Assembly: GCA_011391215.1 (NCBI GenBank)
Contig: JAABQX010000007.1
Span: 1-52,161 of the forward strand
Direction of reading: 5' to 3'
Source: Rhodocyclaceae bacterium
GTDB lineage: Bacteria > Pseudomonadota > Gammaproteobacteria > Burkholderiales > Rhodocyclaceae
Length of the DNA stretch: 52,161 nucleotides
How positions within the stretch are numbered: the stretch's first letter is position 1; each line of letters starts with the position of its first letter. Under the pieces are notes generated by a model that did no database searches, was not told the origin of the DNA, and saw only the letters and a list, made by a program, of their open reading frames with translations. Shown piece after piece: positions 1 through 52,161 of the stretch. Both the position numbers and the translations under genes were made by a program.

Positions 1-137
1 GCGTGATGGTGGCAGCGAAGGGCGAGGAGACGCGCCCGGTCAAGCTCGAAGACGCCGCCGGCAAGGTCAAAACCGTGCCGCCTGATCACCCCTGGGTACT
101 CACGGCTCGCCGCGTCGGCATGAACTTCGGCGACTAA
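1..137 (+). CDS. 6-phosphofructokinase, PPi-type family (C-terminal end only)
   Basis: Only the last 45 codons are in the window, in the frame beginning at base 3 and ending with TAA at 135-137. The tail reads [19 protein letters not shown] and ends NFGD. As I recall the family, this resembles the C-terminus of proteobacterial PPi-dependent phosphofructokinases, which have a VP..HP motif, a TAR.VG stretch and a GD end. The enzyme would interconvert fructose 6-phosphate and fructose 1,6-bisphosphate in the cytoplasm. The catalytic part lies outside the window, so the choice between PPi and ATP as phosphate donor cannot be checked. Confidence 0.5.
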
Positions 138-142
138 CCGGG

Positions 143-166
143 AAAAGTCGGCGCTGGCAGGACGGC
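143..166 (+). repeat. 24-bp dispersed motif, copy 1
   Basis: One mismatch to the window consensus (AAAA, then GTCGGCGCTGGCGGGAC, then GGC). It lies six bases after the phosphofructokinase stop codon, between genes. Confidence 0.9.
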
Positions 167-172
167 GGGTGA

Positions 173-261
173 TGTTTAGGGTTGTACGACGCCCGCCCGG
201 CTGACCTCGTCACGTATTGACATTCCCGCGCGGGTGGGCAGGCATCGCACAACCCTAAACA
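173..261. repeat. 89-bp element with long imperfect terminal inverted repeats
   Basis: The left arm at 173-193 begins TGTTTAGGGTTGT. The right arm at 241-261 is its near-perfect reverse complement (19 of 21 bases pair), and pairing continues inward through the GC-rich stretches near 194-202 and 229-240. The element sits between the phosphofructokinase and rhodanese genes, which converge here. It could be a MITE-like remnant or a large bidirectional terminator hairpin; there is no T-run typical of a terminator. No second copy was noticed in the window. Confidence 0.65.
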
Positions 262-316
262 GTTGTGTGAATTCGTGAAGGTCCGGTTTTGGAAGCAGAA
301 CCGAAAGGCAGTTTCC

Positions 317-796
317 CTAATCTAGATCCTTTGGCTTTCTCTGGAAGTCCAGCAACTTGTTGGCGAAGTACCTGTCGCCGAGCTCCGGGGCGACCGGATT
401 GCCCTTCATATCGACCAAGGGCATGTCGAATTCGTTCCAGCCACGCAGGCCCGTCTTCAGCGAGGTGACGTGCTTGTAGCCCATACGCATCAGGGTATGC
501 GCGGCGAATACGCTGCGGCTGCCGGAGCGGCAGACGACGACGATCTGCCGCTCACGCGCATTGACCAGCTCCGGCTCGGTCTCCTCGTGGTCCCATTCCA
601 CGGCGGTCTCCAGGATGCCGCGGGGCACGTGCAGCGAGTCCTTGATGCGCATCGTGTCGTGTTCTTGGTTCTCCCTGACATCCAAGAACAGCAGGTCGTC
701 CCCTTTTTCCAATCTTTTTTTGACATCCCAAGGAAAACACTCGTGGACCTCCGGCAGGATTTCTGCCACCAGATCCTTGTAAGTCACTCGTTTCAT
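317..796 (-). CDS. Rhodanese-like sulfurtransferase domain protein
   Basis: A 159-residue protein with a single rhodanese domain at about residues 25-130. Family marks are LFLDVRENQEHD near the start of the domain, the active-site loop CRSGSRS with the persulfide-forming cysteine at residue 89, and GLRGW near the end. Such single-domain proteins carry sulfane sulfur or act in thiol chemistry; the substrate cannot be read from sequence. There is no signal peptide, so it is probably cytoplasmic. It is a monocistronic minus-strand gene between intergenic repeats. The ATG at 796 is the start that keeps the usual short N-terminal helix. Confidence 0.85.
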   Translation of the reverse strand: MKRVTYKDLVAEILPEVHECFPWDVKKRLEKGDDLLFLDVRENQEHDTMRIKDSLHVPRGILETAVEWDHEETEPELVNARERQIVVVCRSGSRSVFAAHTLMRMGYKHVTSLKTGLRGWNEFDMPLVDMKGNPVAPELGDRYFANKLLDFQRKPKDLD

Positions 797-927
797 GGTT
801 TCTTCACGGATTTGCCTTTGATATGCCCATCATAATCCGCAAATCGACAAACAGCATTTCGACAAATACAGAAATACGTATGCACTTGGCAACAGACCGC
901 TCAGGGCACTTAGCCGGCATTCAGGCG

Positions 928-951
928 AAAAGTCGGCGCTGGCGGGACGGC
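928..951 (+). repeat. 24-bp dispersed motif, copy 2 (exact consensus)
   Basis: Perfect match to the consensus, in the 263-bp space between the divergent rhodanese gene and the small secreted-protein gene. Flanking bases CG on the left and GG on the right are shared with several other copies. Confidence 0.95.
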
Positions 952-1059
952 GGTAGACGCGGCTTACAACTCGTTACAGTTGCACAGTCATCGATCTGGC
1001 GCGCCCCATCGTTATTGGAAGCATGCGCATGTGCGCTGCTTACGATAAGGGAACCACAA

Positions 1060-1338
1060 ATGTCCAAACTCCTCGCCTCCTTGATTGCCGGTCTGTTCGC
1101 TGTCTCCGCTTTTGCCGCTGATGCCCCCAAGCCAGCCGCCGCACCCGAAACCAAGCCTGCGCTGGTCGCCGCCCCCGCTACTCCGGAAGCAAAGCCGGCC
1201 GCGACTGCACCACAAGCCGCAACGCAGCCGACCGCCAAGGTCGAGAAAAAAGCTACCAAGCAACACAAGGAAGCTGTAGCAGCCACCCCCGCTGCGCCTG
1301 CAGTACCGGCAGTACCAGCAACGCCCGCAGCCAAGTAA
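1060..1338 (+). CDS. Small secreted Ala/Pro-rich protein
   Basis: A 92-residue protein. The start at ATG 1060 is chosen because it gives a clean signal peptide (MSKLLASLIAGLFAVSAFA, predicted cleavage before ADAPK) and is preceded by AAGGGAAC. The mature part is low-complexity: runs of Ala, Pro, Lys and Thr with repeated AxPAxP units, and a lysine-rich centre (KVEKKATKQHK). It is probably a disordered periplasmic or surface protein. No catalytic motif is visible and no function is assigned. A good intrinsic terminator follows directly, so it is its own transcription unit. Confidence 0.75.
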   Translation: MSKLLASLIAGLFAVSAFAADAPKPAAAPETKPALVAAPATPEAKPAATAPQAATQPTAKVEKKATKQHKEAVAATPAAPAVPAVPATPAAK

Positions 1339-1353
1339 GTTCGCGTCGCTGGC

Positions 1354-1388
1354 AAAACGCTCCCCCTCCAAGCGGGAGCGTTTTCTTT
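1354..1388 (+). terminator. Intrinsic terminator after the small secreted protein
   Basis: Arms AAAACGCTCCC at 1354-1364 and GGGAGCGTTTT at 1374-1384 form an 11-bp stem with a 9-base loop. The right arm ends in a T-run continuing TTTTCTTTT. Confidence 0.85.
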
Positions 1389-1537
1389 TGGCCGGCGCCT
1401 TTGAACGACTGATCCGTTTCCCCAAATCCTCGATTGAATGATAGATTGTGCATTGCAATATCGCTTGGGCGGCAACAATTCAGTCCGGTTGATAGTCAAG
1501 CAATCGGCACAACGACAACAAACCATCGGGAGTCAGT

Positions 1538-2680
1538 ATGGCGAGGAAAGCATTGCTAGGAATTGCATTGGCGATCGTTAGCACCATTGCTACAGCAGAC
1601 ATCAATATCGGCGTAACGCTCTCCGCGACGGGACCTGCGGCCTCACTCGGCATCCCGGAAAAAAATACCGTCGCACTGCTGCCCACTGTCATGGCAGGCC
1701 AGAAGGTGAACTATATCGTTCTGGACGATGCCTCCGATACCACTACCGCAGTCAAAAACACGCGCAAGTTGATTACGGAACACAAGGTGGATGTCATTGT
1801 GGGATCGACGACGACCCCCAACTCGCTAGCCATGATCGATGTCGTCGCAGAATTCGAAACGCCCATGATATCGATGGCTTCTTCAGCGCGTATCGTCGAA
1901 CCCATGGACGAAAAGCGCCGTTGGGTGTTCAAGAACGCACAAAGCGATACCCACATGGCAACCGCCATTGTCGAGCACATGAATAACAGCGGCATCAAGA
2001 AGCTCGCCTTCATCGGCTTTGCAGATGCCTATGGCGAAGGCTGGTGGAACGAGATCGGCAAACTTGCCGATGTCCGTCACATTCAGGTGGTCGCCAACGA
2101 ACGGTTCAATCGCAGCGATACCTCGGTCACCGGACAGATTCTGAAGATTCTTTCCACGCGTCCCGATGCGGTCATCATTGCGGGTGCGGGTACGCCAGCC
2201 GCCTTGCCGCAAAAGACGTTACGGGAAAGGGGCTACAAGGGCCCGGTTTATCAAACGCATGGCGTCGCCAACAGCGACTTTCTGCGTGTCGGCGGCAAGG
2301 ATGTCGAGGGAACCCTGCTGCCCGCAGGACCAGTGCTGGTTGCGGGACAGTTGCCTGATGCCAACCCGGTAAAGAAAGTCGCACTCGACTATGTCACCCG
2401 TTACGAGGCTGCCCATGGAAAAGGCACTGCCACGACCTTCGGCGCCCATTCCTGGGATGCCGCCATCCTGTTGGCCGGCGCCTTGCCGGCGGCCTTGAAG
2501 AAGGCGCAGCCAGGAACCCGGGAATTTCGGGTTGCATTACGCGATGCACTTGAGAGCACGCGCAATGTGACGGGCGCGCATGGCATCTACAACATGAGTC
2601 CGCAAGACCATGTTGGCCTTGACCAACGCTCGCGGGTGATGGTCATGATTGAACAGGGCGGATGGAAACTGGCGCGTTAG
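1538..2680 (+). CDS. Branched-chain amino acid-type ABC transporter substrate-binding protein
   Basis: A 380-residue protein of the Peripla_BP_6 (LivJ-like) family. A signal peptide (MARKALLGIALAIVSTIATA) is followed by INIGVTLSATGP, the usual first strand of these two-lobed binding proteins. Further marks are VDVIVGSTTTPNSLAM and AFIGFADAYGEGW. It would bind an amino acid or small organic acid in the periplasm. No permease or ATPase gene is adjacent, so it is an orphan component that either serves a transporter elsewhere or is a sensor. The start has CGGGAG about 6 bases upstream. It converges with trkH, leaving 16 bp between them. Confidence 0.85.
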   Translation: MARKALLGIALAIVSTIATADINIGVTLSATGPAASLGIPEKNTVALLPTVMAGQKVNYIVLDDASDTTTAVKNTRKLITEHKVDVIVGSTTTPNSLAMIDVVAEFETPMISMASSARIVEPMDEKRRWVFKNAQSDTHMATAIVEHMNNSGIKKLAFIGFADAYGEGWWNEIGKLADVRHIQVVANERFNRSDTSVTGQILKILSTRPDAVIIAGAGTPAALPQKTLRERGYKGPVYQTHGVANSDFLRVGGKDVEGTLLPAGPVLVAGQLPDANPVKKVALDYVTRYEAAHGKGTATTFGAHSWDAAILLAGALPAALKKAQPGTREFRVALRDALESTRNVTGAHGIYNMSPQDHVGLDQRSRVMVMIEQGGWKLAR

Positions 2681-2696
2681 TCTTGTCGGCGCCCAG

Positions 2697-4151
2697 CTAT
2701 TTTCGCCAGAACGCCGGGGTCAGCACCACAAGCAAGGTGAAGATCTCCAGTCGGCCGAGCAGCATGGCGAAGGTGCAGACCCAGGTCTGGAAGTCGGTGA
2801 GGATTTCGTAGGTGGTGGCAGGGCCGACCTGATTAAGGCCGGGCCCGGTGTTGTTGATGCTGGCGACGACGGCTGAAAAGGCAGTAACAATGTCCAGCCC
2901 CGAGAACGTCATCAACAGCGTCAGCGCGACAATGAAACACATGTAGGCAAAGCCGAAGGCGAGGACCGCTGAAAGAATGTTTTGTGGCACCACGCCGCCC
3001 CCGAGGCGGATCGGCCAGACGGCGTTGGGATGCATGGCACGGATCAGTTCACGATAGACCTGCTTGTAGAGAATCAGGGCACGGATCATCTTGATGCCGC
3101 CGCCGGTCGAGCCGGCGCTGGTGGCGAAGCTGCACAGGAAAAGCATCCACAGCGGGGCGAACATCGGCCACAGGTTGTAGTCGGTATTGGCGAAGCCCGT
3201 CGTGGTGGCGATCGAGACAACGTTGAAGAGGGCAAAACGCATGGCCGTGTTGAAGTCCGGATAGACGTCGAGCGCCGTCAGATACAGGGCGATGCCGAAC
3301 ACGCTGCCCAGCGTGACGGTGAAGTACCAGCCAACTTCGGGATCGTGGACGTAGGGCCTCAACGAACGGCCGTGGATGGCAAGGAAATGTGTGGCGAAGT
3401 TCATGCCCGCGAGCAGCATGAAGAGGGTGGTTACGCCCTCAATGGTCGGGGAGTCCCAGTAGCCGAAGCTCGCGTCGTGACTGGAGAAACCGCCGAGACC
3501 CATGGTGCTGAATGAATGCATCACGGCATCGAACCAGTCCATGCCCGCCCACTTCAGACTAAGCACGCAGGCGACCGTCACGCTGGCATAGACGGCCCAG
3601 AGACCTTTGGCCGTCTGCGTCATGCGTGGCGTCAGTTGCGAGTCCTTCATCGGCCCGGGGGCCTCGGCCTTGAACATTTGCCGGCCGCCAATACCCAGCA
3701 GCGGCAGCACGGCGACGGCCAGCACGATCAGCCCCATGCCGCCCAGCCAGACCATCATGCCGCGCCAGAGATTGATCGACATCGGCAGCTTGTCGAGACC
3801 AGATAGCACCGTCGACCCAGTGGTTGTCAGGCCGGAGACGGCTTCGAAATAGGCATCTGTAAAGGAGATATTCAGGTGCAGTACTAGCGGCAGGCCAGCA
3901 TAAGCGGGCAAGACTGTCCAGACCAGCACCACCATGAGAAACCCGTCGCGGATTTTCAGGTCATGCGCTTCATGACGCGACGCCCACCAGAGACCGAGTC
4001 CGGTTGCAAAGGTGAGCAGGAAGGCTTCATCGTAAGCCGAGGCAGCCCCGTCCTGCAAATACCAGGACACCAGTAGCGGTACGAGCATGGTGAGGGCAAA
4101 GCTCATCAGCAAGACACCGAACACGCGGATGACTGGGTAGAAACGCTTCAC
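2697..4151 (-). CDS. trkH: Trk potassium uptake protein, membrane subunit TrkH
   Basis: A 484-residue integral membrane protein with about ten hydrophobic segments and the TrkH/KtrB pore-loop pattern: SGLTTTGSTVL near residues 110-125, STMGLGGFSSHD near 215-227, TTTGFANTDYN near 316-327, and SINNTGPGLNQVG near 430-445. These glycine-containing turns form the K+ selectivity filter in the family. It should pair with TrkA, encoded directly upstream with a 12-bp gap. It is the last gene of the long minus-strand operon. Confidence 0.93.
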   Translation of the reverse strand: MKRFYPVIRVFGVLLMSFALTMLVPLLVSWYLQDGAASAYDEAFLLTFATGLGLWWASRHEAHDLKIRDGFLMVVLVWTVLPAYAGLPLVLHLNISFTDAYFEAVSGLTTTGSTVLSGLDKLPMSINLWRGMMVWLGGMGLIVLAVAVLPLLGIGGRQMFKAEAPGPMKDSQLTPRMTQTAKGLWAVYASVTVACVLSLKWAGMDWFDAVMHSFSTMGLGGFSSHDASFGYWDSPTIEGVTTLFMLLAGMNFATHFLAIHGRSLRPYVHDPEVGWYFTVTLGSVFGIALYLTALDVYPDFNTAMRFALFNVVSIATTTGFANTDYNLWPMFAPLWMLFLCSFATSAGSTGGGIKMIRALILYKQVYRELIRAMHPNAVWPIRLGGGVVPQNILSAVLAFGFAYMCFIVALTLLMTFSGLDIVTAFSAVVASINNTGPGLNQVGPATTYEILTDFQTWVCTFAMLLGRLEIFTLLVVLTPAFWRK

Positions 4152-4163
4152 GGCAATGAGTGG

Positions 4164-5591
4164 TCAGAGAAAGCCGACGGAAACCTGGAACAGGCGTTCG
4201 ACTTCGGCAACCTGTGGCTTGCGCATACAGAAGACGATGACGTGGTCGTCGGGTTCGATGACCGTGTCGTGATGCGGAATGATGACGTGATCGACCCATT
4301 CATCGACGAGAAAGCCCTCTTTCACGACCACTTCCGACTCACTGCCGCGCCGCACGATGGCGCCGATGTGCGCGCCCTTGATGACGGGCAACTCACCGAT
4401 GCGCCGGCCGACCACCTTGGACGTTGTCTTGTCACCATGGGCGACGATCTCCAGCGCTTCGGCGGCGCCACGGCGCAGGCTGTGCACCCTAGCGACATCG
4501 CCGCGCCGCACATGAGTAAGCAGGCTGCCGATCGACACCTGGGCCGGCGACAGGCCGATGTCGATCTGGCTGCCCTGCACCATGTCAGCGTAAGCGCGGC
4601 GATTGATCAGCGCCAGCACCCGCTTGCAGCCGAAGCGTTTGGCCAACAGGGCGGCCATGATGTTGTCTTCATCGTCGTTGGTCAACGCGAGAAACATGTC
4701 GGTTTCGTCGATGTTTTCCTGCGTCAGCAGGTTTTCATCGGTGGCCTCGCCGAGCAGCACCAGGGTATCCGGCAGCCTGGCGGCGACGGTTTCGGCACGC
4801 TGCCGATCACGCTCGACGAGCTTGACCTCATATTGCTTGCCGAGCATTTGGGCAACCCGCATGCCGATGTTGCCGCCGCCGGCGATCATCACCCGGCGTA
4901 CCGGTTCGGTCATGCGCCGCAGCTCCTGCAATACCGGGCGGATGTGCTGCGTCGCGGCCAGCACGAAAACTTCATCGCCCGGCTCGATGACGGTATGGCC
5001 GTCGGGGTCAAGCGGCTGCAGATTGCGAAAGATGGCGGCGATGCGCGCATCCACGGCGGGCGGCAGATGTTCGCGCATGGCGCGGATCGGTTTGCCGACC
5101 AGCAAGCCGCCCGGATAGGCGCGCACGCCGACCAGGGTAACGAGACCACCGGCGAACTCTAGAACCTGCAAGGCCTCGGGAAATTCGATCAGCTTGACGA
5201 TGTATTCGGTGATGTCCTGCTCGGGACAGATTGCGTAATCGACGGCAAAGTTGTCATTCGACAACAATTCGGGATCGAGAAAATCCTGCGAGCGCAGCCG
5301 GGCAATGCGCGTCGGCACATGGAACAGACTACGCGCGATTTTGCAGGCCACCAGATTGGTCTGGTCAGACTGCGTCACTGCCACCAGCATGTCGGCGTCT
5401 TCCAGGCCGGCCTCGCGCAGTACGGAAGGGTAGGCGGCATTGCCGGTCAGCGTGCGCACATCAAGCCGGTCGGCGAGCGCGGCAAGGTTGCCGCTATCCT
5501 GATCGACGATGGTGATGTCGTTGGCTTCGGAAGAAAGCGCTTCAGCCACCGAGGCGCCGACTTGACCGGCGCCGAGAATGACGATTCTCAC
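4164..5591 (-). CDS. trkA: Trk system potassium uptake regulatory protein TrkA
   Basis: A 475-residue cytoplasmic gating protein with two tandem RCK (TrkA-N plus TrkA-C) units. The first NAD-binding motif is at the N-terminus (MRIVILGAGQVGASVAEAL) and the second near residue 235 (VMIAGGGNIGMRVAQML). Each is followed by an acidic residue at the end of the second strand (VDQD, VERD). TrkA-C domains follow each unit. The start codon overlaps the stop of the response-regulator gene upstream (ATGA), which suggests translational coupling. It works with TrkH. Confidence 0.95.
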   Translation of the reverse strand: MRIVILGAGQVGASVAEALSSEANDITIVDQDSGNLAALADRLDVRTLTGNAAYPSVLREAGLEDADMLVAVTQSDQTNLVACKIARSLFHVPTRIARLRSQDFLDPELLSNDNFAVDYAICPEQDITEYIVKLIEFPEALQVLEFAGGLVTLVGVRAYPGGLLVGKPIRAMREHLPPAVDARIAAIFRNLQPLDPDGHTVIEPGDEVFVLAATQHIRPVLQELRRMTEPVRRVMIAGGGNIGMRVAQMLGKQYEVKLVERDRQRAETVAARLPDTLVLLGEATDENLLTQENIDETDMFLALTNDDEDNIMAALLAKRFGCKRVLALINRRAYADMVQGSQIDIGLSPAQVSIGSLLTHVRRGDVARVHSLRRGAAEALEIVAHGDKTTSKVVGRRIGELPVIKGAHIGAIVRRGSESEVVVKEGFLVDEWVDHVIIPHHDTVIEPDDHVIVFCMRKPQVAEVERLFQVSVGFL

Positions 5592-6847
5592 TCTTCCTCT
5601 TTCACGGGCGCGTTGCGCAGACCGAGATCCTTGAGCTTGCGATAAAGATGGGTACGTTCCAGCCCGGTCTTGTCGGCCAGTCGCGTCATGCTGCCGCCCT
5701 CGAGTTTGAGGTGATGCTCGAAGTAGAGCCGCTCGAACATTTCGCGTGCTTCCCGAAGCGGCAGGGTCAACATTTCGGGCAGCAGGCCGGGCGGCACATC
5801 GGGCAAGGATGTCGCACCCGGGGAAAGCAGGTGCTGCACATCTTCGGCGCTGATTTCTTCTTCAAGTGCCGCCAGTGCCAGCGATTTGACGGTGCTCTTG
5901 AGTTGGGCGCAGCCCTCGGGCCAGAGATGCTGGCGCAGGGCATTCTGCGCCGCGACCGATAGGCGCCGCCTCGGCACATCGCCGGTTTCGACCAGCAGGG
6001 TGAGAATGTGCGTGGCGAGGTCGGGAACGTCGTCCTTCAATTCGGCCAGCGAGGGCAGGCCGATGCTCACGTCGAACAGAGTTTTCAGCAGGCCGTCTTC
6101 CCAGCCTTGCGCGGCAAGCGTGGCGGCATCCAGGGTGCTGGCCACCACCAGGCGCAGGTTGTTTCTTTCCAGCCGCTCCACCACGAAAGCGAGGTTTTTC
6201 TGCTGCAGGCGCGTCAGGCGGGAAAGTTCACCGCAATACAGCACGCCGCCATTGGCTTCGGCGAGCATCTCGAGCGTGAGCGGCGTCGAATCATGGCTCA
6301 GGTCGATCCAGGTCTTGCCGGCTGGCTGCAGGGTACGCGCCGCCAGTTCGGCAATGGAACTCGCCGGCGCACGCAGCAGCAGGCAGCGGTTCTTGGCTGC
6401 AATTTGTTCGAGGCGACGGCGCAGATCCTTCAAGGGGGCGGAACGTGGAAAAGCAGCCAGTGACAGCGCACCACTCTGGCGCGGCCCCCGCTCGAGGGCC
6501 TGCTTGACGCTGGTAAGCAGCTTTTGCATGCCGATCGGCTTTTCGAGAAAGCCGACCGCGCCGATCTTGGTGGCTTCGACAGCCGTCTCGATCGTGGCAT
6601 GGCCGGACATCATTACCACCGGCATGTTGAGCTGGCCGCTGGCCGCCCATTCCTTGAGCAGAGTGACGCCGTCCGTGTCGGGCATCCAGATGTCGAGCAG
6701 GACCAGATCGGGGCGGCGCGTGTCGCGCCAGGCGCGCGCCGTGGTGGCATTTTCGGCGGTGGCGACATCATGGCCCTCATCGGTAAGAATTTCCGAGAGG
6801 AGTTCGCGGATGCCGACTTCGTCGTCGATGACCAGGATTTGTGACAT
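5588..6847 (-). CDS. NtrX-like response regulator with a degenerate AAA+ domain
   Basis: A 419-residue protein. Residues 1-120 are a receiver domain with acidic DD at 8-9, phospho-acceptor Asp in LVLLDIWMPD near 53, and Lys in FLEKP. The C-terminus has a Fis-type helix-turn-helix (MTRLADKTGLERTHLYRKLKDLGL). The middle has the length of a sigma-54 activator AAA+ domain, but the usual GESGTGKE Walker A is replaced by LLLRAPASSIAEL, and no GAFTGA loop is seen. It therefore probably cannot remodel sigma-54 polymerase by ATP hydrolysis. Its partner is the NtrY-like kinase 8 bp upstream, and trkA overlaps its 3' end. Confidence 0.85.
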   Translation of the reverse strand: MSQILVIDDEVGIRELLSEILTDEGHDVATAENATTARAWRDTRRPDLVLLDIWMPDTDGVTLLKEWAASGQLNMPVVMMSGHATIETAVEATKIGAVGFLEKPIGMQKLLTSVKQALERGPRQSGALSLAAFPRSAPLKDLRRRLEQIAAKNRCLLLRAPASSIAELAARTLQPAGKTWIDLSHDSTPLTLEMLAEANGGVLYCGELSRLTRLQQKNLAFVVERLERNNLRLVVASTLDAATLAAQGWEDGLLKTLFDVSIGLPSLAELKDDVPDLATHILTLLVETGDVPRRRLSVAAQNALRQHLWPEGCAQLKSTVKSLALAALEEEISAEDVQHLLSPGATSLPDVPPGLLPEMLTLPLREAREMFERLYFEHHLKLEGGSMTRLADKTGLERTHLYRKLKDLGLRNAPVKEEE

Positions 6848-6855
6848 AAGCGCAA

Positions 6856-8682
6856 TTATGCCGCTGTGTCGTTGCCTCGGGAATTTTGATGTAAGGGTAA
6901 TTGCACGCTTACTTCGGCTCCACCCCCTTGTTCCGCAGGCCGATTGATCAGGGTAATCGTGCCGCCATGATCGACGATGATCTTCTGCACGATGGCCAGC
7001 CCCAGCCCGGTACCCTTGGGCTTGGTGGTGACATACGGCTCGAAGGCGTGAGTCAGAATCTGCGCGGGGAACCCCGGGCCGTTGTCGCTGACCGCCAGCT
7101 GCACCCCGTGGCGGGAAAGCCGGGTCGTCACGGTAATGCAGAGGGTGGAGGTATCGGCTGGCGCCGTCCCGCCACCGCCGACTTTTTCCATCAGGGCCTC
7201 GGCGGCATTCTTAATCAGGTTGTGCAGCACCTGACGGAGCTGGTTTGCATCCGCCTGGATTTGCGGCAACAGCGGATCGAGCGTGGCGTTCACCTTGACC
7301 GTTCCCTCCTGATAAAGCTCCAGAACCTCGAGAACCAGAGAATTCAGATCGAGCGGGGCTGGCACGGCGGGCGGCAGGCGTGCGTAGTCGCGGAAATCAT
7401 TGACCATGTTCTTCATCGCCTCGACCTGATCGACGATGGTGCGCGTGGCGCGCTCAAGCATGGCGCTGTCGGCACTATCGAGCTTGCCGGCCAGTTTCAT
7501 CTGCAGGCGTTCGGCTGAAAGCTGGATGGGGGTGAGCGGGTTCTTGATCTCGTGTGCCAGCCGGCGCGCCACTTCACTCCAGGCCGCCGCGCGCTGAGCG
7601 GCGATCATCGAGGCCTGGGCGGCTTCGCGCTCCTGCTTGGCTTGGTCGAGCTGCAACGTCATGTCGTTAAACGAGCGCGTCAGCACACCCAGCTCGTCGT
7701 CGGTTTCCAGCGTCGCGCGCGGCGTGAGATCGCCCGCCGCCACGGCGCGCGTGCCTTCAACCAGCATCAGCAGAGGCTTGGCAAGCCGTGCGGCAAGGAA
7801 AAAAGCCAGCGCCACGGCGGCAAACAACGCCAGCAGCAGTGCAAAGGTCAGCGTCAGCGTGTAGAGGCGTTTCAGGCCGGCACGCCCCAGCTGCAATTCC
7901 TGATAATCGCGCTGGGCGGCCTCCACGAGGCCGGCGCTTTGCGTGATGGCAAGCGGCACCGCTTGTTCCAGTTGCAGCACCAGCGGTTCGCTGGCGAGGC
8001 GATAACCGCTGACCGGCACCAGCGCCCGCACCACTAACCCGCTGACGGTATCGCCATCGACGCGCGCGGTACCGGTACCCAGGCGGGCCTGACGCATTTG
8101 CGCCGCCGTCGGCAAGGTGGGCAGCAAACCCTGCATGCCGTCACTGCTATTGGCCACCACCTCCCCGTTCGCCTTGAGTACCACGACGCCCGGTACGCTG
8201 GATTGTTCGCGCAGGCGATTGAGCAGCACGGGGTCGATGGTCGCCGTGCCGGCCAGGTCGTAAGCCATGCTGCGCCCCTTGGTCAGCAAATCGTCCTGCA
8301 TCGCATCGAGCACGCCGCGCCCCAGGTCGAGCCCGCCATCGAGCGCCGATTCGACACGCACATCGAACCAGGAGTCGATGCTTTTAACCGCAAACTGCAT
8401 CGACACGGCATACACCAAGGCACCGGGCAACACCGCCATCAGCGCCAGCATCAGCAGGAGTCGTAATTTGAGCCGGGTGCCAAACACGCCGGCACGGTAT
8501 TCGCGAAACAGCCGTCGCACCTGGGCGCCGACCAGGCCCAGCAGCACCAGCGCCGCCAGCGCATTCATGCCGATCAGCAGGGGCGTGTGCTGCGAAAACA
8601 GGGCGGTATCGGCGCTCGCCGAGGCCAGCATGAAAACCAGCATGGCACTCAGGCCGGCTACCACCGCCAGTGCGATGATCAT
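6856..8682 (-). CDS. NtrY-like membrane sensor histidine kinase
   Basis: A 608-residue kinase. Hydrophobic segments are near residues 1-25, 35-55 and 73-100, then an extracytoplasmic domain, a further membrane span near 280-300 and a HAMP-like linker. The HisKA box reads RRLAHEIKNPLTPIQLSAERL (phospho-acceptor His). The ATPase part has NLIKNAAEALM (N box), DNGPGFP (G1) and GTGLGLAIV (G2). The segment KVGGGGTAPADT, between the N box and G1, is written by a copy of the 24-bp repeat. The start overlaps the DUF4390 stop (ATGA). It pairs with the downstream NtrX-like regulator. The signal is unknown; nitrogen status or redox are usual in the family. Confidence 0.9.
   Translation of the reverse strand: MIIALAVVAGLSAMLVFMLASASADTALFSQHTPLLIGMNALAALVLLGLVGAQVRRLFREYRAGVFGTRLKLRLLLMLALMAVLPGALVYAVSMQFAVKSIDSWFDVRVESALDGGLDLGRGVLDAMQDDLLTKGRSMAYDLAGTATIDPVLLNRLREQSSVPGVVVLKANGEVVANSSDGMQGLLPTLPTAAQMRQARLGTGTARVDGDTVSGLVVRALVPVSGYRLASEPLVLQLEQAVPLAITQSAGLVEAAQRDYQELQLGRAGLKRLYTLTLTFALLLALFAAVALAFFLAARLAKPLLMLVEGTRAVAAGDLTPRATLETDDELGVLTRSFNDMTLQLDQAKQEREAAQASMIAAQRAAAWSEVARRLAHEIKNPLTPIQLSAERLQMKLAGKLDSADSAMLERATRTIVDQVEAMKNMVNDFRDYARLPPAVPAPLDLNSLVLEVLELYQEGTVKVNATLDPLLPQIQADANQLRQVLHNLIKNAAEALMEKVGGGGTAPADTSTLCITVTTRLSRHGVQLAVSDNGPGFPAQILTHAFEPYVTTKPKGTGLGLAIVQKIIVDHGGTITLINRPAEQGGGAEVSVQLPLHQNSRGNDTAA
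7163..7186 (-). repeat. 24-bp dispersed motif inside the ntrY-like gene
   Basis: One mismatch to consensus, in the sense direction of the kinase gene. It encodes KVGGGGTA in a loop between the N box and G1 box, where length variation is tolerated. Confidence 0.85.
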
Positions 8683-9266
8683 TTTTCGGTGGCCGGCACA
8701 AAGTCCCAGCGCAGCGTCATGGCTTCGATGCGCCAGTCCTGATCGGCGAGTGCATCGACCTGCAGGGGCTTGGGCAACTGGGCGTGATCGAGCGACAGGC
8801 GCACGGCGGCGGTATAGGTTTCGCCCGTGAGCAGCGCGGCCTTGTCGATGACATGCAGGCGGCCGACGCGGCCGAGCGTGCGCAAGGCCTCTTCGAGGGT
8901 ATCGAAATTCTGGTGCAGACCACCCAGCGACAAGCGATATTGACGGGTGAGCGCCTGATAACTCAGGCGATAGCGGACCACATGGCCGGCAACGTGTTCG
9001 TCGATCCAGTAGCGGCGCTTGCGCGTCAAATCGAATTCGAAGCGAAAGTGCAGGGGCACGCTGCGCCGTACGGCGTCTTCCAGACGTGGCCCCAAGTCGA
9101 TGGAAAACTCGGCGGTAACCGCCTCCCCTTGTTCATCTGCGACGAGGGCCGCACTTTTTGGTTCGATGTTGCCGGCCCAGGCTACCCCCAGGCAACACAG
9201 ACAGCCCAGTACGACAAGCGCACGCTCAAGACGTTTTTTCCAGCAGTGCGTAAAAGAAGCCGTCAT
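8679..9266 (-). CDS. DUF4390 family protein
   Basis: A 195-residue protein if it starts at ATG 9266 (MTASF), inside the 3' end of rsmB. That start gives a single N-terminal membrane or signal segment (RALVVLGCLCCLGVAWA) followed by a soluble domain matching the DUF4390 pattern (FSIDLGPRLEDAV, PLHFRFEFDLTRKRRYW, YRLSYQALTRQYRLS). As I recall, this family occurs between rsmB and ntrY in betaproteobacteria; no function is established. It is probably periplasmic. The overlap with rsmB is 41 bp and with ntrY 4 bp, so all three are co-translated. Confidence 0.8.
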   Translation of the reverse strand: MTASFTHCWKKRLERALVVLGCLCCLGVAWAGNIEPKSAALVADEQGEAVTAEFSIDLGPRLEDAVRRSVPLHFRFEFDLTRKRRYWIDEHVAGHVVRYRLSYQALTRQYRLSLGGLHQNFDTLEEALRTLGRVGRLHVIDKAALLTGETYTAAVRLSLDHAQLPKPLQVDALADQDWRIEAMTLRWDFVPATEK

Positions 9267-10506
9267 GTGTCGCCGCAGGCAAAAGTTGCAGTTCAGTAGC
9301 ATCACCACCCGTCGGCAGGCGGCGGGCGGCAGAGTGACGCGCCACGAAGGCGCGCACTTGTTCGCTATTTTCCTGAGGAAATACCGAGCATGTGCAGTAA
9401 AGCATTTTGCCACCCGGCGCCAGCAGAGGCCACAAAGCATCGAGAATTGCCGCCTGGGTGCGTGCGAATCCCGCCACATCACCGGCGCGGCGCAGCCATT
9501 TGATGTCGGGATGACGGCGTACCACGCCGGAGGCCGAGCAAGGTACGTCAGCGAGGATGCGCTCGAAGGGGCGGCCATCCCACCAACTGGCCGGCTGGCT
9601 GGCATCCCCGACCTTGACGCGCGCTGCCAGCCCCAGGCGTTCGAGATTTTCGACAATCCGGGGGGCGCGCGTGGCATCCCGTTCCAGCGCGGTCAATTCG
9701 AGATCCGCCAACTCCAGCAGATGCGCCGTTTTACCGCCGGGCGCGGCACAGGCATCCAGCACGCGTTGGCCATCCCACACATCCAGCAAGACAGCGGCCC
9801 GTTGTGCGCCCCAGTCCTGCACGGAAACCTGACCTTCACGGAAACCGGGCAGGCGCTCGACCGGCATGGGCTTTTCCAGCAGCAGCGCTGTTTCATCCAG
9901 CTGTTGGGCGGTGATGCCCGCTGCAGCAAGCGTTTCGCAATAGTCGGCGCTCACGGTACGGCGCCGATTGATGCGCAGACACATCGGCGGGTGACTGTTG
10001 CCGGCTGCGGCGATGTCTTTCCACTGGGCCGGATAGACCGTACGCAAATTTCTCAGCCACCAGGCCGGATGCCGCCAGCGCGCCATCATATCGGCGTCGG
10101 CTGCGGCAAGAAATTCAATCTGCCGGCGCAGGAAGTTGCGCAGCACGGCATTCACCAGCCCCTTGAAATTGCCGCCCGCCATGCCGGCCGCCGCCTTGAC
10201 GGCCTGATCGACAATGGTGTGGGCATCCGCCGGCCGCCGCTCCAGGCGCGCCAGAGCGACCAGCAGCAGGGCGTGGACACTCTGGTCCTTGAGGGGTTTT
10301 TCGAGCAGTTGGCCGAGCAGGAAGTCGCCGCGACCGAAGTCGCGCAGGGTCGTGAATGCCAGATCCTGCGCGCCCGGCCTCACATCTGCCGCAATTTGAG
10401 CGAACACTGCCTCGGGAGTTTTGCCAGCCATGACGGCGGCAATGGCTTGTGTCGCTGCGCCGAGCGTATCGACCATTGCCGGAGAACGTGGGGAAGATTG
10501 TTTCAT
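9226..10506 (-). CDS. rsmB: 16S rRNA (cytosine-967-C5)-methyltransferase RsmB
   Basis: A 426-residue enzyme. The N-terminal NusB-like domain (about 1-145) is followed by the SAM-dependent methylase domain. Visible motifs are DACAAPGGKTAHLLEL (SAM binding), RILADVPCSASGVVRRHPDIKW (motif IV, PC cysteine) and CTCSVFPQENSEQV (motif VI, catalytic TC cysteine). It methylates C967 of 16S rRNA. It sits in the operon between fmt (34 bp upstream) and the DUF4390 gene. A degenerate copy of the 24-bp repeat lies in it near 9939-9962, coding for TVSADYCE. Confidence 0.95.
   Translation of the reverse strand: MKQSSPRSPAMVDTLGAATQAIAAVMAGKTPEAVFAQIAADVRPGAQDLAFTTLRDFGRGDFLLGQLLEKPLKDQSVHALLLVALARLERRPADAHTIVDQAVKAAAGMAGGNFKGLVNAVLRNFLRRQIEFLAAADADMMARWRHPAWWLRNLRTVYPAQWKDIAAAGNSHPPMCLRINRRRTVSADYCETLAAAGITAQQLDETALLLEKPMPVERLPGFREGQVSVQDWGAQRAAVLLDVWDGQRVLDACAAPGGKTAHLLELADLELTALERDATRAPRIVENLERLGLAARVKVGDASQPASWWDGRPFERILADVPCSASGVVRRHPDIKWLRRAGDVAGFARTQAAILDALWPLLAPGGKMLYCTCSVFPQENSEQVRAFVARHSAARRLPTGGDATELQLLPAATHDGFFYALLEKTS
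9939..9962 (+). repeat. Degenerate 24-bp dispersed motif inside rsmB
   Basis: 20 of 24 bases match the consensus, antisense to rsmB. The encoded RRTVSADY resembles the RRLASADF produced by other copies in the same frame, which supports common origin despite four mismatches. Confidence 0.55.
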
Positions 10507-10540
10507 CTTCCCAGTCTACCTTGACGGATCCAGCCGCTGT

Positions 10541-11458
10541 CTACGAGAAGTGCTGGCCGGCCGCAAGCGAAAAACCGTGCAGAAAGTCGGCGCTGGCGAG
10601 ACGGCGGCCGCCCGGCTTTTGCAGTTCGACAAGCCTGAGCGCACCCTCTCCGCAAGCCACCGTAATGCCTTCCGGAACGGCGGAGAGGATCTCGCCCGGC
10701 TGCCCGCTACCGGACACGGTTTTCGCATGCCAGATCTTGATCGTCGCATCGTCCAGTCGGGCGGTGCTGCCGGGGAAGGGATCGAAGGCACGGATGCGGC
10801 GCTCGATTTCGTGTGCCGGCTGACGCCAGTTGATGCTGGCTTCAGCCTTGTCGATCTTGCTGGCATAGGTCACGCCGGCCTCCGGCTGCGCTTTCGGTGC
10901 CAACACCTCAAAGCGCCGCAAGCTGTCGACGATCAGCCGCCCGCCGAGCATGGCAAGCTTGTCGTGCAATGTTGCCGCCGTCTCGCCAGCGCCAATTTTA
11001 AGGTTGCCAGCCAACAGCATCGGACCAGTGTCGAGGCCGGCTTCCATCTGCATGATGGTCACGCCGGTTTCCGCATCACCAGCCTCGATGCAGCGCTGGA
11101 TCGGCGCGGCACCGCGCCAGCGCGGCAACAACGAAGCATGGATGTTGAGGCAGCCGCGCTGCGGAATATCGAGCACTGCCTGGGGGAGAATCAGGCCGTA
11201 GGCCGCTACCACCAATAAGTCGGGCGCGGCTTCGATCAGCGGTACATGGGTGGCAGGGTCTTTCAGCCGCTCCGGTTGCTGCACAAGAATACCGTGAGCC
11301 AGCGCGACTTGCTTGACCGGGCTGGAGACGAGTTTTTGCCCGCGTCCGGCAGGGCGATCGGGCTGGCTCAGCACGAGGGGAATTTCGAAGCCGGCGGCAA
11401 GCAAGGCCCGCAAAGCGACGGCAGCGAATTCCGGCGTACCCGCGAAGGCAATTTTCAT
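10541..11458 (-). CDS. fmt: Methionyl-tRNA formyltransferase
   Basis: A 305-residue enzyme that formylates the initiator Met-tRNA. The N-terminal Rossmann domain has [16 protein letters not shown] and [14 protein letters not shown]. The catalytic region has [24 protein letters not shown], with the Asn, His and later Asp (GLDTGPML) of the family. The C-terminal OB-like domain follows. It is coupled to def 10 bp upstream. Two copies of the 24-bp motif lie inside the gene, one at its 3' end giving RRLASADFL and a weaker one giving KIGAGETAA, so part of this essential enzyme is written by the repeat. Confidence 0.96.
10582..10605 (+). repeat. 24-bp dispersed motif inside fmt (3' end)
   Basis: Two mismatches. 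Antisense to fmt; the gene reads it as RRLASADFL, 9 residues also present in the APH/AAA kinase at 34135-35514. Confidence 0.85.
10977..11000 (-). repeat. Degenerate 24-bp dispersed motif inside fmt (centre)
   Basis: Four mismatches. Sense to fmt, encoding KIGAGETAA just after the catalytic GLDTGPML segment. Confidence 0.5.
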
Positions 11459-11468
11459 ACAAAAGTCA

Positions 11469-11972
11469 TCACACCGTAATCCTGGCGTGTTTTGTAAGCT
11501 TGGCCTTGATACGGGAAAGTTTCAGGCGCGAGAGGTATTCGATGAAGACTTTGCCGTCGAGATGATCTATTTCATGCTGCAGGCAAACCGCCAGCAGGCC
11601 GTCGGCCTCAACCTCAAACGGTTGGCCGTCGAGATTGAGGGCGCGCACCTTGACGCGCTCGCTGCGCTTTACCGTTTCATAAATGCCGGGCACCGAGAGG
11701 CAGCCTTCCTCGCCTTCGCATGCCCCCTCCTGCGACAGAATTTCCGGGTTGATGAAAACCTGCAGCTGCGACTTGTCTTCGGAAATATCCAGCACCAGCA
11801 GACGCTGGTGTACATTGACCTGCGTAGCGGCCAAACCAATACCCGGCGCGGCATACATGGTCTCGGCCATGTCGGCGGCGAGCTTGCGAATACCTTTATC
11901 CACGATTGCCACCGGCTTGGCGCGGGTGTGCAGACGTGGGTCTGGATAGTGCAAAATAGGTAATAGGGCCAT
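11469..11972 (-). CDS. def: Peptide deformylase
   Basis: A 167-residue metalloenzyme that removes the formyl group from nascent proteins. The three family motifs are present: GIGLAATQ (motif 1), EGCLSVPG (motif 2, metal-binding Cys) and QHEIDHLDG (motif 3, HExxH with two metal-binding His and the catalytic Glu). It is the first gene of the operon that continues into fmt, rsmB and beyond. It is divergent from the LysM gene, with 74 bp between their starts. Confidence 0.97.
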
Positions 11973-12046
11973 GAAAGTTGTCTTTAAGTGGTTGATGCTT
12001 GCGGAATTTGGGGGCAGAATCCGCCAATAGCTTGGAGGTCAAATCT

Positions 12047-13081
12047 ATGCGTAGCATTATATTCGCGCTGTTTTTGTGTTTTTCAACTGCCGCTGCATTT
12101 GCGCAAGGCGCTCCCAAGAAGCCACTTGAGCTTGCGCCCGATGCGCCTGAGCGCCACGTCGTGGTGCGCGGGGACACTCTATGGGGCATTTCTTCCAAGT
12201 TTCTCAAGGATCCGTTCCGCTGGCCTGAATTGTGGAACATGAACAAGGATGAGGTGAAGAATCCGCACCTCATTTACCCCGGCCAGGTTTTGGTTCTCGA
12301 CCTCAGCGGCGGCAATCCGCGCCTGCGACTCGGCAATGTGATCAAGCTCGGCCCCGAGGTGCGCGTCGAAGTGCCACCTAAGGAAATCCCCGCCATTCCA
12401 TCCAAGGCGATCGAACCTTTCCTCTCGCAACCACTGGTGATCGAAACCGGGGAATTCGACAACGTGCCACGCATCGTTGGCACTCAGGAAGACCGCGTGT
12501 TTACCGGTACCGGCGATGCAATTTTCGCCACACCGAATGCCGATCCTGCCTTCAAGCAATGGCAGGTCTTCCGCCCCGGCAAGCCGCTGGTGGATCCGGA
12601 TAACAACGAAGTGCTCGGCATCGAGGCGGTCTATCTCGGCAACGCGCAGACAAACGGCCCGTTGGCAGATGTTCTGCCCATGGTGCTGACCAGCGTCAAA
12701 CAGGAAATCGGCCGTGGAGACTATCTTGTCCCCGCATCCAGAGCCATGTTGTTGAGCTATGTGCCGCATGCGCCGACAGAGGAAATCAAGGGTCGTGTGA
12801 TAGGCCTCTACAACGGTGTCGGCGAAGGTGGAGCAACTTCGATCGTCTCGATTTCTCGCGGCAAGCGCGATGGCCTGGAAGTCGGCCATGTGCTGGCGCT
12901 GTATCGTACCGGCGCCACCGTGACCAACCGTTTCGAGGATGACAAGCTGCTCACGCACACCCTGCCGGACGAACGCTATGGTCTGGTGTTCATTTTCCGC
13001 GTCTTTGACAAGGTGTCGTATGCCTTGGTGACCACCACCAACCGGTCGGTCTTCGAGGGTGATCGCGTACAGAAACCGTAG
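12047..13081 (+). CDS. LysM domain peptidoglycan-binding protein
   Basis: A 344-residue exported protein. The ATG at 12047 is preferred over the in-frame one at 11999 because GGAGGT lies 7 bases upstream and it begins with a signal peptide (MRSIIFALFLCFSTAAAFA). A single LysM repeat follows at about residues 36-85 (HVVVRGDTLWGISSKFL, then NPHLIYPGQVLVL), which binds glycan strands of peptidoglycan. The remaining 250 residues are a conserved but unnamed domain. As I recall, it is often encoded between def and dprA in betaproteobacteria, as here. Confidence 0.88.
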   Translation: MRSIIFALFLCFSTAAAFAQGAPKKPLELAPDAPERHVVVRGDTLWGISSKFLKDPFRWPELWNMNKDEVKNPHLIYPGQVLVLDLSGGNPRLRLGNVIKLGPEVRVEVPPKEIPAIPSKAIEPFLSQPLVIETGEFDNVPRIVGTQEDRVFTGTGDAIFATPNADPAFKQWQVFRPGKPLVDPDNNEVLGIEAVYLGNAQTNGPLADVLPMVLTSVKQEIGRGDYLVPASRAMLLSYVPHAPTEEIKGRVIGLYNGVGEGGATSIVSISRGKRDGLEVGHVLALYRTGATVTNRFEDDKLLTHTLPDERYGLVFIFRVFDKVSYALVTTTNRSVFEGDRVQKP

Positions 13082-13109
13082 TTACTGACCGCCGTTCGAC
13101 GTCGCTGCG

Positions 13110-14192
13110 GTGTCAATGAGCGCCGAACAGGCCAGCTGGTTGCGACTGACCCTGGTGCCCGGCGTCGGTGGCGAGGGGCAGCGCCAGCTGCTCAAAGCGT
13201 TTGGTGGCCCTTCCGAGGTGTTTGCGGCCCCGCCTAGTGCACTGCGTGGTGTGCTGGGTGGTGGCTTGGTCGAGCGTTTACTGACCCATGACTGCGCCGC
13301 CGAAATCGACAGCGCCCGCGCCTGGGCAGCACAACCCGGCAACCATCTCCTGACCCTGGCCGATGCGGCCTACCCGCAGGCGCTGCTGACCGCCGCCGAC
13401 CCACCGGTGCTGTTGTATGCCAAGGGTTGTATTACCCTACTGAACCGGCCGGCCTTTGCCATTGTCGGCAGCCGCAACGGGACGAAGCAGGGTGAAATGA
13501 ACGCCGAAAGCTTTGCGGCAACCCTTGCACGGGCCGGCTTGACCATCGTCAGCGGCCTGGCAGCCGGTATCGATGCCGCCGCACATCGTGGCGCTCTTCA
13601 AGAGACGGCGTCAACCATTGCCGTCATCGGCACCGGCATTGACCGCATCTATCCGGCCAGCAATGAGGCACTGGCACGCGATATCGCTGCGCGCGGCGTG
13701 GTGGTTAGCGAATTTTCACTCGGCACGCCGCCCATCGCCAATAATTTCCCGCGCCGCAATCGCCTCATTGCCGGCCTGACGCGGGGTTGTCTCGTCGTCG
13801 AAGCGGCGCGCCAGAGCGGCTCACTGATCACGGCCCGCCTTGCCGCTGAAATCGGGCGCGATGTCTTCGCGATTCCCGGCTCGATCCACTCGCCGCAGTC
13901 AAAAGGTTGCCACGCGCTCATCAAGCAGGGTGCCAAGCTCGTCGAATCAGCTCAGGATATTCTTGAAGAGTTGCGCTGGGAAAATATCGTCAATCCCGCC
14001 ACCTTGCCCTCGGTACCCGAAGCGGAAAGCGACCCGGTCCTGGTCGCGCTCGGCCGCGATCCCTGCGATCTGGATACCTTGGCAACACGCAGCGGCTTGG
14101 CGCCGGAATCCCTGTTGGCGCAACTCCTGCCGCTGGAACTGGATGGTCGCGTCGCCCAGTTGCCGGGTGGGCGCTATCAAAGGTTGAACTGA
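13110..14192 (+). CDS. dprA: DNA-processing protein DprA (Smf)
   Basis: A 360-residue protein that loads RecA on incoming single-stranded DNA in transformation. The Rossmann domain carries AIVGSRNGTKQGEMNAESFA, VSGLAAGIDAAAHRGAL, IAVIGTGIDRIYPASN, NFPRRNRLIAGLT and SGSLITARLA. A C-terminal winged-helix (DML1-like) domain follows at about 290-360. The start is GTG 13110 or ATG 13116 (both in frame, two residues apart). Its presence makes natural competence conceivable, which bears on the dispersed 24-bp motif. It is 28 bp downstream of the LysM gene. Confidence 0.95.
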   Translation: MSMSAEQASWLRLTLVPGVGGEGQRQLLKAFGGPSEVFAAPPSALRGVLGGGLVERLLTHDCAAEIDSARAWAAQPGNHLLTLADAAYPQALLTAADPPVLLYAKGCITLLNRPAFAIVGSRNGTKQGEMNAESFAATLARAGLTIVSGLAAGIDAAAHRGALQETASTIAVIGTGIDRIYPASNEALARDIAARGVVVSEFSLGTPPIANNFPRRNRLIAGLTRGCLVVEAARQSGSLITARLAAEIGRDVFAIPGSIHSPQSKGCHALIKQGAKLVESAQDILEELRWENIVNPATLPSVPEAESDPVLVALGRDPCDLDTLATRSGLAPESLLAQLLPLELDGRVAQLPGGRYQRLN

Positions 14193-14276
14193 GGACTGAA
14201 CTGCAGTCCAAACAAGGCAAACTTGCCAGCCGGCATGATTGCCGCTTAAGATGCCGTCCCTCAGAACCGGACAAAT

Positions 14277-16907
14277 ATGAGCAAGCAACTAATCATCGCC
14301 GAGAAACCTTCCGTCGCCCAGGACATTGCCAAGGCGCTGGGCGGCTTTACGCGTGAAGGCGACCACTTCGAGAGTGAGCACTATGTGCTCTCCTCCGCTG
14401 TAGGTCATCTGCTAGAACTCGCCGTCCCCGAGGAATATGAGGTCAAGCGCGGCAAGTGGACCTTTACCCACCTGCCGGTGATCCCGCCGCGCTTCACGCT
14501 GAACCCTATCGACAAGACTGCCGACCGCCTGCGCCTGCTGACGCGTCTGGCGAAACGCAAGGATGTCACCGGGCTGGTTAATGCCTGCGACGCGGGGCGC
14601 GAGGGCGAATTGATCTTCCGTTACGTCGTGCAGCACGCGCTGACCGAGAAAACCGCCAAGCCGATTCGTCGTCTGTGGCTGCAGTCAATGACCGCCACGG
14701 CCATCAAGGATGGCTTTGCCCACCTGCGTTCGGACGCGGAAATGCTGCCCCTGGCCGATGCTGCCCGTTGCCGTTCCGAGGCCGACTGGCTGATCGGCAT
14801 CAATGGCACGCGCGCCATGACGGCCTTCAATTCGCAGGAGGGTGGTTTCTACAAGACCACCGTCGGTCGTGTGCAGACGCCGACGCTAGCCATCCTCGTC
14901 GAGCGCGAGCGCAAGATCCGCGCCTTTGAACCGCGCGACTACTGGGAGGTCGAAGCCGAGTTCCAGGCTGTCGCCGGCACCTATCGCGGCCGCTGGTTCG
15001 ACGAGAAATTCAAGAAGCCGGAAGGTGAGTTGGTGGATGGGCACGCCAGGGCCGAACGTCTGTGGGGAAAAGCCAAAGCCGATGCCCTGCGGCAAAACTG
15101 CTTGGGCAAACACGGCATCGTTACCGAAGAGGCCAAGCCCAAGACCGAAGCCTGCCCGATGCTCTATGACCTCACCAGCCTGCAGCGCGAGGCTAACGGT
15201 CGCTTCGGCTTTTCGGCGAAGAACACACTGGGGATTGCTCAAGCCCTGTACGAGCGCCATAAGGTACTGACCTATCCGCGTACCGATTCGCGCTGCCTGC
15301 CGGAGGATTACGTCGGCCAGGTCAAGGACACGCTGCGTTCGCTCGGCGAAAGTACTTTTGGCAAGCATGCCACCACCGTGCTGGACAACGGCTGGGTGCA
15401 TCCGAACAAGCGCATCTTCAACAATGCCAAGGTGTCGGACCACTTCGCCATCATCCCCACCGGTACGCTGCCAAAGAGCCTTTCGGAACCTGAGCAAAAG
15501 CTTTACGACCTGGTGGTGCGGCGCTTTATCGCCATCTTCTACCCGGCAGCCGAATACCTGATTACCACACGTATCACGCGCGTCGAAAGCGAACCCTTCA
15601 AAACCGAGGGCAAGGTGTTGGTTACCCCTGGCTGGCTGGCTGTCTATGGCAAGGAAGCCGTTGGAGCCGACGAGGAAAACCCCAACCTGCCGCTGCTGCA
15701 AAAGAACGAGCGCGTCTGGGCCAACGATGTCGAAGTCAAGGCCAACACCACCAAGCCGCCACCGCGCTTCAACGAAGCGACGCTGCTGTCGGCCATGGAA
15801 GGCGCCGGCAAGCTCATCGAAGACGACGAGTTGCGCGAAGCGATGGCCGAGCGTGGTCTCGGTACGCCGGCGACGCGTGCGGCCACCATCGAAGGTCTGA
15901 TCGCCGAGGAATACCTGCATCGCAATGGTCGCGAACTGCAGCCGACCGCAAAAGCTTTCAACTTGCTATTTGCTCTGGAACAACTCAAGGTCGATGAAAT
16001 CCGCTCACCCGAGCTCACCGGCCTGTGGGAATGGAAGCTCAAGGAGATGGAGCATGGACGCCTCAAGCGCGAGGAATTCATGGCGCACATCACCGGGCAG
16101 ACGCAAGAGATGGTCGAGCGCATCAAGACCGGCGAATTTGCCGATGCCGATTTCGGTACGCTGAAGACAGCTTGCCCGAAATGCGGCGGCACAATTCACG
16201 AAACCTACCGCCACTTCAAGTGCGACCAATGCGACTACAAGCTATGGAAGGTCGTCGCCAGCCGCCAGTGGGAACCCGAGGAAATGGAGCAGTTGCTGCG
16301 CGAGCGGCAGATCGGTCCTTTGCAGGGGTTCCGCAGCAAGATGGGGCGCGCCTTTGCAGCCGTCATCAAGCTCAATGACGAACATGCCCCCAGCTTCGAC
16401 TTCGGCAATGAAGATGAAGGTGGCGAAGAGGTCGACTTCAGCGGTCAGGAGGTGCTCGGCGCCTGCCCGAAATGCGGCTCACGCGTTTTCGAACAGCCGA
16501 TGGCCTATGTCTGCGAAAAATCTACCGGCCCGAACAAGAGTTGCGACTTCCGCTCCGGCAAGGTAATCCTGCAACAGGAAATGTCGCACGCCGAAATGCA
16601 GAAGCTCCTGGAAACCGGCAAGACCAGCCTGCTCAAGGGCTTCGTTTCGAATCGCACACGCAAAAAGTTTTCCGCTTACCTGGTGCGCGGTGCCGATGGC
16701 AAGGTTGGTTTCGAGTTCGAGCAGCGTGCGCCGAAGGCAGCGAAAGCAACGGTCAAGGCGTCAGCAAAAGCCGACACGAAACCGGTCGCCGTGGCGAAGC
16801 CAGTCAAAGTGGCAAAGCCAGTCAAAGCCGCAAAACCTGTCAAGGCCGCAAAAGTCAGCGCTGGCGGGACGGCAAAGAAAAAGCCACTAGCCAAGAAAAC
16901 CTCCTGA
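14277..16907 (+). CDS. topB: DNA topoisomerase III (type IA)
   Basis: An 876-residue enzyme. The TOPRIM domain is at the N-terminus (LIIAEKPSVAQDIAKALGG; NACDAGREGELIFR with the DxD-type metal site). The active-site tyrosine is Y333 in LTYPRTDSRCLPED. At least two C-terminal zinc ribbons follow (CPKCGG...CDQC; CPKCGS...CEKS...CDF), then a Lys/Ala/Pro tail of VKxAKPVKAAK repeats ending in KVSAGGTAKKK, part of which is a copy of the 24-bp motif. The type is the plasmid/TraE-like or TopB form with zinc ribbons. It relaxes and decatenates DNA. It lies 84 bp after dprA. Confidence 0.93.
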   Translation: MSKQLIIAEKPSVAQDIAKALGGFTREGDHFESEHYVLSSAVGHLLELAVPEEYEVKRGKWTFTHLPVIPPRFTLNPIDKTADRLRLLTRLAKRKDVTGLVNACDAGREGELIFRYVVQHALTEKTAKPIRRLWLQSMTATAIKDGFAHLRSDAEMLPLADAARCRSEADWLIGINGTRAMTAFNSQEGGFYKTTVGRVQTPTLAILVERERKIRAFEPRDYWEVEAEFQAVAGTYRGRWFDEKFKKPEGELVDGHARAERLWGKAKADALRQNCLGKHGIVTEEAKPKTEACPMLYDLTSLQREANGRFGFSAKNTLGIAQALYERHKVLTYPRTDSRCLPEDYVGQVKDTLRSLGESTFGKHATTVLDNGWVHPNKRIFNNAKVSDHFAIIPTGTLPKSLSEPEQKLYDLVVRRFIAIFYPAAEYLITTRITRVESEPFKTEGKVLVTPGWLAVYGKEAVGADEENPNLPLLQKNERVWANDVEVKANTTKPPPRFNEATLLSAMEGAGKLIEDDELREAMAERGLGTPATRAATIEGLIAEEYLHRNGRELQPTAKAFNLLFALEQLKVDEIRSPELTGLWEWKLKEMEHGRLKREEFMAHITGQTQEMVERIKTGEFADADFGTLKTACPKCGGTIHETYRHFKCDQCDYKLWKVVASRQWEPEEMEQLLRERQIGPLQGFRSKMGRAFAAVIKLNDEHAPSFDFGNEDEGGEEVDFSGQEVLGACPKCGSRVFEQPMAYVCEKSTGPNKSCDFRSGKVILQQEMSHAEMQKLLETGKTSLLKGFVSNRTRKKFSAYLVRGADGKVGFEFEQRAPKAAKATVKASAKADTKPVAVAKPVKVAKPVKAAKPVKAAKVSAGGTAKKKPLAKKTS
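16850..16873 (+). repeat. 24-bp dispersed motif inside topB (C-terminal tail)
   Basis: One mismatch. Sense to topB, encoding KVSAGGTA in the disordered basic tail. Confidence 0.9.
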
Positions 16908-16940
16908 TGCAGACGAGCGGTTAAGCCCGTCGCTGCATCA
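16905..16940. terminator. Inverted repeat between convergent topB and TSUP genes
   Basis: TGATGCAG at 16905-16912 pairs with CTGCATCA at 16933-16940, with partial inner pairing. It lies at the stop codon of topB and before the 3' end of the TSUP gene. There is no T-run, so a bidirectional terminator is only suggested. Confidence 0.4.
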
Positions 16941-16952
16941 TGGTGGCGGCCT

Positions 16953-17750
16953 TCAAAACAGACTGTGCACCATTTTCGCCAGCAACAGCAGGATAACCCC
17001 CGCGAAAACCTTCTTCAGCGTTGCCACGGGAAGCCGGTGCGCGGCTTGCGCACCCAGCGGCGCGGTAAGCATGCTCACCGCCACTGCGGCAGCAAGCGCA
17101 GGCAGATAAATGTAGCCGAAGCTGCCGGTCGGCAATCCTGTCGCATCCGCCCCGCCCATCAGATAACCTGCCGTGCCAGCCACGGCGATCGGCAAACCGA
17201 TCGCCGCCGACGTGCCGATGGCGTGATGCATCTTGACATTGCACCAAGTCATGAAAGGGACGGACAGCGAACCACCACCGATGGCAACAAGCGCCGAGAG
17301 AGCGCCGATGCCGCTTCCCACGACCGCCATGCCCAGCGGCCCGGGTAGCTGCCGCGACGGCTTGGGCTTGATGTTCGCCAGCATCTGGAAAGCTACGTAG
17401 CACATGAAGACGGTGAAGAATATCGCCAGCGGCCGCGTCGGGATCAGGCTCGCCAACTGTGCGCCCGCAAAGGTGCCGAGCAGAATGCCCGGTGCAATGG
17501 CCTTGACGATCGGCCATTGCACCGCGCCATGCCGGTGATGTGCGCGCAAGCTGGCAATCGAGGTGAAGACGATGGCCGCCATCGAGGTACCCAGCGCCAG
17601 ATGCATCAAATGGACGCCAGGGAAACCCTGCGCCGCAAACATCAACGCCAGCACCGGCACCATGATCGCACCGCCACCAACCCCGAGCAGGCCGGCAAAA
17701 AAGCCCGCCACGGCGCCGAGCGCCAGATAGCCGAGCAACCAGGCGGTCAC
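16953..17750 (-). CDS. TSUP (TauE/SafE) family membrane permease
   Basis: About 265 residues from GTG 17750. The start is chosen because it overlaps the stop of the upstream EVE gene (GTGA). The protein has about eight hydrophobic helices in two halves. The family glycine motif appears near the start of each half: GFFAGLLGVGGGAIMVPVL and GALSALVAIGGGSLSVPFM. Family members export or import sulfite, sulfoacetate, taurine-derived or other organosulfur anions; the substrate here is unknown. It converges with topB. Confidence 0.85.
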   Translation of the reverse strand: MTAWLLGYLALGAVAGFFAGLLGVGGGAIMVPVLALMFAAQGFPGVHLMHLALGTSMAAIVFTSIASLRAHHRHGAVQWPIVKAIAPGILLGTFAGAQLASLIPTRPLAIFFTVFMCYVAFQMLANIKPKPSRQLPGPLGMAVVGSGIGALSALVAIGGGSLSVPFMTWCNVKMHHAIGTSAAIGLPIAVAGTAGYLMGGADATGLPTGSFGYIYLPALAAAVAVSMLTAPLGAQAAHRLPVATLKKVFAGVILLLLAKMVHSLF

Positions 17751-18208
17751 TGCACGAGATGCCGCAGGATGAAATCCCACTCCGCCGGATCGACCGGCGT
17801 GATCGAAAGCCGGTTGCCGCGCTGCAGGACTCGCATGTTGGCAAGCTCCGGATGCGCGCGCAACTCGTCGAGTCCGATCAGGCGCGTCTTTTTGACGATA
17901 CGCAAATCGACGTTCACCCAGCGCGGATTTTCGGGTGTCGACTTCGGGTCGAAATACGGGCTGTCCGGATCGAACTGCATCCGGTCGGGATAAGCCAGTT
18001 GTGCCACTTCAGCCAACCCGGCGATACCGGGTTGCGGGCAGGAAGAATGGTAAAAGAACACGCCATCGCCGACCTTCATCTGGTCGCGCATGAAATTACG
18101 TGCCTGATAATTGCGCACACCCCACCAATCGACCGTCTGGTCCGGCATCGCCAACACGTCGTCGATACCGACGACGGAGGGCTCGCTCTTCATCAACCAG
18201 TAACGCAC
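17747..18208 (-). CDS. EVE domain protein
   Basis: A 153-residue single-domain protein starting at GTG 18208 (VRYWLMKSEP). GAGGGG lies about 6 bases upstream, and family members usually begin MRYWLMKSEP. An in-frame ATG at 18232 would add eight residues. Motifs are WWGVRNYQARNFMRD, VGDGVFFYHSSC, PGIAGLAEV and NPRWVNVDL. EVE is a PUA-like fold that binds modified bases in DNA or RNA. Its coupling to the TSUP permease by a 4-bp overlap looks like operon packing, not function. Confidence 0.9.
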   Translation of the reverse strand: MRYWLMKSEPSVVGIDDVLAMPDQTVDWWGVRNYQARNFMRDQMKVGDGVFFYHSSCPQPGIAGLAEVAQLAYPDRMQFDPDSPYFDPKSTPENPRWVNVDLRIVKKTRLIGLDELRAHPELANMRVLQRGNRLSITPVDPAEWDFILRHLVQ

Positions 18209-18232
18209 GAAGCCCCTCGTTGTCGACACCAT

Positions 18233-18659
18233 AGATGTGTACGGCCCCATCCGCGCTGCGGTTTGGCCGCACCAGGCCCTACCTTGCTTGCGACTTCTCC
18301 TGCATATCCTGCCTTGGCATTCATTCTTCCACGCAACCGATAACTTTATGGCGTTGCACCGTCTCACACCCTGAAAACAATTCACTGAAGTTGGCTAGAC
18401 TACACACATCCAGCGAATTTTGCCGGCCATTTAGTTGAATTATGCCGGCAATGTTTGACTTCGGTATGGCTTATGTGAGACAGTCGCGCCCCGCTTCGGT
18501 TGCCGGTGGTTGTTGCACCGGCTGTCATCGATTTCTGGCCCCCCGCTTTTCAGAGTATTTCCTGTCTGGCACTTCAGGTTGGCGTCGATGTTGATAGACC
18601 CAACTTGCTCGTCCGTTGTATTTGGCCGAGGCGCTTTTTATTTGCCTACAGGAAATCAG
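18233..18659 (+). other. Long untranslated region before the DEAD-box helicase, with two hairpins
   Basis: No credible gene is seen in this 427-bp stretch. Two perfect stems occur: TTGCCGGC at 18420-18427 with GCCGGCAA at 18444-18451, and GCCGGTG at 18502-18508 with CACCGGC at 18516-18522. If the promoter lies in its left part, the helicase mRNA has a long structured leader. No convincing -35/-10 pair could be picked. Confidence 0.4.
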
Positions 18660-19997
18660 ATGACACAGTTCACCGCACTTGGCCTCGACCCGGCCTTTTC
18701 TCCCACGCTTGCCGCCCTCGGCATTACCGAACCCACGCCCGTCCAGACGCAGGCCATTCCGATCCTGCTTGGTCGCCGCGACCTGATCGCCACCGCCCCC
18801 ACCGGCACCGGCAAGACCGCCGCCTTCCTGCTGCCCGCCATGCAGCGGATGATCGGTAACAGCCCCCTGCGCATGGTCGGCCCGCGCGTCCTCGTACTGA
18901 CGCCGACGCGTGAACTGGCGCAGCAGGTCGGCAAGGCCGCCGTCGATTTCGGCCGCGCGCTGCCGCGCTGCCGCACCGTCTGCATCACCGGTGGCGAGTC
19001 GTACATCACCCAGAACAAGGCGCTCGCTGGTTCCTATGACATCCTTGTCGCCACGCCCGGTCGGCTGATGGACCAGATCAATAGCGGACGCATCGTCCTC
19101 TCCAACCTGGAAGTGCTGGTGCTCGACGAAGCCGATCGCATGCTCGACATGGGTTTCGCCGATGATGTCATGGCCATCGCCAAGAAGCTGCCAAAGGAAC
19201 GCCAGACCGTGTGCTTTACCGCCACGCTGTCGGACGACGTACAGCGCATGTCACGTCAGTTGCAGAACGACCCGCAAACCATCGCCGTGGCCAAGCCGGT
19301 AGCAGATCGTTTGCAGATCGACCAGCACGTTTTCTACGTCGACGACATCGGCCACAAGCGCCGCCTGCTCGATCACTGGCTGGCCGACGTCGGCATCAAC
19401 CAAGCGCTGGTGTTCACTTCTACCAAAGTTGCCGCCGAAGAACTCGCCGCCTCGCTGGAAGCCGATGGCCATTCAACCGTCGCGCTGCACGGCGACCTGC
19501 CGCAAAAACATCGCACGCGCATGATGAATGTGATGCGCCGCGGCCAGGCGCGCATCCTCGTCGCCACCGATGTCGCCGCGCGCGGCCTCGATGTGCCGGC
19601 GATCACCCACGTCTTCAACTTCGACCTGCCCAAGTTCGCCGAGGATTATGTGCACCGCATCGGCCGTACCGGCCGCGCCGGCGCCAGCGGCACCGCGATC
19701 TCCTTCGTCAACCGCAACGACGTGCTGGCGCTGCAGAAGATCGAGCGTTTCATCGGTCACAAGGTGAATGTTTCAACCGTGACCGGCATGGAAGCCCGCT
19801 TCAAGCCGGGCACAGGCAAACCGGCACGCCCCGCCGGCAAGCCGGGCGGAAAATTTGGCGGTAAAGGCAGCTTCAGCAAGTCGGGCAGTGCAGGCAATGG
19901 CGCTAGCCAGGACAAGCCCTGGCAAAGCCGCAAACCCGCGCGCCATACGCCACATCATGCGACGCAATCAAGTGGCCGGAGCGCTCGCGCGGGCTGA
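18660..19997 (+). CDS. DEAD-box ATP-dependent RNA helicase, RhlE type
   Basis: 445 residues from ATG 18660, which is preceded by ACAGGAAA. All helicase motifs are in order: Q motif (PTPVQTQAIP), I (APTGTGKTAAF), Ia (TPTRELAQQ), Ib (TPGRLMD), II (VLDEADRMLDMGF), III (TATL, where SAT is usual), IV (LVFTSTKVAAEEL), V (RILVATDVAARGLD) and VI (YVHRIGRTGRAG). A basic, glycine-rich tail follows from about residue 385. It unwinds RNA in ribosome assembly or decay. The TAT for SAT change in motif III is seen in some RhlE relatives. The structured leader may regulate it. Confidence 0.92.
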   Translation: MTQFTALGLDPAFSPTLAALGITEPTPVQTQAIPILLGRRDLIATAPTGTGKTAAFLLPAMQRMIGNSPLRMVGPRVLVLTPTRELAQQVGKAAVDFGRALPRCRTVCITGGESYITQNKALAGSYDILVATPGRLMDQINSGRIVLSNLEVLVLDEADRMLDMGFADDVMAIAKKLPKERQTVCFTATLSDDVQRMSRQLQNDPQTIAVAKPVADRLQIDQHVFYVDDIGHKRRLLDHWLADVGINQALVFTSTKVAAEELAASLEADGHSTVALHGDLPQKHRTRMMNVMRRGQARILVATDVAARGLDVPAITHVFNFDLPKFAEDYVHRIGRTGRAGASGTAISFVNRNDVLALQKIERFIGHKVNVSTVTGMEARFKPGTGKPARPAGKPGGKFGGKGSFSKSGSAGNGASQDKPWQSRKPARHTPHHATQSSGRSARAG

Positions 19998-20016
19998 TTA
20001 CTGCCCGCGCATTTTC
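19987..20016. terminator. Terminator between convergent helicase and dps genes
   Basis: GCGCGGG at 19987-19993 pairs with CCCGCGC at 20004-20010, followed by ATTTTC. It overlaps the helicase stop codon and probably serves both directions. Confidence 0.6.
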
Positions 20017-20023
20017 TGCCGGA

Positions 20024-20509
20024 TCACTCTTCGAGAAGGCTGCGCAGCATCCACGCGGTTTTCTCGTGAACATCCAGCCGCTGCGTCAGAACATCGGCGG
20101 TCGGCTGATCGTTGGCCTTGTCCACCAGCGGGAAGAGTTCACGCGCAGTACGCGCCGTCGCTTCCTGCGCGTCGACCAGCAGACGGATCATCTCGGTGGC
20201 CTTGGGCACGCCGTCCACTTCCTTGATCGAGGCGAGTTTGACGAATTCCTTGTAGGTGCCGGGGGCGGGATGGCCGAGTGCGCGAATGCGTTCGGCGATG
20301 ATGTCGAGCGCGTTCCATTGCTCGGTGTATTGCCCCATGAACATCAGGTGCAGGGTATTGAACATCGGGCCGGTGACATTCCAGTGGAAGTTGTGCGTCA
20401 TCAGGTAGAGCGTGTAGCTGTCTGCAAGCAGGTGAGACAGGCCCTTGGCAATCCTGGCGCGGTCGGTGTCGGAAATGCCGATGTCGATACGGGTGGCTTT
20501 CTTTTTCAT
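20024..20509 (-). CDS. dps: Dps-family DNA-protection ferritin
   Basis: A 161-residue four-helix protein. The ferroxidase-site signature is HNFHWNVTGPMFNTLHLMFMGQYTEQWNALDIIAERIRALGH, where His, Asp and Glu residues bind iron between subunits. A basic N-terminus (MKKKATRID) could contact DNA. Dps dodecamers oxidise ferrous iron with peroxide and coat DNA under stress. It lies 101 bp behind oxyR on the same strand, and the gap holds an OxyR-like binding site; GAAGGAGAG precedes the ATG at 20509. Confidence 0.93.
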   Translation of the reverse strand: MKKKATRIDIGISDTDRARIAKGLSHLLADSYTLYLMTHNFHWNVTGPMFNTLHLMFMGQYTEQWNALDIIAERIRALGHPAPGTYKEFVKLASIKEVDGVPKATEMIRLLVDAQEATARTARELFPLVDKANDQPTADVLTQRLDVHEKTAWMLRSLLEE

Positions 20510-20577
20510 ATTGCTCTCCTTCGGTGATGTTGCGAGGTCGATAGAATCATTGTCCGCGCAAGGAGCCTATTACTCCA

Positions 20578-20614
20578 ACGAATTATCGCTATGCGAACGA
20601 TAGCCGACGGCTAT
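20578..20614 (-). promoter_or_regulatory. Probable OxyR binding site upstream of dps
   Basis: CTAT (20589-20592), seven bases, ATAG (20600-20603), seven bases, CTAT (20611-20614): three of the four OxyR quarter-sites in exact phase. The fourth (20578-20581, ACGA) is poor. The site overlaps the oxyR stop codon and is centred about 87 bp before the dps start. The known consensus is ATAG-N7-CTAT-N7-ATAG-N7-CTAT. Confidence 0.65.
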
Positions 20615-21519
20615 TTGACGGGCTGGGTACCCGGCAACTGGCAATCGAGCAACGCACGGCGCACCAGGTCAATGGCCTGGTGACGCGGAAAGCTGGCGCG
20701 CCAGACCAGTCCGACGCGGCGTACCGGCGTCGGTTCGTCAAAAAGTTTCACGCGTAGCAACGGATCGTCCGGCGCCAAGGTGTCGACGGCCGACGCTGGC
20801 ATCACCGTAATGCCAACGCCGGAGGCAACCATCAGCCGGATGGTTTCGAGCGACGAGCCTTCCAGCACCTGCGGGCCGCCGGCACCGGCGCGCGTGCACA
20901 AATCGAGCACCTGATCGCGGAAACAGTTGCCGCGCCCCAACATCAGCAGCGGCTCGTCGAGCAGGCGCGCGGCATCGACCGTCTGCTGCTGCGCCCAGGC
21001 ATGGCCCGCCGGCACCAGCGCGCGAAACGCCTCGTCATAAACGGGCTGCGCCACCAGCCCGGGTTCCTGTACGGGCAGCGCCAACACAGCAACATCGAGT
21101 TCGCCACTCTTTAGCGCCTCGAGCAACTGCGTCGTAAAGCTTTCCTGGATCATCAGCGGCATCTTCGGCGCACGTTCCTTGATGAGCGGCACGAGGCGCG
21201 GCAGCAGGTAAGGGCCGATGGTGTAGATCGCGCCGAGCCGCAGAGGGCCGGCCAAGGGGTCGCCTGACGTATCGGCAAGTTCCTTGACGCGCGCGGCCTC
21301 GGCCAGCACACGCTCGGCCTGGCGCACGATGGGTTCGCCGGCGGGCGTCAGGCTGACCTCGCTCTGGCCGCGCTCGAACAAAATTACACCGAGCTCATCC
21401 TCGAGCTTTTTCACCGCCACCGAGAGCGTCGGCTGGGCGACATGACATTTTTCCGCCGCGCGGCCGAAATGTTTTTCGCGGGCGAGGGCAACGATATAGC
21501 GCAGTTCAGTCAGGGTCAT
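20611..21519 (-). CDS. oxyR: Hydrogen peroxide-responsive LysR regulator OxyR
   Basis: 302 residues from ATG 21519 (MTLTELRYIVALAREKHFG), the usual OxyR N-terminus; an in-frame upstream ATG would add 34 unlikely residues. The winged helix-turn-helix covers residues 1-60. The redox cysteines are C199 and C208 (GNCFRDQVLDLCTRAG), at the same numbers as in E. coli OxyR, so it should form the peroxide-induced disulfide. It regulates peroxide defence, here probably dps directly downstream. It is divergent from the coiled-coil gene at 21600. Confidence 0.94.
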   Translation of the reverse strand: MTLTELRYIVALAREKHFGRAAEKCHVAQPTLSVAVKKLEDELGVILFERGQSEVSLTPAGEPIVRQAERVLAEAARVKELADTSGDPLAGPLRLGAIYTIGPYLLPRLVPLIKERAPKMPLMIQESFTTQLLEALKSGELDVAVLALPVQEPGLVAQPVYDEAFRALVPAGHAWAQQQTVDAARLLDEPLLMLGRGNCFRDQVLDLCTRAGAGGPQVLEGSSLETIRLMVASGVGITVMPASAVDTLAPDDPLLRVKLFDEPTPVRRVGLVWRASFPRHQAIDLVRRALLDCQLPGTQPVK

Positions 21520-21599
21520 GACACCGATTCTAACCGCGTCCGGACGCCAGACTCGCAGCGTAGAATCCGGCAAAATACCAACCTCCGGGAGGCACGCGC

Positions 21600-22643
21600 A
21601 TGAGCGGTCCGATGGCAGCATCCTTCGGCATTGAAGCCGCCGTTCTCATTTCCGCGCAAGCAATCCTGCAAGGCGCTGCCGAAATTGCCGCAGGTATTTC
21701 CGCCGCAGAACAACAAGCTGCCGCCACCCGCAGCCAGCGCCGCGAGGAACGTCAGCGGATGCGTGCGGCGCAGCAAGCCGGCATCGAAAAGAGACAGCGC
21801 GAAGAAGCTGAAAATGCCGCCCTGGCTACGCTGACCCGCCAGCGGGAAGCCGCGCTCGCCCTGCTGGCAAAGACACAAGACGGCGATTTCGCCGCCACGC
21901 TGCAGTCACTGCTGGCCGCCGGCGTGTCGGCACAGGAACAGCTCGGCACTTTTCTCGCCCGTGCACGGCTGGCGGGTACCAGCGCAGACGTCGCCGCCGC
22001 CCGCCAGCAACTCATCGAACGCGTACTTGACCGCCTTGAACTCGATACGGATGCGCCGCTGCCCGCCGCCCTCGATACACTGGCACAACAAATCGCGGCG
22101 GCACCGACAGCAGAACGCGCGGCGGCGCTGGCAACCGAACTGCGCTACCAGGTGCAAACCCACAACGCAGCGCGCGCTGTGGCGGCACGTGAAAAGTCGG
22201 CGCTGGCGGCACGGCAACAATTGGAGGAAGCCGCTGCCGTAGTGCTCGAACAATCGCTGAAGGACCTCGGTTATGCCGTCGAGGAGATCGAGGAAACACT
22301 GTTCATCGAAGGCGGCATCGCCCATTTCCAGCGTGCCGAATGGGGCGACTATTTCATCCGCCTGCGCATCGATCCCCAGCGTAACGCGATGAATTTCAAC
22401 GTCGTGCGTGCCGGTACGGCCAGTGAAGATCGCCACCATGAAGACCTGCGCGCCGAGGAACGCTGGTGCAGCGAGTTTCCGCGCCTGTTCGAAACTTTGC
22501 AGGCGCGCGGCATTCCGATCAACGTCACCCGGCTGTTGCAGGCCGGCGAAGCGCCGGTACAAGTCGTTGATGCATCCAGCCTGCCGGCGCGGCGTGACGA
22601 AGCAGAACGCCAACGTGAGACCCTTAAAGCACGGAGCATTTGA
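21600..22643 (+). CDS. Conserved coiled-coil protein of unknown function, paired with an AAA+ ATPase
   Basis: A 347-residue protein, not recognised. Residues 15-75 and 130-230 are Ala/Glu/Gln/Arg-rich helices of coiled-coil type (QQAAATRSQRREERQRMRAA). Residues 230-320 look like a small alpha/beta domain (LKDLGYAVEEIEETLFIEGG, DYFIRLRIDPQRNAMNFNVV, ERWCSEFPRLFETLQARG). The start has GGGAGG 8 bases upstream. Its stop overlaps the start of the AAA+ gene by one base (TGATG), so it is likely a partner or substrate adaptor. A 24-bp motif copy lies in it, coding for EKSALAARQ within a helix. Confidence 0.7.
   Translation: MSGPMAASFGIEAAVLISAQAILQGAAEIAAGISAAEQQAAATRSQRREERQRMRAAQQAGIEKRQREEAENAALATLTRQREAALALLAKTQDGDFAATLQSLLAAGVSAQEQLGTFLARARLAGTSADVAAARQQLIERVLDRLELDTDAPLPAALDTLAQQIAAAPTAERAAALATELRYQVQTHNAARAVAAREKSALAARQQLEEAAAVVLEQSLKDLGYAVEEIEETLFIEGGIAHFQRAEWGDYFIRLRIDPQRNAMNFNVVRAGTASEDRHHEDLRAEERWCSEFPRLFETLQARGIPINVTRLLQAGEAPVQVVDASSLPARRDEAERQRETLKARSI
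22192..22215 (+). repeat. 24-bp dispersed motif inside the coiled-coil gene
   Basis: One mismatch, sense to the gene, encoding KSALAARQ in a helical region (frame differs from the copies in fmt and topB). Confidence 0.9.
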
Positions 22644-24550
22644 TGACCGACACCGCCCCCGATCTCACCCCGCGCTGGCTGAAAGACCTGGAACGGCTGC
22701 TGCCGATCCGTTCGCAATTCATCATCTCCGGCAACATCCGCGACAGCCTGCTGACCCCGGCCACGCAGCATGGCTGGTTCCTCGTGCCGCTGCTGCGTGG
22801 CCTGTGGGACACGCTGCGGCGCCAGGGCTACCGCTACCTGCTGGTGTATGACCCGGCGGATGGCGTGCGCGTCTATCCGCATGAGCCGGCAATCGTCGAG
22901 TTGGCCACCCGGATCCACGAGTTGAAACTGCAGGATGGCTTGATGCCGATGGGTCTTGAATCCTTGATCCAGCTGATGCGCAAACTCGGCGCGAGTCGCG
23001 AGGCACGCGGTGCGCTGGTGCTCGATTTCGCTTCGCGCCTGGCGCGCGCGCCCGACCATCTGGATAGCGGAGAGCACCGCTTCTTTGTCGCTGCCGAAAA
23101 GCTCTCTCTTACCGCCAGCCCCATCGTGCCGACGCCACCAGCGGTAGCCGCAGCCGAATCTGCCCCCGTCCCCGTACCGCAACCGTCCGCCTCGCCGCTC
23201 TTCAACCCCGCGCTCTTCAACCCGGTCTTGTGGCTGGTCAACCGTCCGCAGGATCTGCCCTCGTGGTTCGCGTTCGATTCCGAGCGCATCGCCTCGCTGA
23301 TCGTCGGCCGGCCGGATTACGAGTCGCGTGAGACGGCGGCGCGGCAGCTTGTCACGCTGTTTCCCGGCCATGCTGCGGCCGATGCCACAGCACGCGCCGA
23401 AGCGGTGCGGCGACTGGCCGACAGCACCGACGGCCTGACGCTGACGGCGCTGGCCGACATCACCCAGCTCGCCGTGAAGCAGGGTATCGGCATCGGCGGC
23501 GTCGAGGATGCGGTGCGTAGCTACAAGGTTGGCGCCACGGACAACCCCTGGCGCAAGGATTACCTGAAGGACAAGATTCGCGGCGCGCGCGCTGCCCTCG
23601 AGGAGCGCGTCAAGGGCCAGCACCAGGCCGCCACCAAGACCATCGACATCCTCATGCGCTCAGTGATGGGGCTCACAGGAGCTCAAGCGCGCGCAGGCTC
23701 TGGACGCCCCCGCGGCGTGCTGTTCTTCGCCGGCCCCACCGGTGTCGGCAAGACCGAGCTGGCCAAGACGCTGACGCAGCTCATTTTTGGCGACGAGCGC
23801 GCCTACATCCGTTTCGACATGAGCGAATTTGCCGACGAGCACACCGGTGCACGGCTGCTCGGCGCCCCGCCCGGCTACATCGGCTATGACGCCGGCGGCG
23901 AACTCACCGACGCGGTACGCGAGCGACCGTTCTCGGTGATCCTTTTCGACGAGATCGAGAAGGCTCACCCGCGCATCCTCGACAAGTTCCTGCAGATTCT
24001 CGAAGACGGCCGCCTCACCGACGGGCGCGGCGACACCGCCTACTTTTCTGAAGCCATCCTGATCTTTACCTCCAACCTCGGCATCTTCATCGACGATGGC
24101 CACGGCCAGCGCGTGCAGAACGTCAAGCCCGGCGATACCTATGAAGTCGTGGAAACGCGCGTGCGCGAGGCCATCGCCGACCACTTCAAATACCGCCTCG
24201 GCCGCCCGGAGATCTTGAACCGCATCGGCGACAACATCGTCGTCTTCAACTTCATCACCCCCGACATCGCCGCGCTGATCCTTGCCGGCATGCTGAAAAA
24301 CGTCACACGCCGCCTTGCCGATGAGCACAAGATCGAACTGGTGATTCCCGCAGGCATCCGCGCGCAGCTGCTCGACCTGTGCACCCGTGACCTCTCCAAT
24401 GGCGGACGCGGCATTGGCAACACGCTGGAATCGTGTTTTATCAACCCGCTGGCGCGCGCCCTGTTCGCGCTCGACCTCGATAGCCGCACGCAAGTGACGG
24501 TGGCCGCCATCGAGGAACAAGACAAGGTATTCAGCGTTTCACTGCAATAG
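22643..24550 (+). CDS. ClpA/B-like AAA+ ATPase with an unusual N-terminal half
   Basis: 635 residues from ATG 22643. The C-terminal half (about 330-635) is a ClpA/ClpB D2-type AAA+ module: Walker A GPTGVGKTELAK, pore loop PGYIGYDAGG, Walker B VILFDEIEKAH, sensor 1 IFTSN, arginine finger RPEILNRI and sensor 2 NGGRGIGNTLE. The first half has no Walker A. It begins RSQFIISGNIRDSL and RYLLVYDPADGVRVYP and may be a degenerate AAA+ fold. ClpP-binding IGL/IGF loops were not seen, so it is likely a remodeller. The last seven residues (VFSVSLQ) were supplied by the island inserted at its 3' end; the displaced tail lies at 29829-29878. Confidence 0.85.
   Translation: MTDTAPDLTPRWLKDLERLLPIRSQFIISGNIRDSLLTPATQHGWFLVPLLRGLWDTLRRQGYRYLLVYDPADGVRVYPHEPAIVELATRIHELKLQDGLMPMGLESLIQLMRKLGASREARGALVLDFASRLARAPDHLDSGEHRFFVAAEKLSLTASPIVPTPPAVAAAESAPVPVPQPSASPLFNPALFNPVLWLVNRPQDLPSWFAFDSERIASLIVGRPDYESRETAARQLVTLFPGHAAADATARAEAVRRLADSTDGLTLTALADITQLAVKQGIGIGGVEDAVRSYKVGATDNPWRKDYLKDKIRGARAALEERVKGQHQAATKTIDILMRSVMGLTGAQARAGSGRPRGVLFFAGPTGVGKTELAKTLTQLIFGDERAYIRFDMSEFADEHTGARLLGAPPGYIGYDAGGELTDAVRERPFSVILFDEIEKAHPRILDKFLQILEDGRLTDGRGDTAYFSEAILIFTSNLGIFIDDGHGQRVQNVKPGDTYEVVETRVREAIADHFKYRLGRPEILNRIGDNIVVFNFITPDIAALILAGMLKNVTRRLADEHKIELVIPAGIRAQLLDLCTRDLSNGGRGIGNTLESCFINPLARALFALDLDSRTQVTVAAIEEQDKVFSVSLQ
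24501..24526 (+). repeat. Left 26-bp direct repeat (attL-like) in the AAA+ gene 3' end
   Basis: Identical to 29829-29854 over 26 bases (begins TGGCCGCC, ends GACAAG). Here it encodes VAAIEEQDK of the AAA+ ATPase, 8 codons before its stop. Confidence 0.9.
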
Positions 24551-24551
24551 T

Positions 24552-24575
24552 GCCGTCCTGCCAGCACCGAATTTT
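24552..24575 (-). repeat. 24-bp dispersed motif just inside the island
   Basis: Three mismatches. It lies one base after the AAA+ stop codon, between the left direct repeat and the helicase remnant. Confidence 0.75.
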
Positions 24576-24692
24576 CTGGAATGCTGGAAGCAGCCAGAAA
24601 AGGATGCTGACGAGACAGGGGCATGCTGCAAGATGCACCCTTCATCAGGTTAAATCCGCGATAATCGTCGCAATTGGCTCCCAAAATGACAA

Positions 24693-24956
24693 ATGCGCCT
24701 GATCGACAACATCAACAGCTTGCTGGGTGAAGACCTCAAAGGCATCATCCAGCGCTTCGGCCGCGTGGACCGCATCGGCTCGCAAAACGCCAGCATCCAG
24801 TTGGTCAACTACTGGCCCGACATCAGCCTCGACGAATACATCAGGCTCAAGGAGCGCGTCGAAAACCGCATGATGATCGCCGACGTCACCGCCACCGGCG
24901 ACGACAACGTCCTCAACGCCCAGGCCAACGACGTGGCCTATCGATCAGTCCGATGA
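24693..24956 (+). pseudogene. Remnant of an SNF2-like helicase C-terminal domain
   Basis: From about 24738 the frame encodes IIQRFGRVDRIGSQNASIQL, NYWPDISLDEYIRLKERVENRM and ADVTATGDDNVLNAQ. These are helicase motif VI and the following segment of the large SNF2-like helicases found beside type III-like methylase genes. Everything before motif VI is missing and the sequence before 24738 is unrelated. The frame runs into the Mod remnant near 24940 and stops. It cannot be a working helicase. Confidence 0.75.
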
Positions 24957-26070
24957 TGAAGCAGTGCTGCAGGCCAAGTACAGTGAATGGTTCAAAGAAC
25001 ACAAGTCTCAGTTGTGGCCTATGGATGGCTATAAGTTCATTGACCGCGGAGGTATTTACGCGGGAATTCGTGGCGTTCACAACCCCGGAAAGGAGGGGTA
25101 CAGATACGATGTTCTACATCCGCGGTCGGGGTTGCCTTGTACCGAACCTCTGATGGGGTATCGCTTTCCCAAAGAAACGATGGATCAGTTACTCGCCGAT
25201 GGCAGAATTATCTTTGGCGATGACCATACGAAACTTATTGAGCTCAAGGCATATGCACACGAGTACCAAGAGAAGCTCTCTAGCGTGATTGAGATCGACG
25301 GGCGATCGGGTGCCTACGATGTACGTGAGCTTTTCCCAGAGTACCGAACTGCTTTTGAGAATCCGAAACCAGTCAAATTCCTTCAGCGGTTCATTCCGTT
25401 GTTACTCAAGAATCAGGGCGATATATATCTTGATTTTTTTGCTGGATCTGCTTCCAGCGCGCATGCTGTAATGGACTTAGGAGCCAAGGATGGTGTCTCA
25501 CGTCGTTTTATTTTGGTTCAGATTCCAGAACGCTGTAACGAAAAGTCAGATCCATTCAAGAAGGGCGTGACTTCAATTTCAGAGTTAAGCAAAGAGCGCA
25601 TCCGCCGCGCCGGTAAAAAAATCAAGCAAGACAACGCCGGCAAACCTGACATCGCCAACCTCGACATCGGCTTCCGCGTCCTGAAAATCGACAGCTCCAA
25701 CATGAAGGAGGTCTACTACACCCCGGATGCCGTCACGCAGGAAGCGCTCCCCGGTCTGGTCGACAACATCCGCGCCGACCGCAGTGCCGAAGATCTGCTG
25801 TTCCAGGTGCTGCTCGACTGGGGCGTCGATCTGGCCTTGCCGATCAGCCAGCAAAGCATCGCCGGCAAGACGGTGTTCTTCGTCGACGGCAACGCCTTGG
25901 CCGCCTGCTTTGAGACCGGCATAGCCGAGGACTTCGTCAAGCAGCTCGCTGCGCACAAGCCGCTGCGCGTGGTATTTCGCGATTCCGGCTTCATCAGCGA
26001 CAGCGTGAAAATCAACGTCGAGCAGGTCTTCAAGCTGCTCTCGCCCGCCACCGAAATCAAGACGCTGTGA
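24938..26070 (+). pseudogene. N-terminally truncated type III DNA methyltransferase (Mod)
   Basis: Mod homology starts abruptly at IDQSDDEAVLQAKYSEW (about 24940) and runs to the normal C-terminus (TEIKTL). Present: part of the target-recognition region (RGVHNPGKEGYRYDVLHP, PLMGYRFPKETMDQLLADGRIIFGDD), the SAM-binding motif I (DIYLDFFAGSASSAHAVMDLG) and the C-terminal domain. Missing: the N-terminal part with the catalytic DPPY motif, which comes first in this beta class. The only start (GTG 24964) is internal. Bases up to about 25580 are clearly more AT-rich than those after 25600 and than neighbouring genes, suggesting a swapped recognition segment. Confidence 0.8.
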
Positions 26071-26084
26071 TGGCCAGACCCCTT

Positions 26085-26130
26085 GATAAGTCCCATAAAG
26101 GGACTTATCATTCCCTTTATGGGACTTATC
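26085..26130. promoter_or_regulatory. Operator-like inverted repeats before the MNT gene
   Basis: GATAAGTCCC (26085-26094), five bases, GGGACTTATC (26100-26109): a perfect 10-bp inverted repeat. A third half-site GGGACTTATC follows at 26121-26130, exactly 21 bp (two helical turns) after the second. TCCCATAAAGGGA (26091-26103) and TCCCTTTATGGGA (26112-26124) also form a perfect inverted pair. The site abuts the start of a protein with an N-terminal winged helix, so autorepression is likely. Confidence 0.75.
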
Positions 26131-26139
26131 GATAACATC

Positions 26140-26745
26140 ATGCAGACCCTGCCGCTCAGCGACGCCCTGTTTACTGCAACCCAGCAGAAGGTGCTGGGCC
26201 TGCTGTATGGCAAGCCGGACCAGAGTTTCTACGCCAATGAGATTGCCCGCTGGGCAAAGGTCGGTAAAGGCAGCCTGATGCGCGAGCTGGACCGGCTGCA
26301 TCGAGCCGGCATACTGACCCTGAACCGCCAGGGCAACCAGACCCACTACCAGGCCAACCCGGAATGCCCAATTTATGGGGAGCTGCTGGGCATCGTGCGC
26401 AAGACTTTCGGCATCGGCGAGCAACTGCAGGCCACCCTGGCGCCCCTGGCGGATCATCTGGTGTGGGCTTTTGTCTATGGCTCCATCGCCAAGGGCTCGG
26501 ATCATGCCGGCAGCGATATCGACCTGATGCTGATCGGCGAGAATCTCGGCTACGGCGACTTGGTGGAGCGCTTGTTGCCCGTGGAAGAGCGTCTTGGCCG
26601 CAGCATCAACCCGACGATCTACACGCCGGCCGACTGGCTGGCCAAGAAGGCCGCCGGCAACAGCTTTGTCTTGCGGGTGTCAGAGCAGGACAAGATCAAC
26701 CTGATCGGCGGACCGCCGCCGGAGGAGCCGGCCAATGAGCAGTAA
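26140..26745 (+). CDS. Nucleotidyltransferase (MNT) with N-terminal winged helix-turn-helix
   Basis: 201 residues from ATG 26140; in-frame ATGs at 26119 and 26083 lie inside the operator and are less likely. Residues 5-85 are an ArsR-like winged helix (ATQQKVLGLLYGKPDQSFYANEIARWAKVGKGSLMRELDRL). Residues 100-160 are a minimal nucleotidyltransferase: GSIAKGSDHAGSDIDLMLIG has the GS-x-DxD metal-binding core. MNT proteins AMPylate or otherwise neutralise HEPN toxins. The HEPN gene follows with an 11-bp overlap, and the operator lies just upstream. All key residues are intact, unlike the surrounding restriction genes. Confidence 0.85.
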   Translation: MQTLPLSDALFTATQQKVLGLLYGKPDQSFYANEIARWAKVGKGSLMRELDRLHRAGILTLNRQGNQTHYQANPECPIYGELLGIVRKTFGIGEQLQATLAPLADHLVWAFVYGSIAKGSDHAGSDIDLMLIGENLGYGDLVERLLPVEERLGRSINPTIYTPADWLAKKAAGNSFVLRVSEQDKINLIGGPPPEEPANEQ

Positions 26746-27178
26746 GGAGAACCTGGAAAACCTGGTGCGCAGCGGTGGCCTCAACAAGGAACCGCCGGAT
26801 CGCAAGGAGTGCGAAGGTTTGCTGCGCTCCGCGATTGATCGACTGAAAGATGCCCACAGCCCGGCACTGTCTTTCGCCAGCCGCTTCGACTTGGCCTACA
26901 ACACCGCCCATGCCCTGGCGCTGACGGCGCTACGCCTGCAAGGCTATCGTTCGGACAAGCGCTATCTGGTATTCCAGTGCCTGGTACACACGATCGACGC
27001 AAGCAAGGCGCAGGTTCGGATGTTTGCGCTGTGCCATGAACGCCGCAATCTGGCGGAATACGAAGGCTACATGGACGTGGACGCCGCCTTGCTGACCGAC
27101 CTGCTTGCCGCCGTCGATTCCCTGCTCATATTGGTGGAAGGTGCGATGAATGATTTCGTGAACAAGGGTCAGACATGA
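26735..27178 (+). CDS. HEPN domain protein (putative toxin partner of MNT)
   Basis: 147 residues, all-helical, matching the HEPN proteins that follow winged-helix MNT genes: [27 protein letters not shown] and a late [21 protein letters not shown]. In many HEPN RNases this last region has R-x4-6-H; here it reads RRNLAEY with no histidine at that spacing, so RNase activity is uncertain. It overlaps the MNT gene upstream and the Res gene downstream (ATGA), so all three are translated together. Confidence 0.8.
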
Positions 27179-29772
27179 AACTGAAGTTCAAGGTCCAGCC
27201 CTACCAGACCCACGCGGTGGATGCACTGGCCGACTGCTTTGCCGGTCAGCCGAAATCCTCCGGGGTGAGCTATCGCATCGATCCGGGCGCCGTCTCGCCA
27301 GCGCCGACTTTTCCGCAGCAGGCAGCGTTGGCAGGCATGGAGCCAGCCCCCGCCGGCGCCAGCGACGCCGGCTTCAAGAATGCCGACGTGGCTCTCAGCC
27401 CGGCCCAGCTTCTGGAAAACCTCCAGGCGGTGCAGCGCCGCCAGAACCTGCCGCTGTCTGCCGTGCTCGTCGGCGACAAAAAGACCGGCTGCCCGCTCAA
27501 CCTCGACATCGAGATGGAAACCGGAACCGGCAAGACCTACTGCTACATCAAAAGCATGTTCGAGTTGAACAAGCGCCATGGCTGGAGCAAGTTCATCGTC
27601 GTGGTGCCGAGCATCGCCATCCGCGAGGGCGTATTCAAGTCGCTGCAAATCACTGCCGAGCACTTTCTGGAAAGCTACGGCAAGAAGGCCCGTTTCTTCA
27701 TTTACAACTCAAAGCAATTGCACAACCTGGAGAGTTTTTCCTCGGATGCCGGCATCAACGTGATGGTCATCAACGTCCAGGCATTCGCCGCGCGCGGCGC
27801 CGACAATCGGCGCATCTACGAGGAGTTGGATGACTTTCAGTCGCGCCGCCCCATCGACGTAATCAAGGCCAACCGGCCGATCCTGATTCTTGACGAGCCG
27901 CAGAAGATGGAAGGCGCCAAGACGCTTGCCTCGCTAAGCGAGTTCAATCCGTTGCTGATCATGCGCTACTCGGCGACCCACAAGACCGAGTACAACAAGA
28001 TCCACCGCCTGGATGCGCTGGATGCCTACAACCAGAAGCTGGTGAAGAAGATCGCCGTGCGCGGCATCACGGTCAAGGGCCTGACCGGCACCCATGCCTA
28101 CCTCTATTTGCAGGATATTGAAGTCTCGGCGAGCAAGCCGCCAGTGGCGCGGGTCGAACTGGAGATCAAGCAGGGTAGCGGCATCAAGCGCGTGATGCGC
28201 AAGTTGGGGCGCAACGACAATTTATATGACTTGTCCGGTGGTCTGGATCAGTACAAGGGCTATGTGGTGGCGGAGATCGATGCCCGCATCGATACGCTGA
28301 GCTTCACCAATGGCGTCGAGTTGGTCGCCGGGGAGGCCGTGGGCAATGTGGATGAAGCAGCGATGCGCCGCATCCAGATTCGCGAAGCGGTCACCGTCTC
28401 GCGCCGGCAGGAGGTTGGCCGTGGCTTGCGCCTGGCGGTGAATCAGTTGGGCGACCGCATGGACAACCCGGCCACGGTGCACCAGATCAACGAATTGACG
28501 GTAGTCGCCAGCGAAAGCTACAAGGATTTCGTCAGTGCGTTGCAGAACGATATCAGTGAATCGCTATCGGCCCGGCCGCGCGTGGCGGACAAGGCGTACT
28601 TCACGGGCAAGGTGCTGGCAACCAGCGTCGGTGACTTGGAAGTCACCGACGACATGGCAACCGACATCGAGTTCTACCTGGTCCAAAACGGCTACGTCGA
28701 CAAGAAGCGGAATATCACCGAGAAGTACCACGCGGTCAAAAAGGAAGGTTCGCTGGAACAGTTGCCTGATGAACTGGTAGCGCACGCCGAGCAGGTCTTC
28801 CAGTTGATCGACAGTGTGTTCAGCGAAGCGCAGTTGCCGCAGATCGGCGACGGCCGCAAGGCCAAGCTCAACCCGCTGAATGCAAACTTCGAGAAGAAGG
28901 AATTCCAGGCGCTATGGCACAAGATCAACCGCAAGGCGGCCTACACGGTTCACTTTGAAACTGCCGAACTGGTGGGCAAGTGCGTGGCGGCGCTGGACGC
29001 AGAACTGCATGTCAAGCCGATGCAATATGTGATCGAACGCGGTGTTCAGGTTGTCGATAGCAGCTTTGACGATCTCAAAGCGGGTACCGCGTTCAAGCTC
29101 ACGGCGAGCGAGACGGAGAACTACACCGACTCGGTTCACTCAGCGGTGAAGTACGACCTGATCGGCAACCTGGCTGAAGCCACCCAACTGACGCGCCATA
29201 CCATCGCCGCCATCCTCAAGGGCATCAACGTAGCGGTATTCAGCCAGTACAAAACCAACCCGGAAGATTTCATCGCCAAGGCCGGCACGCTGATCAACGA
29301 GCAAAAGGCCACCGCCATCGTCGAGCACATTGCCTATGACCCGGTCGACGAGAGCTACGGTTCGAACATCTTTACCGCCGAAAAGCCCAGGGACGATTTC
29401 AGCAAGGCATTCGAGGCCAAACACCACATCTACAACTACGTGTTCACCGATTCGGGCAATGAACGAACGTTTGCCGAGAAGCTGGACGCGAGTGCCGAGG
29501 TGGTCGTTTACGCCAAGCTACCGAAGAGCTTCTACATCCCCACTCCGGTCGGCAATTACAACCCTGACTGGGCCATTGCCTTTCAGGAAGGCAAAGTAAA
29601 GCACATCTACTTCATCGCCGAAACCAAGGGTTCGATGTCCACCCTGGATCTGCGTGCCATTGAAAAATCCAAGATCGCCTGCGCCCGCAAGTTCTTCGCC
29701 AAGATCACCTCGGATAAGGTGAAATATGACGTTGTGGATAGCTATGGGAAGTTAATGGGATTGGTGAAGTGA
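27175..29772 (+). CDS. Type III restriction enzyme Res subunit with internal deletion
   Basis: 865 residues; relatives are nearer 970-1000. Order: N-terminal [16 protein letters not shown], Walker [14 protein letters not shown] (about 114-123), motif [12 protein letters not shown] (about 238), motif [26 protein letters not shown], then [12 protein letters not shown] joined directly to [15 protein letters not shown] (motif VI, about 410), and a C-terminal PD-ExK nuclease (NPDWAIAF...FIAETKG, about 795-820). The family segment between the RRIQIRE and RRQEVGRGL regions, which normally holds motif V (SALREGWDNPN), is absent. The reading frame is kept, but ATP-driven translocation is probably lost. 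A 24-bp motif copy writes VSPAPTFPQ near residue 40. Confidence 0.8.
27289..27312 (-). repeat. 24-bp dispersed motif inside res
   Basis: One mismatch. Antisense to res, which reads it as AVSPAPTF, within an N-terminal insertion between the Q-motif-like region and Walker A. Confidence 0.9.
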
Positions 29773-29828
29773 AGTTGATCACGCGTTGCCATTTCGCGCG
29801 TGCTGCGCTGCATGTCGGTCGGGAGACC

Positions 29829-29878
29829 TGGCCGCCATCGAGGAACAAGACAAGCTGTTCACGGTGACCCTGGCGTAA
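29829..29878 (+). pseudogene. Right 26-bp direct repeat and orphan C-terminus of the AAA+ gene
   Basis: 29829-29854 repeats 24501-24526 exactly. The following codons LFTVTLA and TAA (29855-29878) continue the AAA+ frame as in the functional gene (AAIEEQDKVFSVSLQ there, AAIEEQDKLFTVTLA here). It has no start and is the displaced original end of the AAA+ gene. Confidence 0.85.
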
Positions 29879-29953
29879 GCGCCTTGCCCCTGCGTTGGTA
29901 TAAGATGCTTTCAGTATTTCTCAATCGTATTCCTCAATCACCCGGGAGTTATC

Positions 29954-30508
29954 ATGCGCACTGCCTCTTTCAATTCTCTTCTCGTAGCGCTTGCCGTTGT
30001 GGTGTCTGCTGCCCTCTCAGCACCCGCATCTGCAGAAAGTAAAGCCGCCCTCAACAGCTCATCGAAAGCGGCGCTCGGCAGGTTGGTCGCAAAAGTCCCC
30101 GCCGCCAAGGCACTGAATGAACAAGCTATCGCCGTCCTCGTGTTTCCATCGATCACCAAGGCAGGGTTGGGGGTTGGGGGGCAATTTGGCGAAGGTGTGC
30201 TGTGGCGCGGCGGCAAGCCCGTGGCCTATTACAGCAACGGTGGTGTTTCATACGGACTCCAGGCGGGGGCTCAGAAATACGGTTACGCCATGTTCTTCAT
30301 GCGGGAAAGTGCGCTGAACGCTATCGACAAAGCTGAAGGATTTGAAGTCGGCGTTGGGCCAAGCGTCGTGGTTGTGGACGAAGGCAGGGGCAAGTCGACA
30401 ACCACCACCACAATGCAGGATGACATTTACGCATTCATCTTTGGCCAAAAAGGCCTAATGGCAGGGATCGGCATCCAAGGCAACAAAATTACCAAGCTCA
30501 ACAAGTGA
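29954..30508 (+). CDS. SYLF (Ysc84-type) lipid-binding domain protein
   Basis: A 184-residue protein with a signal peptide (MRTASFNSLLVALAVVVSAALSAPASA). The SYLF/Ysc84 domain fills the rest: AIAVLVFPSITKAGLGVGGQFGEGVLW, GKPVAYYSNGGVSYGLQAGAQKYGYAMFFM and GLMAGIGIQGNKITKL. The family binds membrane phosphoinositides in eukaryotes; bacterial versions are periplasmic and poorly known. GGGAGTTATC precedes the ATG. It is the first gene right of the island. Confidence 0.9.
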   Translation: MRTASFNSLLVALAVVVSAALSAPASAESKAALNSSSKAALGRLVAKVPAAKALNEQAIAVLVFPSITKAGLGVGGQFGEGVLWRGGKPVAYYSNGGVSYGLQAGAQKYGYAMFFMRESALNAIDKAEGFEVGVGPSVVVVDEGRGKSTTTTTMQDDIYAFIFGQKGLMAGIGIQGNKITKLNK

Positions 30509-30533
30509 CAGCGTAACCAAGGGGGAGAGCTAC

Positions 30534-30929
30534 ATGCACAAGGGAAGCTGTCTTTGCGGCGTAGTCGAATACGAAGTCAATGGCCCGCTCGGGGACATCA
30601 TGTACTGCCACTGCTCGCGTTGCCGCAAGGCGGGTGGCGCGGCTTTCGCCGCCGTGTCGGCGGTCAAGACTGCCGACTTCAGTATCGTCAAGGGTCAGGA
30701 CGCGCTGAAAACCTATCGCACCGACGGCGGCGTGGAGCGGATCTTTTGCGGCCACTGCGGTTCGCCGCTCATCACGAAGCGCGAAACCCAGCCCGAGGTC
30801 GTGCGCCTGCGCATCGGTTCGCTGGATACCCCTGCCGAAAAGAAAGTGGCCATGCACATCTTCGTCGGTTCCAAGGCCGACTGGGATGACATCCATGACG
30901 CTGCGCCCCAGTTTGCGGAAAGGCCTTAG
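30534..30929 (+). CDS. GFA/CENP-V zinc-binding domain protein
   Basis: 131 residues of the glutathione-dependent formaldehyde-activating (GFA) fold. Zinc ligands visible are C6 and C8 (GSCLCG), C25, C27 and C30 (YCHCSRC), and C72 and C75 (FCGHCG), a complete set for two zinc sites. The enzyme role is inferred from the founding member only; most homologues have unknown substrates. GGGGGAG precedes the ATG. It is 25 bp after the SYLF gene and may be co-transcribed with it. Confidence 0.88.
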   Translation: MHKGSCLCGVVEYEVNGPLGDIMYCHCSRCRKAGGAAFAAVSAVKTADFSIVKGQDALKTYRTDGGVERIFCGHCGSPLITKRETQPEVVRLRIGSLDTPAEKKVAMHIFVGSKADWDDIHDAAPQFAERP

Positions 30930-30949
30930 CGTCCGGCCCTCAGCCCCTG

Positions 30950-30973
30950 AAAAGTCGGCGCTAGCGGGACGGC
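30950..30973 (+). repeat. 24-bp dispersed motif before the radical SAM gene
   Basis: One mismatch. It lies 21 bp after the GFA stop and 7 bp before the radical SAM start, so it occupies the ribosome-binding region of that gene. Confidence 0.9.
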
Positions 30974-30980
30974 AGGTTCA

Positions 30981-31634
30981 ATGAACATCCTGCTCAACAA
31001 GGCGCACTTCCCCGTTACCGTACTCGGCCCGGGACGGCGTATCGGCTTGTGGCTGCAGGGCTGCACGATCCGCTGCAAGGGCTGCGTGTCGCAGGATACC
31101 TGGCCGGCTGACGCGTCACGCACCATGCCGGTAGCAGCGTTGCTCGACTGGTGCAAGCGGGTGGCGCAGGATGGTTGTGACGGCATCACGATCAGCGGGG
31201 GCGAACCCTTCGACCAGCCCAAGCCGCTGGCGTCCCTGCTACGCGGACTTCGCGCCTGGCGCACGACCGCCGGCCTCGATTTCGACCTGCTCTGCTACAG
31301 CGGCTATCCGCTCAAGACGCTGGAAAAACGTCACACGAAGATTCTCGCGCTGCTTGATGCACTGATCCCCGAACCTTTTGTCGATGGCCGTCCGCTCGGC
31401 GGGCTGTGGCGCGGCTCGGACAACCAGACCCTCGTACCGATCTCCCCGCGCGGCGTGGCACGTTACGCCGACTGCATCGGGCAAGCGCAAGCCGCAGAAG
31501 GCAAGCGCATGCAGATCAGTGTCGAGGACGGCAAACTGTGGTTCATCGGTATTCCGCAGCGTGGTGACATGGCGGAGCTCGAAACGCTGTGCCGCCAGCG
31601 CGGCCTCGAGCTGCAGCAGGTATCGTGGCGCTGA
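30981..31634 (+). CDS. Radical SAM / 4Fe-4S single-cluster activating-enzyme-like protein
   Basis: 217 residues. The cluster motif is C28-x3-C32-x2-C35 (GCTIRCKGCVS). SAM-binding ITISGGEPFDQ follows at about residues 71-81. The protein resembles NrdG-type glycyl-radical activases in length and layout, but no NrdD or other glycyl-radical enzyme gene is nearby. It overlaps the start of the zinc-ribbon kinase gene by about 10 bp and is the first gene of a three-gene operon. Its target is therefore probably not a ribonucleotide reductase but something in this cluster. No strong ribosome-binding site is visible because a 24-bp motif sits there. Confidence 0.85.
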   Translation: MNILLNKAHFPVTVLGPGRRIGLWLQGCTIRCKGCVSQDTWPADASRTMPVAALLDWCKRVAQDGCDGITISGGEPFDQPKPLASLLRGLRAWRTTAGLDFDLLCYSGYPLKTLEKRHTKILALLDALIPEPFVDGRPLGGLWRGSDNQTLVPISPRGVARYADCIGQAQAAEGKRMQISVEDGKLWFIGIPQRGDMAELETLCRQRGLELQQVSWR

Positions 31635-34138
31635 ACGTGGCGACCCTGCGCGAGTATGTGCGCATCTGCCCGGTGTGCGGGGTTGCTGCTGCGCCCGAGC
31701 TGGCGTTGTGCAGCCAATGCGGCACGCTGCTGCTAGGCGTTGACCTGAGCCTGAAGCCGGAAACTGCGTCCGCTGCTCAACCTGTAGCGGAGGCGCCGCG
31801 CTCCCTGCCAGTCGCAGCCCAAACAGCCACCTCAGCGACCAGGGCCACCGGCATCCTGCGCTGCCTCTACGCCGACTGCGGCGCGCCCAATCCGCCTGGT
31901 AGCGCACGTTGCCTCTATTGCGACCGCCCGTTCGACACACCACTGGAAACCATCGCTTCAGTCCCGGAAAATGGATTCCCCCCGGTCACGCCGAGCTTTT
32001 ATCGTCTGCCGGCAGCGCTGGCAGACAAGTTCCACATCGTCGAGGTGCTGCCGGCTGGTGGAGCCGAAGCCGAGATCATGATCCTCGCCGGCACCACGTC
32101 CGACGTGAAGGTGATCGCCAAGCTCTATCGCCCGGGTATCGTGCCGAAGACCGACGTGCTCGATCGCATCAGCCAGGCGGCATTTCGTCATGTCGTGCAT
32201 CTGATCGCCCACGGCGTTTCCGACGGCATCGGCTATGAGTTGATGGAGTATTGCCCTGCCGGCTCGCTGCGCGCGTTGATGGAGGAAAATCCCCAGCCGC
32301 GCGGCCGTCTGCGGCTGATCGTCGAGGAACTCGCCGAGGCACTGGCGGCACTGCACGACTTGAATATCATCCACCGCGACATGAAGCCGGAGAACGTGCT
32401 GATCCGCCGGCTCGATCCGCTCGACCTGGTACTCACCGATTTCGGCATCGCCTCGGTGGCCGATGCCACGCAACGCTTTACCGGTCTCGCACGCACCGTG
32501 AAGTACGGCGCGCCGGAAACGCTCTCGGGCGTGCTCGATCGCGCCACCGATTACTGGTCGCTCGGCATGATCCTCGTCGAACTGCTGACCGGCCGGCATC
32601 CCTTCGATGGCCTGTCGGACGCGGTCATCACGCACCGCCTCATCACCGGCAGCGTCGATCTGGGCACGATCACCGAACGCGACTGGGGTGCGCTCTGCCG
32701 GGGGCTGCTGTTGCGCAATCCACAGCAACGCTGGGGCATTGCCGAAATCCGGCGCTGGCTGGCTGGCGACGTGACGCTCCCCGTCCCGCAGGACGAGGCG
32801 CCCCCGCCCCAGACCTACCCTATCCGCCCCTACCATATCGAGGACATTGTCTGCCACACGCCGGTGGAACTCGCGGTCGCGCTCGCCATGCACTGGCAGG
32901 CCGGCCGCAAGGACCTGATGCGCGGGCAGATCACGGCCTGGGCCGGTCAGGACCTCAAGAACCAGAACCTCGTGCGCCTGCTGCAGGACCTGCTCGATAC
33001 GCGCGGGATTTCGGACGACCTGCGGCTGCTGCGCCTGATCCGCCACCTGGCGCCGGACCTGCCACCGGTCTGGCGCGGCGAGAGCCTCGCCATCGCCAAT
33101 CTACTGGCGATGGCGGCACGGGCATCGGGTGAGGAGGCGCACGCGACGCACTGGCTGGTTTCTGTCTATGCGGAGAAGGTACTGCGCCAGCTGCCTGCCG
33201 CCGACTACCCCGCCGAGACAGCCCTCGTGGCACGCTGGGAAACCGGCTACGACCATTGCATGGACCTCTGGCATGCAACCACCAATGCGCGCACGAATCT
33301 GCGCAAGGAGCAGACCAGCATCGGCGGCATCATCGATTTCGATGCGCTGGTCTATGGCGAGCCACAGGGGATTACGCCACCTGAGCCGGCCTATCTGCTG
33401 CCGCTCCTGCTGCTCGTGCTCGCCGACGACGCGCATGCCGAGCAATTCCGCACCCGCATCCGGCTGGCGGCAGCGACCTGGCTGCCCCACAACCGCTGGA
33501 TCGAACGCTTGCTGGACGATGGTGACGTCGTCGGCTGGGTAATCGCCGACGCGCTGCTGCCTTACGCCCAACATGCTGCCGAAGACGCGCAACTGCGCCA
33601 GAAGCGTGACGCCGATGCGAAAACGGCGCAACGCGACGGATTTGTCTCGCGCACCAACAATGCACTCACCCTGCTGCGTGAAACCTGCGAGCTGAGTCTC
33701 TTCTCCGGTGCATTCAATCGCGGGGTGACCAGCAGCAACAATCAGGCGCTACTGGCACTGGTCGAGGAAGCGCGCGCTGCCGGTCTCGACGCCACCACCC
33801 CGCTGATGCGCACGCTGGCAAGTGCCGAGCCGATCGCATTGCGTATCCAGGACCGCCTCGACGCCTGGGAACACGCCGCGCGCATCAACGCCCTCTGGCG
33901 CAACCCCGAATTGCTCCAGGGCATTGGCGGCTTCACTTTCCTGCTATTCATCTTCGGTTACGAGTCACTGCCCGCCCATCTGCCGCTCTGGATCTTGCTG
34001 GCGCTCGGGTCGATTGTCGGCTGGCGTCTGAGCGGCCTGGCCTCCTTCCGCAACGCCATCCGCGATCTTGGCAAAATACTGCCGCCCCGGGTGCCCACGG
34101 CGCCACCACGACTCGCCAGGACACAGCGCGAGCAATGA
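31625..34138 (+). CDS. Zinc-ribbon Ser/Thr protein kinase with C-terminal membrane segments
   Basis: About 837 residues from GTG 31625; GTG 31637 is an alternative. Two zinc ribbons at the N-terminus (CPVCG-x9-CSQCG; CLYADCG...CLYCD) precede a Hanks-type kinase domain at about 120-390. It has the ATP-lysine in VIAKLYR, the catalytic loop HRDMKPENVL (Asp near 252), DFGIAS, GAPETL and YWSLGMILVELLTGRHPF. The P-loop is degenerate (LPAGGAEAEI). The long helical region to residue 750 is unrecognised. Two hydrophobic segments near 765-800 suggest membrane anchoring. The stop overlaps the next gene's start (ATGA). Confidence 0.85.
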   Translation: MALNVATLREYVRICPVCGVAAAPELALCSQCGTLLLGVDLSLKPETASAAQPVAEAPRSLPVAAQTATSATRATGILRCLYADCGAPNPPGSARCLYCDRPFDTPLETIASVPENGFPPVTPSFYRLPAALADKFHIVEVLPAGGAEAEIMILAGTTSDVKVIAKLYRPGIVPKTDVLDRISQAAFRHVVHLIAHGVSDGIGYELMEYCPAGSLRALMEENPQPRGRLRLIVEELAEALAALHDLNIIHRDMKPENVLIRRLDPLDLVLTDFGIASVADATQRFTGLARTVKYGAPETLSGVLDRATDYWSLGMILVELLTGRHPFDGLSDAVITHRLITGSVDLGTITERDWGALCRGLLLRNPQQRWGIAEIRRWLAGDVTLPVPQDEAPPPQTYPIRPYHIEDIVCHTPVELAVALAMHWQAGRKDLMRGQITAWAGQDLKNQNLVRLLQDLLDTRGISDDLRLLRLIRHLAPDLPPVWRGESLAIANLLAMAARASGEEAHATHWLVSVYAEKVLRQLPAADYPAETALVARWETGYDHCMDLWHATTNARTNLRKEQTSIGGIIDFDALVYGEPQGITPPEPAYLLPLLLLVLADDAHAEQFRTRIRLAAATWLPHNRWIERLLDDGDVVGWVIADALLPYAQHAAEDAQLRQKRDADAKTAQRDGFVSRTNNALTLLRETCELSLFSGAFNRGVTSSNNQALLALVEEARAAGLDATTPLMRTLASAEPIALRIQDRLDAWEHAARINALWRNPELLQGIGGFTFLLFIFGYESLPAHLPLWILLALGSIVGWRLSGLASFRNAIRDLGKILPPRVPTAPPRLARTQREQ

Positions 34139-35514
34139 GCGCACCGCCCGCTGCCATCCTCGCCGCCGTGCCGGCGGCCGTCGAGGAATGCATCGAAACC
34201 CATATTTCCTGGGTGCTGCTCGCGGGTGAATTTGCCTACAAAATCAAGAAACCGGTGACGCTGCCCTTTCTCGACTACGGCACGGTCAAAAAGCGCTACT
34301 TCTATTGCCAGGAAGAGCTGCGCCTGAATCGCCGCTTCGCGCCCGATCTGTATCTCGAGGTCATCGACCTGGCAGGCGAGCCGGCGGTGAAGATGCAGCG
34401 CTTCGACGAAGCGCAACGTCTTGACCACGTCAGCAGCCAGGGCGACCTGAGCGGCGCTCACCTGACGCAACTGGCCTGCGACCTCGTCGCCTTCCAGGCA
34501 CGCGCCGTTATCGCGGCACCCGCATTCGGCACTGCGGAAATCATCCGCGCCGATGCGCTGGAAAATTTCGACGAGCTCCAGCGCCTGCTGTCGATCGAGA
34601 CGCCGTTACTCACGCGACTGCGCGACTGGACCGAAGCCGAGTGGCAGCACTGCGCAAAGGATTTCGCCCGGCGGCGCGAAGGCGGCTGCGTGCGCGAAGG
34701 CCATGGCGACCTGCACCTGGGCAATCTTGTGCTGCTCGACGGCCGTGTCGTGCCCTTCGACGGTATCGAGTTCAACGAGGATTTCCGTTGCATCGACGTG
34801 GCGAGCGAAATCGCCTTCACGCTGCTCGACCTGCTGGATCACGGTCAGCCCGGGTTCGCCACCTGGCTGCTCAACGAATGGCTGGCACGCAGCGGCGATT
34901 ACGGCGCGTTGGCCGTCTTGCGTTTCTACCTCGTCTATCGCGCGATGGTGCGCGCCAAGGTGGCGGCGCTGGGGTGTGATGCTGCCGAAGCAAGGCAATA
35001 CCTGGCCATGACGGAACAACTCGTTGCACCGACCGCAACGACGCTGACGATTACCTGCGGCCTTTCGGGCTGCGGCAAGACCTATCAAACCAATCGCCGT
35101 CTCGCCAGCGCCGACTTTTTGCAAACCGTGCGCATCCGTTCCGACGTGGAGCGCAAGCGCCTCTTCGGCCTCGCGCCGGAAGCGGTCAGCGACGGCTCGA
35201 TCTACACGGCTGACGCCACCCGGCGCACCTATGACCGGCTGGCTGAACTCGCCGCTATGGCTTTGGTCGCCGGCTGGTCGGTGATCGTCGATGCGGCTTT
35301 CCTCAAGCGGGCCGAACGCGACGCGTTTCATGCGCTGGCAAAACGACTGGGCGTGCCATTCGCCATTCTGGCGCCCGTTGCACCCCCCGACGAACTCGCC
35401 CGCCGCATCGCGGCACGCCAGAGCGATGCCTCGGAAGCAACGCTCGCCGTGCTGGCGCAACAACTACATTGGTTTGAGCCCCTCGGCGCGGATGAACCGG
35501 CGCTGAATTTATGA
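34135..35514 (+). CDS. Bifunctional APH-like phosphotransferase / P-loop kinase protein
   Basis: 459 residues. The N-terminal half (1-290) is an aminoglycoside-phosphotransferase-like fold with HGDLHLGNLVLLDG (Brenner motif) and FDGIEFNEDFRCIDVASEIAF (metal Asp/Glu). The C-terminal half (300-459) is a P-loop kinase with GLSGCGKTYQTN as Walker A, of the zeta-toxin or gluconate-kinase type. The family is annotated as bifunctional APH/ATP-binding protein and its substrate is unknown. It is the last gene of the radical SAM-kinase operon. The segment RRLASADFL after Walker A is written by a 24-bp motif copy. Confidence 0.82.
   Translation: MSAPPAAILAAVPAAVEECIETHISWVLLAGEFAYKIKKPVTLPFLDYGTVKKRYFYCQEELRLNRRFAPDLYLEVIDLAGEPAVKMQRFDEAQRLDHVSSQGDLSGAHLTQLACDLVAFQARAVIAAPAFGTAEIIRADALENFDELQRLLSIETPLLTRLRDWTEAEWQHCAKDFARRREGGCVREGHGDLHLGNLVLLDGRVVPFDGIEFNEDFRCIDVASEIAFTLLDLLDHGQPGFATWLLNEWLARSGDYGALAVLRFYLVYRAMVRAKVAALGCDAAEARQYLAMTEQLVAPTATTLTITCGLSGCGKTYQTNRRLASADFLQTVRIRSDVERKRLFGLAPEAVSDGSIYTADATRRTYDRLAELAAMALVAGWSVIVDAAFLKRAERDAFHALAKRLGVPFAILAPVAPPDELARRIAARQSDASEATLAVLAQQLHWFEPLGADEPALNL
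35096..35119 (-). repeat. 24-bp dispersed motif inside the APH/AAA kinase gene
   Basis: One mismatch, antisense to the gene, which reads it as RRLASADFL, directly after Walker A; the same nine residues occur in Fmt. Confidence 0.9.
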
Positions 35515-35520
35515 CGCCCC

Positions 35521-37161
35521 TTACGAAACTTCCTCGCAGCTGGCGCGCTCGTAATCGGCGCCGCGCTCGACCAAGGCCTTGAGCTTGACCCGGTAAGTGA
35601 CGATTTCGGTCCAGGCTTCCATGATGCGGTCGGACTTGAAAGACCCCGGTGGCAGGATGGCGCCGACCGGCTGCTTAGACGCTTCGGGTGACATCAGCAG
35701 GAAACCGGGCAGGTATTGGTCCTGTACCGCCATCACTCCTGTGCGGCGCATGGCCACCGGCAGCGGCTTGCCCGCCATGAGCTGAATGCCGGCAGCAAGA
35801 TTGTCTTCCGCGATCTGCGTCCAGCGCACCACGCCGAGCAGGAAGCCGCTGCTGCCGGCCGGTTGCATGGCCACCAGTTGGCCGACGGCCAGACGTCCGC
35901 CTTCCTGGCTGAGCGGTCGCACCAGGCGCAAACCGTCGGCGGACTGGTCGAACAGGCCCCAGTCTTCGATCACCGACCAGTTTTCGAGTTGATAGTCATG
36001 GTTCTGGCTGTAATCGTCATCAAACCGGGTGGCAATGCGACCGAAGGTACCCAGTTCTTCACGCTGGCGGCGCAGTTCATCAGTATTCACGCTGCCGGGC
36101 GGCTTGAAAGGCTGATGACCGGAGATGTAATAGTGAATGACGTTAATGCCGGCGGCGAAACGGCAGGTGCCGCTCATCGGGTGCCGCTCATGCCGGCGCA
36201 GGACGCCGCCCTTGACCCAGCGCGGATAAACGCTGCGCAGCACTTCGCCGCAGGCCGGTTGCGTACAGTCGTCACCCAGCCCGAGCCGGGCCGGTGTATC
36301 TGCCGGATCGCCCTTGGCCAGCAGGTTCAGCCGCCGTTTCAGGCTTTTCCGTAATTCGGTGGTTTCGAGCCAGCGCGCACCGTTGCCTTCCTGCGGCCGG
36401 AAGACCGCCGGGGTGCTGCCATCAAGATCGACACAGAGCGGCAATGCGGGGGATTCCAGCGTCGGGGGGGTGGCAAGGATGTTGACTTTGCCCGCCCAGA
36501 GGCGCGCCCAGCGGATCACCCAGGTCTGCTGACGGGGCGGCAATTCGTGCAGGCTGGCCGCAGCGAGCAACATCAGTTCGATATAAGCCGCAGCCGGCGT
36601 CATCGGCGCAGCAGCACGCAGCTTATCCGGCACCGCTGCCCGCGTGACGGCCAGGGCTTCGGCGCTGGTATAGAGCGCATGGGCCTGGCGCCAGAAGTCT
36701 TTGCCGGGCTGACAGCCGGCGCGCATCAAATCGGTGTAATCGTCGGTCAGGGCGGCCAGAGCACGCTGGCAAATCGTCGCAGCCTGCAATTTAAGGCTGC
36801 CGTCACCTGCCAGAGAGGATTCCAGGCAACGAAGATAGCCGGTCAGCACCACCTCCCAGAGGCCATGGACAGCCTGCTGCACCGCCTGTTCGGCCAAGGT
36901 GAGCGGCAGCGGCTTGCCGGAAAACTTTTTCGCGCTTTCGCCTTGTGCGAAGTAGATCGATTCGCGCAGTGCCTCCAGCATCGCCAGGCGGACATCGCCA
37001 GCTAGGGTGAAACCGTTCAGCAACTGCAGCTGTTCCAGCAGTTGGACCTGCGTCTGCAGCGGATTCATCACCGGCAGTGTCTGTTGCCAGCTGCGGCATT
37101 GCTCAAGGTTGGTGAAGAGTGGCGGTTGTGCGGTAGTGGTAGGTGTCAATGCAAGGTTCAT
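35521..37161 (-). CDS. Conserved protein of unknown function (large cytoplasmic)
   Basis: 546 residues, not firmly recognised. No signal peptide or membrane span. The N-terminal two-thirds is helical and Leu/Ala/Gln-rich (LQTQVQLLEQLQLLNGFTLAGDVRLAMLEAL). The C-terminal third, from about residue 390, contains beta-rich sequence (GGRLAVGQLVAMQPAGSSGFLLGVVRWTQI) that could be a PilZ-like or other small barrel. Similar betaproteobacterial proteins are sometimes called c-di-GMP-binding, but I see no clear RxxxR plus D/NxSxxG pair. It is co-translated with the HIT gene (4-bp overlap) and ends 6 bp from the convergent kinase gene. Confidence 0.6.
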   Translation of the reverse strand: MNLALTPTTTAQPPLFTNLEQCRSWQQTLPVMNPLQTQVQLLEQLQLLNGFTLAGDVRLAMLEALRESIYFAQGESAKKFSGKPLPLTLAEQAVQQAVHGLWEVVLTGYLRCLESSLAGDGSLKLQAATICQRALAALTDDYTDLMRAGCQPGKDFWRQAHALYTSAEALAVTRAAVPDKLRAAAPMTPAAAYIELMLLAAASLHELPPRQQTWVIRWARLWAGKVNILATPPTLESPALPLCVDLDGSTPAVFRPQEGNGARWLETTELRKSLKRRLNLLAKGDPADTPARLGLGDDCTQPACGEVLRSVYPRWVKGGVLRRHERHPMSGTCRFAAGINVIHYYISGHQPFKPPGSVNTDELRRQREELGTFGRIATRFDDDYSQNHDYQLENWSVIEDWGLFDQSADGLRLVRPLSQEGGRLAVGQLVAMQPAGSSGFLLGVVRWTQIAEDNLAAGIQLMAGKPLPVAMRRTGVMAVQDQYLPGFLLMSPEASKQPVGAILPPGSFKSDRIMEAWTEIVTYRVKLKALVERGADYERASCEEVS

Positions 37162-37583
37162 GAGGTATCTCCCAGGCGCGCAGCCAGTGCTACGGCGAGA
37201 TCGGCGTCATCCGGCAGCGCCCGGGATGGCACCGGGCGACAGGCGGTCGCCCAGATGGGCGCCGGAAAGTGGCTGTCATCAACCCAGCGCGGAATCACGT
37301 GCCAATGCAGATGCGGCACGACATTGCCGAGGCTGGCCAGATTGATCTTGTCCGGCTGCACGACCGCCAGCACGGCGGCTTCGGTGGCGACGACAACATC
37401 CAGCAGATGATGGCGCTTGGCCACCGTCAGGTCGGACATCTCCCGGAAATGGCCGTGCCAGACCACCCGGCAGTAACCGGGGAAAGCCTGGCCTTCAACA
37501 CCACCGACGCGGACGACACGACATCGATCATCCTGCCAGAGGATCGTGCCACCGGGTGATTCGCACAATTCGCATGATTTCAT
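37158..37583 (-). CDS. HIT family nucleotide-binding protein
   Basis: 141 residues. The histidine triad is in VVPHLHWHVIPRW (HLHWHV), which binds the alpha phosphate and forms the nucleotidyl-enzyme intermediate in this family. The N-terminus CELCESPGG resembles a half zinc site. HIT proteins hydrolyse dinucleoside polyphosphates or nucleotide amidates; the substrate is not evident. It is the first gene of a two-gene minus-strand operon. Its upstream region is shared with the divergent hydrogenase operon. Confidence 0.88.
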   Translation of the reverse strand: MKSCELCESPGGTILWQDDRCRVVRVGGVEGQAFPGYCRVVWHGHFREMSDLTVAKRHHLLDVVVATEAAVLAVVQPDKINLASLGNVVPHLHWHVIPRWVDDSHFPAPIWATACRPVPSRALPDDADLAVALAARLGDTS

Positions 37584-37657
37584 GGTGCCAAGATAGCAAA
37601 AAGCGTCTCTTTGCGGCAGAGATTATGCGTTGCCGGGGGCCGGTAAGCCGCTCGTCT

Positions 37658-37681
37658 GCCGTCCTGCCGGCGCCGACTTTT
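37658..37681 (-). repeat. 24-bp dispersed motif upstream of the hydrogenase operon
   Basis: Two mismatches. It lies in the 216-bp region between the divergent HIT and hydrogenase genes. Confidence 0.85.
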
Positions 37682-37737
37682 TTCGGGATCCACCTGAACC
37701 TGCAGAGTCCATAAGTAAGCTCTCATATGTTTTTCTA

Positions 37738-37767
37738 TTGGGTTTTGTATTTTTCTGGGACTAAGAT
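37738..37767 (+). promoter_or_regulatory. Candidate promoter of the hydrogenase operon
   Basis: TTGGGT (37738-37743) and TAAGAT (37762-37767) are separated by 18 bp, resembling a sigma-70 -35/-10 pair, about 33 bp before the start codon. GGGAGGG at 37784-37790 is a strong ribosome-binding site. No sigma-54 -24/-12 pair or FNR box was found here. Confidence 0.4.
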
Positions 37768-37799
37768 GAATTGGTCAGTGATAGGGAGGGACAAGAGCA

Positions 37800-38897
37800 A
37801 TGAGCAAATCCACCAGCAAAGCGGCAGGTAGCGTTGCCGCGTCTTTGCACGCTGCAGGTATCAGCCGCCGGGAGTTTCTCGGTTTTTGCGCTACGCTGGC
37901 GGCAGCCTACTCGTTGCCGGCTTCAGCGGCCCAGGCGATAGCCGCCGCGCTGGAAAAGGCGGCACGACCATCGGTCATCTGGATGTCGTTCCAGGAGTGC
38001 ACGGGCTGCACCGAGTCACTGACTAGGTCGCACACGCCAACGGTCGAAGGCTTGATTCTCGAAACCATCTCGCTCGACTATCACCATACATTGCAGGCTG
38101 CTTCGGGCGAAGCCGCTGAAAAAGCCCGCGAACAGGCGATGCACGACAATTACGGCAAGTACTTGCTGGTCGTCGATGGGTCGATTCCGCTCGGCAACCC
38201 GGGTTTTTCAACCATCGCCGGTGTCAGCAACCTGGAGATGCTCAAGGAAACCGCCAAGGGTGCGGCCGCCATCATTGCCGTCGGCACCTGTGCGACCTAC
38301 GGCGGACTGCCCGCCGCGTTGCCCAATCCTACCGGGGCAGTCGGCGTGAACCAGTTGATCAAGGATAAACCGGTGGTCAATGTGCCGGGCTGTCCGCCAA
38401 TTCCGGTCGTCATCACCGGCGTGCTGGCGCATTTCCTCACCTTCGGCAAGCTGCCGGAACTCGATGCGCTGGGGCGGCCCAAGGTGTTTTACGGCGAAAG
38501 CATCCACGACCGCTGTTACCGACGGCCGTTCTACGACCAAGGCAAGTTTGCCAAGACTTTCGACGATGCGGGTGCGCGCGATGGCTGGTGCCTCTTCGAA
38601 CTGGGCTGCAAGGGTCCGGTGACCAACAACGCCTGCGCCACCACCAAGTGGAACGGTGGTGTGTCTTTCCCGATCCAGTCCGGACACGGCTGTATCGGCT
38701 GCTCGGAACCGAATTTCTGGGATGCCGGTGGCTTCTACAAAGCCCTGTCTGCACCGGCACAGCCCCTGAAAGTCGGTGCCGGCGTGGCGGCGGCAGCGGC
38801 CGCAGTCGGCGTGGCAGTGAGTTTTTCCAATCGTGGCAAGAAGGGTGCGGCCAAGGCAGCGCACGAAACCACGACGCTCGACGATCTGGAGCCATAG
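37800..38897 (+). CDS. [NiFe] hydrogenase small subunit, Isp-linked type
   Basis: 365 residues. A twin-arginine signal (SRREFLGFCATLAAAYSL; RR at 23-24) sends the folded complex to the periplasm. Iron-sulfur ligands: ECTGCTES (about 63-69) and GTCATYGG for the proximal cluster; HDRCYRRPFYDQ and WCLFELGCKGP for the distal cluster; TKWNGGVSFP and HGCIGCSEPNFWD for the medial cluster. A C-terminal hydrophobic helix (about 322-342) anchors it in the membrane. It transfers electrons from the NiFe site to membrane partners Isp1/Isp2 encoded next. First gene of a five-gene operon. Confidence 0.93.
   Translation: MSKSTSKAAGSVAASLHAAGISRREFLGFCATLAAAYSLPASAAQAIAAALEKAARPSVIWMSFQECTGCTESLTRSHTPTVEGLILETISLDYHHTLQAASGEAAEKAREQAMHDNYGKYLLVVDGSIPLGNPGFSTIAGVSNLEMLKETAKGAAAIIAVGTCATYGGLPAALPNPTGAVGVNQLIKDKPVVNVPGCPPIPVVITGVLAHFLTFGKLPELDALGRPKVFYGESIHDRCYRRPFYDQGKFAKTFDDAGARDGWCLFELGCKGPVTNNACATTKWNGGVSFPIQSGHGCIGCSEPNFWDAGGFYKALSAPAQPLKVGAGVAAAAAAVGVAVSFSNRGKKGAAKAAHETTTLDDLEP
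38768..38791 (+). repeat. Possible degenerate 24-bp motif in the hydrogenase small-subunit gene
   Basis: 19 of 24 bases match. It encodes KVGAGVAA just before the C-terminal membrane helix; KVGxGxxA also occurs in the NtrY and Fmt copies. May be chance in GC-rich sequence. Confidence 0.3.
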
Positions 38898-38898
38898 C

Positions 38899-39558
38899 AT
38901 GGATCAATTACTTTTACTAACCTGGGCGCGTGGCACCGGCCTCAATCTGGCACTGTCAATCTTCGTACTGGGCGTCATCTGGCGTCTGATCGAAATCTAC
39001 AGCCTGGGCCGCAAGCAGGATCTCTCGGCGCCCCGCGATGTTCCCGGCGCATCTGGATGGCACACGATTTTTCGTCGCTCGGTGCCACCCCCGGGGATGC
39101 TCAAGGCCTCGCCGGTCAGCTACATCGGCGGCTATGTGTTTCACGTCGGATTGGCGGTGGTGATCTTCCTCTTTGCGCCGCATATCGAGTTGATCAAGAA
39201 CCTGTTGGGCCTTTCCTGGCCGGGTCTGCCTTCGCAGATGGTGGATTTCATCACCGTGGTCACCATGGCGGCGATGGTCGTGGTGCTGATCGACCGCATC
39301 ACCAAGCCGGTGAAGCGCTTTCTCAGCACTTTCGGCGACTGGTTCACCTGGACGCTGACTTTCCTGCCATTGCTGACGGGTTGGCTGGCCGTGCACCACC
39401 TGCTACTGCCCTACACGTTGATGCTGGCGCTGCATATCCTGAGCGTCGAACTACTGCTGATTTGCCTGCCCTTCACCAAGCTGTTCCACGCCTTCACGGT
39501 GTTCGGTTCGCGCTGGTACAACGGTGCGGTAAATGGTCATAAAGGAGTGCCGGTATGA
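38899..39558 (+). CDS. isp1: Isp1: NarI-like cytochrome b membrane subunit
   Basis: 219 residues from ATG 38899, one base after the small-subunit stop. Five or so membrane helices and well-placed histidines (YVFHVGLAVVIF, WLAVHHLLLPYTLMLALHILSVELLL, LFHAFTVF) match NarI/DsrM-like diheme cytochrome b. In Isp-type hydrogenases (hyn operon of purple sulfur bacteria) Isp1 takes electrons from the small subunit across the membrane to Isp2 or the quinone pool. It overlaps isp2 by 4 bp. Confidence 0.85.
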   Translation: MDQLLLLTWARGTGLNLALSIFVLGVIWRLIEIYSLGRKQDLSAPRDVPGASGWHTIFRRSVPPPGMLKASPVSYIGGYVFHVGLAVVIFLFAPHIELIKNLLGLSWPGLPSQMVDFITVVTMAAMVVVLIDRITKPVKRFLSTFGDWFTWTLTFLPLLTGWLAVHHLLLPYTLMLALHILSVELLLICLPFTKLFHAFTVFGSRWYNGAVNGHKGVPV

Positions 39559-40826
39559 GTGCTTCGCTCGACAAGGGCGTACGCGTCCTCAAGGAAGTCA
39601 TCGACGCGCCGATCGCAAGTTATTTCAACAGCTGCGTGCATTGCGGGCTATGCGCCGAAGCCTGTCTTTTCTACACGGAAACCGGCGACCCGAAATACAC
39701 GCCGATCCACAAGCTGGAACCGCTGCGGCGTCTCTACAATCAGGAATACACGCTGCTCGGGCGCCTGGCCAAAATGGTCGGCCTCTCCAAGCCGGTGACC
39801 GATGCCGAACTCGCCGAATGGCAGGAACTGGTCTACAACAGCTGCACCTTGTGCGGCCGCTGTTCTGTGGTTTGCCCGGTCGGCAACGACATCGTCTATA
39901 TGGTGCGCAAGTTCCGCGAAGGCATGTCGGCTTCCGGCCATGCGCCCGACGGGCTTAAGGGCGCCGTCACCCGGACAGTGAACATCGGAAGCCCGATGGG
40001 CATCAAGCTGCCGGCCGTGAAGGCACAGATGAAGCACGTCGAAGCCGATTACGGCATCGAGATTCCGCTTGATCTGGAAGGTGCGGAATACCTTGTGATG
40101 CTTTCGTCGATGGAGATCATCAACTTCCCCGAGTACCTGGGTGCGATCGCCAAGATCATGCGCCATGCTGGCAAGACCTGGACCCTCTGTTCGGAGGCTT
40201 TCGAGGCCACCAATGCCGGCATGCAGATCGGCAACTCGGATCTCGCGCGGGTGATCGTCAAACGTATCGTCGATGGTGCCGAAAAGCTCAAGGTCAAGAC
40301 CGTGATCAGCCCGGAATGCGGCCACGCCTACACAGCGCTGCGCTGGGAAGGGGCGAACCTGGTCGGCAAGCCCTTTACGTTCAAGGTGCAGCACATCATC
40401 GAGGTACTGGAAGAATTCCGCCTTGCCGGCCTGCTCAAGACCGAGGGCATGGAAACCGACCGCCTGACTTTCCACGACCCGTGCCAACTGGCGCGGCGCG
40501 GTGGCGTGATCCAGCCGCAACGTAACCTGATGGCCATGATCGCCAAGGATTTCCACGAGATGCCCGACGCCGGTTTCATGAACTGGTGTTGCGGCGGCGG
40601 CGGCGGCGCCAGCGCGATCGAGGAGGGCGAAGAACTCCGCCTCGAAGCCTTCAAGAAGAAGAAAAGCCAGCTTGATGCCGTCAAGCCGAAACGTCTGGTC
40701 ACGGCCTGCGCCAACTGCCGCATCGTCATCGAAGAAGGCCTGGAACATTACCAGATGAACCTGCCGGTGGTCGGGCTGACCGAGACGATCGCCGAACATA
40801 TTCCCGACCCCGTCGGCAAAGACTAA
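39555..40826 (+). CDS. isp2: Isp2: HdrD/DsrK-like iron-sulfur protein
   Basis: 423 residues. Two 4Fe-4S ferredoxin motifs: CVHCGLCAEAC (about 27-37) and CTLCGRCSVVCPVG (about 97-110). Two CCG domains follow: SPECGHAYTALRWEG and the later FHDPCQLARRGG ... NWCCGGGGGA ... TACANCRIVIEEGL. In HdrB/D proteins the CCG cysteines hold a noncubane cluster that reduces disulfides, so a heterodisulfide- or DsrC-like acceptor is possible. Cytoplasmic, docked on Isp1. Confidence 0.88.
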   Translation: MSASLDKGVRVLKEVIDAPIASYFNSCVHCGLCAEACLFYTETGDPKYTPIHKLEPLRRLYNQEYTLLGRLAKMVGLSKPVTDAELAEWQELVYNSCTLCGRCSVVCPVGNDIVYMVRKFREGMSASGHAPDGLKGAVTRTVNIGSPMGIKLPAVKAQMKHVEADYGIEIPLDLEGAEYLVMLSSMEIINFPEYLGAIAKIMRHAGKTWTLCSEAFEATNAGMQIGNSDLARVIVKRIVDGAEKLKVKTVISPECGHAYTALRWEGANLVGKPFTFKVQHIIEVLEEFRLAGLLKTEGMETDRLTFHDPCQLARRGGVIQPQRNLMAMIAKDFHEMPDAGFMNWCCGGGGGASAIEEGEELRLEAFKKKKSQLDAVKPKRLVTACANCRIVIEEGLEHYQMNLPVVGLTETIAEHIPDPVGKD

Positions 40827-40841
40827 AAGGAGTGGTCGATC

Positions 40842-41300
40842 ATGACCATCAGTAATGACAAAGAGCTCAAGGCCGCATTGGCCACGTTGGACGATAGTGA
40901 GCGCCGTCGAGTAGCCACGCTATTGGTGCAGCAGGTGCTCGAATTGTCCGGTGATGCCCGCGTCAAGGGCGGGCTGGATCTGGCCGGGCGGACGGATGCC
41001 GGCAGTGCGGAACTGGCGGTCGCTGCGGCGGGCGTGAATACGGCACGTGTGGAAAGCTTCACCCAGTGCGGGCGCGATACCGACTGGGCCGCGCAGGCCA
41101 GCCATTTTGTGGCGCGCGCGGCGCAGGAGTGCGTCAAACCTGCCGTGGATCTGTCAGCCGCCTGGGAGGCGGCCATGCAGGCACGCATGGCACGCATGTG
41201 CAAGACCCTCGCAGCCGGTGAGGGAACCGACAATCGGGAAGCCGAAGCGCAGTATCAGGTGCTGGATGCATTCTTGAAGGCAAAGGGAAGCGGATCATGA
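40842..41300 (+). CDS. Unknown protein between isp2 and the hydrogenase large subunit
   Basis: 152 residues; not recognised. Mostly helical and soluble, without membrane segments or a signal peptide. Only two cysteines (in FTQCGRD and QECVKP) plus MCKTL near the end, and no complete metal motif. AAAAGGAG precedes the ATG, and its stop overlaps the large-subunit start (ATGA), so it is made with the hydrogenase. In the Isp-type operons I know the order is small-isp1-isp2-large, so this gene is an addition; a chaperone or assembly role for the large subunit is a guess. Confidence 0.7.
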   Translation: MTISNDKELKAALATLDDSERRRVATLLVQQVLELSGDARVKGGLDLAGRTDAGSAELAVAAAGVNTARVESFTQCGRDTDWAAQASHFVARAAQECVKPAVDLSAAWEAAMQARMARMCKTLAAGEGTDNREAEAQYQVLDAFLKAKGSGS

Positions 41301-43042
41301 ACCAACGTGTTGTTATCGACCCCATCACCCGCATTGAGGGTCATCTGCGCATCGAAGCGGAGATGCAAGACGGGCGGATCTCCGAAGCTTATTCAGCCGG
41401 CACGATGGTACGCGGGCTGGAGGTCATCCTGCGCGGGCGCGATCCGCGCGACGCCTGGGCCTTCGCGCAACGCATCTGCGGCGTATGCACGGTAGTGCAT
41501 GCCATCGCCTCGGTGCGCGCCGTCGAGGATGCGCTCAAGTACCCGATCCCGCCCAATGCCGAACTGATCCGAAACCTGATGGTCGGCGCACAATACATCC
41601 ACGACCATGTGATGCACTTCTATCACCTGCATGCGCTCGACTGGGTGGATATCGTCAGCGCGCTCAAGGCCGACCCGAAAGCGACCTCGGACTTGGCACA
41701 GTCGATTTCGAGTTATTCGAAATCTTCGCCGGGCTATTTTGCCGACGTGCAGAAGAAAATCAAGACCATCGCTGAAACCGGCAAGCTCGGCATTTTCCAG
41801 AACGGCTACTGGGGACATCCCGCTTACAAGTTACCGCCGGAAGCCAACCTGATGGCGGTGGCCCATTACCTCGATGCCCTCAGCTGGCAACGCGATGTCA
41901 CCGCGATCCATGCAATTCTTGGCGGCAAGAATCCGCATCCAAATTTCGTCGTCGGCGGTACGCCGATCGCGATCAGCGTACACACCGACAAGTCAGCTGG
42001 CGGCGGCGGGCAGAGCGGCACGGCACTCGACGTGACAGGTCTTGCCCGTATCCAGTCCGTCATCCAGTCGATGCGCGAATTTGTCGATCAGGTCTATGTA
42101 CCGGACACGCTGGCGATTGCCAGTTTCTACAAGGACTGGTTCAAGCAGGGCGAAGGTCTGGGTAACTTCATGTGCTATGGCGATTTCCCGACGCGTGGCC
42201 TGGGTGATCCGTCGAGCTTCCTGTTCCCGCGCGGAGTCATTCTCGACCGCGATCTGACGAAAATTCACCCGGTCGATCTCAACGCGCCGGATGAGGTGCA
42301 GGAATATATTGCGCATTCGTGGTACGACTACGCCGGCGGCAAAGACAAGGGTCTGCATCCGTATCAGGGCGAGACGACCTTGAATTACAGCGGACCGAAG
42401 CCTCCATTCCAGCACCTGCCGGTCGAAAATGCCTATTCCTGGCTCAAGGCGCCACGCTGGAAAGGCAAGGCGGTAGAGGTCGGCCCGCTCGCCCGGGTAC
42501 TGATGCTTTACGCGAACGGCCACGAACCGACACGCGAACTGGCCGGCATGGTGCTGAAGCAGCTCGATGTGCCGATCACCGCCCTGTATTCGACGCTTGG
42601 CCGCACGGCGGCGCGTACGCTCGAAACCAAGTTGCTCGCTGATGCGATGCAGGGCTGGTACGACCAGCTGGTCGCCAATATCAAGGCGGGCGATCTGCGC
42701 ACCTTCAACGATGCGCTGTGGGATCCGGCGAAATGGCCGAAAAAATCGCAAGGCGTAGGCTTCATGGAGGCACCACGCGGCGCGCTGGCGCATTGGATCG
42801 TCATCGAAGACGGCAAGATCGCCAACTATCAGGCGGTGGTGCCGAGCACCTGGAACGCCGGTCCGCGTGACCCGCAGGGTCAGTCCGGCGCCTACGAGGC
42901 TGCCCTCAAGGGCCATGCCCTGCACGATCCGGCACAACCCATCGAGGTATTGCGCACCATCCACAGTTTCGACCCCTGCATTGCCTGCGCGGTACATCTG
43001 ACGGACGAGAGCGGTTCAGCTTTCGAGGTACGTGTGGACTGA
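41297..43042 (+). CDS. [NiFe] hydrogenase large subunit
   Basis: 581 residues. Nickel ligands: RICGVC (C61 and C64) and DPCIACAVH near the end (C561 and C564). After H567 a 14-residue tail (LTDESGSAFEVRVD) remains, so a maturation endopeptidase must cut after the histidine; no such gene, nor any hyp gene, is in the window. N-terminal IDPITRIEGHLRIEAEM and the group 1 motif around GLE..LRGRDPRDAW are present. It splits hydrogen in the periplasm. Last gene of the operon. Confidence 0.95.
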   Translation: MNQRVVIDPITRIEGHLRIEAEMQDGRISEAYSAGTMVRGLEVILRGRDPRDAWAFAQRICGVCTVVHAIASVRAVEDALKYPIPPNAELIRNLMVGAQYIHDHVMHFYHLHALDWVDIVSALKADPKATSDLAQSISSYSKSSPGYFADVQKKIKTIAETGKLGIFQNGYWGHPAYKLPPEANLMAVAHYLDALSWQRDVTAIHAILGGKNPHPNFVVGGTPIAISVHTDKSAGGGGQSGTALDVTGLARIQSVIQSMREFVDQVYVPDTLAIASFYKDWFKQGEGLGNFMCYGDFPTRGLGDPSSFLFPRGVILDRDLTKIHPVDLNAPDEVQEYIAHSWYDYAGGKDKGLHPYQGETTLNYSGPKPPFQHLPVENAYSWLKAPRWKGKAVEVGPLARVLMLYANGHEPTRELAGMVLKQLDVPITALYSTLGRTAARTLETKLLADAMQGWYDQLVANIKAGDLRTFNDALWDPAKWPKKSQGVGFMEAPRGALAHWIVIEDGKIANYQAVVPSTWNAGPRDPQGQSGAYEAALKGHALHDPAQPIEVLRTIHSFDPCIACAVHLTDESGSAFEVRVD

Positions 43043-43143
43043 AGCAGAGGGAGTTCGCGAAAAGACTGCCAAAACCTGCATTTCGTGCACCCTGCAGCCC
43101 TGAAATTTGATTAAATTCAGATTCCAATTGCAGGAGGCCTGAC

Positions 43144-44076
43144 ATGTCCGCACAAAAGTACCGCCTGGTGACGCGCAGCGATTTCGACGGCCTGGTTTGT
43201 GCCGTGTTGTTGAACGAACTTGACCTGATCGACGACATCAAGTTTGTCCATCCCAAGGACATGCAGGATGGCAAGGTCGAAATTACCGACCGCGACATCA
43301 CCACCAACCTGCCCTACGTGCCGGGCGTGCATCTGGCCTTCGACCATCATCTCTCCGAAACCTTCCGCAACCCCGGCGAGCGCCCCGAACACATCATCTA
43401 CCCCGACGCCCCCTCGGCGGCGCGCGTAGTCTTCGAACATTACGGTGGCAAGAACCGCTTTCCGGCTGCCTTCAACGACATGATGGTGGCGGTCGACAAG
43501 GCCGATGCGGCGCAATTTGCCCGCGACGAAGTGCTCGCCCCGCAAGGCTGGGTGCTGCTCAACTACCTGATGGATTCGCGCACCGGCCTCGGTCGCTTCC
43601 GCGAGTTCCGCGTCAGCAATTACCAGTTGATGATGGATCTCATCAAGTACTGCCGCGACCATGGCATCGACGACATTCTCAAGCTGCCCGATGTCAAGGA
43701 ACGTGTCGACCTTTATTTTGACCATGCCGAAAAGGCCAAGGAACAGGTCCAACGCTGCAGCAAGGTGTTCAAGAATCTGCTGGTCCTCGACCTGCGAAAC
43801 GAAGAGACGATCTTCGCGACCAACCGTTTCATGATCTACGCTCTCTACCCCGACACCAATATTTCCATCCACGTCATGTGGGGCGTGCAGAAGCTGAACA
43901 CTGTCTTCGCGACCGGCAAGTCCATCCTCAACCGTACTTCGAAGACCAACATCGGCGAGTTGATGCTGCATTACGGCGGCGGCGGCCATGAGAACGCCGG
44001 CACCTGCCAGATCGCCAATGAGGATGCGGCCGTCGTGCTCCAAAAACTGGTCGCACGCATCAACGCCGACGGCTGA
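43144..44076 (+). CDS. DHH/DHHA1-family phosphoesterase
   Basis: 310 residues. Metal-binding motifs: TRSDFDGLVCAVLL (motif 1 DxD), HPKDMQDGKVEITDRD, AFDHHLSET (DHH) and AVDKADAAQF. The C-terminal DHHA1-like motif is YGGGGHENAGTCQ. The family includes exopolyphosphatase-like, pAp and c-di-nucleotide phosphodiesterases; the substrate is not decidable. GCAGGAGGCCTGAC gives a strong ribosome-binding site. About 100 bp separate it from the hydrogenase gene, with a near-palindrome at about 43103-43123 (CTGAA ... TTCAG). Confidence 0.85.
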   Translation: MSAQKYRLVTRSDFDGLVCAVLLNELDLIDDIKFVHPKDMQDGKVEITDRDITTNLPYVPGVHLAFDHHLSETFRNPGERPEHIIYPDAPSAARVVFEHYGGKNRFPAAFNDMMVAVDKADAAQFARDEVLAPQGWVLLNYLMDSRTGLGRFREFRVSNYQLMMDLIKYCRDHGIDDILKLPDVKERVDLYFDHAEKAKEQVQRCSKVFKNLLVLDLRNEETIFATNRFMIYALYPDTNISIHVMWGVQKLNTVFATGKSILNRTSKTNIGELMLHYGGGGHENAGTCQIANEDAAVVLQKLVARINADG

Positions 44077-44102
44077 GCTCACCCAACAGCGCCGTTCACC
44101 TT

Positions 44103-44879
44103 TTGAATTTCGCACCGCCCGCCCTTTCCTCGCGCGCGCTGGCGGTCTGGCGGCGTAATTTTCTCGTCTGGCGCAAACTCGCCCTGCCGTCGTTGCTGGG
44201 CAACCTCGCCGACCCGATGATCTACCTGTTCGGGCTCGGCTACGGTCTGGGCGGCCTTGTGCCCGAAGTTCAGGGGGTCAGCTACATCGCCTTCCTCGCT
44301 GCCGGCACAGTGTGCGCCTCGACCATGAATGCCGCATCGTTCGAAGCGCTGTATTCCGGGTTCTCGCGCATGCACGTACAGCGCACCTGGGAAGCCATCA
44401 TGAATGCCCCCGTGTCGCTCGACGACGTGGTGGCCGGCGAATGCCTGTGGGCAGCCACCAAGGCCACCATCTCCGGCGCGGCAATCCTGCTGGTCATTGC
44501 GCTGCTCGGCTTCGTCTCCAGCCCGCTGGCGCTCGCGGCCCTGCCGGTGATTTTCCTCACCGGCCTGTGCTTTGCGGCGCTCGGCCTGACGGTGACGGTA
44601 GTTTCACCCTCCTACGATTTCTTCATGTACTACTTCACGCTGTTCATCACGCCCATGGTCTTGCTCTCCGGGGTATTTTTCCCGATGGATCAGCTCCCGG
44701 CAGCGGTACGGACCATGGCTGATGTCCTGCCGCTCACCCATGCGGTGGATCTGGTACGGCCGCTGGCCTTCGGCGAATTGCCTGAAAACATTTTCACCCA
44801 TTGCGCTGTCTTGCTCGGTATTACGCTCGTTGCGTTTTGGTTGGCGGTTGCATTGGCGCGGCGCCGGCTGCTGAAGTAA
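44103..44879 (+). CDS. ABC-2 type transporter permease (NodJ-like)
   Basis: 258 residues with six hydrophobic helices, of the ABC-2/NodJ family (LADPMIYLFGLGYGLGG, SPSYDFFMYYFTLFITPMVLLSGVFFPMDQLP, LPLTHAVDLVRPL). Start is TTG 44103; no better ATG fits without losing the N-terminal amphipathic segment. Such permeases need an ABC ATPase (NodI-like), which is not next to it here, so it is an orphan in this window. It lies 26 bp after the DHH gene. The substrate could be a lipid, oligosaccharide or drug; not assigned. Confidence 0.78.
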   Translation: MNFAPPALSSRALAVWRRNFLVWRKLALPSLLGNLADPMIYLFGLGYGLGGLVPEVQGVSYIAFLAAGTVCASTMNAASFEALYSGFSRMHVQRTWEAIMNAPVSLDDVVAGECLWAATKATISGAAILLVIALLGFVSSPLALAALPVIFLTGLCFAALGLTVTVVSPSYDFFMYYFTLFITPMVLLSGVFFPMDQLPAAVRTMADVLPLTHAVDLVRPLAFGELPENIFTHCAVLLGITLVAFWLAVALARRRLLK

Positions 44880-44924
44880 CTTGATACCTATGCGCTAACG
44901 CCTCCAGGTGAAGGTTGAGGCGGT

Positions 44925-44948
44925 GCCGTCCCGCCAGCGCCGACTATT
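44925..44948 (-). repeat. 24-bp dispersed motif upstream of the Mrp/MBX operon
   Basis: One mismatch. It ends 14 bp before the FNR-type palindrome, in the intergenic region. Confidence 0.9.
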
Positions 44949-44961
44949 AATGCGACGATGT

Positions 44962-44975
44962 TTGATCTACATCAA
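44962..44975. promoter_or_regulatory. FNR/ANR-type binding site before the Mrp/MBX operon
   Basis: TTGATCTACATCAA is a perfect match to the FNR/Crp-family anaerobic consensus TTGAT-N4-ATCAA. It is centred 52 bp before the first start codon (45021). The whole operon behind it appears to be one transcription unit, so oxygen limitation probably controls it. Confidence 0.8.
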
Positions 44976-45020
44976 GCGTGCTGCCGTAATTCTGCCGCAT
45001 TGCAGCATTAGAATACGCTT

Positions 45021-45545
45021 ATGAATTTACGTGACAGTCACAACAAACCGTCAAAGGTAGGCGGTTTTACGGTTTTGTTTGTGACGCTTTTCTTTTTCTG
45101 GGTGCTACTGAATGGCTCGCTGGCTACCGATGTCCTGATCATCGGGGCGGTAGTGTCGTTCCTCATCGCGTTCTTTTTCCGCGACAAGTTGGCTTGGTTT
45201 TCCGAGTTACGTCTAACCCCGAAGGCCTTGCTCACCACGGTCGCCTACATTCTGTACTACCTCAAGGAACTGGTCTCGTCCAATCTCAACGTGGCGGCCA
45301 TCGTGATCTCGCCCGACCTGCCGGTGAAACCGGGCATCGTCAAGGTACGCACCAAGCTCAAGACTGCCATGGGGCGCATGCTGCTGGCCAACTCCATTAC
45401 GCTCACCCCCGGCACGCTAACCGTCGATATGGATGGTGAATGGCTCTACATCCACTGGGTCTCGGTTGATTCACCGGATATCGAAACCGCGACGGCCAAT
45501 ATTGTCGGCGGCTTCGAACGCTATCTCGAGGTGATGTATGGTTAG
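45021..45545 (+). CDS. Mrp antiporter-like subunit MnhE/MbxA
   Basis: 174 residues. Two N-terminal helices (FTVLFVTLFFFWVLLNGSLA; LIIGAVVSFLIAFFF), then the MnhE cytoplasmic domain with VKPGIVKVRTKLKTAMGRML and NSITLTPGTLTVDMDGEWLYIHWV, the family signature. It is the first gene of the operon and a membrane subunit of an Na+/H+-antiporter-like module. It overlaps the next gene by 8 bp. Confidence 0.9.
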   Translation: MNLRDSHNKPSKVGGFTVLFVTLFFFWVLLNGSLATDVLIIGAVVSFLIAFFFRDKLAWFSELRLTPKALLTTVAYILYYLKELVSSNLNVAAIVISPDLPVKPGIVKVRTKLKTAMGRMLLANSITLTPGTLTVDMDGEWLYIHWVSVDSPDIETATANIVGGFERYLEVMYG

Positions 45546-45798
45546 TTTTCTGATCACTCTGGCCGCCATGATTGCCGGCACCGCCTTTCTGCTCGCACTG
45601 TGGCGCTTCTTCCAGGGGCCCTCGGATGCTGACCGCGTCGTCGCCTTCGATACCCTGACCGTCATTTCGCTGACCGGTATTGTCCTGATCGCCTATCTCG
45701 AGGGGCGTGGCATCTATCTTGACGTTGCGCTCGTCTATGCGTTGCTCTCTTTCCTCGGCGTGATCGTCGTGGCGCGTCACCTGGAGCGCGGACTGTAA
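45538..45798 (+). CDS. Mrp antiporter-like subunit MnhF/MbxB
   Basis: 86 residues, three membrane helices, with the MnhF marks FFQGPSDADRVVAFDTLTV and YLDVALVYALLSFLGVIVVARHLERG. Small structural subunit of the antiporter module. Its stop overlaps the start of the MnhG gene by one base. Confidence 0.9.
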   Translation: MVSFLITLAAMIAGTAFLLALWRFFQGPSDADRVVAFDTLTVISLTGIVLIAYLEGRGIYLDVALVYALLSFLGVIVVARHLERGL

Positions 45799-46148
45799 TG
45801 GACTCATTGCTTCCCGTGGTCGGCAGTCTCCTTCTCGTCATCGGTGCGGCCTTCCTGTTCCTCGGTGGTCTCGGCTTGGTACGCATGCCTGACGTGTTCA
45901 ACCGCATCCAGGCCGGCACCAAGGCAACAACGCTCGGCACAATACTGTCGCTGGCCGGCTTTGCCTGCCTGCAGCCCGATTGGACGCTGAAGCTGTTTCT
46001 CATCGGCCTGTTCGTGTTATTTACCAACCCGCTGTCGTCGCAAGTGTTGGCGCGGGCGGCGCACCGTAGCGGCAGCAGCATGAGCGCCCTCACCTCTGTC
46101 GACGCCCTGGCCAAGGATCGCAATGAGCCCACAGGGAAGCCGCTATGA
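45798..46148 (+). CDS. Mrp antiporter-like subunit MnhG/MbxC
   Basis: 116 residues, three membrane helices; signature GLVRMPDVFNRIQAGTKATTLGTILSLAG and NPLSSQVLARAAHRSG. Small subunit of the antiporter module. Its stop overlaps the next start (ATGA). Confidence 0.92.
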   Translation: MDSLLPVVGSLLLVIGAAFLFLGGLGLVRMPDVFNRIQAGTKATTLGTILSLAGFACLQPDWTLKLFLIGLFVLFTNPLSSQVLARAAHRSGSSMSALTSVDALAKDRNEPTGKPL

Positions 46149-46411
46149 GCTATTTGCTGCCCGCACTGACCGGTTTGCTCTGTTTCACCATGCTGGTGGC
46201 GGCCATCGTCGCGATTCGTGACCGCAGCATGCCCGTCGCCATCCTCGCGGCGGGACTGGTCAGCCTGGTCGCCTCGGTGCTGTTCCTTATCCTCGCCTCA
46301 CCCGACGTGGCCATGACCGAAGCGGCCATCGGCAGCGGCCTGACCACCTTTCTGCTGTTCTTCGTACTGGCCCGGGTGCGCGCCGGAGAGCATGATGGGG
46401 AACAGTCATGA
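46145..46411 (+). CDS. MbhD/DUF4040-like membrane subunit
   Basis: 88 residues, three helices. ASPDVAMTEAAIGSGLTTFLLFFVLARVR is the MnhA C-terminal/MbhD pattern (the PDVA.TE...G motif with a conserved Glu). In MBX/MBH complexes this small protein replaces the end of MnhA. 4-bp overlap with both neighbours. Confidence 0.87.
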   Translation: MSYLLPALTGLLCFTMLVAAIVAIRDRSMPVAILAAGLVSLVASVLFLILASPDVAMTEAAIGSGLTTFLLFFVLARVRAGEHDGEQS

Positions 46412-47100
46412 TCAAGCGCCTCATCGCCCTGGCGTTGCTTGCTGCCGTCGGCAGCGTATTCGCCACTCTGCTGTTCGGCTACACGCCAGATGCCGTCCTG
46501 AACCTCACGGCCCGCTACTACGCTGAACATACTGCCGCCGATCTCGGTGCGGCCAACATCGTTACCGCCATTGTCGTCACCTATCGCGGCCTCGACACGC
46601 TGGGCGAGGTCACCGTGCTGTTCCTCGCCGCCTCCATCGTCGGTCTGGTATTGGCTCAGGGCACGCAGAAAAAGCCCCGTACCCCCGTCCCGGTGGGCGA
46701 ACTGCTGACCACCGGCGCGCGTTTCCTCTTGCCGATGATCCTGCTGCTCGGTGTCTATGTCTTCGTCAACGGCCACCTCACCCCGGGTGGCGGCTTCCAG
46801 GGTGGCGCCATCATCGCCTCGGGTATCCTGCTGCTGCTACTGGCTGATCCGCTCAAGCATTTCAGCCACGGCCTGATTTCTGCCATCGAATCCGTAGCTG
46901 GCGTTATTTATGTATCGATTGGCTTGGCCGGCGTGTTCCTTGCCGGCGGATTTCTCGACAACCGCATCCTGCCGCTGGGCACCCTCGGCGACTTGGCTTC
47001 GGCAGGCGCCATCCCCCTGATCTATTCGCTGATTGGCCTCAAAGTGGGTGCCGAGTTCGCCTCGATACTGGCGAGCCTGTCGGAAACGGAGGAACTCTGA
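46408..47100 (+). CDS. MbhE plus MnhB-like fused membrane subunit
   Basis: 230 residues. The N-terminal third (LFGYTPDAVLNLTARYYAEHTAADLGAANIVTAIVVTYRGLDTLGEVTVLF) matches MbhE/MnhA tail sequences. The rest is MnhB: VPVGELLTTGARFLLPMILLLGVYVFVNGHLTPGGGFQGGAIIASG. In archaeal MBH these are separate genes (E and F), so this is a fusion. It is joined to the MnhC gene by a one-base overlap. Confidence 0.88.
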   Translation: MIKRLIALALLAAVGSVFATLLFGYTPDAVLNLTARYYAEHTAADLGAANIVTAIVVTYRGLDTLGEVTVLFLAASIVGLVLAQGTQKKPRTPVPVGELLTTGARFLLPMILLLGVYVFVNGHLTPGGGFQGGAIIASGILLLLLADPLKHFSHGLISAIESVAGVIYVSIGLAGVFLAGGFLDNRILPLGTLGDLASAGAIPLIYSLIGLKVGAEFASILASLSETEEL

Positions 47101-47456
47101 TGGCCCACTTTGCCATGGCCACCGGCTTCCTGCTGATCCTGATCGGCGCCTGGGGCGCACTGACGAACCGCAACCTGCTGCGCATGATCATCGCCTTCAC
47201 CATCGCCGACAGCGGTGTCAATCTGGTGATCATTGCCGTGGGCTACATGCACGGTCGCACCGCTCCGATCCTCGACAGTGCCGTAGCCGCCGCAGATGCC
47301 GTCCAACGCATCATCGACCCGGTGCCACAGGCGCTGGTGCTCACCGCCATTGTCATCGGCGTCGGCGTCACCGCGCTGATGCTGGCCTATGTCTATCGTC
47401 TGTATGAGAAGAGACGCAGCCTCGACATCGGTGACTTTACGGAACTCAAAGGATAA
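47100..47456 (+). CDS. Mrp antiporter-like subunit MnhC (NuoK-like)
   Basis: 118 residues, three helices; NRNLLRMIIAFTIADSGVNLVIIAVGYMHGRTAPIL and DPVPQALVLTAIVIGVGVTALMLAYVYRLYEK are the MnhC/NuoK signature (the DPxPQALVLTAIVI motif). Membrane subunit corresponding to complex I NuoK and MbxG. A 16-bp gap separates it from the fused antiporter gene. Confidence 0.95.
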   Translation: MAHFAMATGFLLILIGAWGALTNRNLLRMIIAFTIADSGVNLVIIAVGYMHGRTAPILDSAVAAADAVQRIIDPVPQALVLTAIVIGVGVTALMLAYVYRLYEKRRSLDIGDFTELKG

Positions 47457-47472
47457 ATGAGAGGCTGATGCG

Positions 47473-50400
47473 ATGAGCGCCCTGTACATAATCGCCGTCG
47501 GCCTCGGCTCTGCCTTCCTGCTCGGCCTGCTGAACGAACGGCAGCGCGGACTGGCCTACATGATCACGCTGGCCGCGCTGACGATCATGAGTGCGATTTC
47601 CGCCAGCTGGCTGCTTATTTTTGCCGCGACGGGCGCACACCCGATCGACATCCTCACCGCCGGCACCCAGCCGCCTTTCGCGATCAACCTGCGCATGGGA
47701 CTGGTCGAGTCCGCACTCACACTGCTGATCAACCTGACCGGCCTGCTGGCTGCGATTCACATGGGCGACAGCCTGCTGGCCAAGGGTCGGCGTGCCATGG
47801 CGGTGTTGGTCATCGCGATCATGGCACTGTGCGGCATCGTGCTGACGCGCGACATCTTCAACCTGTTCGTCTTCTTTGAGTTGATCGTCATCGCCACCGG
47901 CGGTCTGGTACTACTGTCGGATGCAGATGACAATGGGCGCGCCGTATCCGCCGGGTTCAAGTACCTGATCGTCTCCCAGTTCATCTCCATCCTGTTGCTG
48001 ATCGGCATCATCTTCGCCTATCACGCCACCGGAACCCTGAATATCGACGGCATGGCTGAAATAGTGGGATCAGGCATCAAGCCCGAGCTTGCCACGGCCT
48101 TCTCGCTGGCCTTCTTCCTGATGTTCATCGCCGTGGTCGCCGAACTCAAGCCCTTCCCGGCGAATGGCTGGGCGCTCGACATCTACGAATCGGCGCACCC
48201 CGGCTTCTCGGCGATTTTCTCCGCCGCGACGGGCTCGGCTGCCCTGTTTGCGGTCGATAAGCTGCTGCTGATCGGCGGTGCCGACTGGCTGCCGGTCGCG
48301 ACCGGCATCGGCATCGTCACCTTCGTTGGCGCCAACCTGCTGGCACTACCGCAAACCAACGATCGCCGCCTGCTCGGCTACTCATCGATCGCCCAGACCG
48401 GACTGGTCCTCACGATACTCGGCCAGCAGGACATTCTCGGCGAACACACGCTCTTCATCGCCGGCGGTCTGCTGTTCGCCCATGCCGTCGCCAAGGCCGG
48501 GCTTTACTGGCTGTCGGATTTCGTTGCCACCCGGTCACTGACTGGCTGGGCCGCCCTGCAGGAACGGCCGCTATTGGTGTTTGCCTTCGTCACCTTCGCC
48601 GCCATGCTCGCCGGCCTGCCACCCTTCCCCGGCTTTTACGCGAAATGGGAACTGGTACATATCCTCGCTGCGGAAGGCCGCCTCGCGCTGCTGGCGCTGA
48701 TCCTGTTTGGCGCACTGGTTGAGGCCGGCTATCTGTTCCGCTGGTTTGGCTATCTGATCAAGCGCGAGCCGGATCAAGAGGTTAGCTGCAACACGGTGCA
48801 GATCATTCCTGTCTTCGCCGCCGTGCTCGCCGGCTGGGCACTCGGCTTTGTCTGGGGTGAATTGTCGGGCCACAGCAACCTGCTGCTCGTCCTGCCGCTG
48901 CTGTTTGCGCTGGCCTTCCTGTTGCTCGAGTGGGCGCCGGCCTGGTTCAAGAACACCCTCGCCATCGGCGGCATGGTCACCTTCTTCCTGCAAACCTATG
49001 CCGAATACGACCCGTTGCGCCTGATCTTCGCCGTCATCTTCATGATCGGCGGCGCGGTCACCCTGCTGGCCAGCTACCATGCCCACGGCCGGCGCATTGG
49101 CTTCTACCCGGCTGCGATGCTGATGTTCGCGGGCATGATTCTGCTGATTCGCGCCACCGATACGTTCGGCTTCTTCGCCTCCTGGGAACTGCTGACGGTT
49201 GGCTCCTACTTCCTGATCCTGCGCGGCAAGCATTCCGAACCACATGCGCTGTCCTACATCATTTTCTCGCTTGGCGGCGCGTTCCTGATCCTGACAGCCT
49301 TCGCACTCGCCGCCGCCGCCGTCCCGCCAGCACCGACTTTTGCAATTGCTTCGCTCGGTGAATTGGTACAGCCCGTCGCCCCCTGGGTGTTCCTGCTGCT
49401 CGCCGTCGGCTTCATGACCAAGACCGCTGCCATCGGCGTGCATATCTGGTTGCCTGGTGCTCACGCCGAAGCCGAGACCGACGTCTCGCCGATGGTCTCC
49501 GGCATTCTGCTCAAGGCCGGCCTCTACGGTCTGTTCGTGCTGCTGATGACGATGGGTAAACAATCTCTCTACGGCGTCGAACTCACCTACGTCATGCTGT
49601 GGATCGGCGCCATCACCGCGCTGCTCGGCAACCTGATGGCGATCTTCCAGGAAGATGCCAAGCGTCTGCTGGCCTATTCCTCAATTGGCCAGATGGGTTA
49701 CGCGATGTTCGGCCTGGCCTTGATGAACCACCTCGGCTGGCTGTTGGCGCTGATGTTCGTCATCAACCATTACATCTACAAGTCGATGTTGTTCCTCTCG
49801 GTCGGCGGCGTCGCCAAGCGCACCGGCACACGCGAGATGTACAAGATGGGCGGGCTGATCACGCTGATGCCGTTGAGTTTCATCGCCACGCTGATCGGCA
49901 TCATCGCCGTCTCGGGCGTGCCGCCGCTGTCCGGCTTCGGCGGCCGCTGGATCTTCTACAACGCCATCCTCACCGCCGACTCGCGCCTGCCGATGGTACT
50001 GATCTTCCTCGCCGGCCCGATTGCATTCCTGTATCTCTTCCGCCTCATCCATACCATCTTCCTCGGCCAACTCAAGGACGAGCACCGTCGCATCAAGGAA
50101 GCGCCGTTCTGGATCATCCTGCCACAGATGATCTACGTTGCCCTGCTGATGGTCGTCGCCGTGGTACCAGGCATGGTGCTGCGCCATGTCGATGCCTACA
50201 TCTCACGTTTCTTCCCCGAGGGCGCCTTGAACTGGGAAGGCATGAGCATCACCAGCCAGTTCGGTTACTGGAACCCGGTCGCGATCATGATCATCGTCGG
50301 CGTCATCTTCATGCTGCTGTTCTCCTGGCTGCTGTTCGTCAATCGCAAGGCGCAGAAGGTCAAGCAGTTCAACATCGTGTTTTCTGCCGAGCGGCCGTTC

Positions 50401-50625
50401 CGCCCCGAAACCACGCACTTCGCCTGGAACTTCTTCGCGCCATATCGCAAGGCGATGGGCTTCCTCGTGCAGCCCTTTGTCACCCGTTTCTGGGAAACCG
50501 TGACCGACCTGCTGCACACGGCGGCCGACATCACACGCCGCCTCTATAACGGCAACGGCCAGATCTACGCGTTCCACTTCCTGGTGTTTGTCGTGGCGGT
50601 ATTTGCAATGAAGATGGGGATCTGA
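47473..50625 (+). CDS. Fused double antiporter-like subunit (MbxH-MbxH' type)
   Basis: 1050 residues, about 28 membrane helices, made of two proton-antiporter (Proton_antipo_M) modules in tandem. Module 1 (about 1-470): FFELIVIATGG (Glu), ELKPFPANGWALDIYESAH (Lys, Glu/His), RRLLGYSSIAQTGL. Module 2 (about 500-900): SWELLTVGSYFLIL, KTAAIGVHIWLPGAHAEAETDVSP, KRLLAYSSIGQMGYAMFGL, SGVPPLSGFGGRW. The charged residues of the proton path are present in both. A long C-terminal tail (900-1050) ends in a final helix. Archaeal MBX encodes these as two genes (H and H'); here they are one polypeptide. A 24-bp motif lies in module 2. Confidence 0.9.
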   Translation: MSALYIIAVGLGSAFLLGLLNERQRGLAYMITLAALTIMSAISASWLLIFAATGAHPIDILTAGTQPPFAINLRMGLVESALTLLINLTGLLAAIHMGDSLLAKGRRAMAVLVIAIMALCGIVLTRDIFNLFVFFELIVIATGGLVLLSDADDNGRAVSAGFKYLIVSQFISILLLIGIIFAYHATGTLNIDGMAEIVGSGIKPELATAFSLAFFLMFIAVVAELKPFPANGWALDIYESAHPGFSAIFSAATGSAALFAVDKLLLIGGADWLPVATGIGIVTFVGANLLALPQTNDRRLLGYSSIAQTGLVLTILGQQDILGEHTLFIAGGLLFAHAVAKAGLYWLSDFVATRSLTGWAALQERPLLVFAFVTFAAMLAGLPPFPGFYAKWELVHILAAEGRLALLALILFGALVEAGYLFRWFGYLIKREPDQEVSCNTVQIIPVFAAVLAGWALGFVWGELSGHSNLLLVLPLLFALAFLLLEWAPAWFKNTLAIGGMVTFFLQTYAEYDPLRLIFAVIFMIGGAVTLLASYHAHGRRIGFYPAAMLMFAGMILLIRATDTFGFFASWELLTVGSYFLILRGKHSEPHALSYIIFSLGGAFLILTAFALAAAAVPPAPTFAIASLGELVQPVAPWVFLLLAVGFMTKTAAIGVHIWLPGAHAEAETDVSPMVSGILLKAGLYGLFVLLMTMGKQSLYGVELTYVMLWIGAITALLGNLMAIFQEDAKRLLAYSSIGQMGYAMFGLALMNHLGWLLALMFVINHYIYKSMLFLSVGGVAKRTGTREMYKMGGLITLMPLSFIATLIGIIAVSGVPPLSGFGGRWIFYNAILTADSRLPMVLIFLAGPIAFLYLFRLIHTIFLGQLKDEHRRIKEAPFWIILPQMIYVALLMVVAVVPGMVLRHVDAYISRFFPEGALNWEGMSITSQFGYWNPVAIMIIVGVIFMLLFSWLLFVNRKAQKVKQFNIVFSAERPFRPETTHFAWNFFAPYRKAMGFLVQPFVTRFWETVTDLLHTAADITRRLYNGNGQIYAFHFLVFVVAVFAMKMGI
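49318..49341 (-). repeat. 24-bp dispersed motif inside the fused antiporter gene
   Basis: One mismatch. Antisense to the gene, which reads it as AVPPAPTF, in a loop near residue 618 of module 2; the same PAPTF comes from the copy in res. Confidence 0.9.
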
Positions 50626-50626
50626 G

Positions 50627-51532
50627 ATGGATTTCGACTGGATGAAAATCCCCTACGCCTTCCTGACAGTCTTCATCGTCGTGAATTACGGCTTTCTGAT
50701 GACCGCGCTGATCCAGAAGATTGGCGCGCGCGCCGGTCGCCGCTATGGCATCCCGATCTGGCAGAACTACGTGGACATGATCAAGAACTACGGGCTGCGC
50801 AGTTCGATCACCCACGGCGTGATGTTCTACCTCGGCCCGGTATTTCGTCTCTCCGGCGGTGTCGGCTTGTTGCTGTTCGTGCCCTCGATCTACGGTTCGG
50901 AAATGTTTTCGAATCTCAGCTTCGCGGGCGACCTGATCCTCGCGCTCTACTTCATCTTCTTCGGCACATTAGGCATGGCGCTCGGCGCGGCCGAAAGCGG
51001 CCACCCCCATGCCGCCATCGGCATCACGCGCGGCCTGTCGCAAGTCAGCATGGCCGAGCTGCCCTTCGCCATGGCGGTTTTTTCCGTCGCCTTGCAATAC
51101 CAAACCCTATCCGTCACCGAGATCGTCGCCGCACAGCAGGGCGGCATCATGAGCTGGACGCTGTTCACCAATCCGCTTGCCGTTGCCGCCGCGATGCTGT
51201 CCTTCCTCGGCTCGATGATGCGCCCACCCTTTGATGTGGTGATCGCCCCGCAGGAAATTCCGATCGGCCCGCCGACCGAGTATCACTCGTCCTATCTGGC
51301 GCTGATGCAGACCAACCGCGTGATTTTTCCGGTGGCCAAGATCGTCATCTACATGAACCTGTTCTTCGGCGGCGCGACGAACTGGCCCGAACTGTTCCTC
51401 AAGGTCTTCCTGCTGTATCTGTTCTCGGCCTTCGTCGGCGTCTGCTTCCCGCGCTTCCGCGTCGAACAGTCGATCCGCTGGTTCCTCGTCTGGGCGGTGC
51501 CGCTCGGCATTCTTTCCATCGTGCTGGTGTAA
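50627..51532 (+). CDS. NuoH/EchB/MbxM-like membrane subunit
   Basis: 301 residues, about eight helices, complex I subunit 1 (NuoH) family. Key segments: QNYVDMIKNYGLRSS, ALGAAESGHPHAAIGITRGLSQVSMAELPFAMAV (conserved Glu), RPPFDVVIAPQEIPIGPPTEYHSSYLALM (the DxxEAxxE-like loop with Glu). It connects the antiporter modules to the hydrophilic arm. Its place right after H-H' and before the NuoB-like subunit matches MBX gene order (H-H'-M-J), not MBH. Confidence 0.92.
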   Translation: MDFDWMKIPYAFLTVFIVVNYGFLMTALIQKIGARAGRRYGIPIWQNYVDMIKNYGLRSSITHGVMFYLGPVFRLSGGVGLLLFVPSIYGSEMFSNLSFAGDLILALYFIFFGTLGMALGAAESGHPHAAIGITRGLSQVSMAELPFAMAVFSVALQYQTLSVTEIVAAQQGGIMSWTLFTNPLAVAAAMLSFLGSMMRPPFDVVIAPQEIPIGPPTEYHSSYLALMQTNRVIFPVAKIVIYMNLFFGGATNWPELFLKVFLLYLFSAFVGVCFPRFRVEQSIRWFLVWAVPLGILSIVLV

Positions 51533-51541
51533 GGGTAAGAC

Positions 51542-52161
51542 ATGAGCATGAAACCAGAACTGATGAAGAGGATGGTGAAAGGCCCGGACGGCGTCGAGTT
51601 CGAGGTCGAGCCGTTGCGCGACTACTACTGCGAGGCACCGCCGACGGTGATGCCGGCCGCTTACAGCAAGATCGTCGAAGACCTGTTCAACTGGGCGCGT
51701 GCCGAATCGCTGTGGATTCTCGGCTTCGGCACCGGCTGCGGGGCCATCGAGATGCGCCCGCTGATGACCCCGCGCTTCGATGCCTACCGCTACGGCATCC
51801 AGTGGCGGCCGACGCCACGCCAGGCCAACCTGCTGGTCATTTCCGGCTACCTGTCGGTCAAGACGCTGAAGCGCGCGATCCGCGCCTACGAGCAGATGCA
51901 GAGCCCGAAATACGTGGTCGGGCTCGGTTCCTGCACGATCAACGGTGGCATGTACTGGGACTCTTACAACACCATCAAGCGGCTTGACGACTACCTGCCG
52001 GTCGATCTTTACATCACCGGCTGCATGCCGCGCCCCGAGGCGCTGCTGGCCGGCTTCACCGACCTGAAGAAACTGATCAAGGCCGGCCAGGGTGAAGGCG
52101 CCAACAAGTACGCCGAGAACTTTGCCTGGTACAAGGCTAACCAGAAGCAAGTAATTCACGA
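51542..52161 (+). CDS. NuoB/MbxJ-like iron-sulfur subunit (3' end cut by window)
   Basis: 206 codons are visible without a stop. The NuoB fold is clear: LWILGFGTGCGAIEMRPL, KYVVGLGSCTINGGMYWDSYNTI and PVDLYITGCMPRPEALLAGF. In complex I the N2 cluster is held by two adjacent cysteines (CC), then one in GSC and one in PGC. Here the first pair reads CG, so only three of four ligands are present. Starts with GTAAGGGTAAGAC before ATG 51542. It is the electron-transfer link to a large subunit that must lie beyond the window, so hydrogenase versus other oxidoreductase remains open. Confidence 0.88.
   Translation, partial: MSMKPELMKRMVKGPDGVEFEVEPLRDYYCEAPPTVMPAAYSKIVEDLFNWARAESLWILGFGTGCGAIEMRPLMTPRFDAYRYGIQWRPTPRQANLLVISGYLSVKTLKRAIRAYEQMQSPKYVVGLGSCTINGGMYWDSYNTIKRLDDYLPVDLYITGCMPRPEALLAGFTDLKKLIKAGQGEGANKYAENFAWYKANQKQVIH

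Follow-up and report, generated by a model that had tools for sequence, protein, structure and literature searches.

The window, a 52,161-nucleotide stretch of a Rhodocyclaceae genome, includes genes for a histidine kinase, an rRNA methyltransferase, DNA topoisomerase III and a NiFe hydrogenase small subunit, as well as dprA (13110-14192), which an earlier note on this DNA had correctly placed within it. Inside and between the genes lie 15 copies of a repeated word. These copies had been picked out by eye, and their coordinates and strands all proved correct, as did their mixed orientation (seven plus, eight minus):

143..166, plus strand: motif copy, 1 mismatch; intergenic by our gene calls
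928..951, plus strand: motif copy, exact; intergenic by our gene calls
7163..7186, minus strand: motif copy, 1 mismatch; within HAMP/HisKA/HATPase histidine kinase gene (6856-8682, minus)
9939..9962, plus strand: motif copy, 4 mismatches; within RsmB/F-type 16S rRNA methyltransferase gene (9226-10506, minus)
10582..10605, plus strand: motif copy, 2 mismatches; within formyltransferase gene (10541-11458, minus); key test site for in-place origin
10977..11000, minus strand: motif copy, 4 mismatches; within the same formyltransferase gene (10541-11458, minus)
16850..16873, plus strand: motif copy, 1 mismatch; close to the 3' end of DNA topoisomerase III gene (14277-16907, plus)
22192..22215, plus strand: motif copy, 1 mismatch; within ORF 21600-22643 (plus), which has no Pfam match at 1e-6
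24552..24575, minus strand: motif copy, 3 mismatches; immediately past the stop codon of gene 22640-24550 (plus)
27289..27312, minus strand: motif copy, 1 mismatch; within type III restriction Res-like gene (27175-29772, plus)
30950..30973, plus strand: motif copy, 1 mismatch; intergenic by our gene calls
35096..35119, minus strand: motif copy, 1 mismatch; within AAA_33 domain gene (34135-35514, plus)
37658..37681, minus strand: motif copy, 2 mismatches; between genes, upstream of the gene (37800-38897, plus) for a NiFe hydrogenase small subunit
44925..44948, minus strand: motif copy, 1 mismatch; intergenic by our gene calls
49318..49341, minus strand: motif copy, 1 mismatch; within gene for a 1050-aa antiporter/NADH dehydrogenase-like protein (47473-50625, plus)

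Thirteen copies have at most three mismatches, compared with none in 100 dinucleotide shuffles, and those at 9939 (plus) and 10977 (minus) have exactly four. Beyond the 15, no position in the window has four or fewer; the next-best are 38768 (five mismatches) and 32744 (six), the others listed having seven. The repeat, previously described as 24 bp long, was borne out, but its length was refined to 25 bp (AAAAGTCGGCGCTGGCGGGACGGCR; information about 37 bits) by a 25th position that is nearly always a purine in a 448-kb sample of the source genome. An A tract stands at the head of an uninterrupted GC-rich word, and column frequencies in the same sample reveal a two-part conservation, T6, G9, C16 and G22 being the least variable positions. 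The word had been said to have no internal hairpin; a lone motif does fold, albeit weakly (about -5 kcal/mol for the motif strand and -2.6 kcal/mol for the opposite strand).

Distribution and placement in the source genome

The source assembly (2.33 Mb in 102 contigs, 76% complete) contains 515 copies (244 + 271), about one per 4.5 kb, compared with none for a reversed-pattern control, so that neither of the outcomes that would have told against the earlier proposal, a count near chance or restriction to the window, was found. Placement statistics were obtained from the 448-kb sample (nine contigs, 121 sites with full flanks), in which sites with zero to four mismatches stand well apart from a background that rises from seven mismatches. 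The word is dispersed, unpolarised and spaced more evenly than chance: all nine contigs carry both orientations, adjacent pairs occur in every arrangement (-- 35, +- 29, -+ 27, ++ 21), and the coefficient of variation of spacing is 0.71, compared with 0.98 +/- 0.08 for a null preserving the coding/intergenic split, none of whose 3000 values was as low, with a minimum spacing of 209 bp among 112 neighbours. A polar segregation or recombination signal (KOPS, Chi) was rejected because strand polarity is lacking within the nine contigs. REP/BIME, KOPS, Chi and matS are short repeated chromosomal words, from which the present one differs in its weak hairpin and lack of polarity within contigs; it also greatly exceeds KOPS and Chi in length and information. 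In G017 (one contig), an all-plus tail is seen among the 100 of 113 places listed, which we take to be an artefact of the listing, since the other places would fit the minus strand at high coordinates.

Fully intergenic sites make up 34 of the 121, an approximately 4-fold enrichment given that about 7% of bases are non-coding, while 81 copies lie inside genes, very unevenly distributed among the six reading frames (0, 13, 29, 23, 14 and 2; chi-square P 4e-9). The four frames that yield bland peptides hold 79 of these 81, and the frame without any copy is the Arg/Trp-rich one. Around the other 40 sites, four gene arrangements are similarly common (11, 11, 9 and 7, with two open), and a promoter element was rejected because these sites do not clearly lean toward gene starts. 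A regulatory or terminator element, which the T tract at one end beside a GC-rich block and the copies lying immediately past stop codons might suggest, is very improbable in view of the 81 copies within genes, the lack of any clear preference of the other 40 for the start or end of genes or for one orientation, and the weak hairpin.

Whereas 13 bits would be enough to address 515 sites, the word carries about 37, which points to drive rather than to ordinary site selection. Seven motif-free stretches (8.5-12 kb) in the sample were checked as possible foreign DNA; only five genes were identified, all of them ordinary and all in the lowest-GC stretch, including those for PHA synthase, a response regulator and cbb3 oxidase.

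Taxonomic range and origin of the copies

In pattern scans, some of them over draws of 394 and 150 genomes, 54 of 395 Rhodocyclaceae genomes carried 106 to 730 copies and one further genome of the family had 277 copies of a sister dialect; none of 381 genomes from other families had more than five. Presence is patchy, as a genome of the same genus as the source (G006) has no copies, with no other dialect found by a k-mer search of 182 kb of its sequence, and 11 of 40 clade loci are without the motif; a locus of Sulfurisoma sediminicola (L043) has just two weak copies. Dialects differ by clade (GTCGGC, GTCGAC, GTCGGT), AAAAGTCG and ACGGC being mostly retained across them. Copies in low-copy genomes are sometimes clustered, as in G139, where five lie within 41 kb of sequence that includes copper/silver efflux genes. 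Among the 2.9 million contigs of a viral collection, the exact word turned up in only 23 stretches, which are putative phage DNA; this rarity speaks for the uptake reading discussed below.

The earlier note had also allowed for a small mobile repeat and proposed comparing the same loci in relatives. Among 1090 such comparisons, many of them between sites homologous to one another, the motif was shared in 300, replaced by gap-free sequence without it in 236, matched by a motif-length gap in two, both with untidy flanks, and gapped or unclear in 552. Gaps affect 51% of motif segments compared with 25% of neighbouring segments, so that about half of the comparisons cannot be judged. Where the flanks are clean, 60 comparisons are shared, 44 gap-free and non-motif, 26 have other gaps and none has a motif-length gap. 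As judged from these alignments, copies at alignable homologous loci are shown to have arisen where they stand, through substitution; none of the loci compared revealed a clean insertion of the word. A mini-transposable or REP-like repeat that inserted many times, as the high identity of the copies and their patchy taxonomic presence could suggest, is therefore nearly excluded at alignable sites, and we regard it as highly unlikely overall, since clean empty sites are missing at the homologous loci compared and the frame bias, near-invariant positions, even spacing and weak fold also argue against it.

A candidate uptake sequence

The motif probably serves a Rhodocyclaceae clade as its DNA uptake (self-recognition) sequence, as the earlier note had proposed. 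Every test run at the sequence level favours this reading: the word is in excess across the genome and in mixed orientation, its copies originate in place, are biased in reading frame, enriched between genes and evenly spaced, and the clades differ in dialect. The evidence on machinery is mixed, and uptake itself is what we infer. Free DNA bearing the 25-bp word would be bound at the cell surface by a receptor, most probably a type IV minor pilin, and DNA of close kin would in this way be preferentially imported and recombined. An imported fragment with a good copy would replace a worse allele, and copies would thereby build up through point mutation and biased recombination at any place that can tolerate them; such drive would also maintain them. 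As receptor and sequence co-evolve, the word would drift into clade dialects.

The suggested check for pil and com genes gave a divided answer, as ComEC and minor pilins are present in most motif-rich genomes tested and DprA is encoded in the window, but canonical ComEA is in none and neither of the two pilin families searched as receptor candidates tracks the motif. ComEC was detected in 55 of 61 genomes, including 19 of 20 motif-rich ones, and comEC genes themselves hold 28 copies in 31 kb (13 genomes), a density 3.6-fold that of the same stretches outside comEC when four mismatches are allowed and 3.9-fold at three; both findings speak for uptake. Canonical ComEA (TIGR00426 above cut-off) was found in none of 21 motif-rich genomes and in 16 of 40 other family genomes; in the motif-rich genomes, TIGR00426 matched only long ORFs (620-1723 aa), and four genomes had no match. 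The ComP family PF16732 (89 of 101 genomes) and GspH/FimT PF12019 (28 of 32) do not separate motif-rich from motif-poor genomes, and G006 has ComEC and both pilin families. Neither pilin family was found in the source assembly, which is 76% complete, and pilin genes adjoining 18 of the matches showed no pattern. The absence of canonical ComEA, the failure of either pilin family to track the motif as its receptor would and the lack of inverted pairs in the sample count against uptake.

Even spacing, mixed orientation, the missing ComEA and a two-part conservation that fits a two-part protein contact would also suit a motif bound inside the cell by a protein of chromosome organisation or repair whose sites must be non-polar and recur every few kilobases. 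We consider this rather unlikely, because the information content is far above what some 515 sites need, presence is patchy even within the genus, a co-ordinated dialect shift at hundreds of sites would be hard to achieve without drive, and the enrichment in comEC would be unexpected. It is more doubtful still that the word is a tag for another form of horizontal transfer, such as a conjugative or gene-transfer-agent system with a preference for chromosomal DNA that bears the tag; this would share the self-DNA bias, dispense with ComEA and accommodate clusters such as that in G139, but mixed orientation ill suits a polar, origin-type signal.

Considered as an uptake sequence, the word resembles the DUS of the Neisseriaceae (at most about 13 nt long, with ComP as receptor; core as defined in PMC3630211) in being dispersed in both orientations, with copies numbering in the hundreds to thousands, in its permissive placement in and between genes, and in having dialects that vary by clade while one part is conserved. 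GCCGTC is common to both, here on the complementary strand, which may be chance. However, the DUS has 10-13 letters rather than 25 bp in two parts; a GCCGTCTGAA-type word with an invariant CTG core is not matched, CTG at positions 12-14 not being invariant here; canonical ComEA was not found and PF16732 does not follow the motif; and the terminator-associated inverted pairs frequent in Neisseriaceae are absent among the 112 neighbours of the 448-kb sample. The Pasteurellaceae USS (at most 32 nt in all, comprising a 9-nt core and AT-rich regions; core as defined in PMC12616744) is likewise dispersed and unpolarised, spans more than two helical turns and has an A tract beside a GC-rich part. It differs in its letters and its host class, and has ComN as its predicted receptor; the leading A tract with its continuous GC-rich word and the density of about one copy per 4.5 kb also set the present motif apart. 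The AAGTGCGGT or ACAAGCGGT core of the USS, with a GCGG inner core, is not matched; GCGG does occur here at positions 15-18, with positions 17 and 18 among the most variable columns.

According to a 2025 paper, the sorting of self from foreign DNA at uptake via short enriched motifs is known from Neisseriaceae and Pasteurellaceae alone (PMC12616744). We found no paper that describes the present word, which may represent a third uptake-sequence family. We see roughly even chances that it marks a third family-level system, with a two-part 25-bp word, its own dialects and no canonical ComEA, that evolved in Rhodocyclaceae separately from those of Neisseria and Haemophilus. If so, a third family, of environmental bacteria, would offer an independent test of what makes uptake sequences evolve, of whether they are of adaptive value or a by-product of receptor bias, and of whether the reader is always a ComP-like pilin. 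The word would furthermore serve as a sequence tag for detecting gene flow between these genera.

Copies of the word in the window and in its own genome

The earlier note placed a 24-bp motif at 15 positions of the window, and we found all 15 there; the 13 copies with at most three mismatches compare with none in 100 dinucleotide shuffles, and those at 9939 and 10977 carry four mismatches each. The genome-wide count that it proposed, at up to three mismatches, yielded 244 forward and 271 reverse copies (reversed-pattern control: 0) in an assembly of 102 contigs (the window is contig 7), 2,330,469 bases and 76% completeness. In a 448-kb sample of this genome, consisting of the window and further stretches, sites with 0, 1, 2, 3, 4, 5, 6 and 7 mismatches numbered 18, 47, 33, 13, 10, 6, 7 and 24, respectively, and the reversed pattern gave none through five mismatches, 2 at six and 14 at seven. 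The 121 sites with no more than four mismatches define the consensus AAAAGTCGGCGCTGGCGGGACGGCR, in which positions 6, 9, 16 and 22 are the most constant (each rounds to 100%) and positions 12, 13, 17 and 18 the most variable, the changes being mainly transitions. Summed over its columns, the word holds 37.3 bits, while 13.1 bits suffice to address 515 sites.

Using a simple purpose-made gene finder, by which about 93% of bases are coding (overlaps counted twice), we determined that 81 of the 121 sites lie in genes and 6 at gene edges; the 34 intergenic ones compare with an expectation of 7.3% (P = 5e-12). The in-gene sites are distributed over the six reading frames as 0, 13, 29, 23, 14 and 2 (P = 4e-9 relative to an even distribution), and the peptides encoded in the four frames that are used are KVGAGGTA-, AVPPAPTF-, RPASADF- and KSALAGR-like; gene arrangements around the 40 sites not wholly in genes divide 11, 11, 9 and 7, with two open. 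Both orientations occur (69 minus, 52 plus), mixed among neighbouring copies. Furthermore, copies are spaced more evenly than by chance (CV 0.71 vs 0.98 ± 0.08; none of 3000 simulations was that low), and with a minimum of 209 bp among 112 spacings, the sample contains no close inverted pairs.

Other repeats were also observed in the window:
173–198 / 236–261: inverted repeat, 26 nt with a 37-nt gap, which adjoins the first motif copy and may be a terminator
16795–16855: short tandem repeat with one motif copy inside it, close to the 3' end of the topoisomerase III gene
24501–24544 and 29829–29872: 44-nt direct repeat, 84% identical

Distribution and dialects

The family was represented by 395 genomes, of which 54 contain 106 to 730 copies and the others 0 to 28. 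The copy-rich genomes comprise 18 of the 19 from the window's own genus, 21 of the 22 from genus g2 and every sampled one from g9 (1), g38 (1), g86 (4) and g104 (9); low exceptions are G006 of the own genus (0 copies, 87% complete) and G293 of g2 (17 copies). One genome, G102, has 28 copies by the standard pattern and 277 by a looser one. Of 394 genomes of the order, 381 lie outside the family, and none of these exceeded five by the looser pattern, the control of which reaches 10. Two genomes from other families of the order, G071 and G475, have four good copies each; a few copies outside the family, these among them, look genuine, and those in G071 and G475 were possibly acquired by transfer. 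In the low-copy genome G139, five copies, all minus, lie within 41 kb of a stretch (1.455–1.515 Mb, loci L254–L256) that carries efflux genes (for an AcrB-type pump, a CusS-type sensor and a P-type ATPase). The cluster looks like a block received from a donor rich in the motif, and G040, G113 and G184 have similar ones.

Of the relatives found with the DNA topoisomerase III gene (topB), the 80 best were kept: 38 are titled Rhodocyclaceae, Rhodocyclales, Sulfuritalea, Sulfurisoma or Sterolibacterium/-aceae, and the remainder have broader names or names such as Thauera and Azoarcus. On the topB tree, each of the window's ten nearest loci bears the title Rhodocyclaceae. In the tree used for the word survey (67 relatives' loci and the window), a generic word matched in 29 of 40 rows of one clade and in 0 of 28 outside it; its matches total 114, and the reversed word has 0. 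As the loci span about 22 kb or less, a lack of matches at any one of them says little.

The word itself varies: GTCGACGC replaces GTCGGCGC at 19 of 20 sites in G102 and at 4 of 4 in locus L046, GTCGGT occurs at all five sites of locus L048, and the Sulfuritalea and Sulfurisoma groups of the tree differ at word positions 14 to 19. Across dialects, AAAAGTCG and ACGGC are largely conserved. The Neisseria DNA uptake sequence (DUS) likewise has dialects, described in PMC3630211, and those of the motif clade resemble them. The main rival to a DNA uptake sequence, a binding site for an intracellular DNA-binding protein, would account for the even spacing but leaves both the excess information and the dialect shifts unexplained, and we consider it unlikely.

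Origin at homologous sites

In the formyltransferase gene (10541–11458), 21 relatives align over the site at 10582 (4 of the 21 rows are gap-flagged), and the differences are substitutions. Overall, 162 sites gave 1090 homologous-locus comparisons, which are not independent because many sites are homologous to one another: the motif was common to both in 300, 236 were gap-free without it, 552 were gapped or unclear, and 2 had motif-length gaps with untidy flanks. Where flanks were clean (gap-free and at least 75% identical), 60 comparisons had the motif in common, 44 were gap-free and non-motif, 26 had other gaps and none had a motif-length gap. Since homologous sites differ by substitution, without a clean motif-length gap, a mobile insert is unlikely. 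Gaps affect 51% of motif segments, twice the 25% of neighbouring segments, which fits copies preferring variable regions. The earlier note had proposed this comparison of loci; half of it is undecided, and where alignment is possible presence or absence arises through substitution.

Competence genes and the uptake reading

DprA, reported in the window by the earlier note, was found there. ComEC is present in 55 of 61 genomes, the own genome and G006 among them, and the only one of 20 motif-rich genomes without it is G018 (83% complete). The comEC gene itself carries copies:
L159, 3730–6132: comEC with motif copies; homologues in loci L238, L240–L243, L245, L250–L253 and L257
In 13 genomes it contains 28 copies in 31 kb, with at least one copy in 12 of the 13. 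This density is 3.6 times that found elsewhere in those stretches (54 copies in 220 kb), a comparison made for comEC alone among genes; the copies are non-independent, as the genes are homologous. Several of the positions are apparently common to different species.

Most of the motif-rich genomes examined possess FimT-like and ComP-like pilin genes, but motif-poor ones possess them too; they were not found in the own, incomplete assembly. G006, which has kept ComEC and the minor pilin families with no motif copies, is a possible case of natural loss. Canonical ComEA scored above the cut-off in none of 21 motif-rich genomes, compared with 16 of 40 other family genomes (Fisher P = 5e-4, relatedness ignored), and ComEA-model matches in motif-rich genomes were long ORFs (620–1723 aa) or lacking. 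This result counts against a standard uptake machine. Helicobacter uses ComH in place of ComEA and illustrates that another periplasmic receptor can serve.

Our search, which covered few subscription journals, where such a report is possible, returned no paper on a DNA uptake sequence in Accumulibacter or Rhodocyclaceae; judging by titles and the opening of abstracts, none of the ten papers containing GTCGGCGCTGG concerns these bacteria. In PMC10257627, one of five papers that mention both natural transformation and Rhodocyclaceae, the family comes up a single time, for its enrichment under kanamycin.

The likeness to uptake sequences drawn in the earlier note holds for the sequence-level pattern, which fits biased uptake; the evidence from the machinery is mixed. 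On that pattern, we regard the motif as probably a DNA uptake sequence. Biased uptake followed by recombination would give rise to the excess information, in-place origin, permissive placement and even spacing, as well as to dialects and to the motif's loss from individual lineages.
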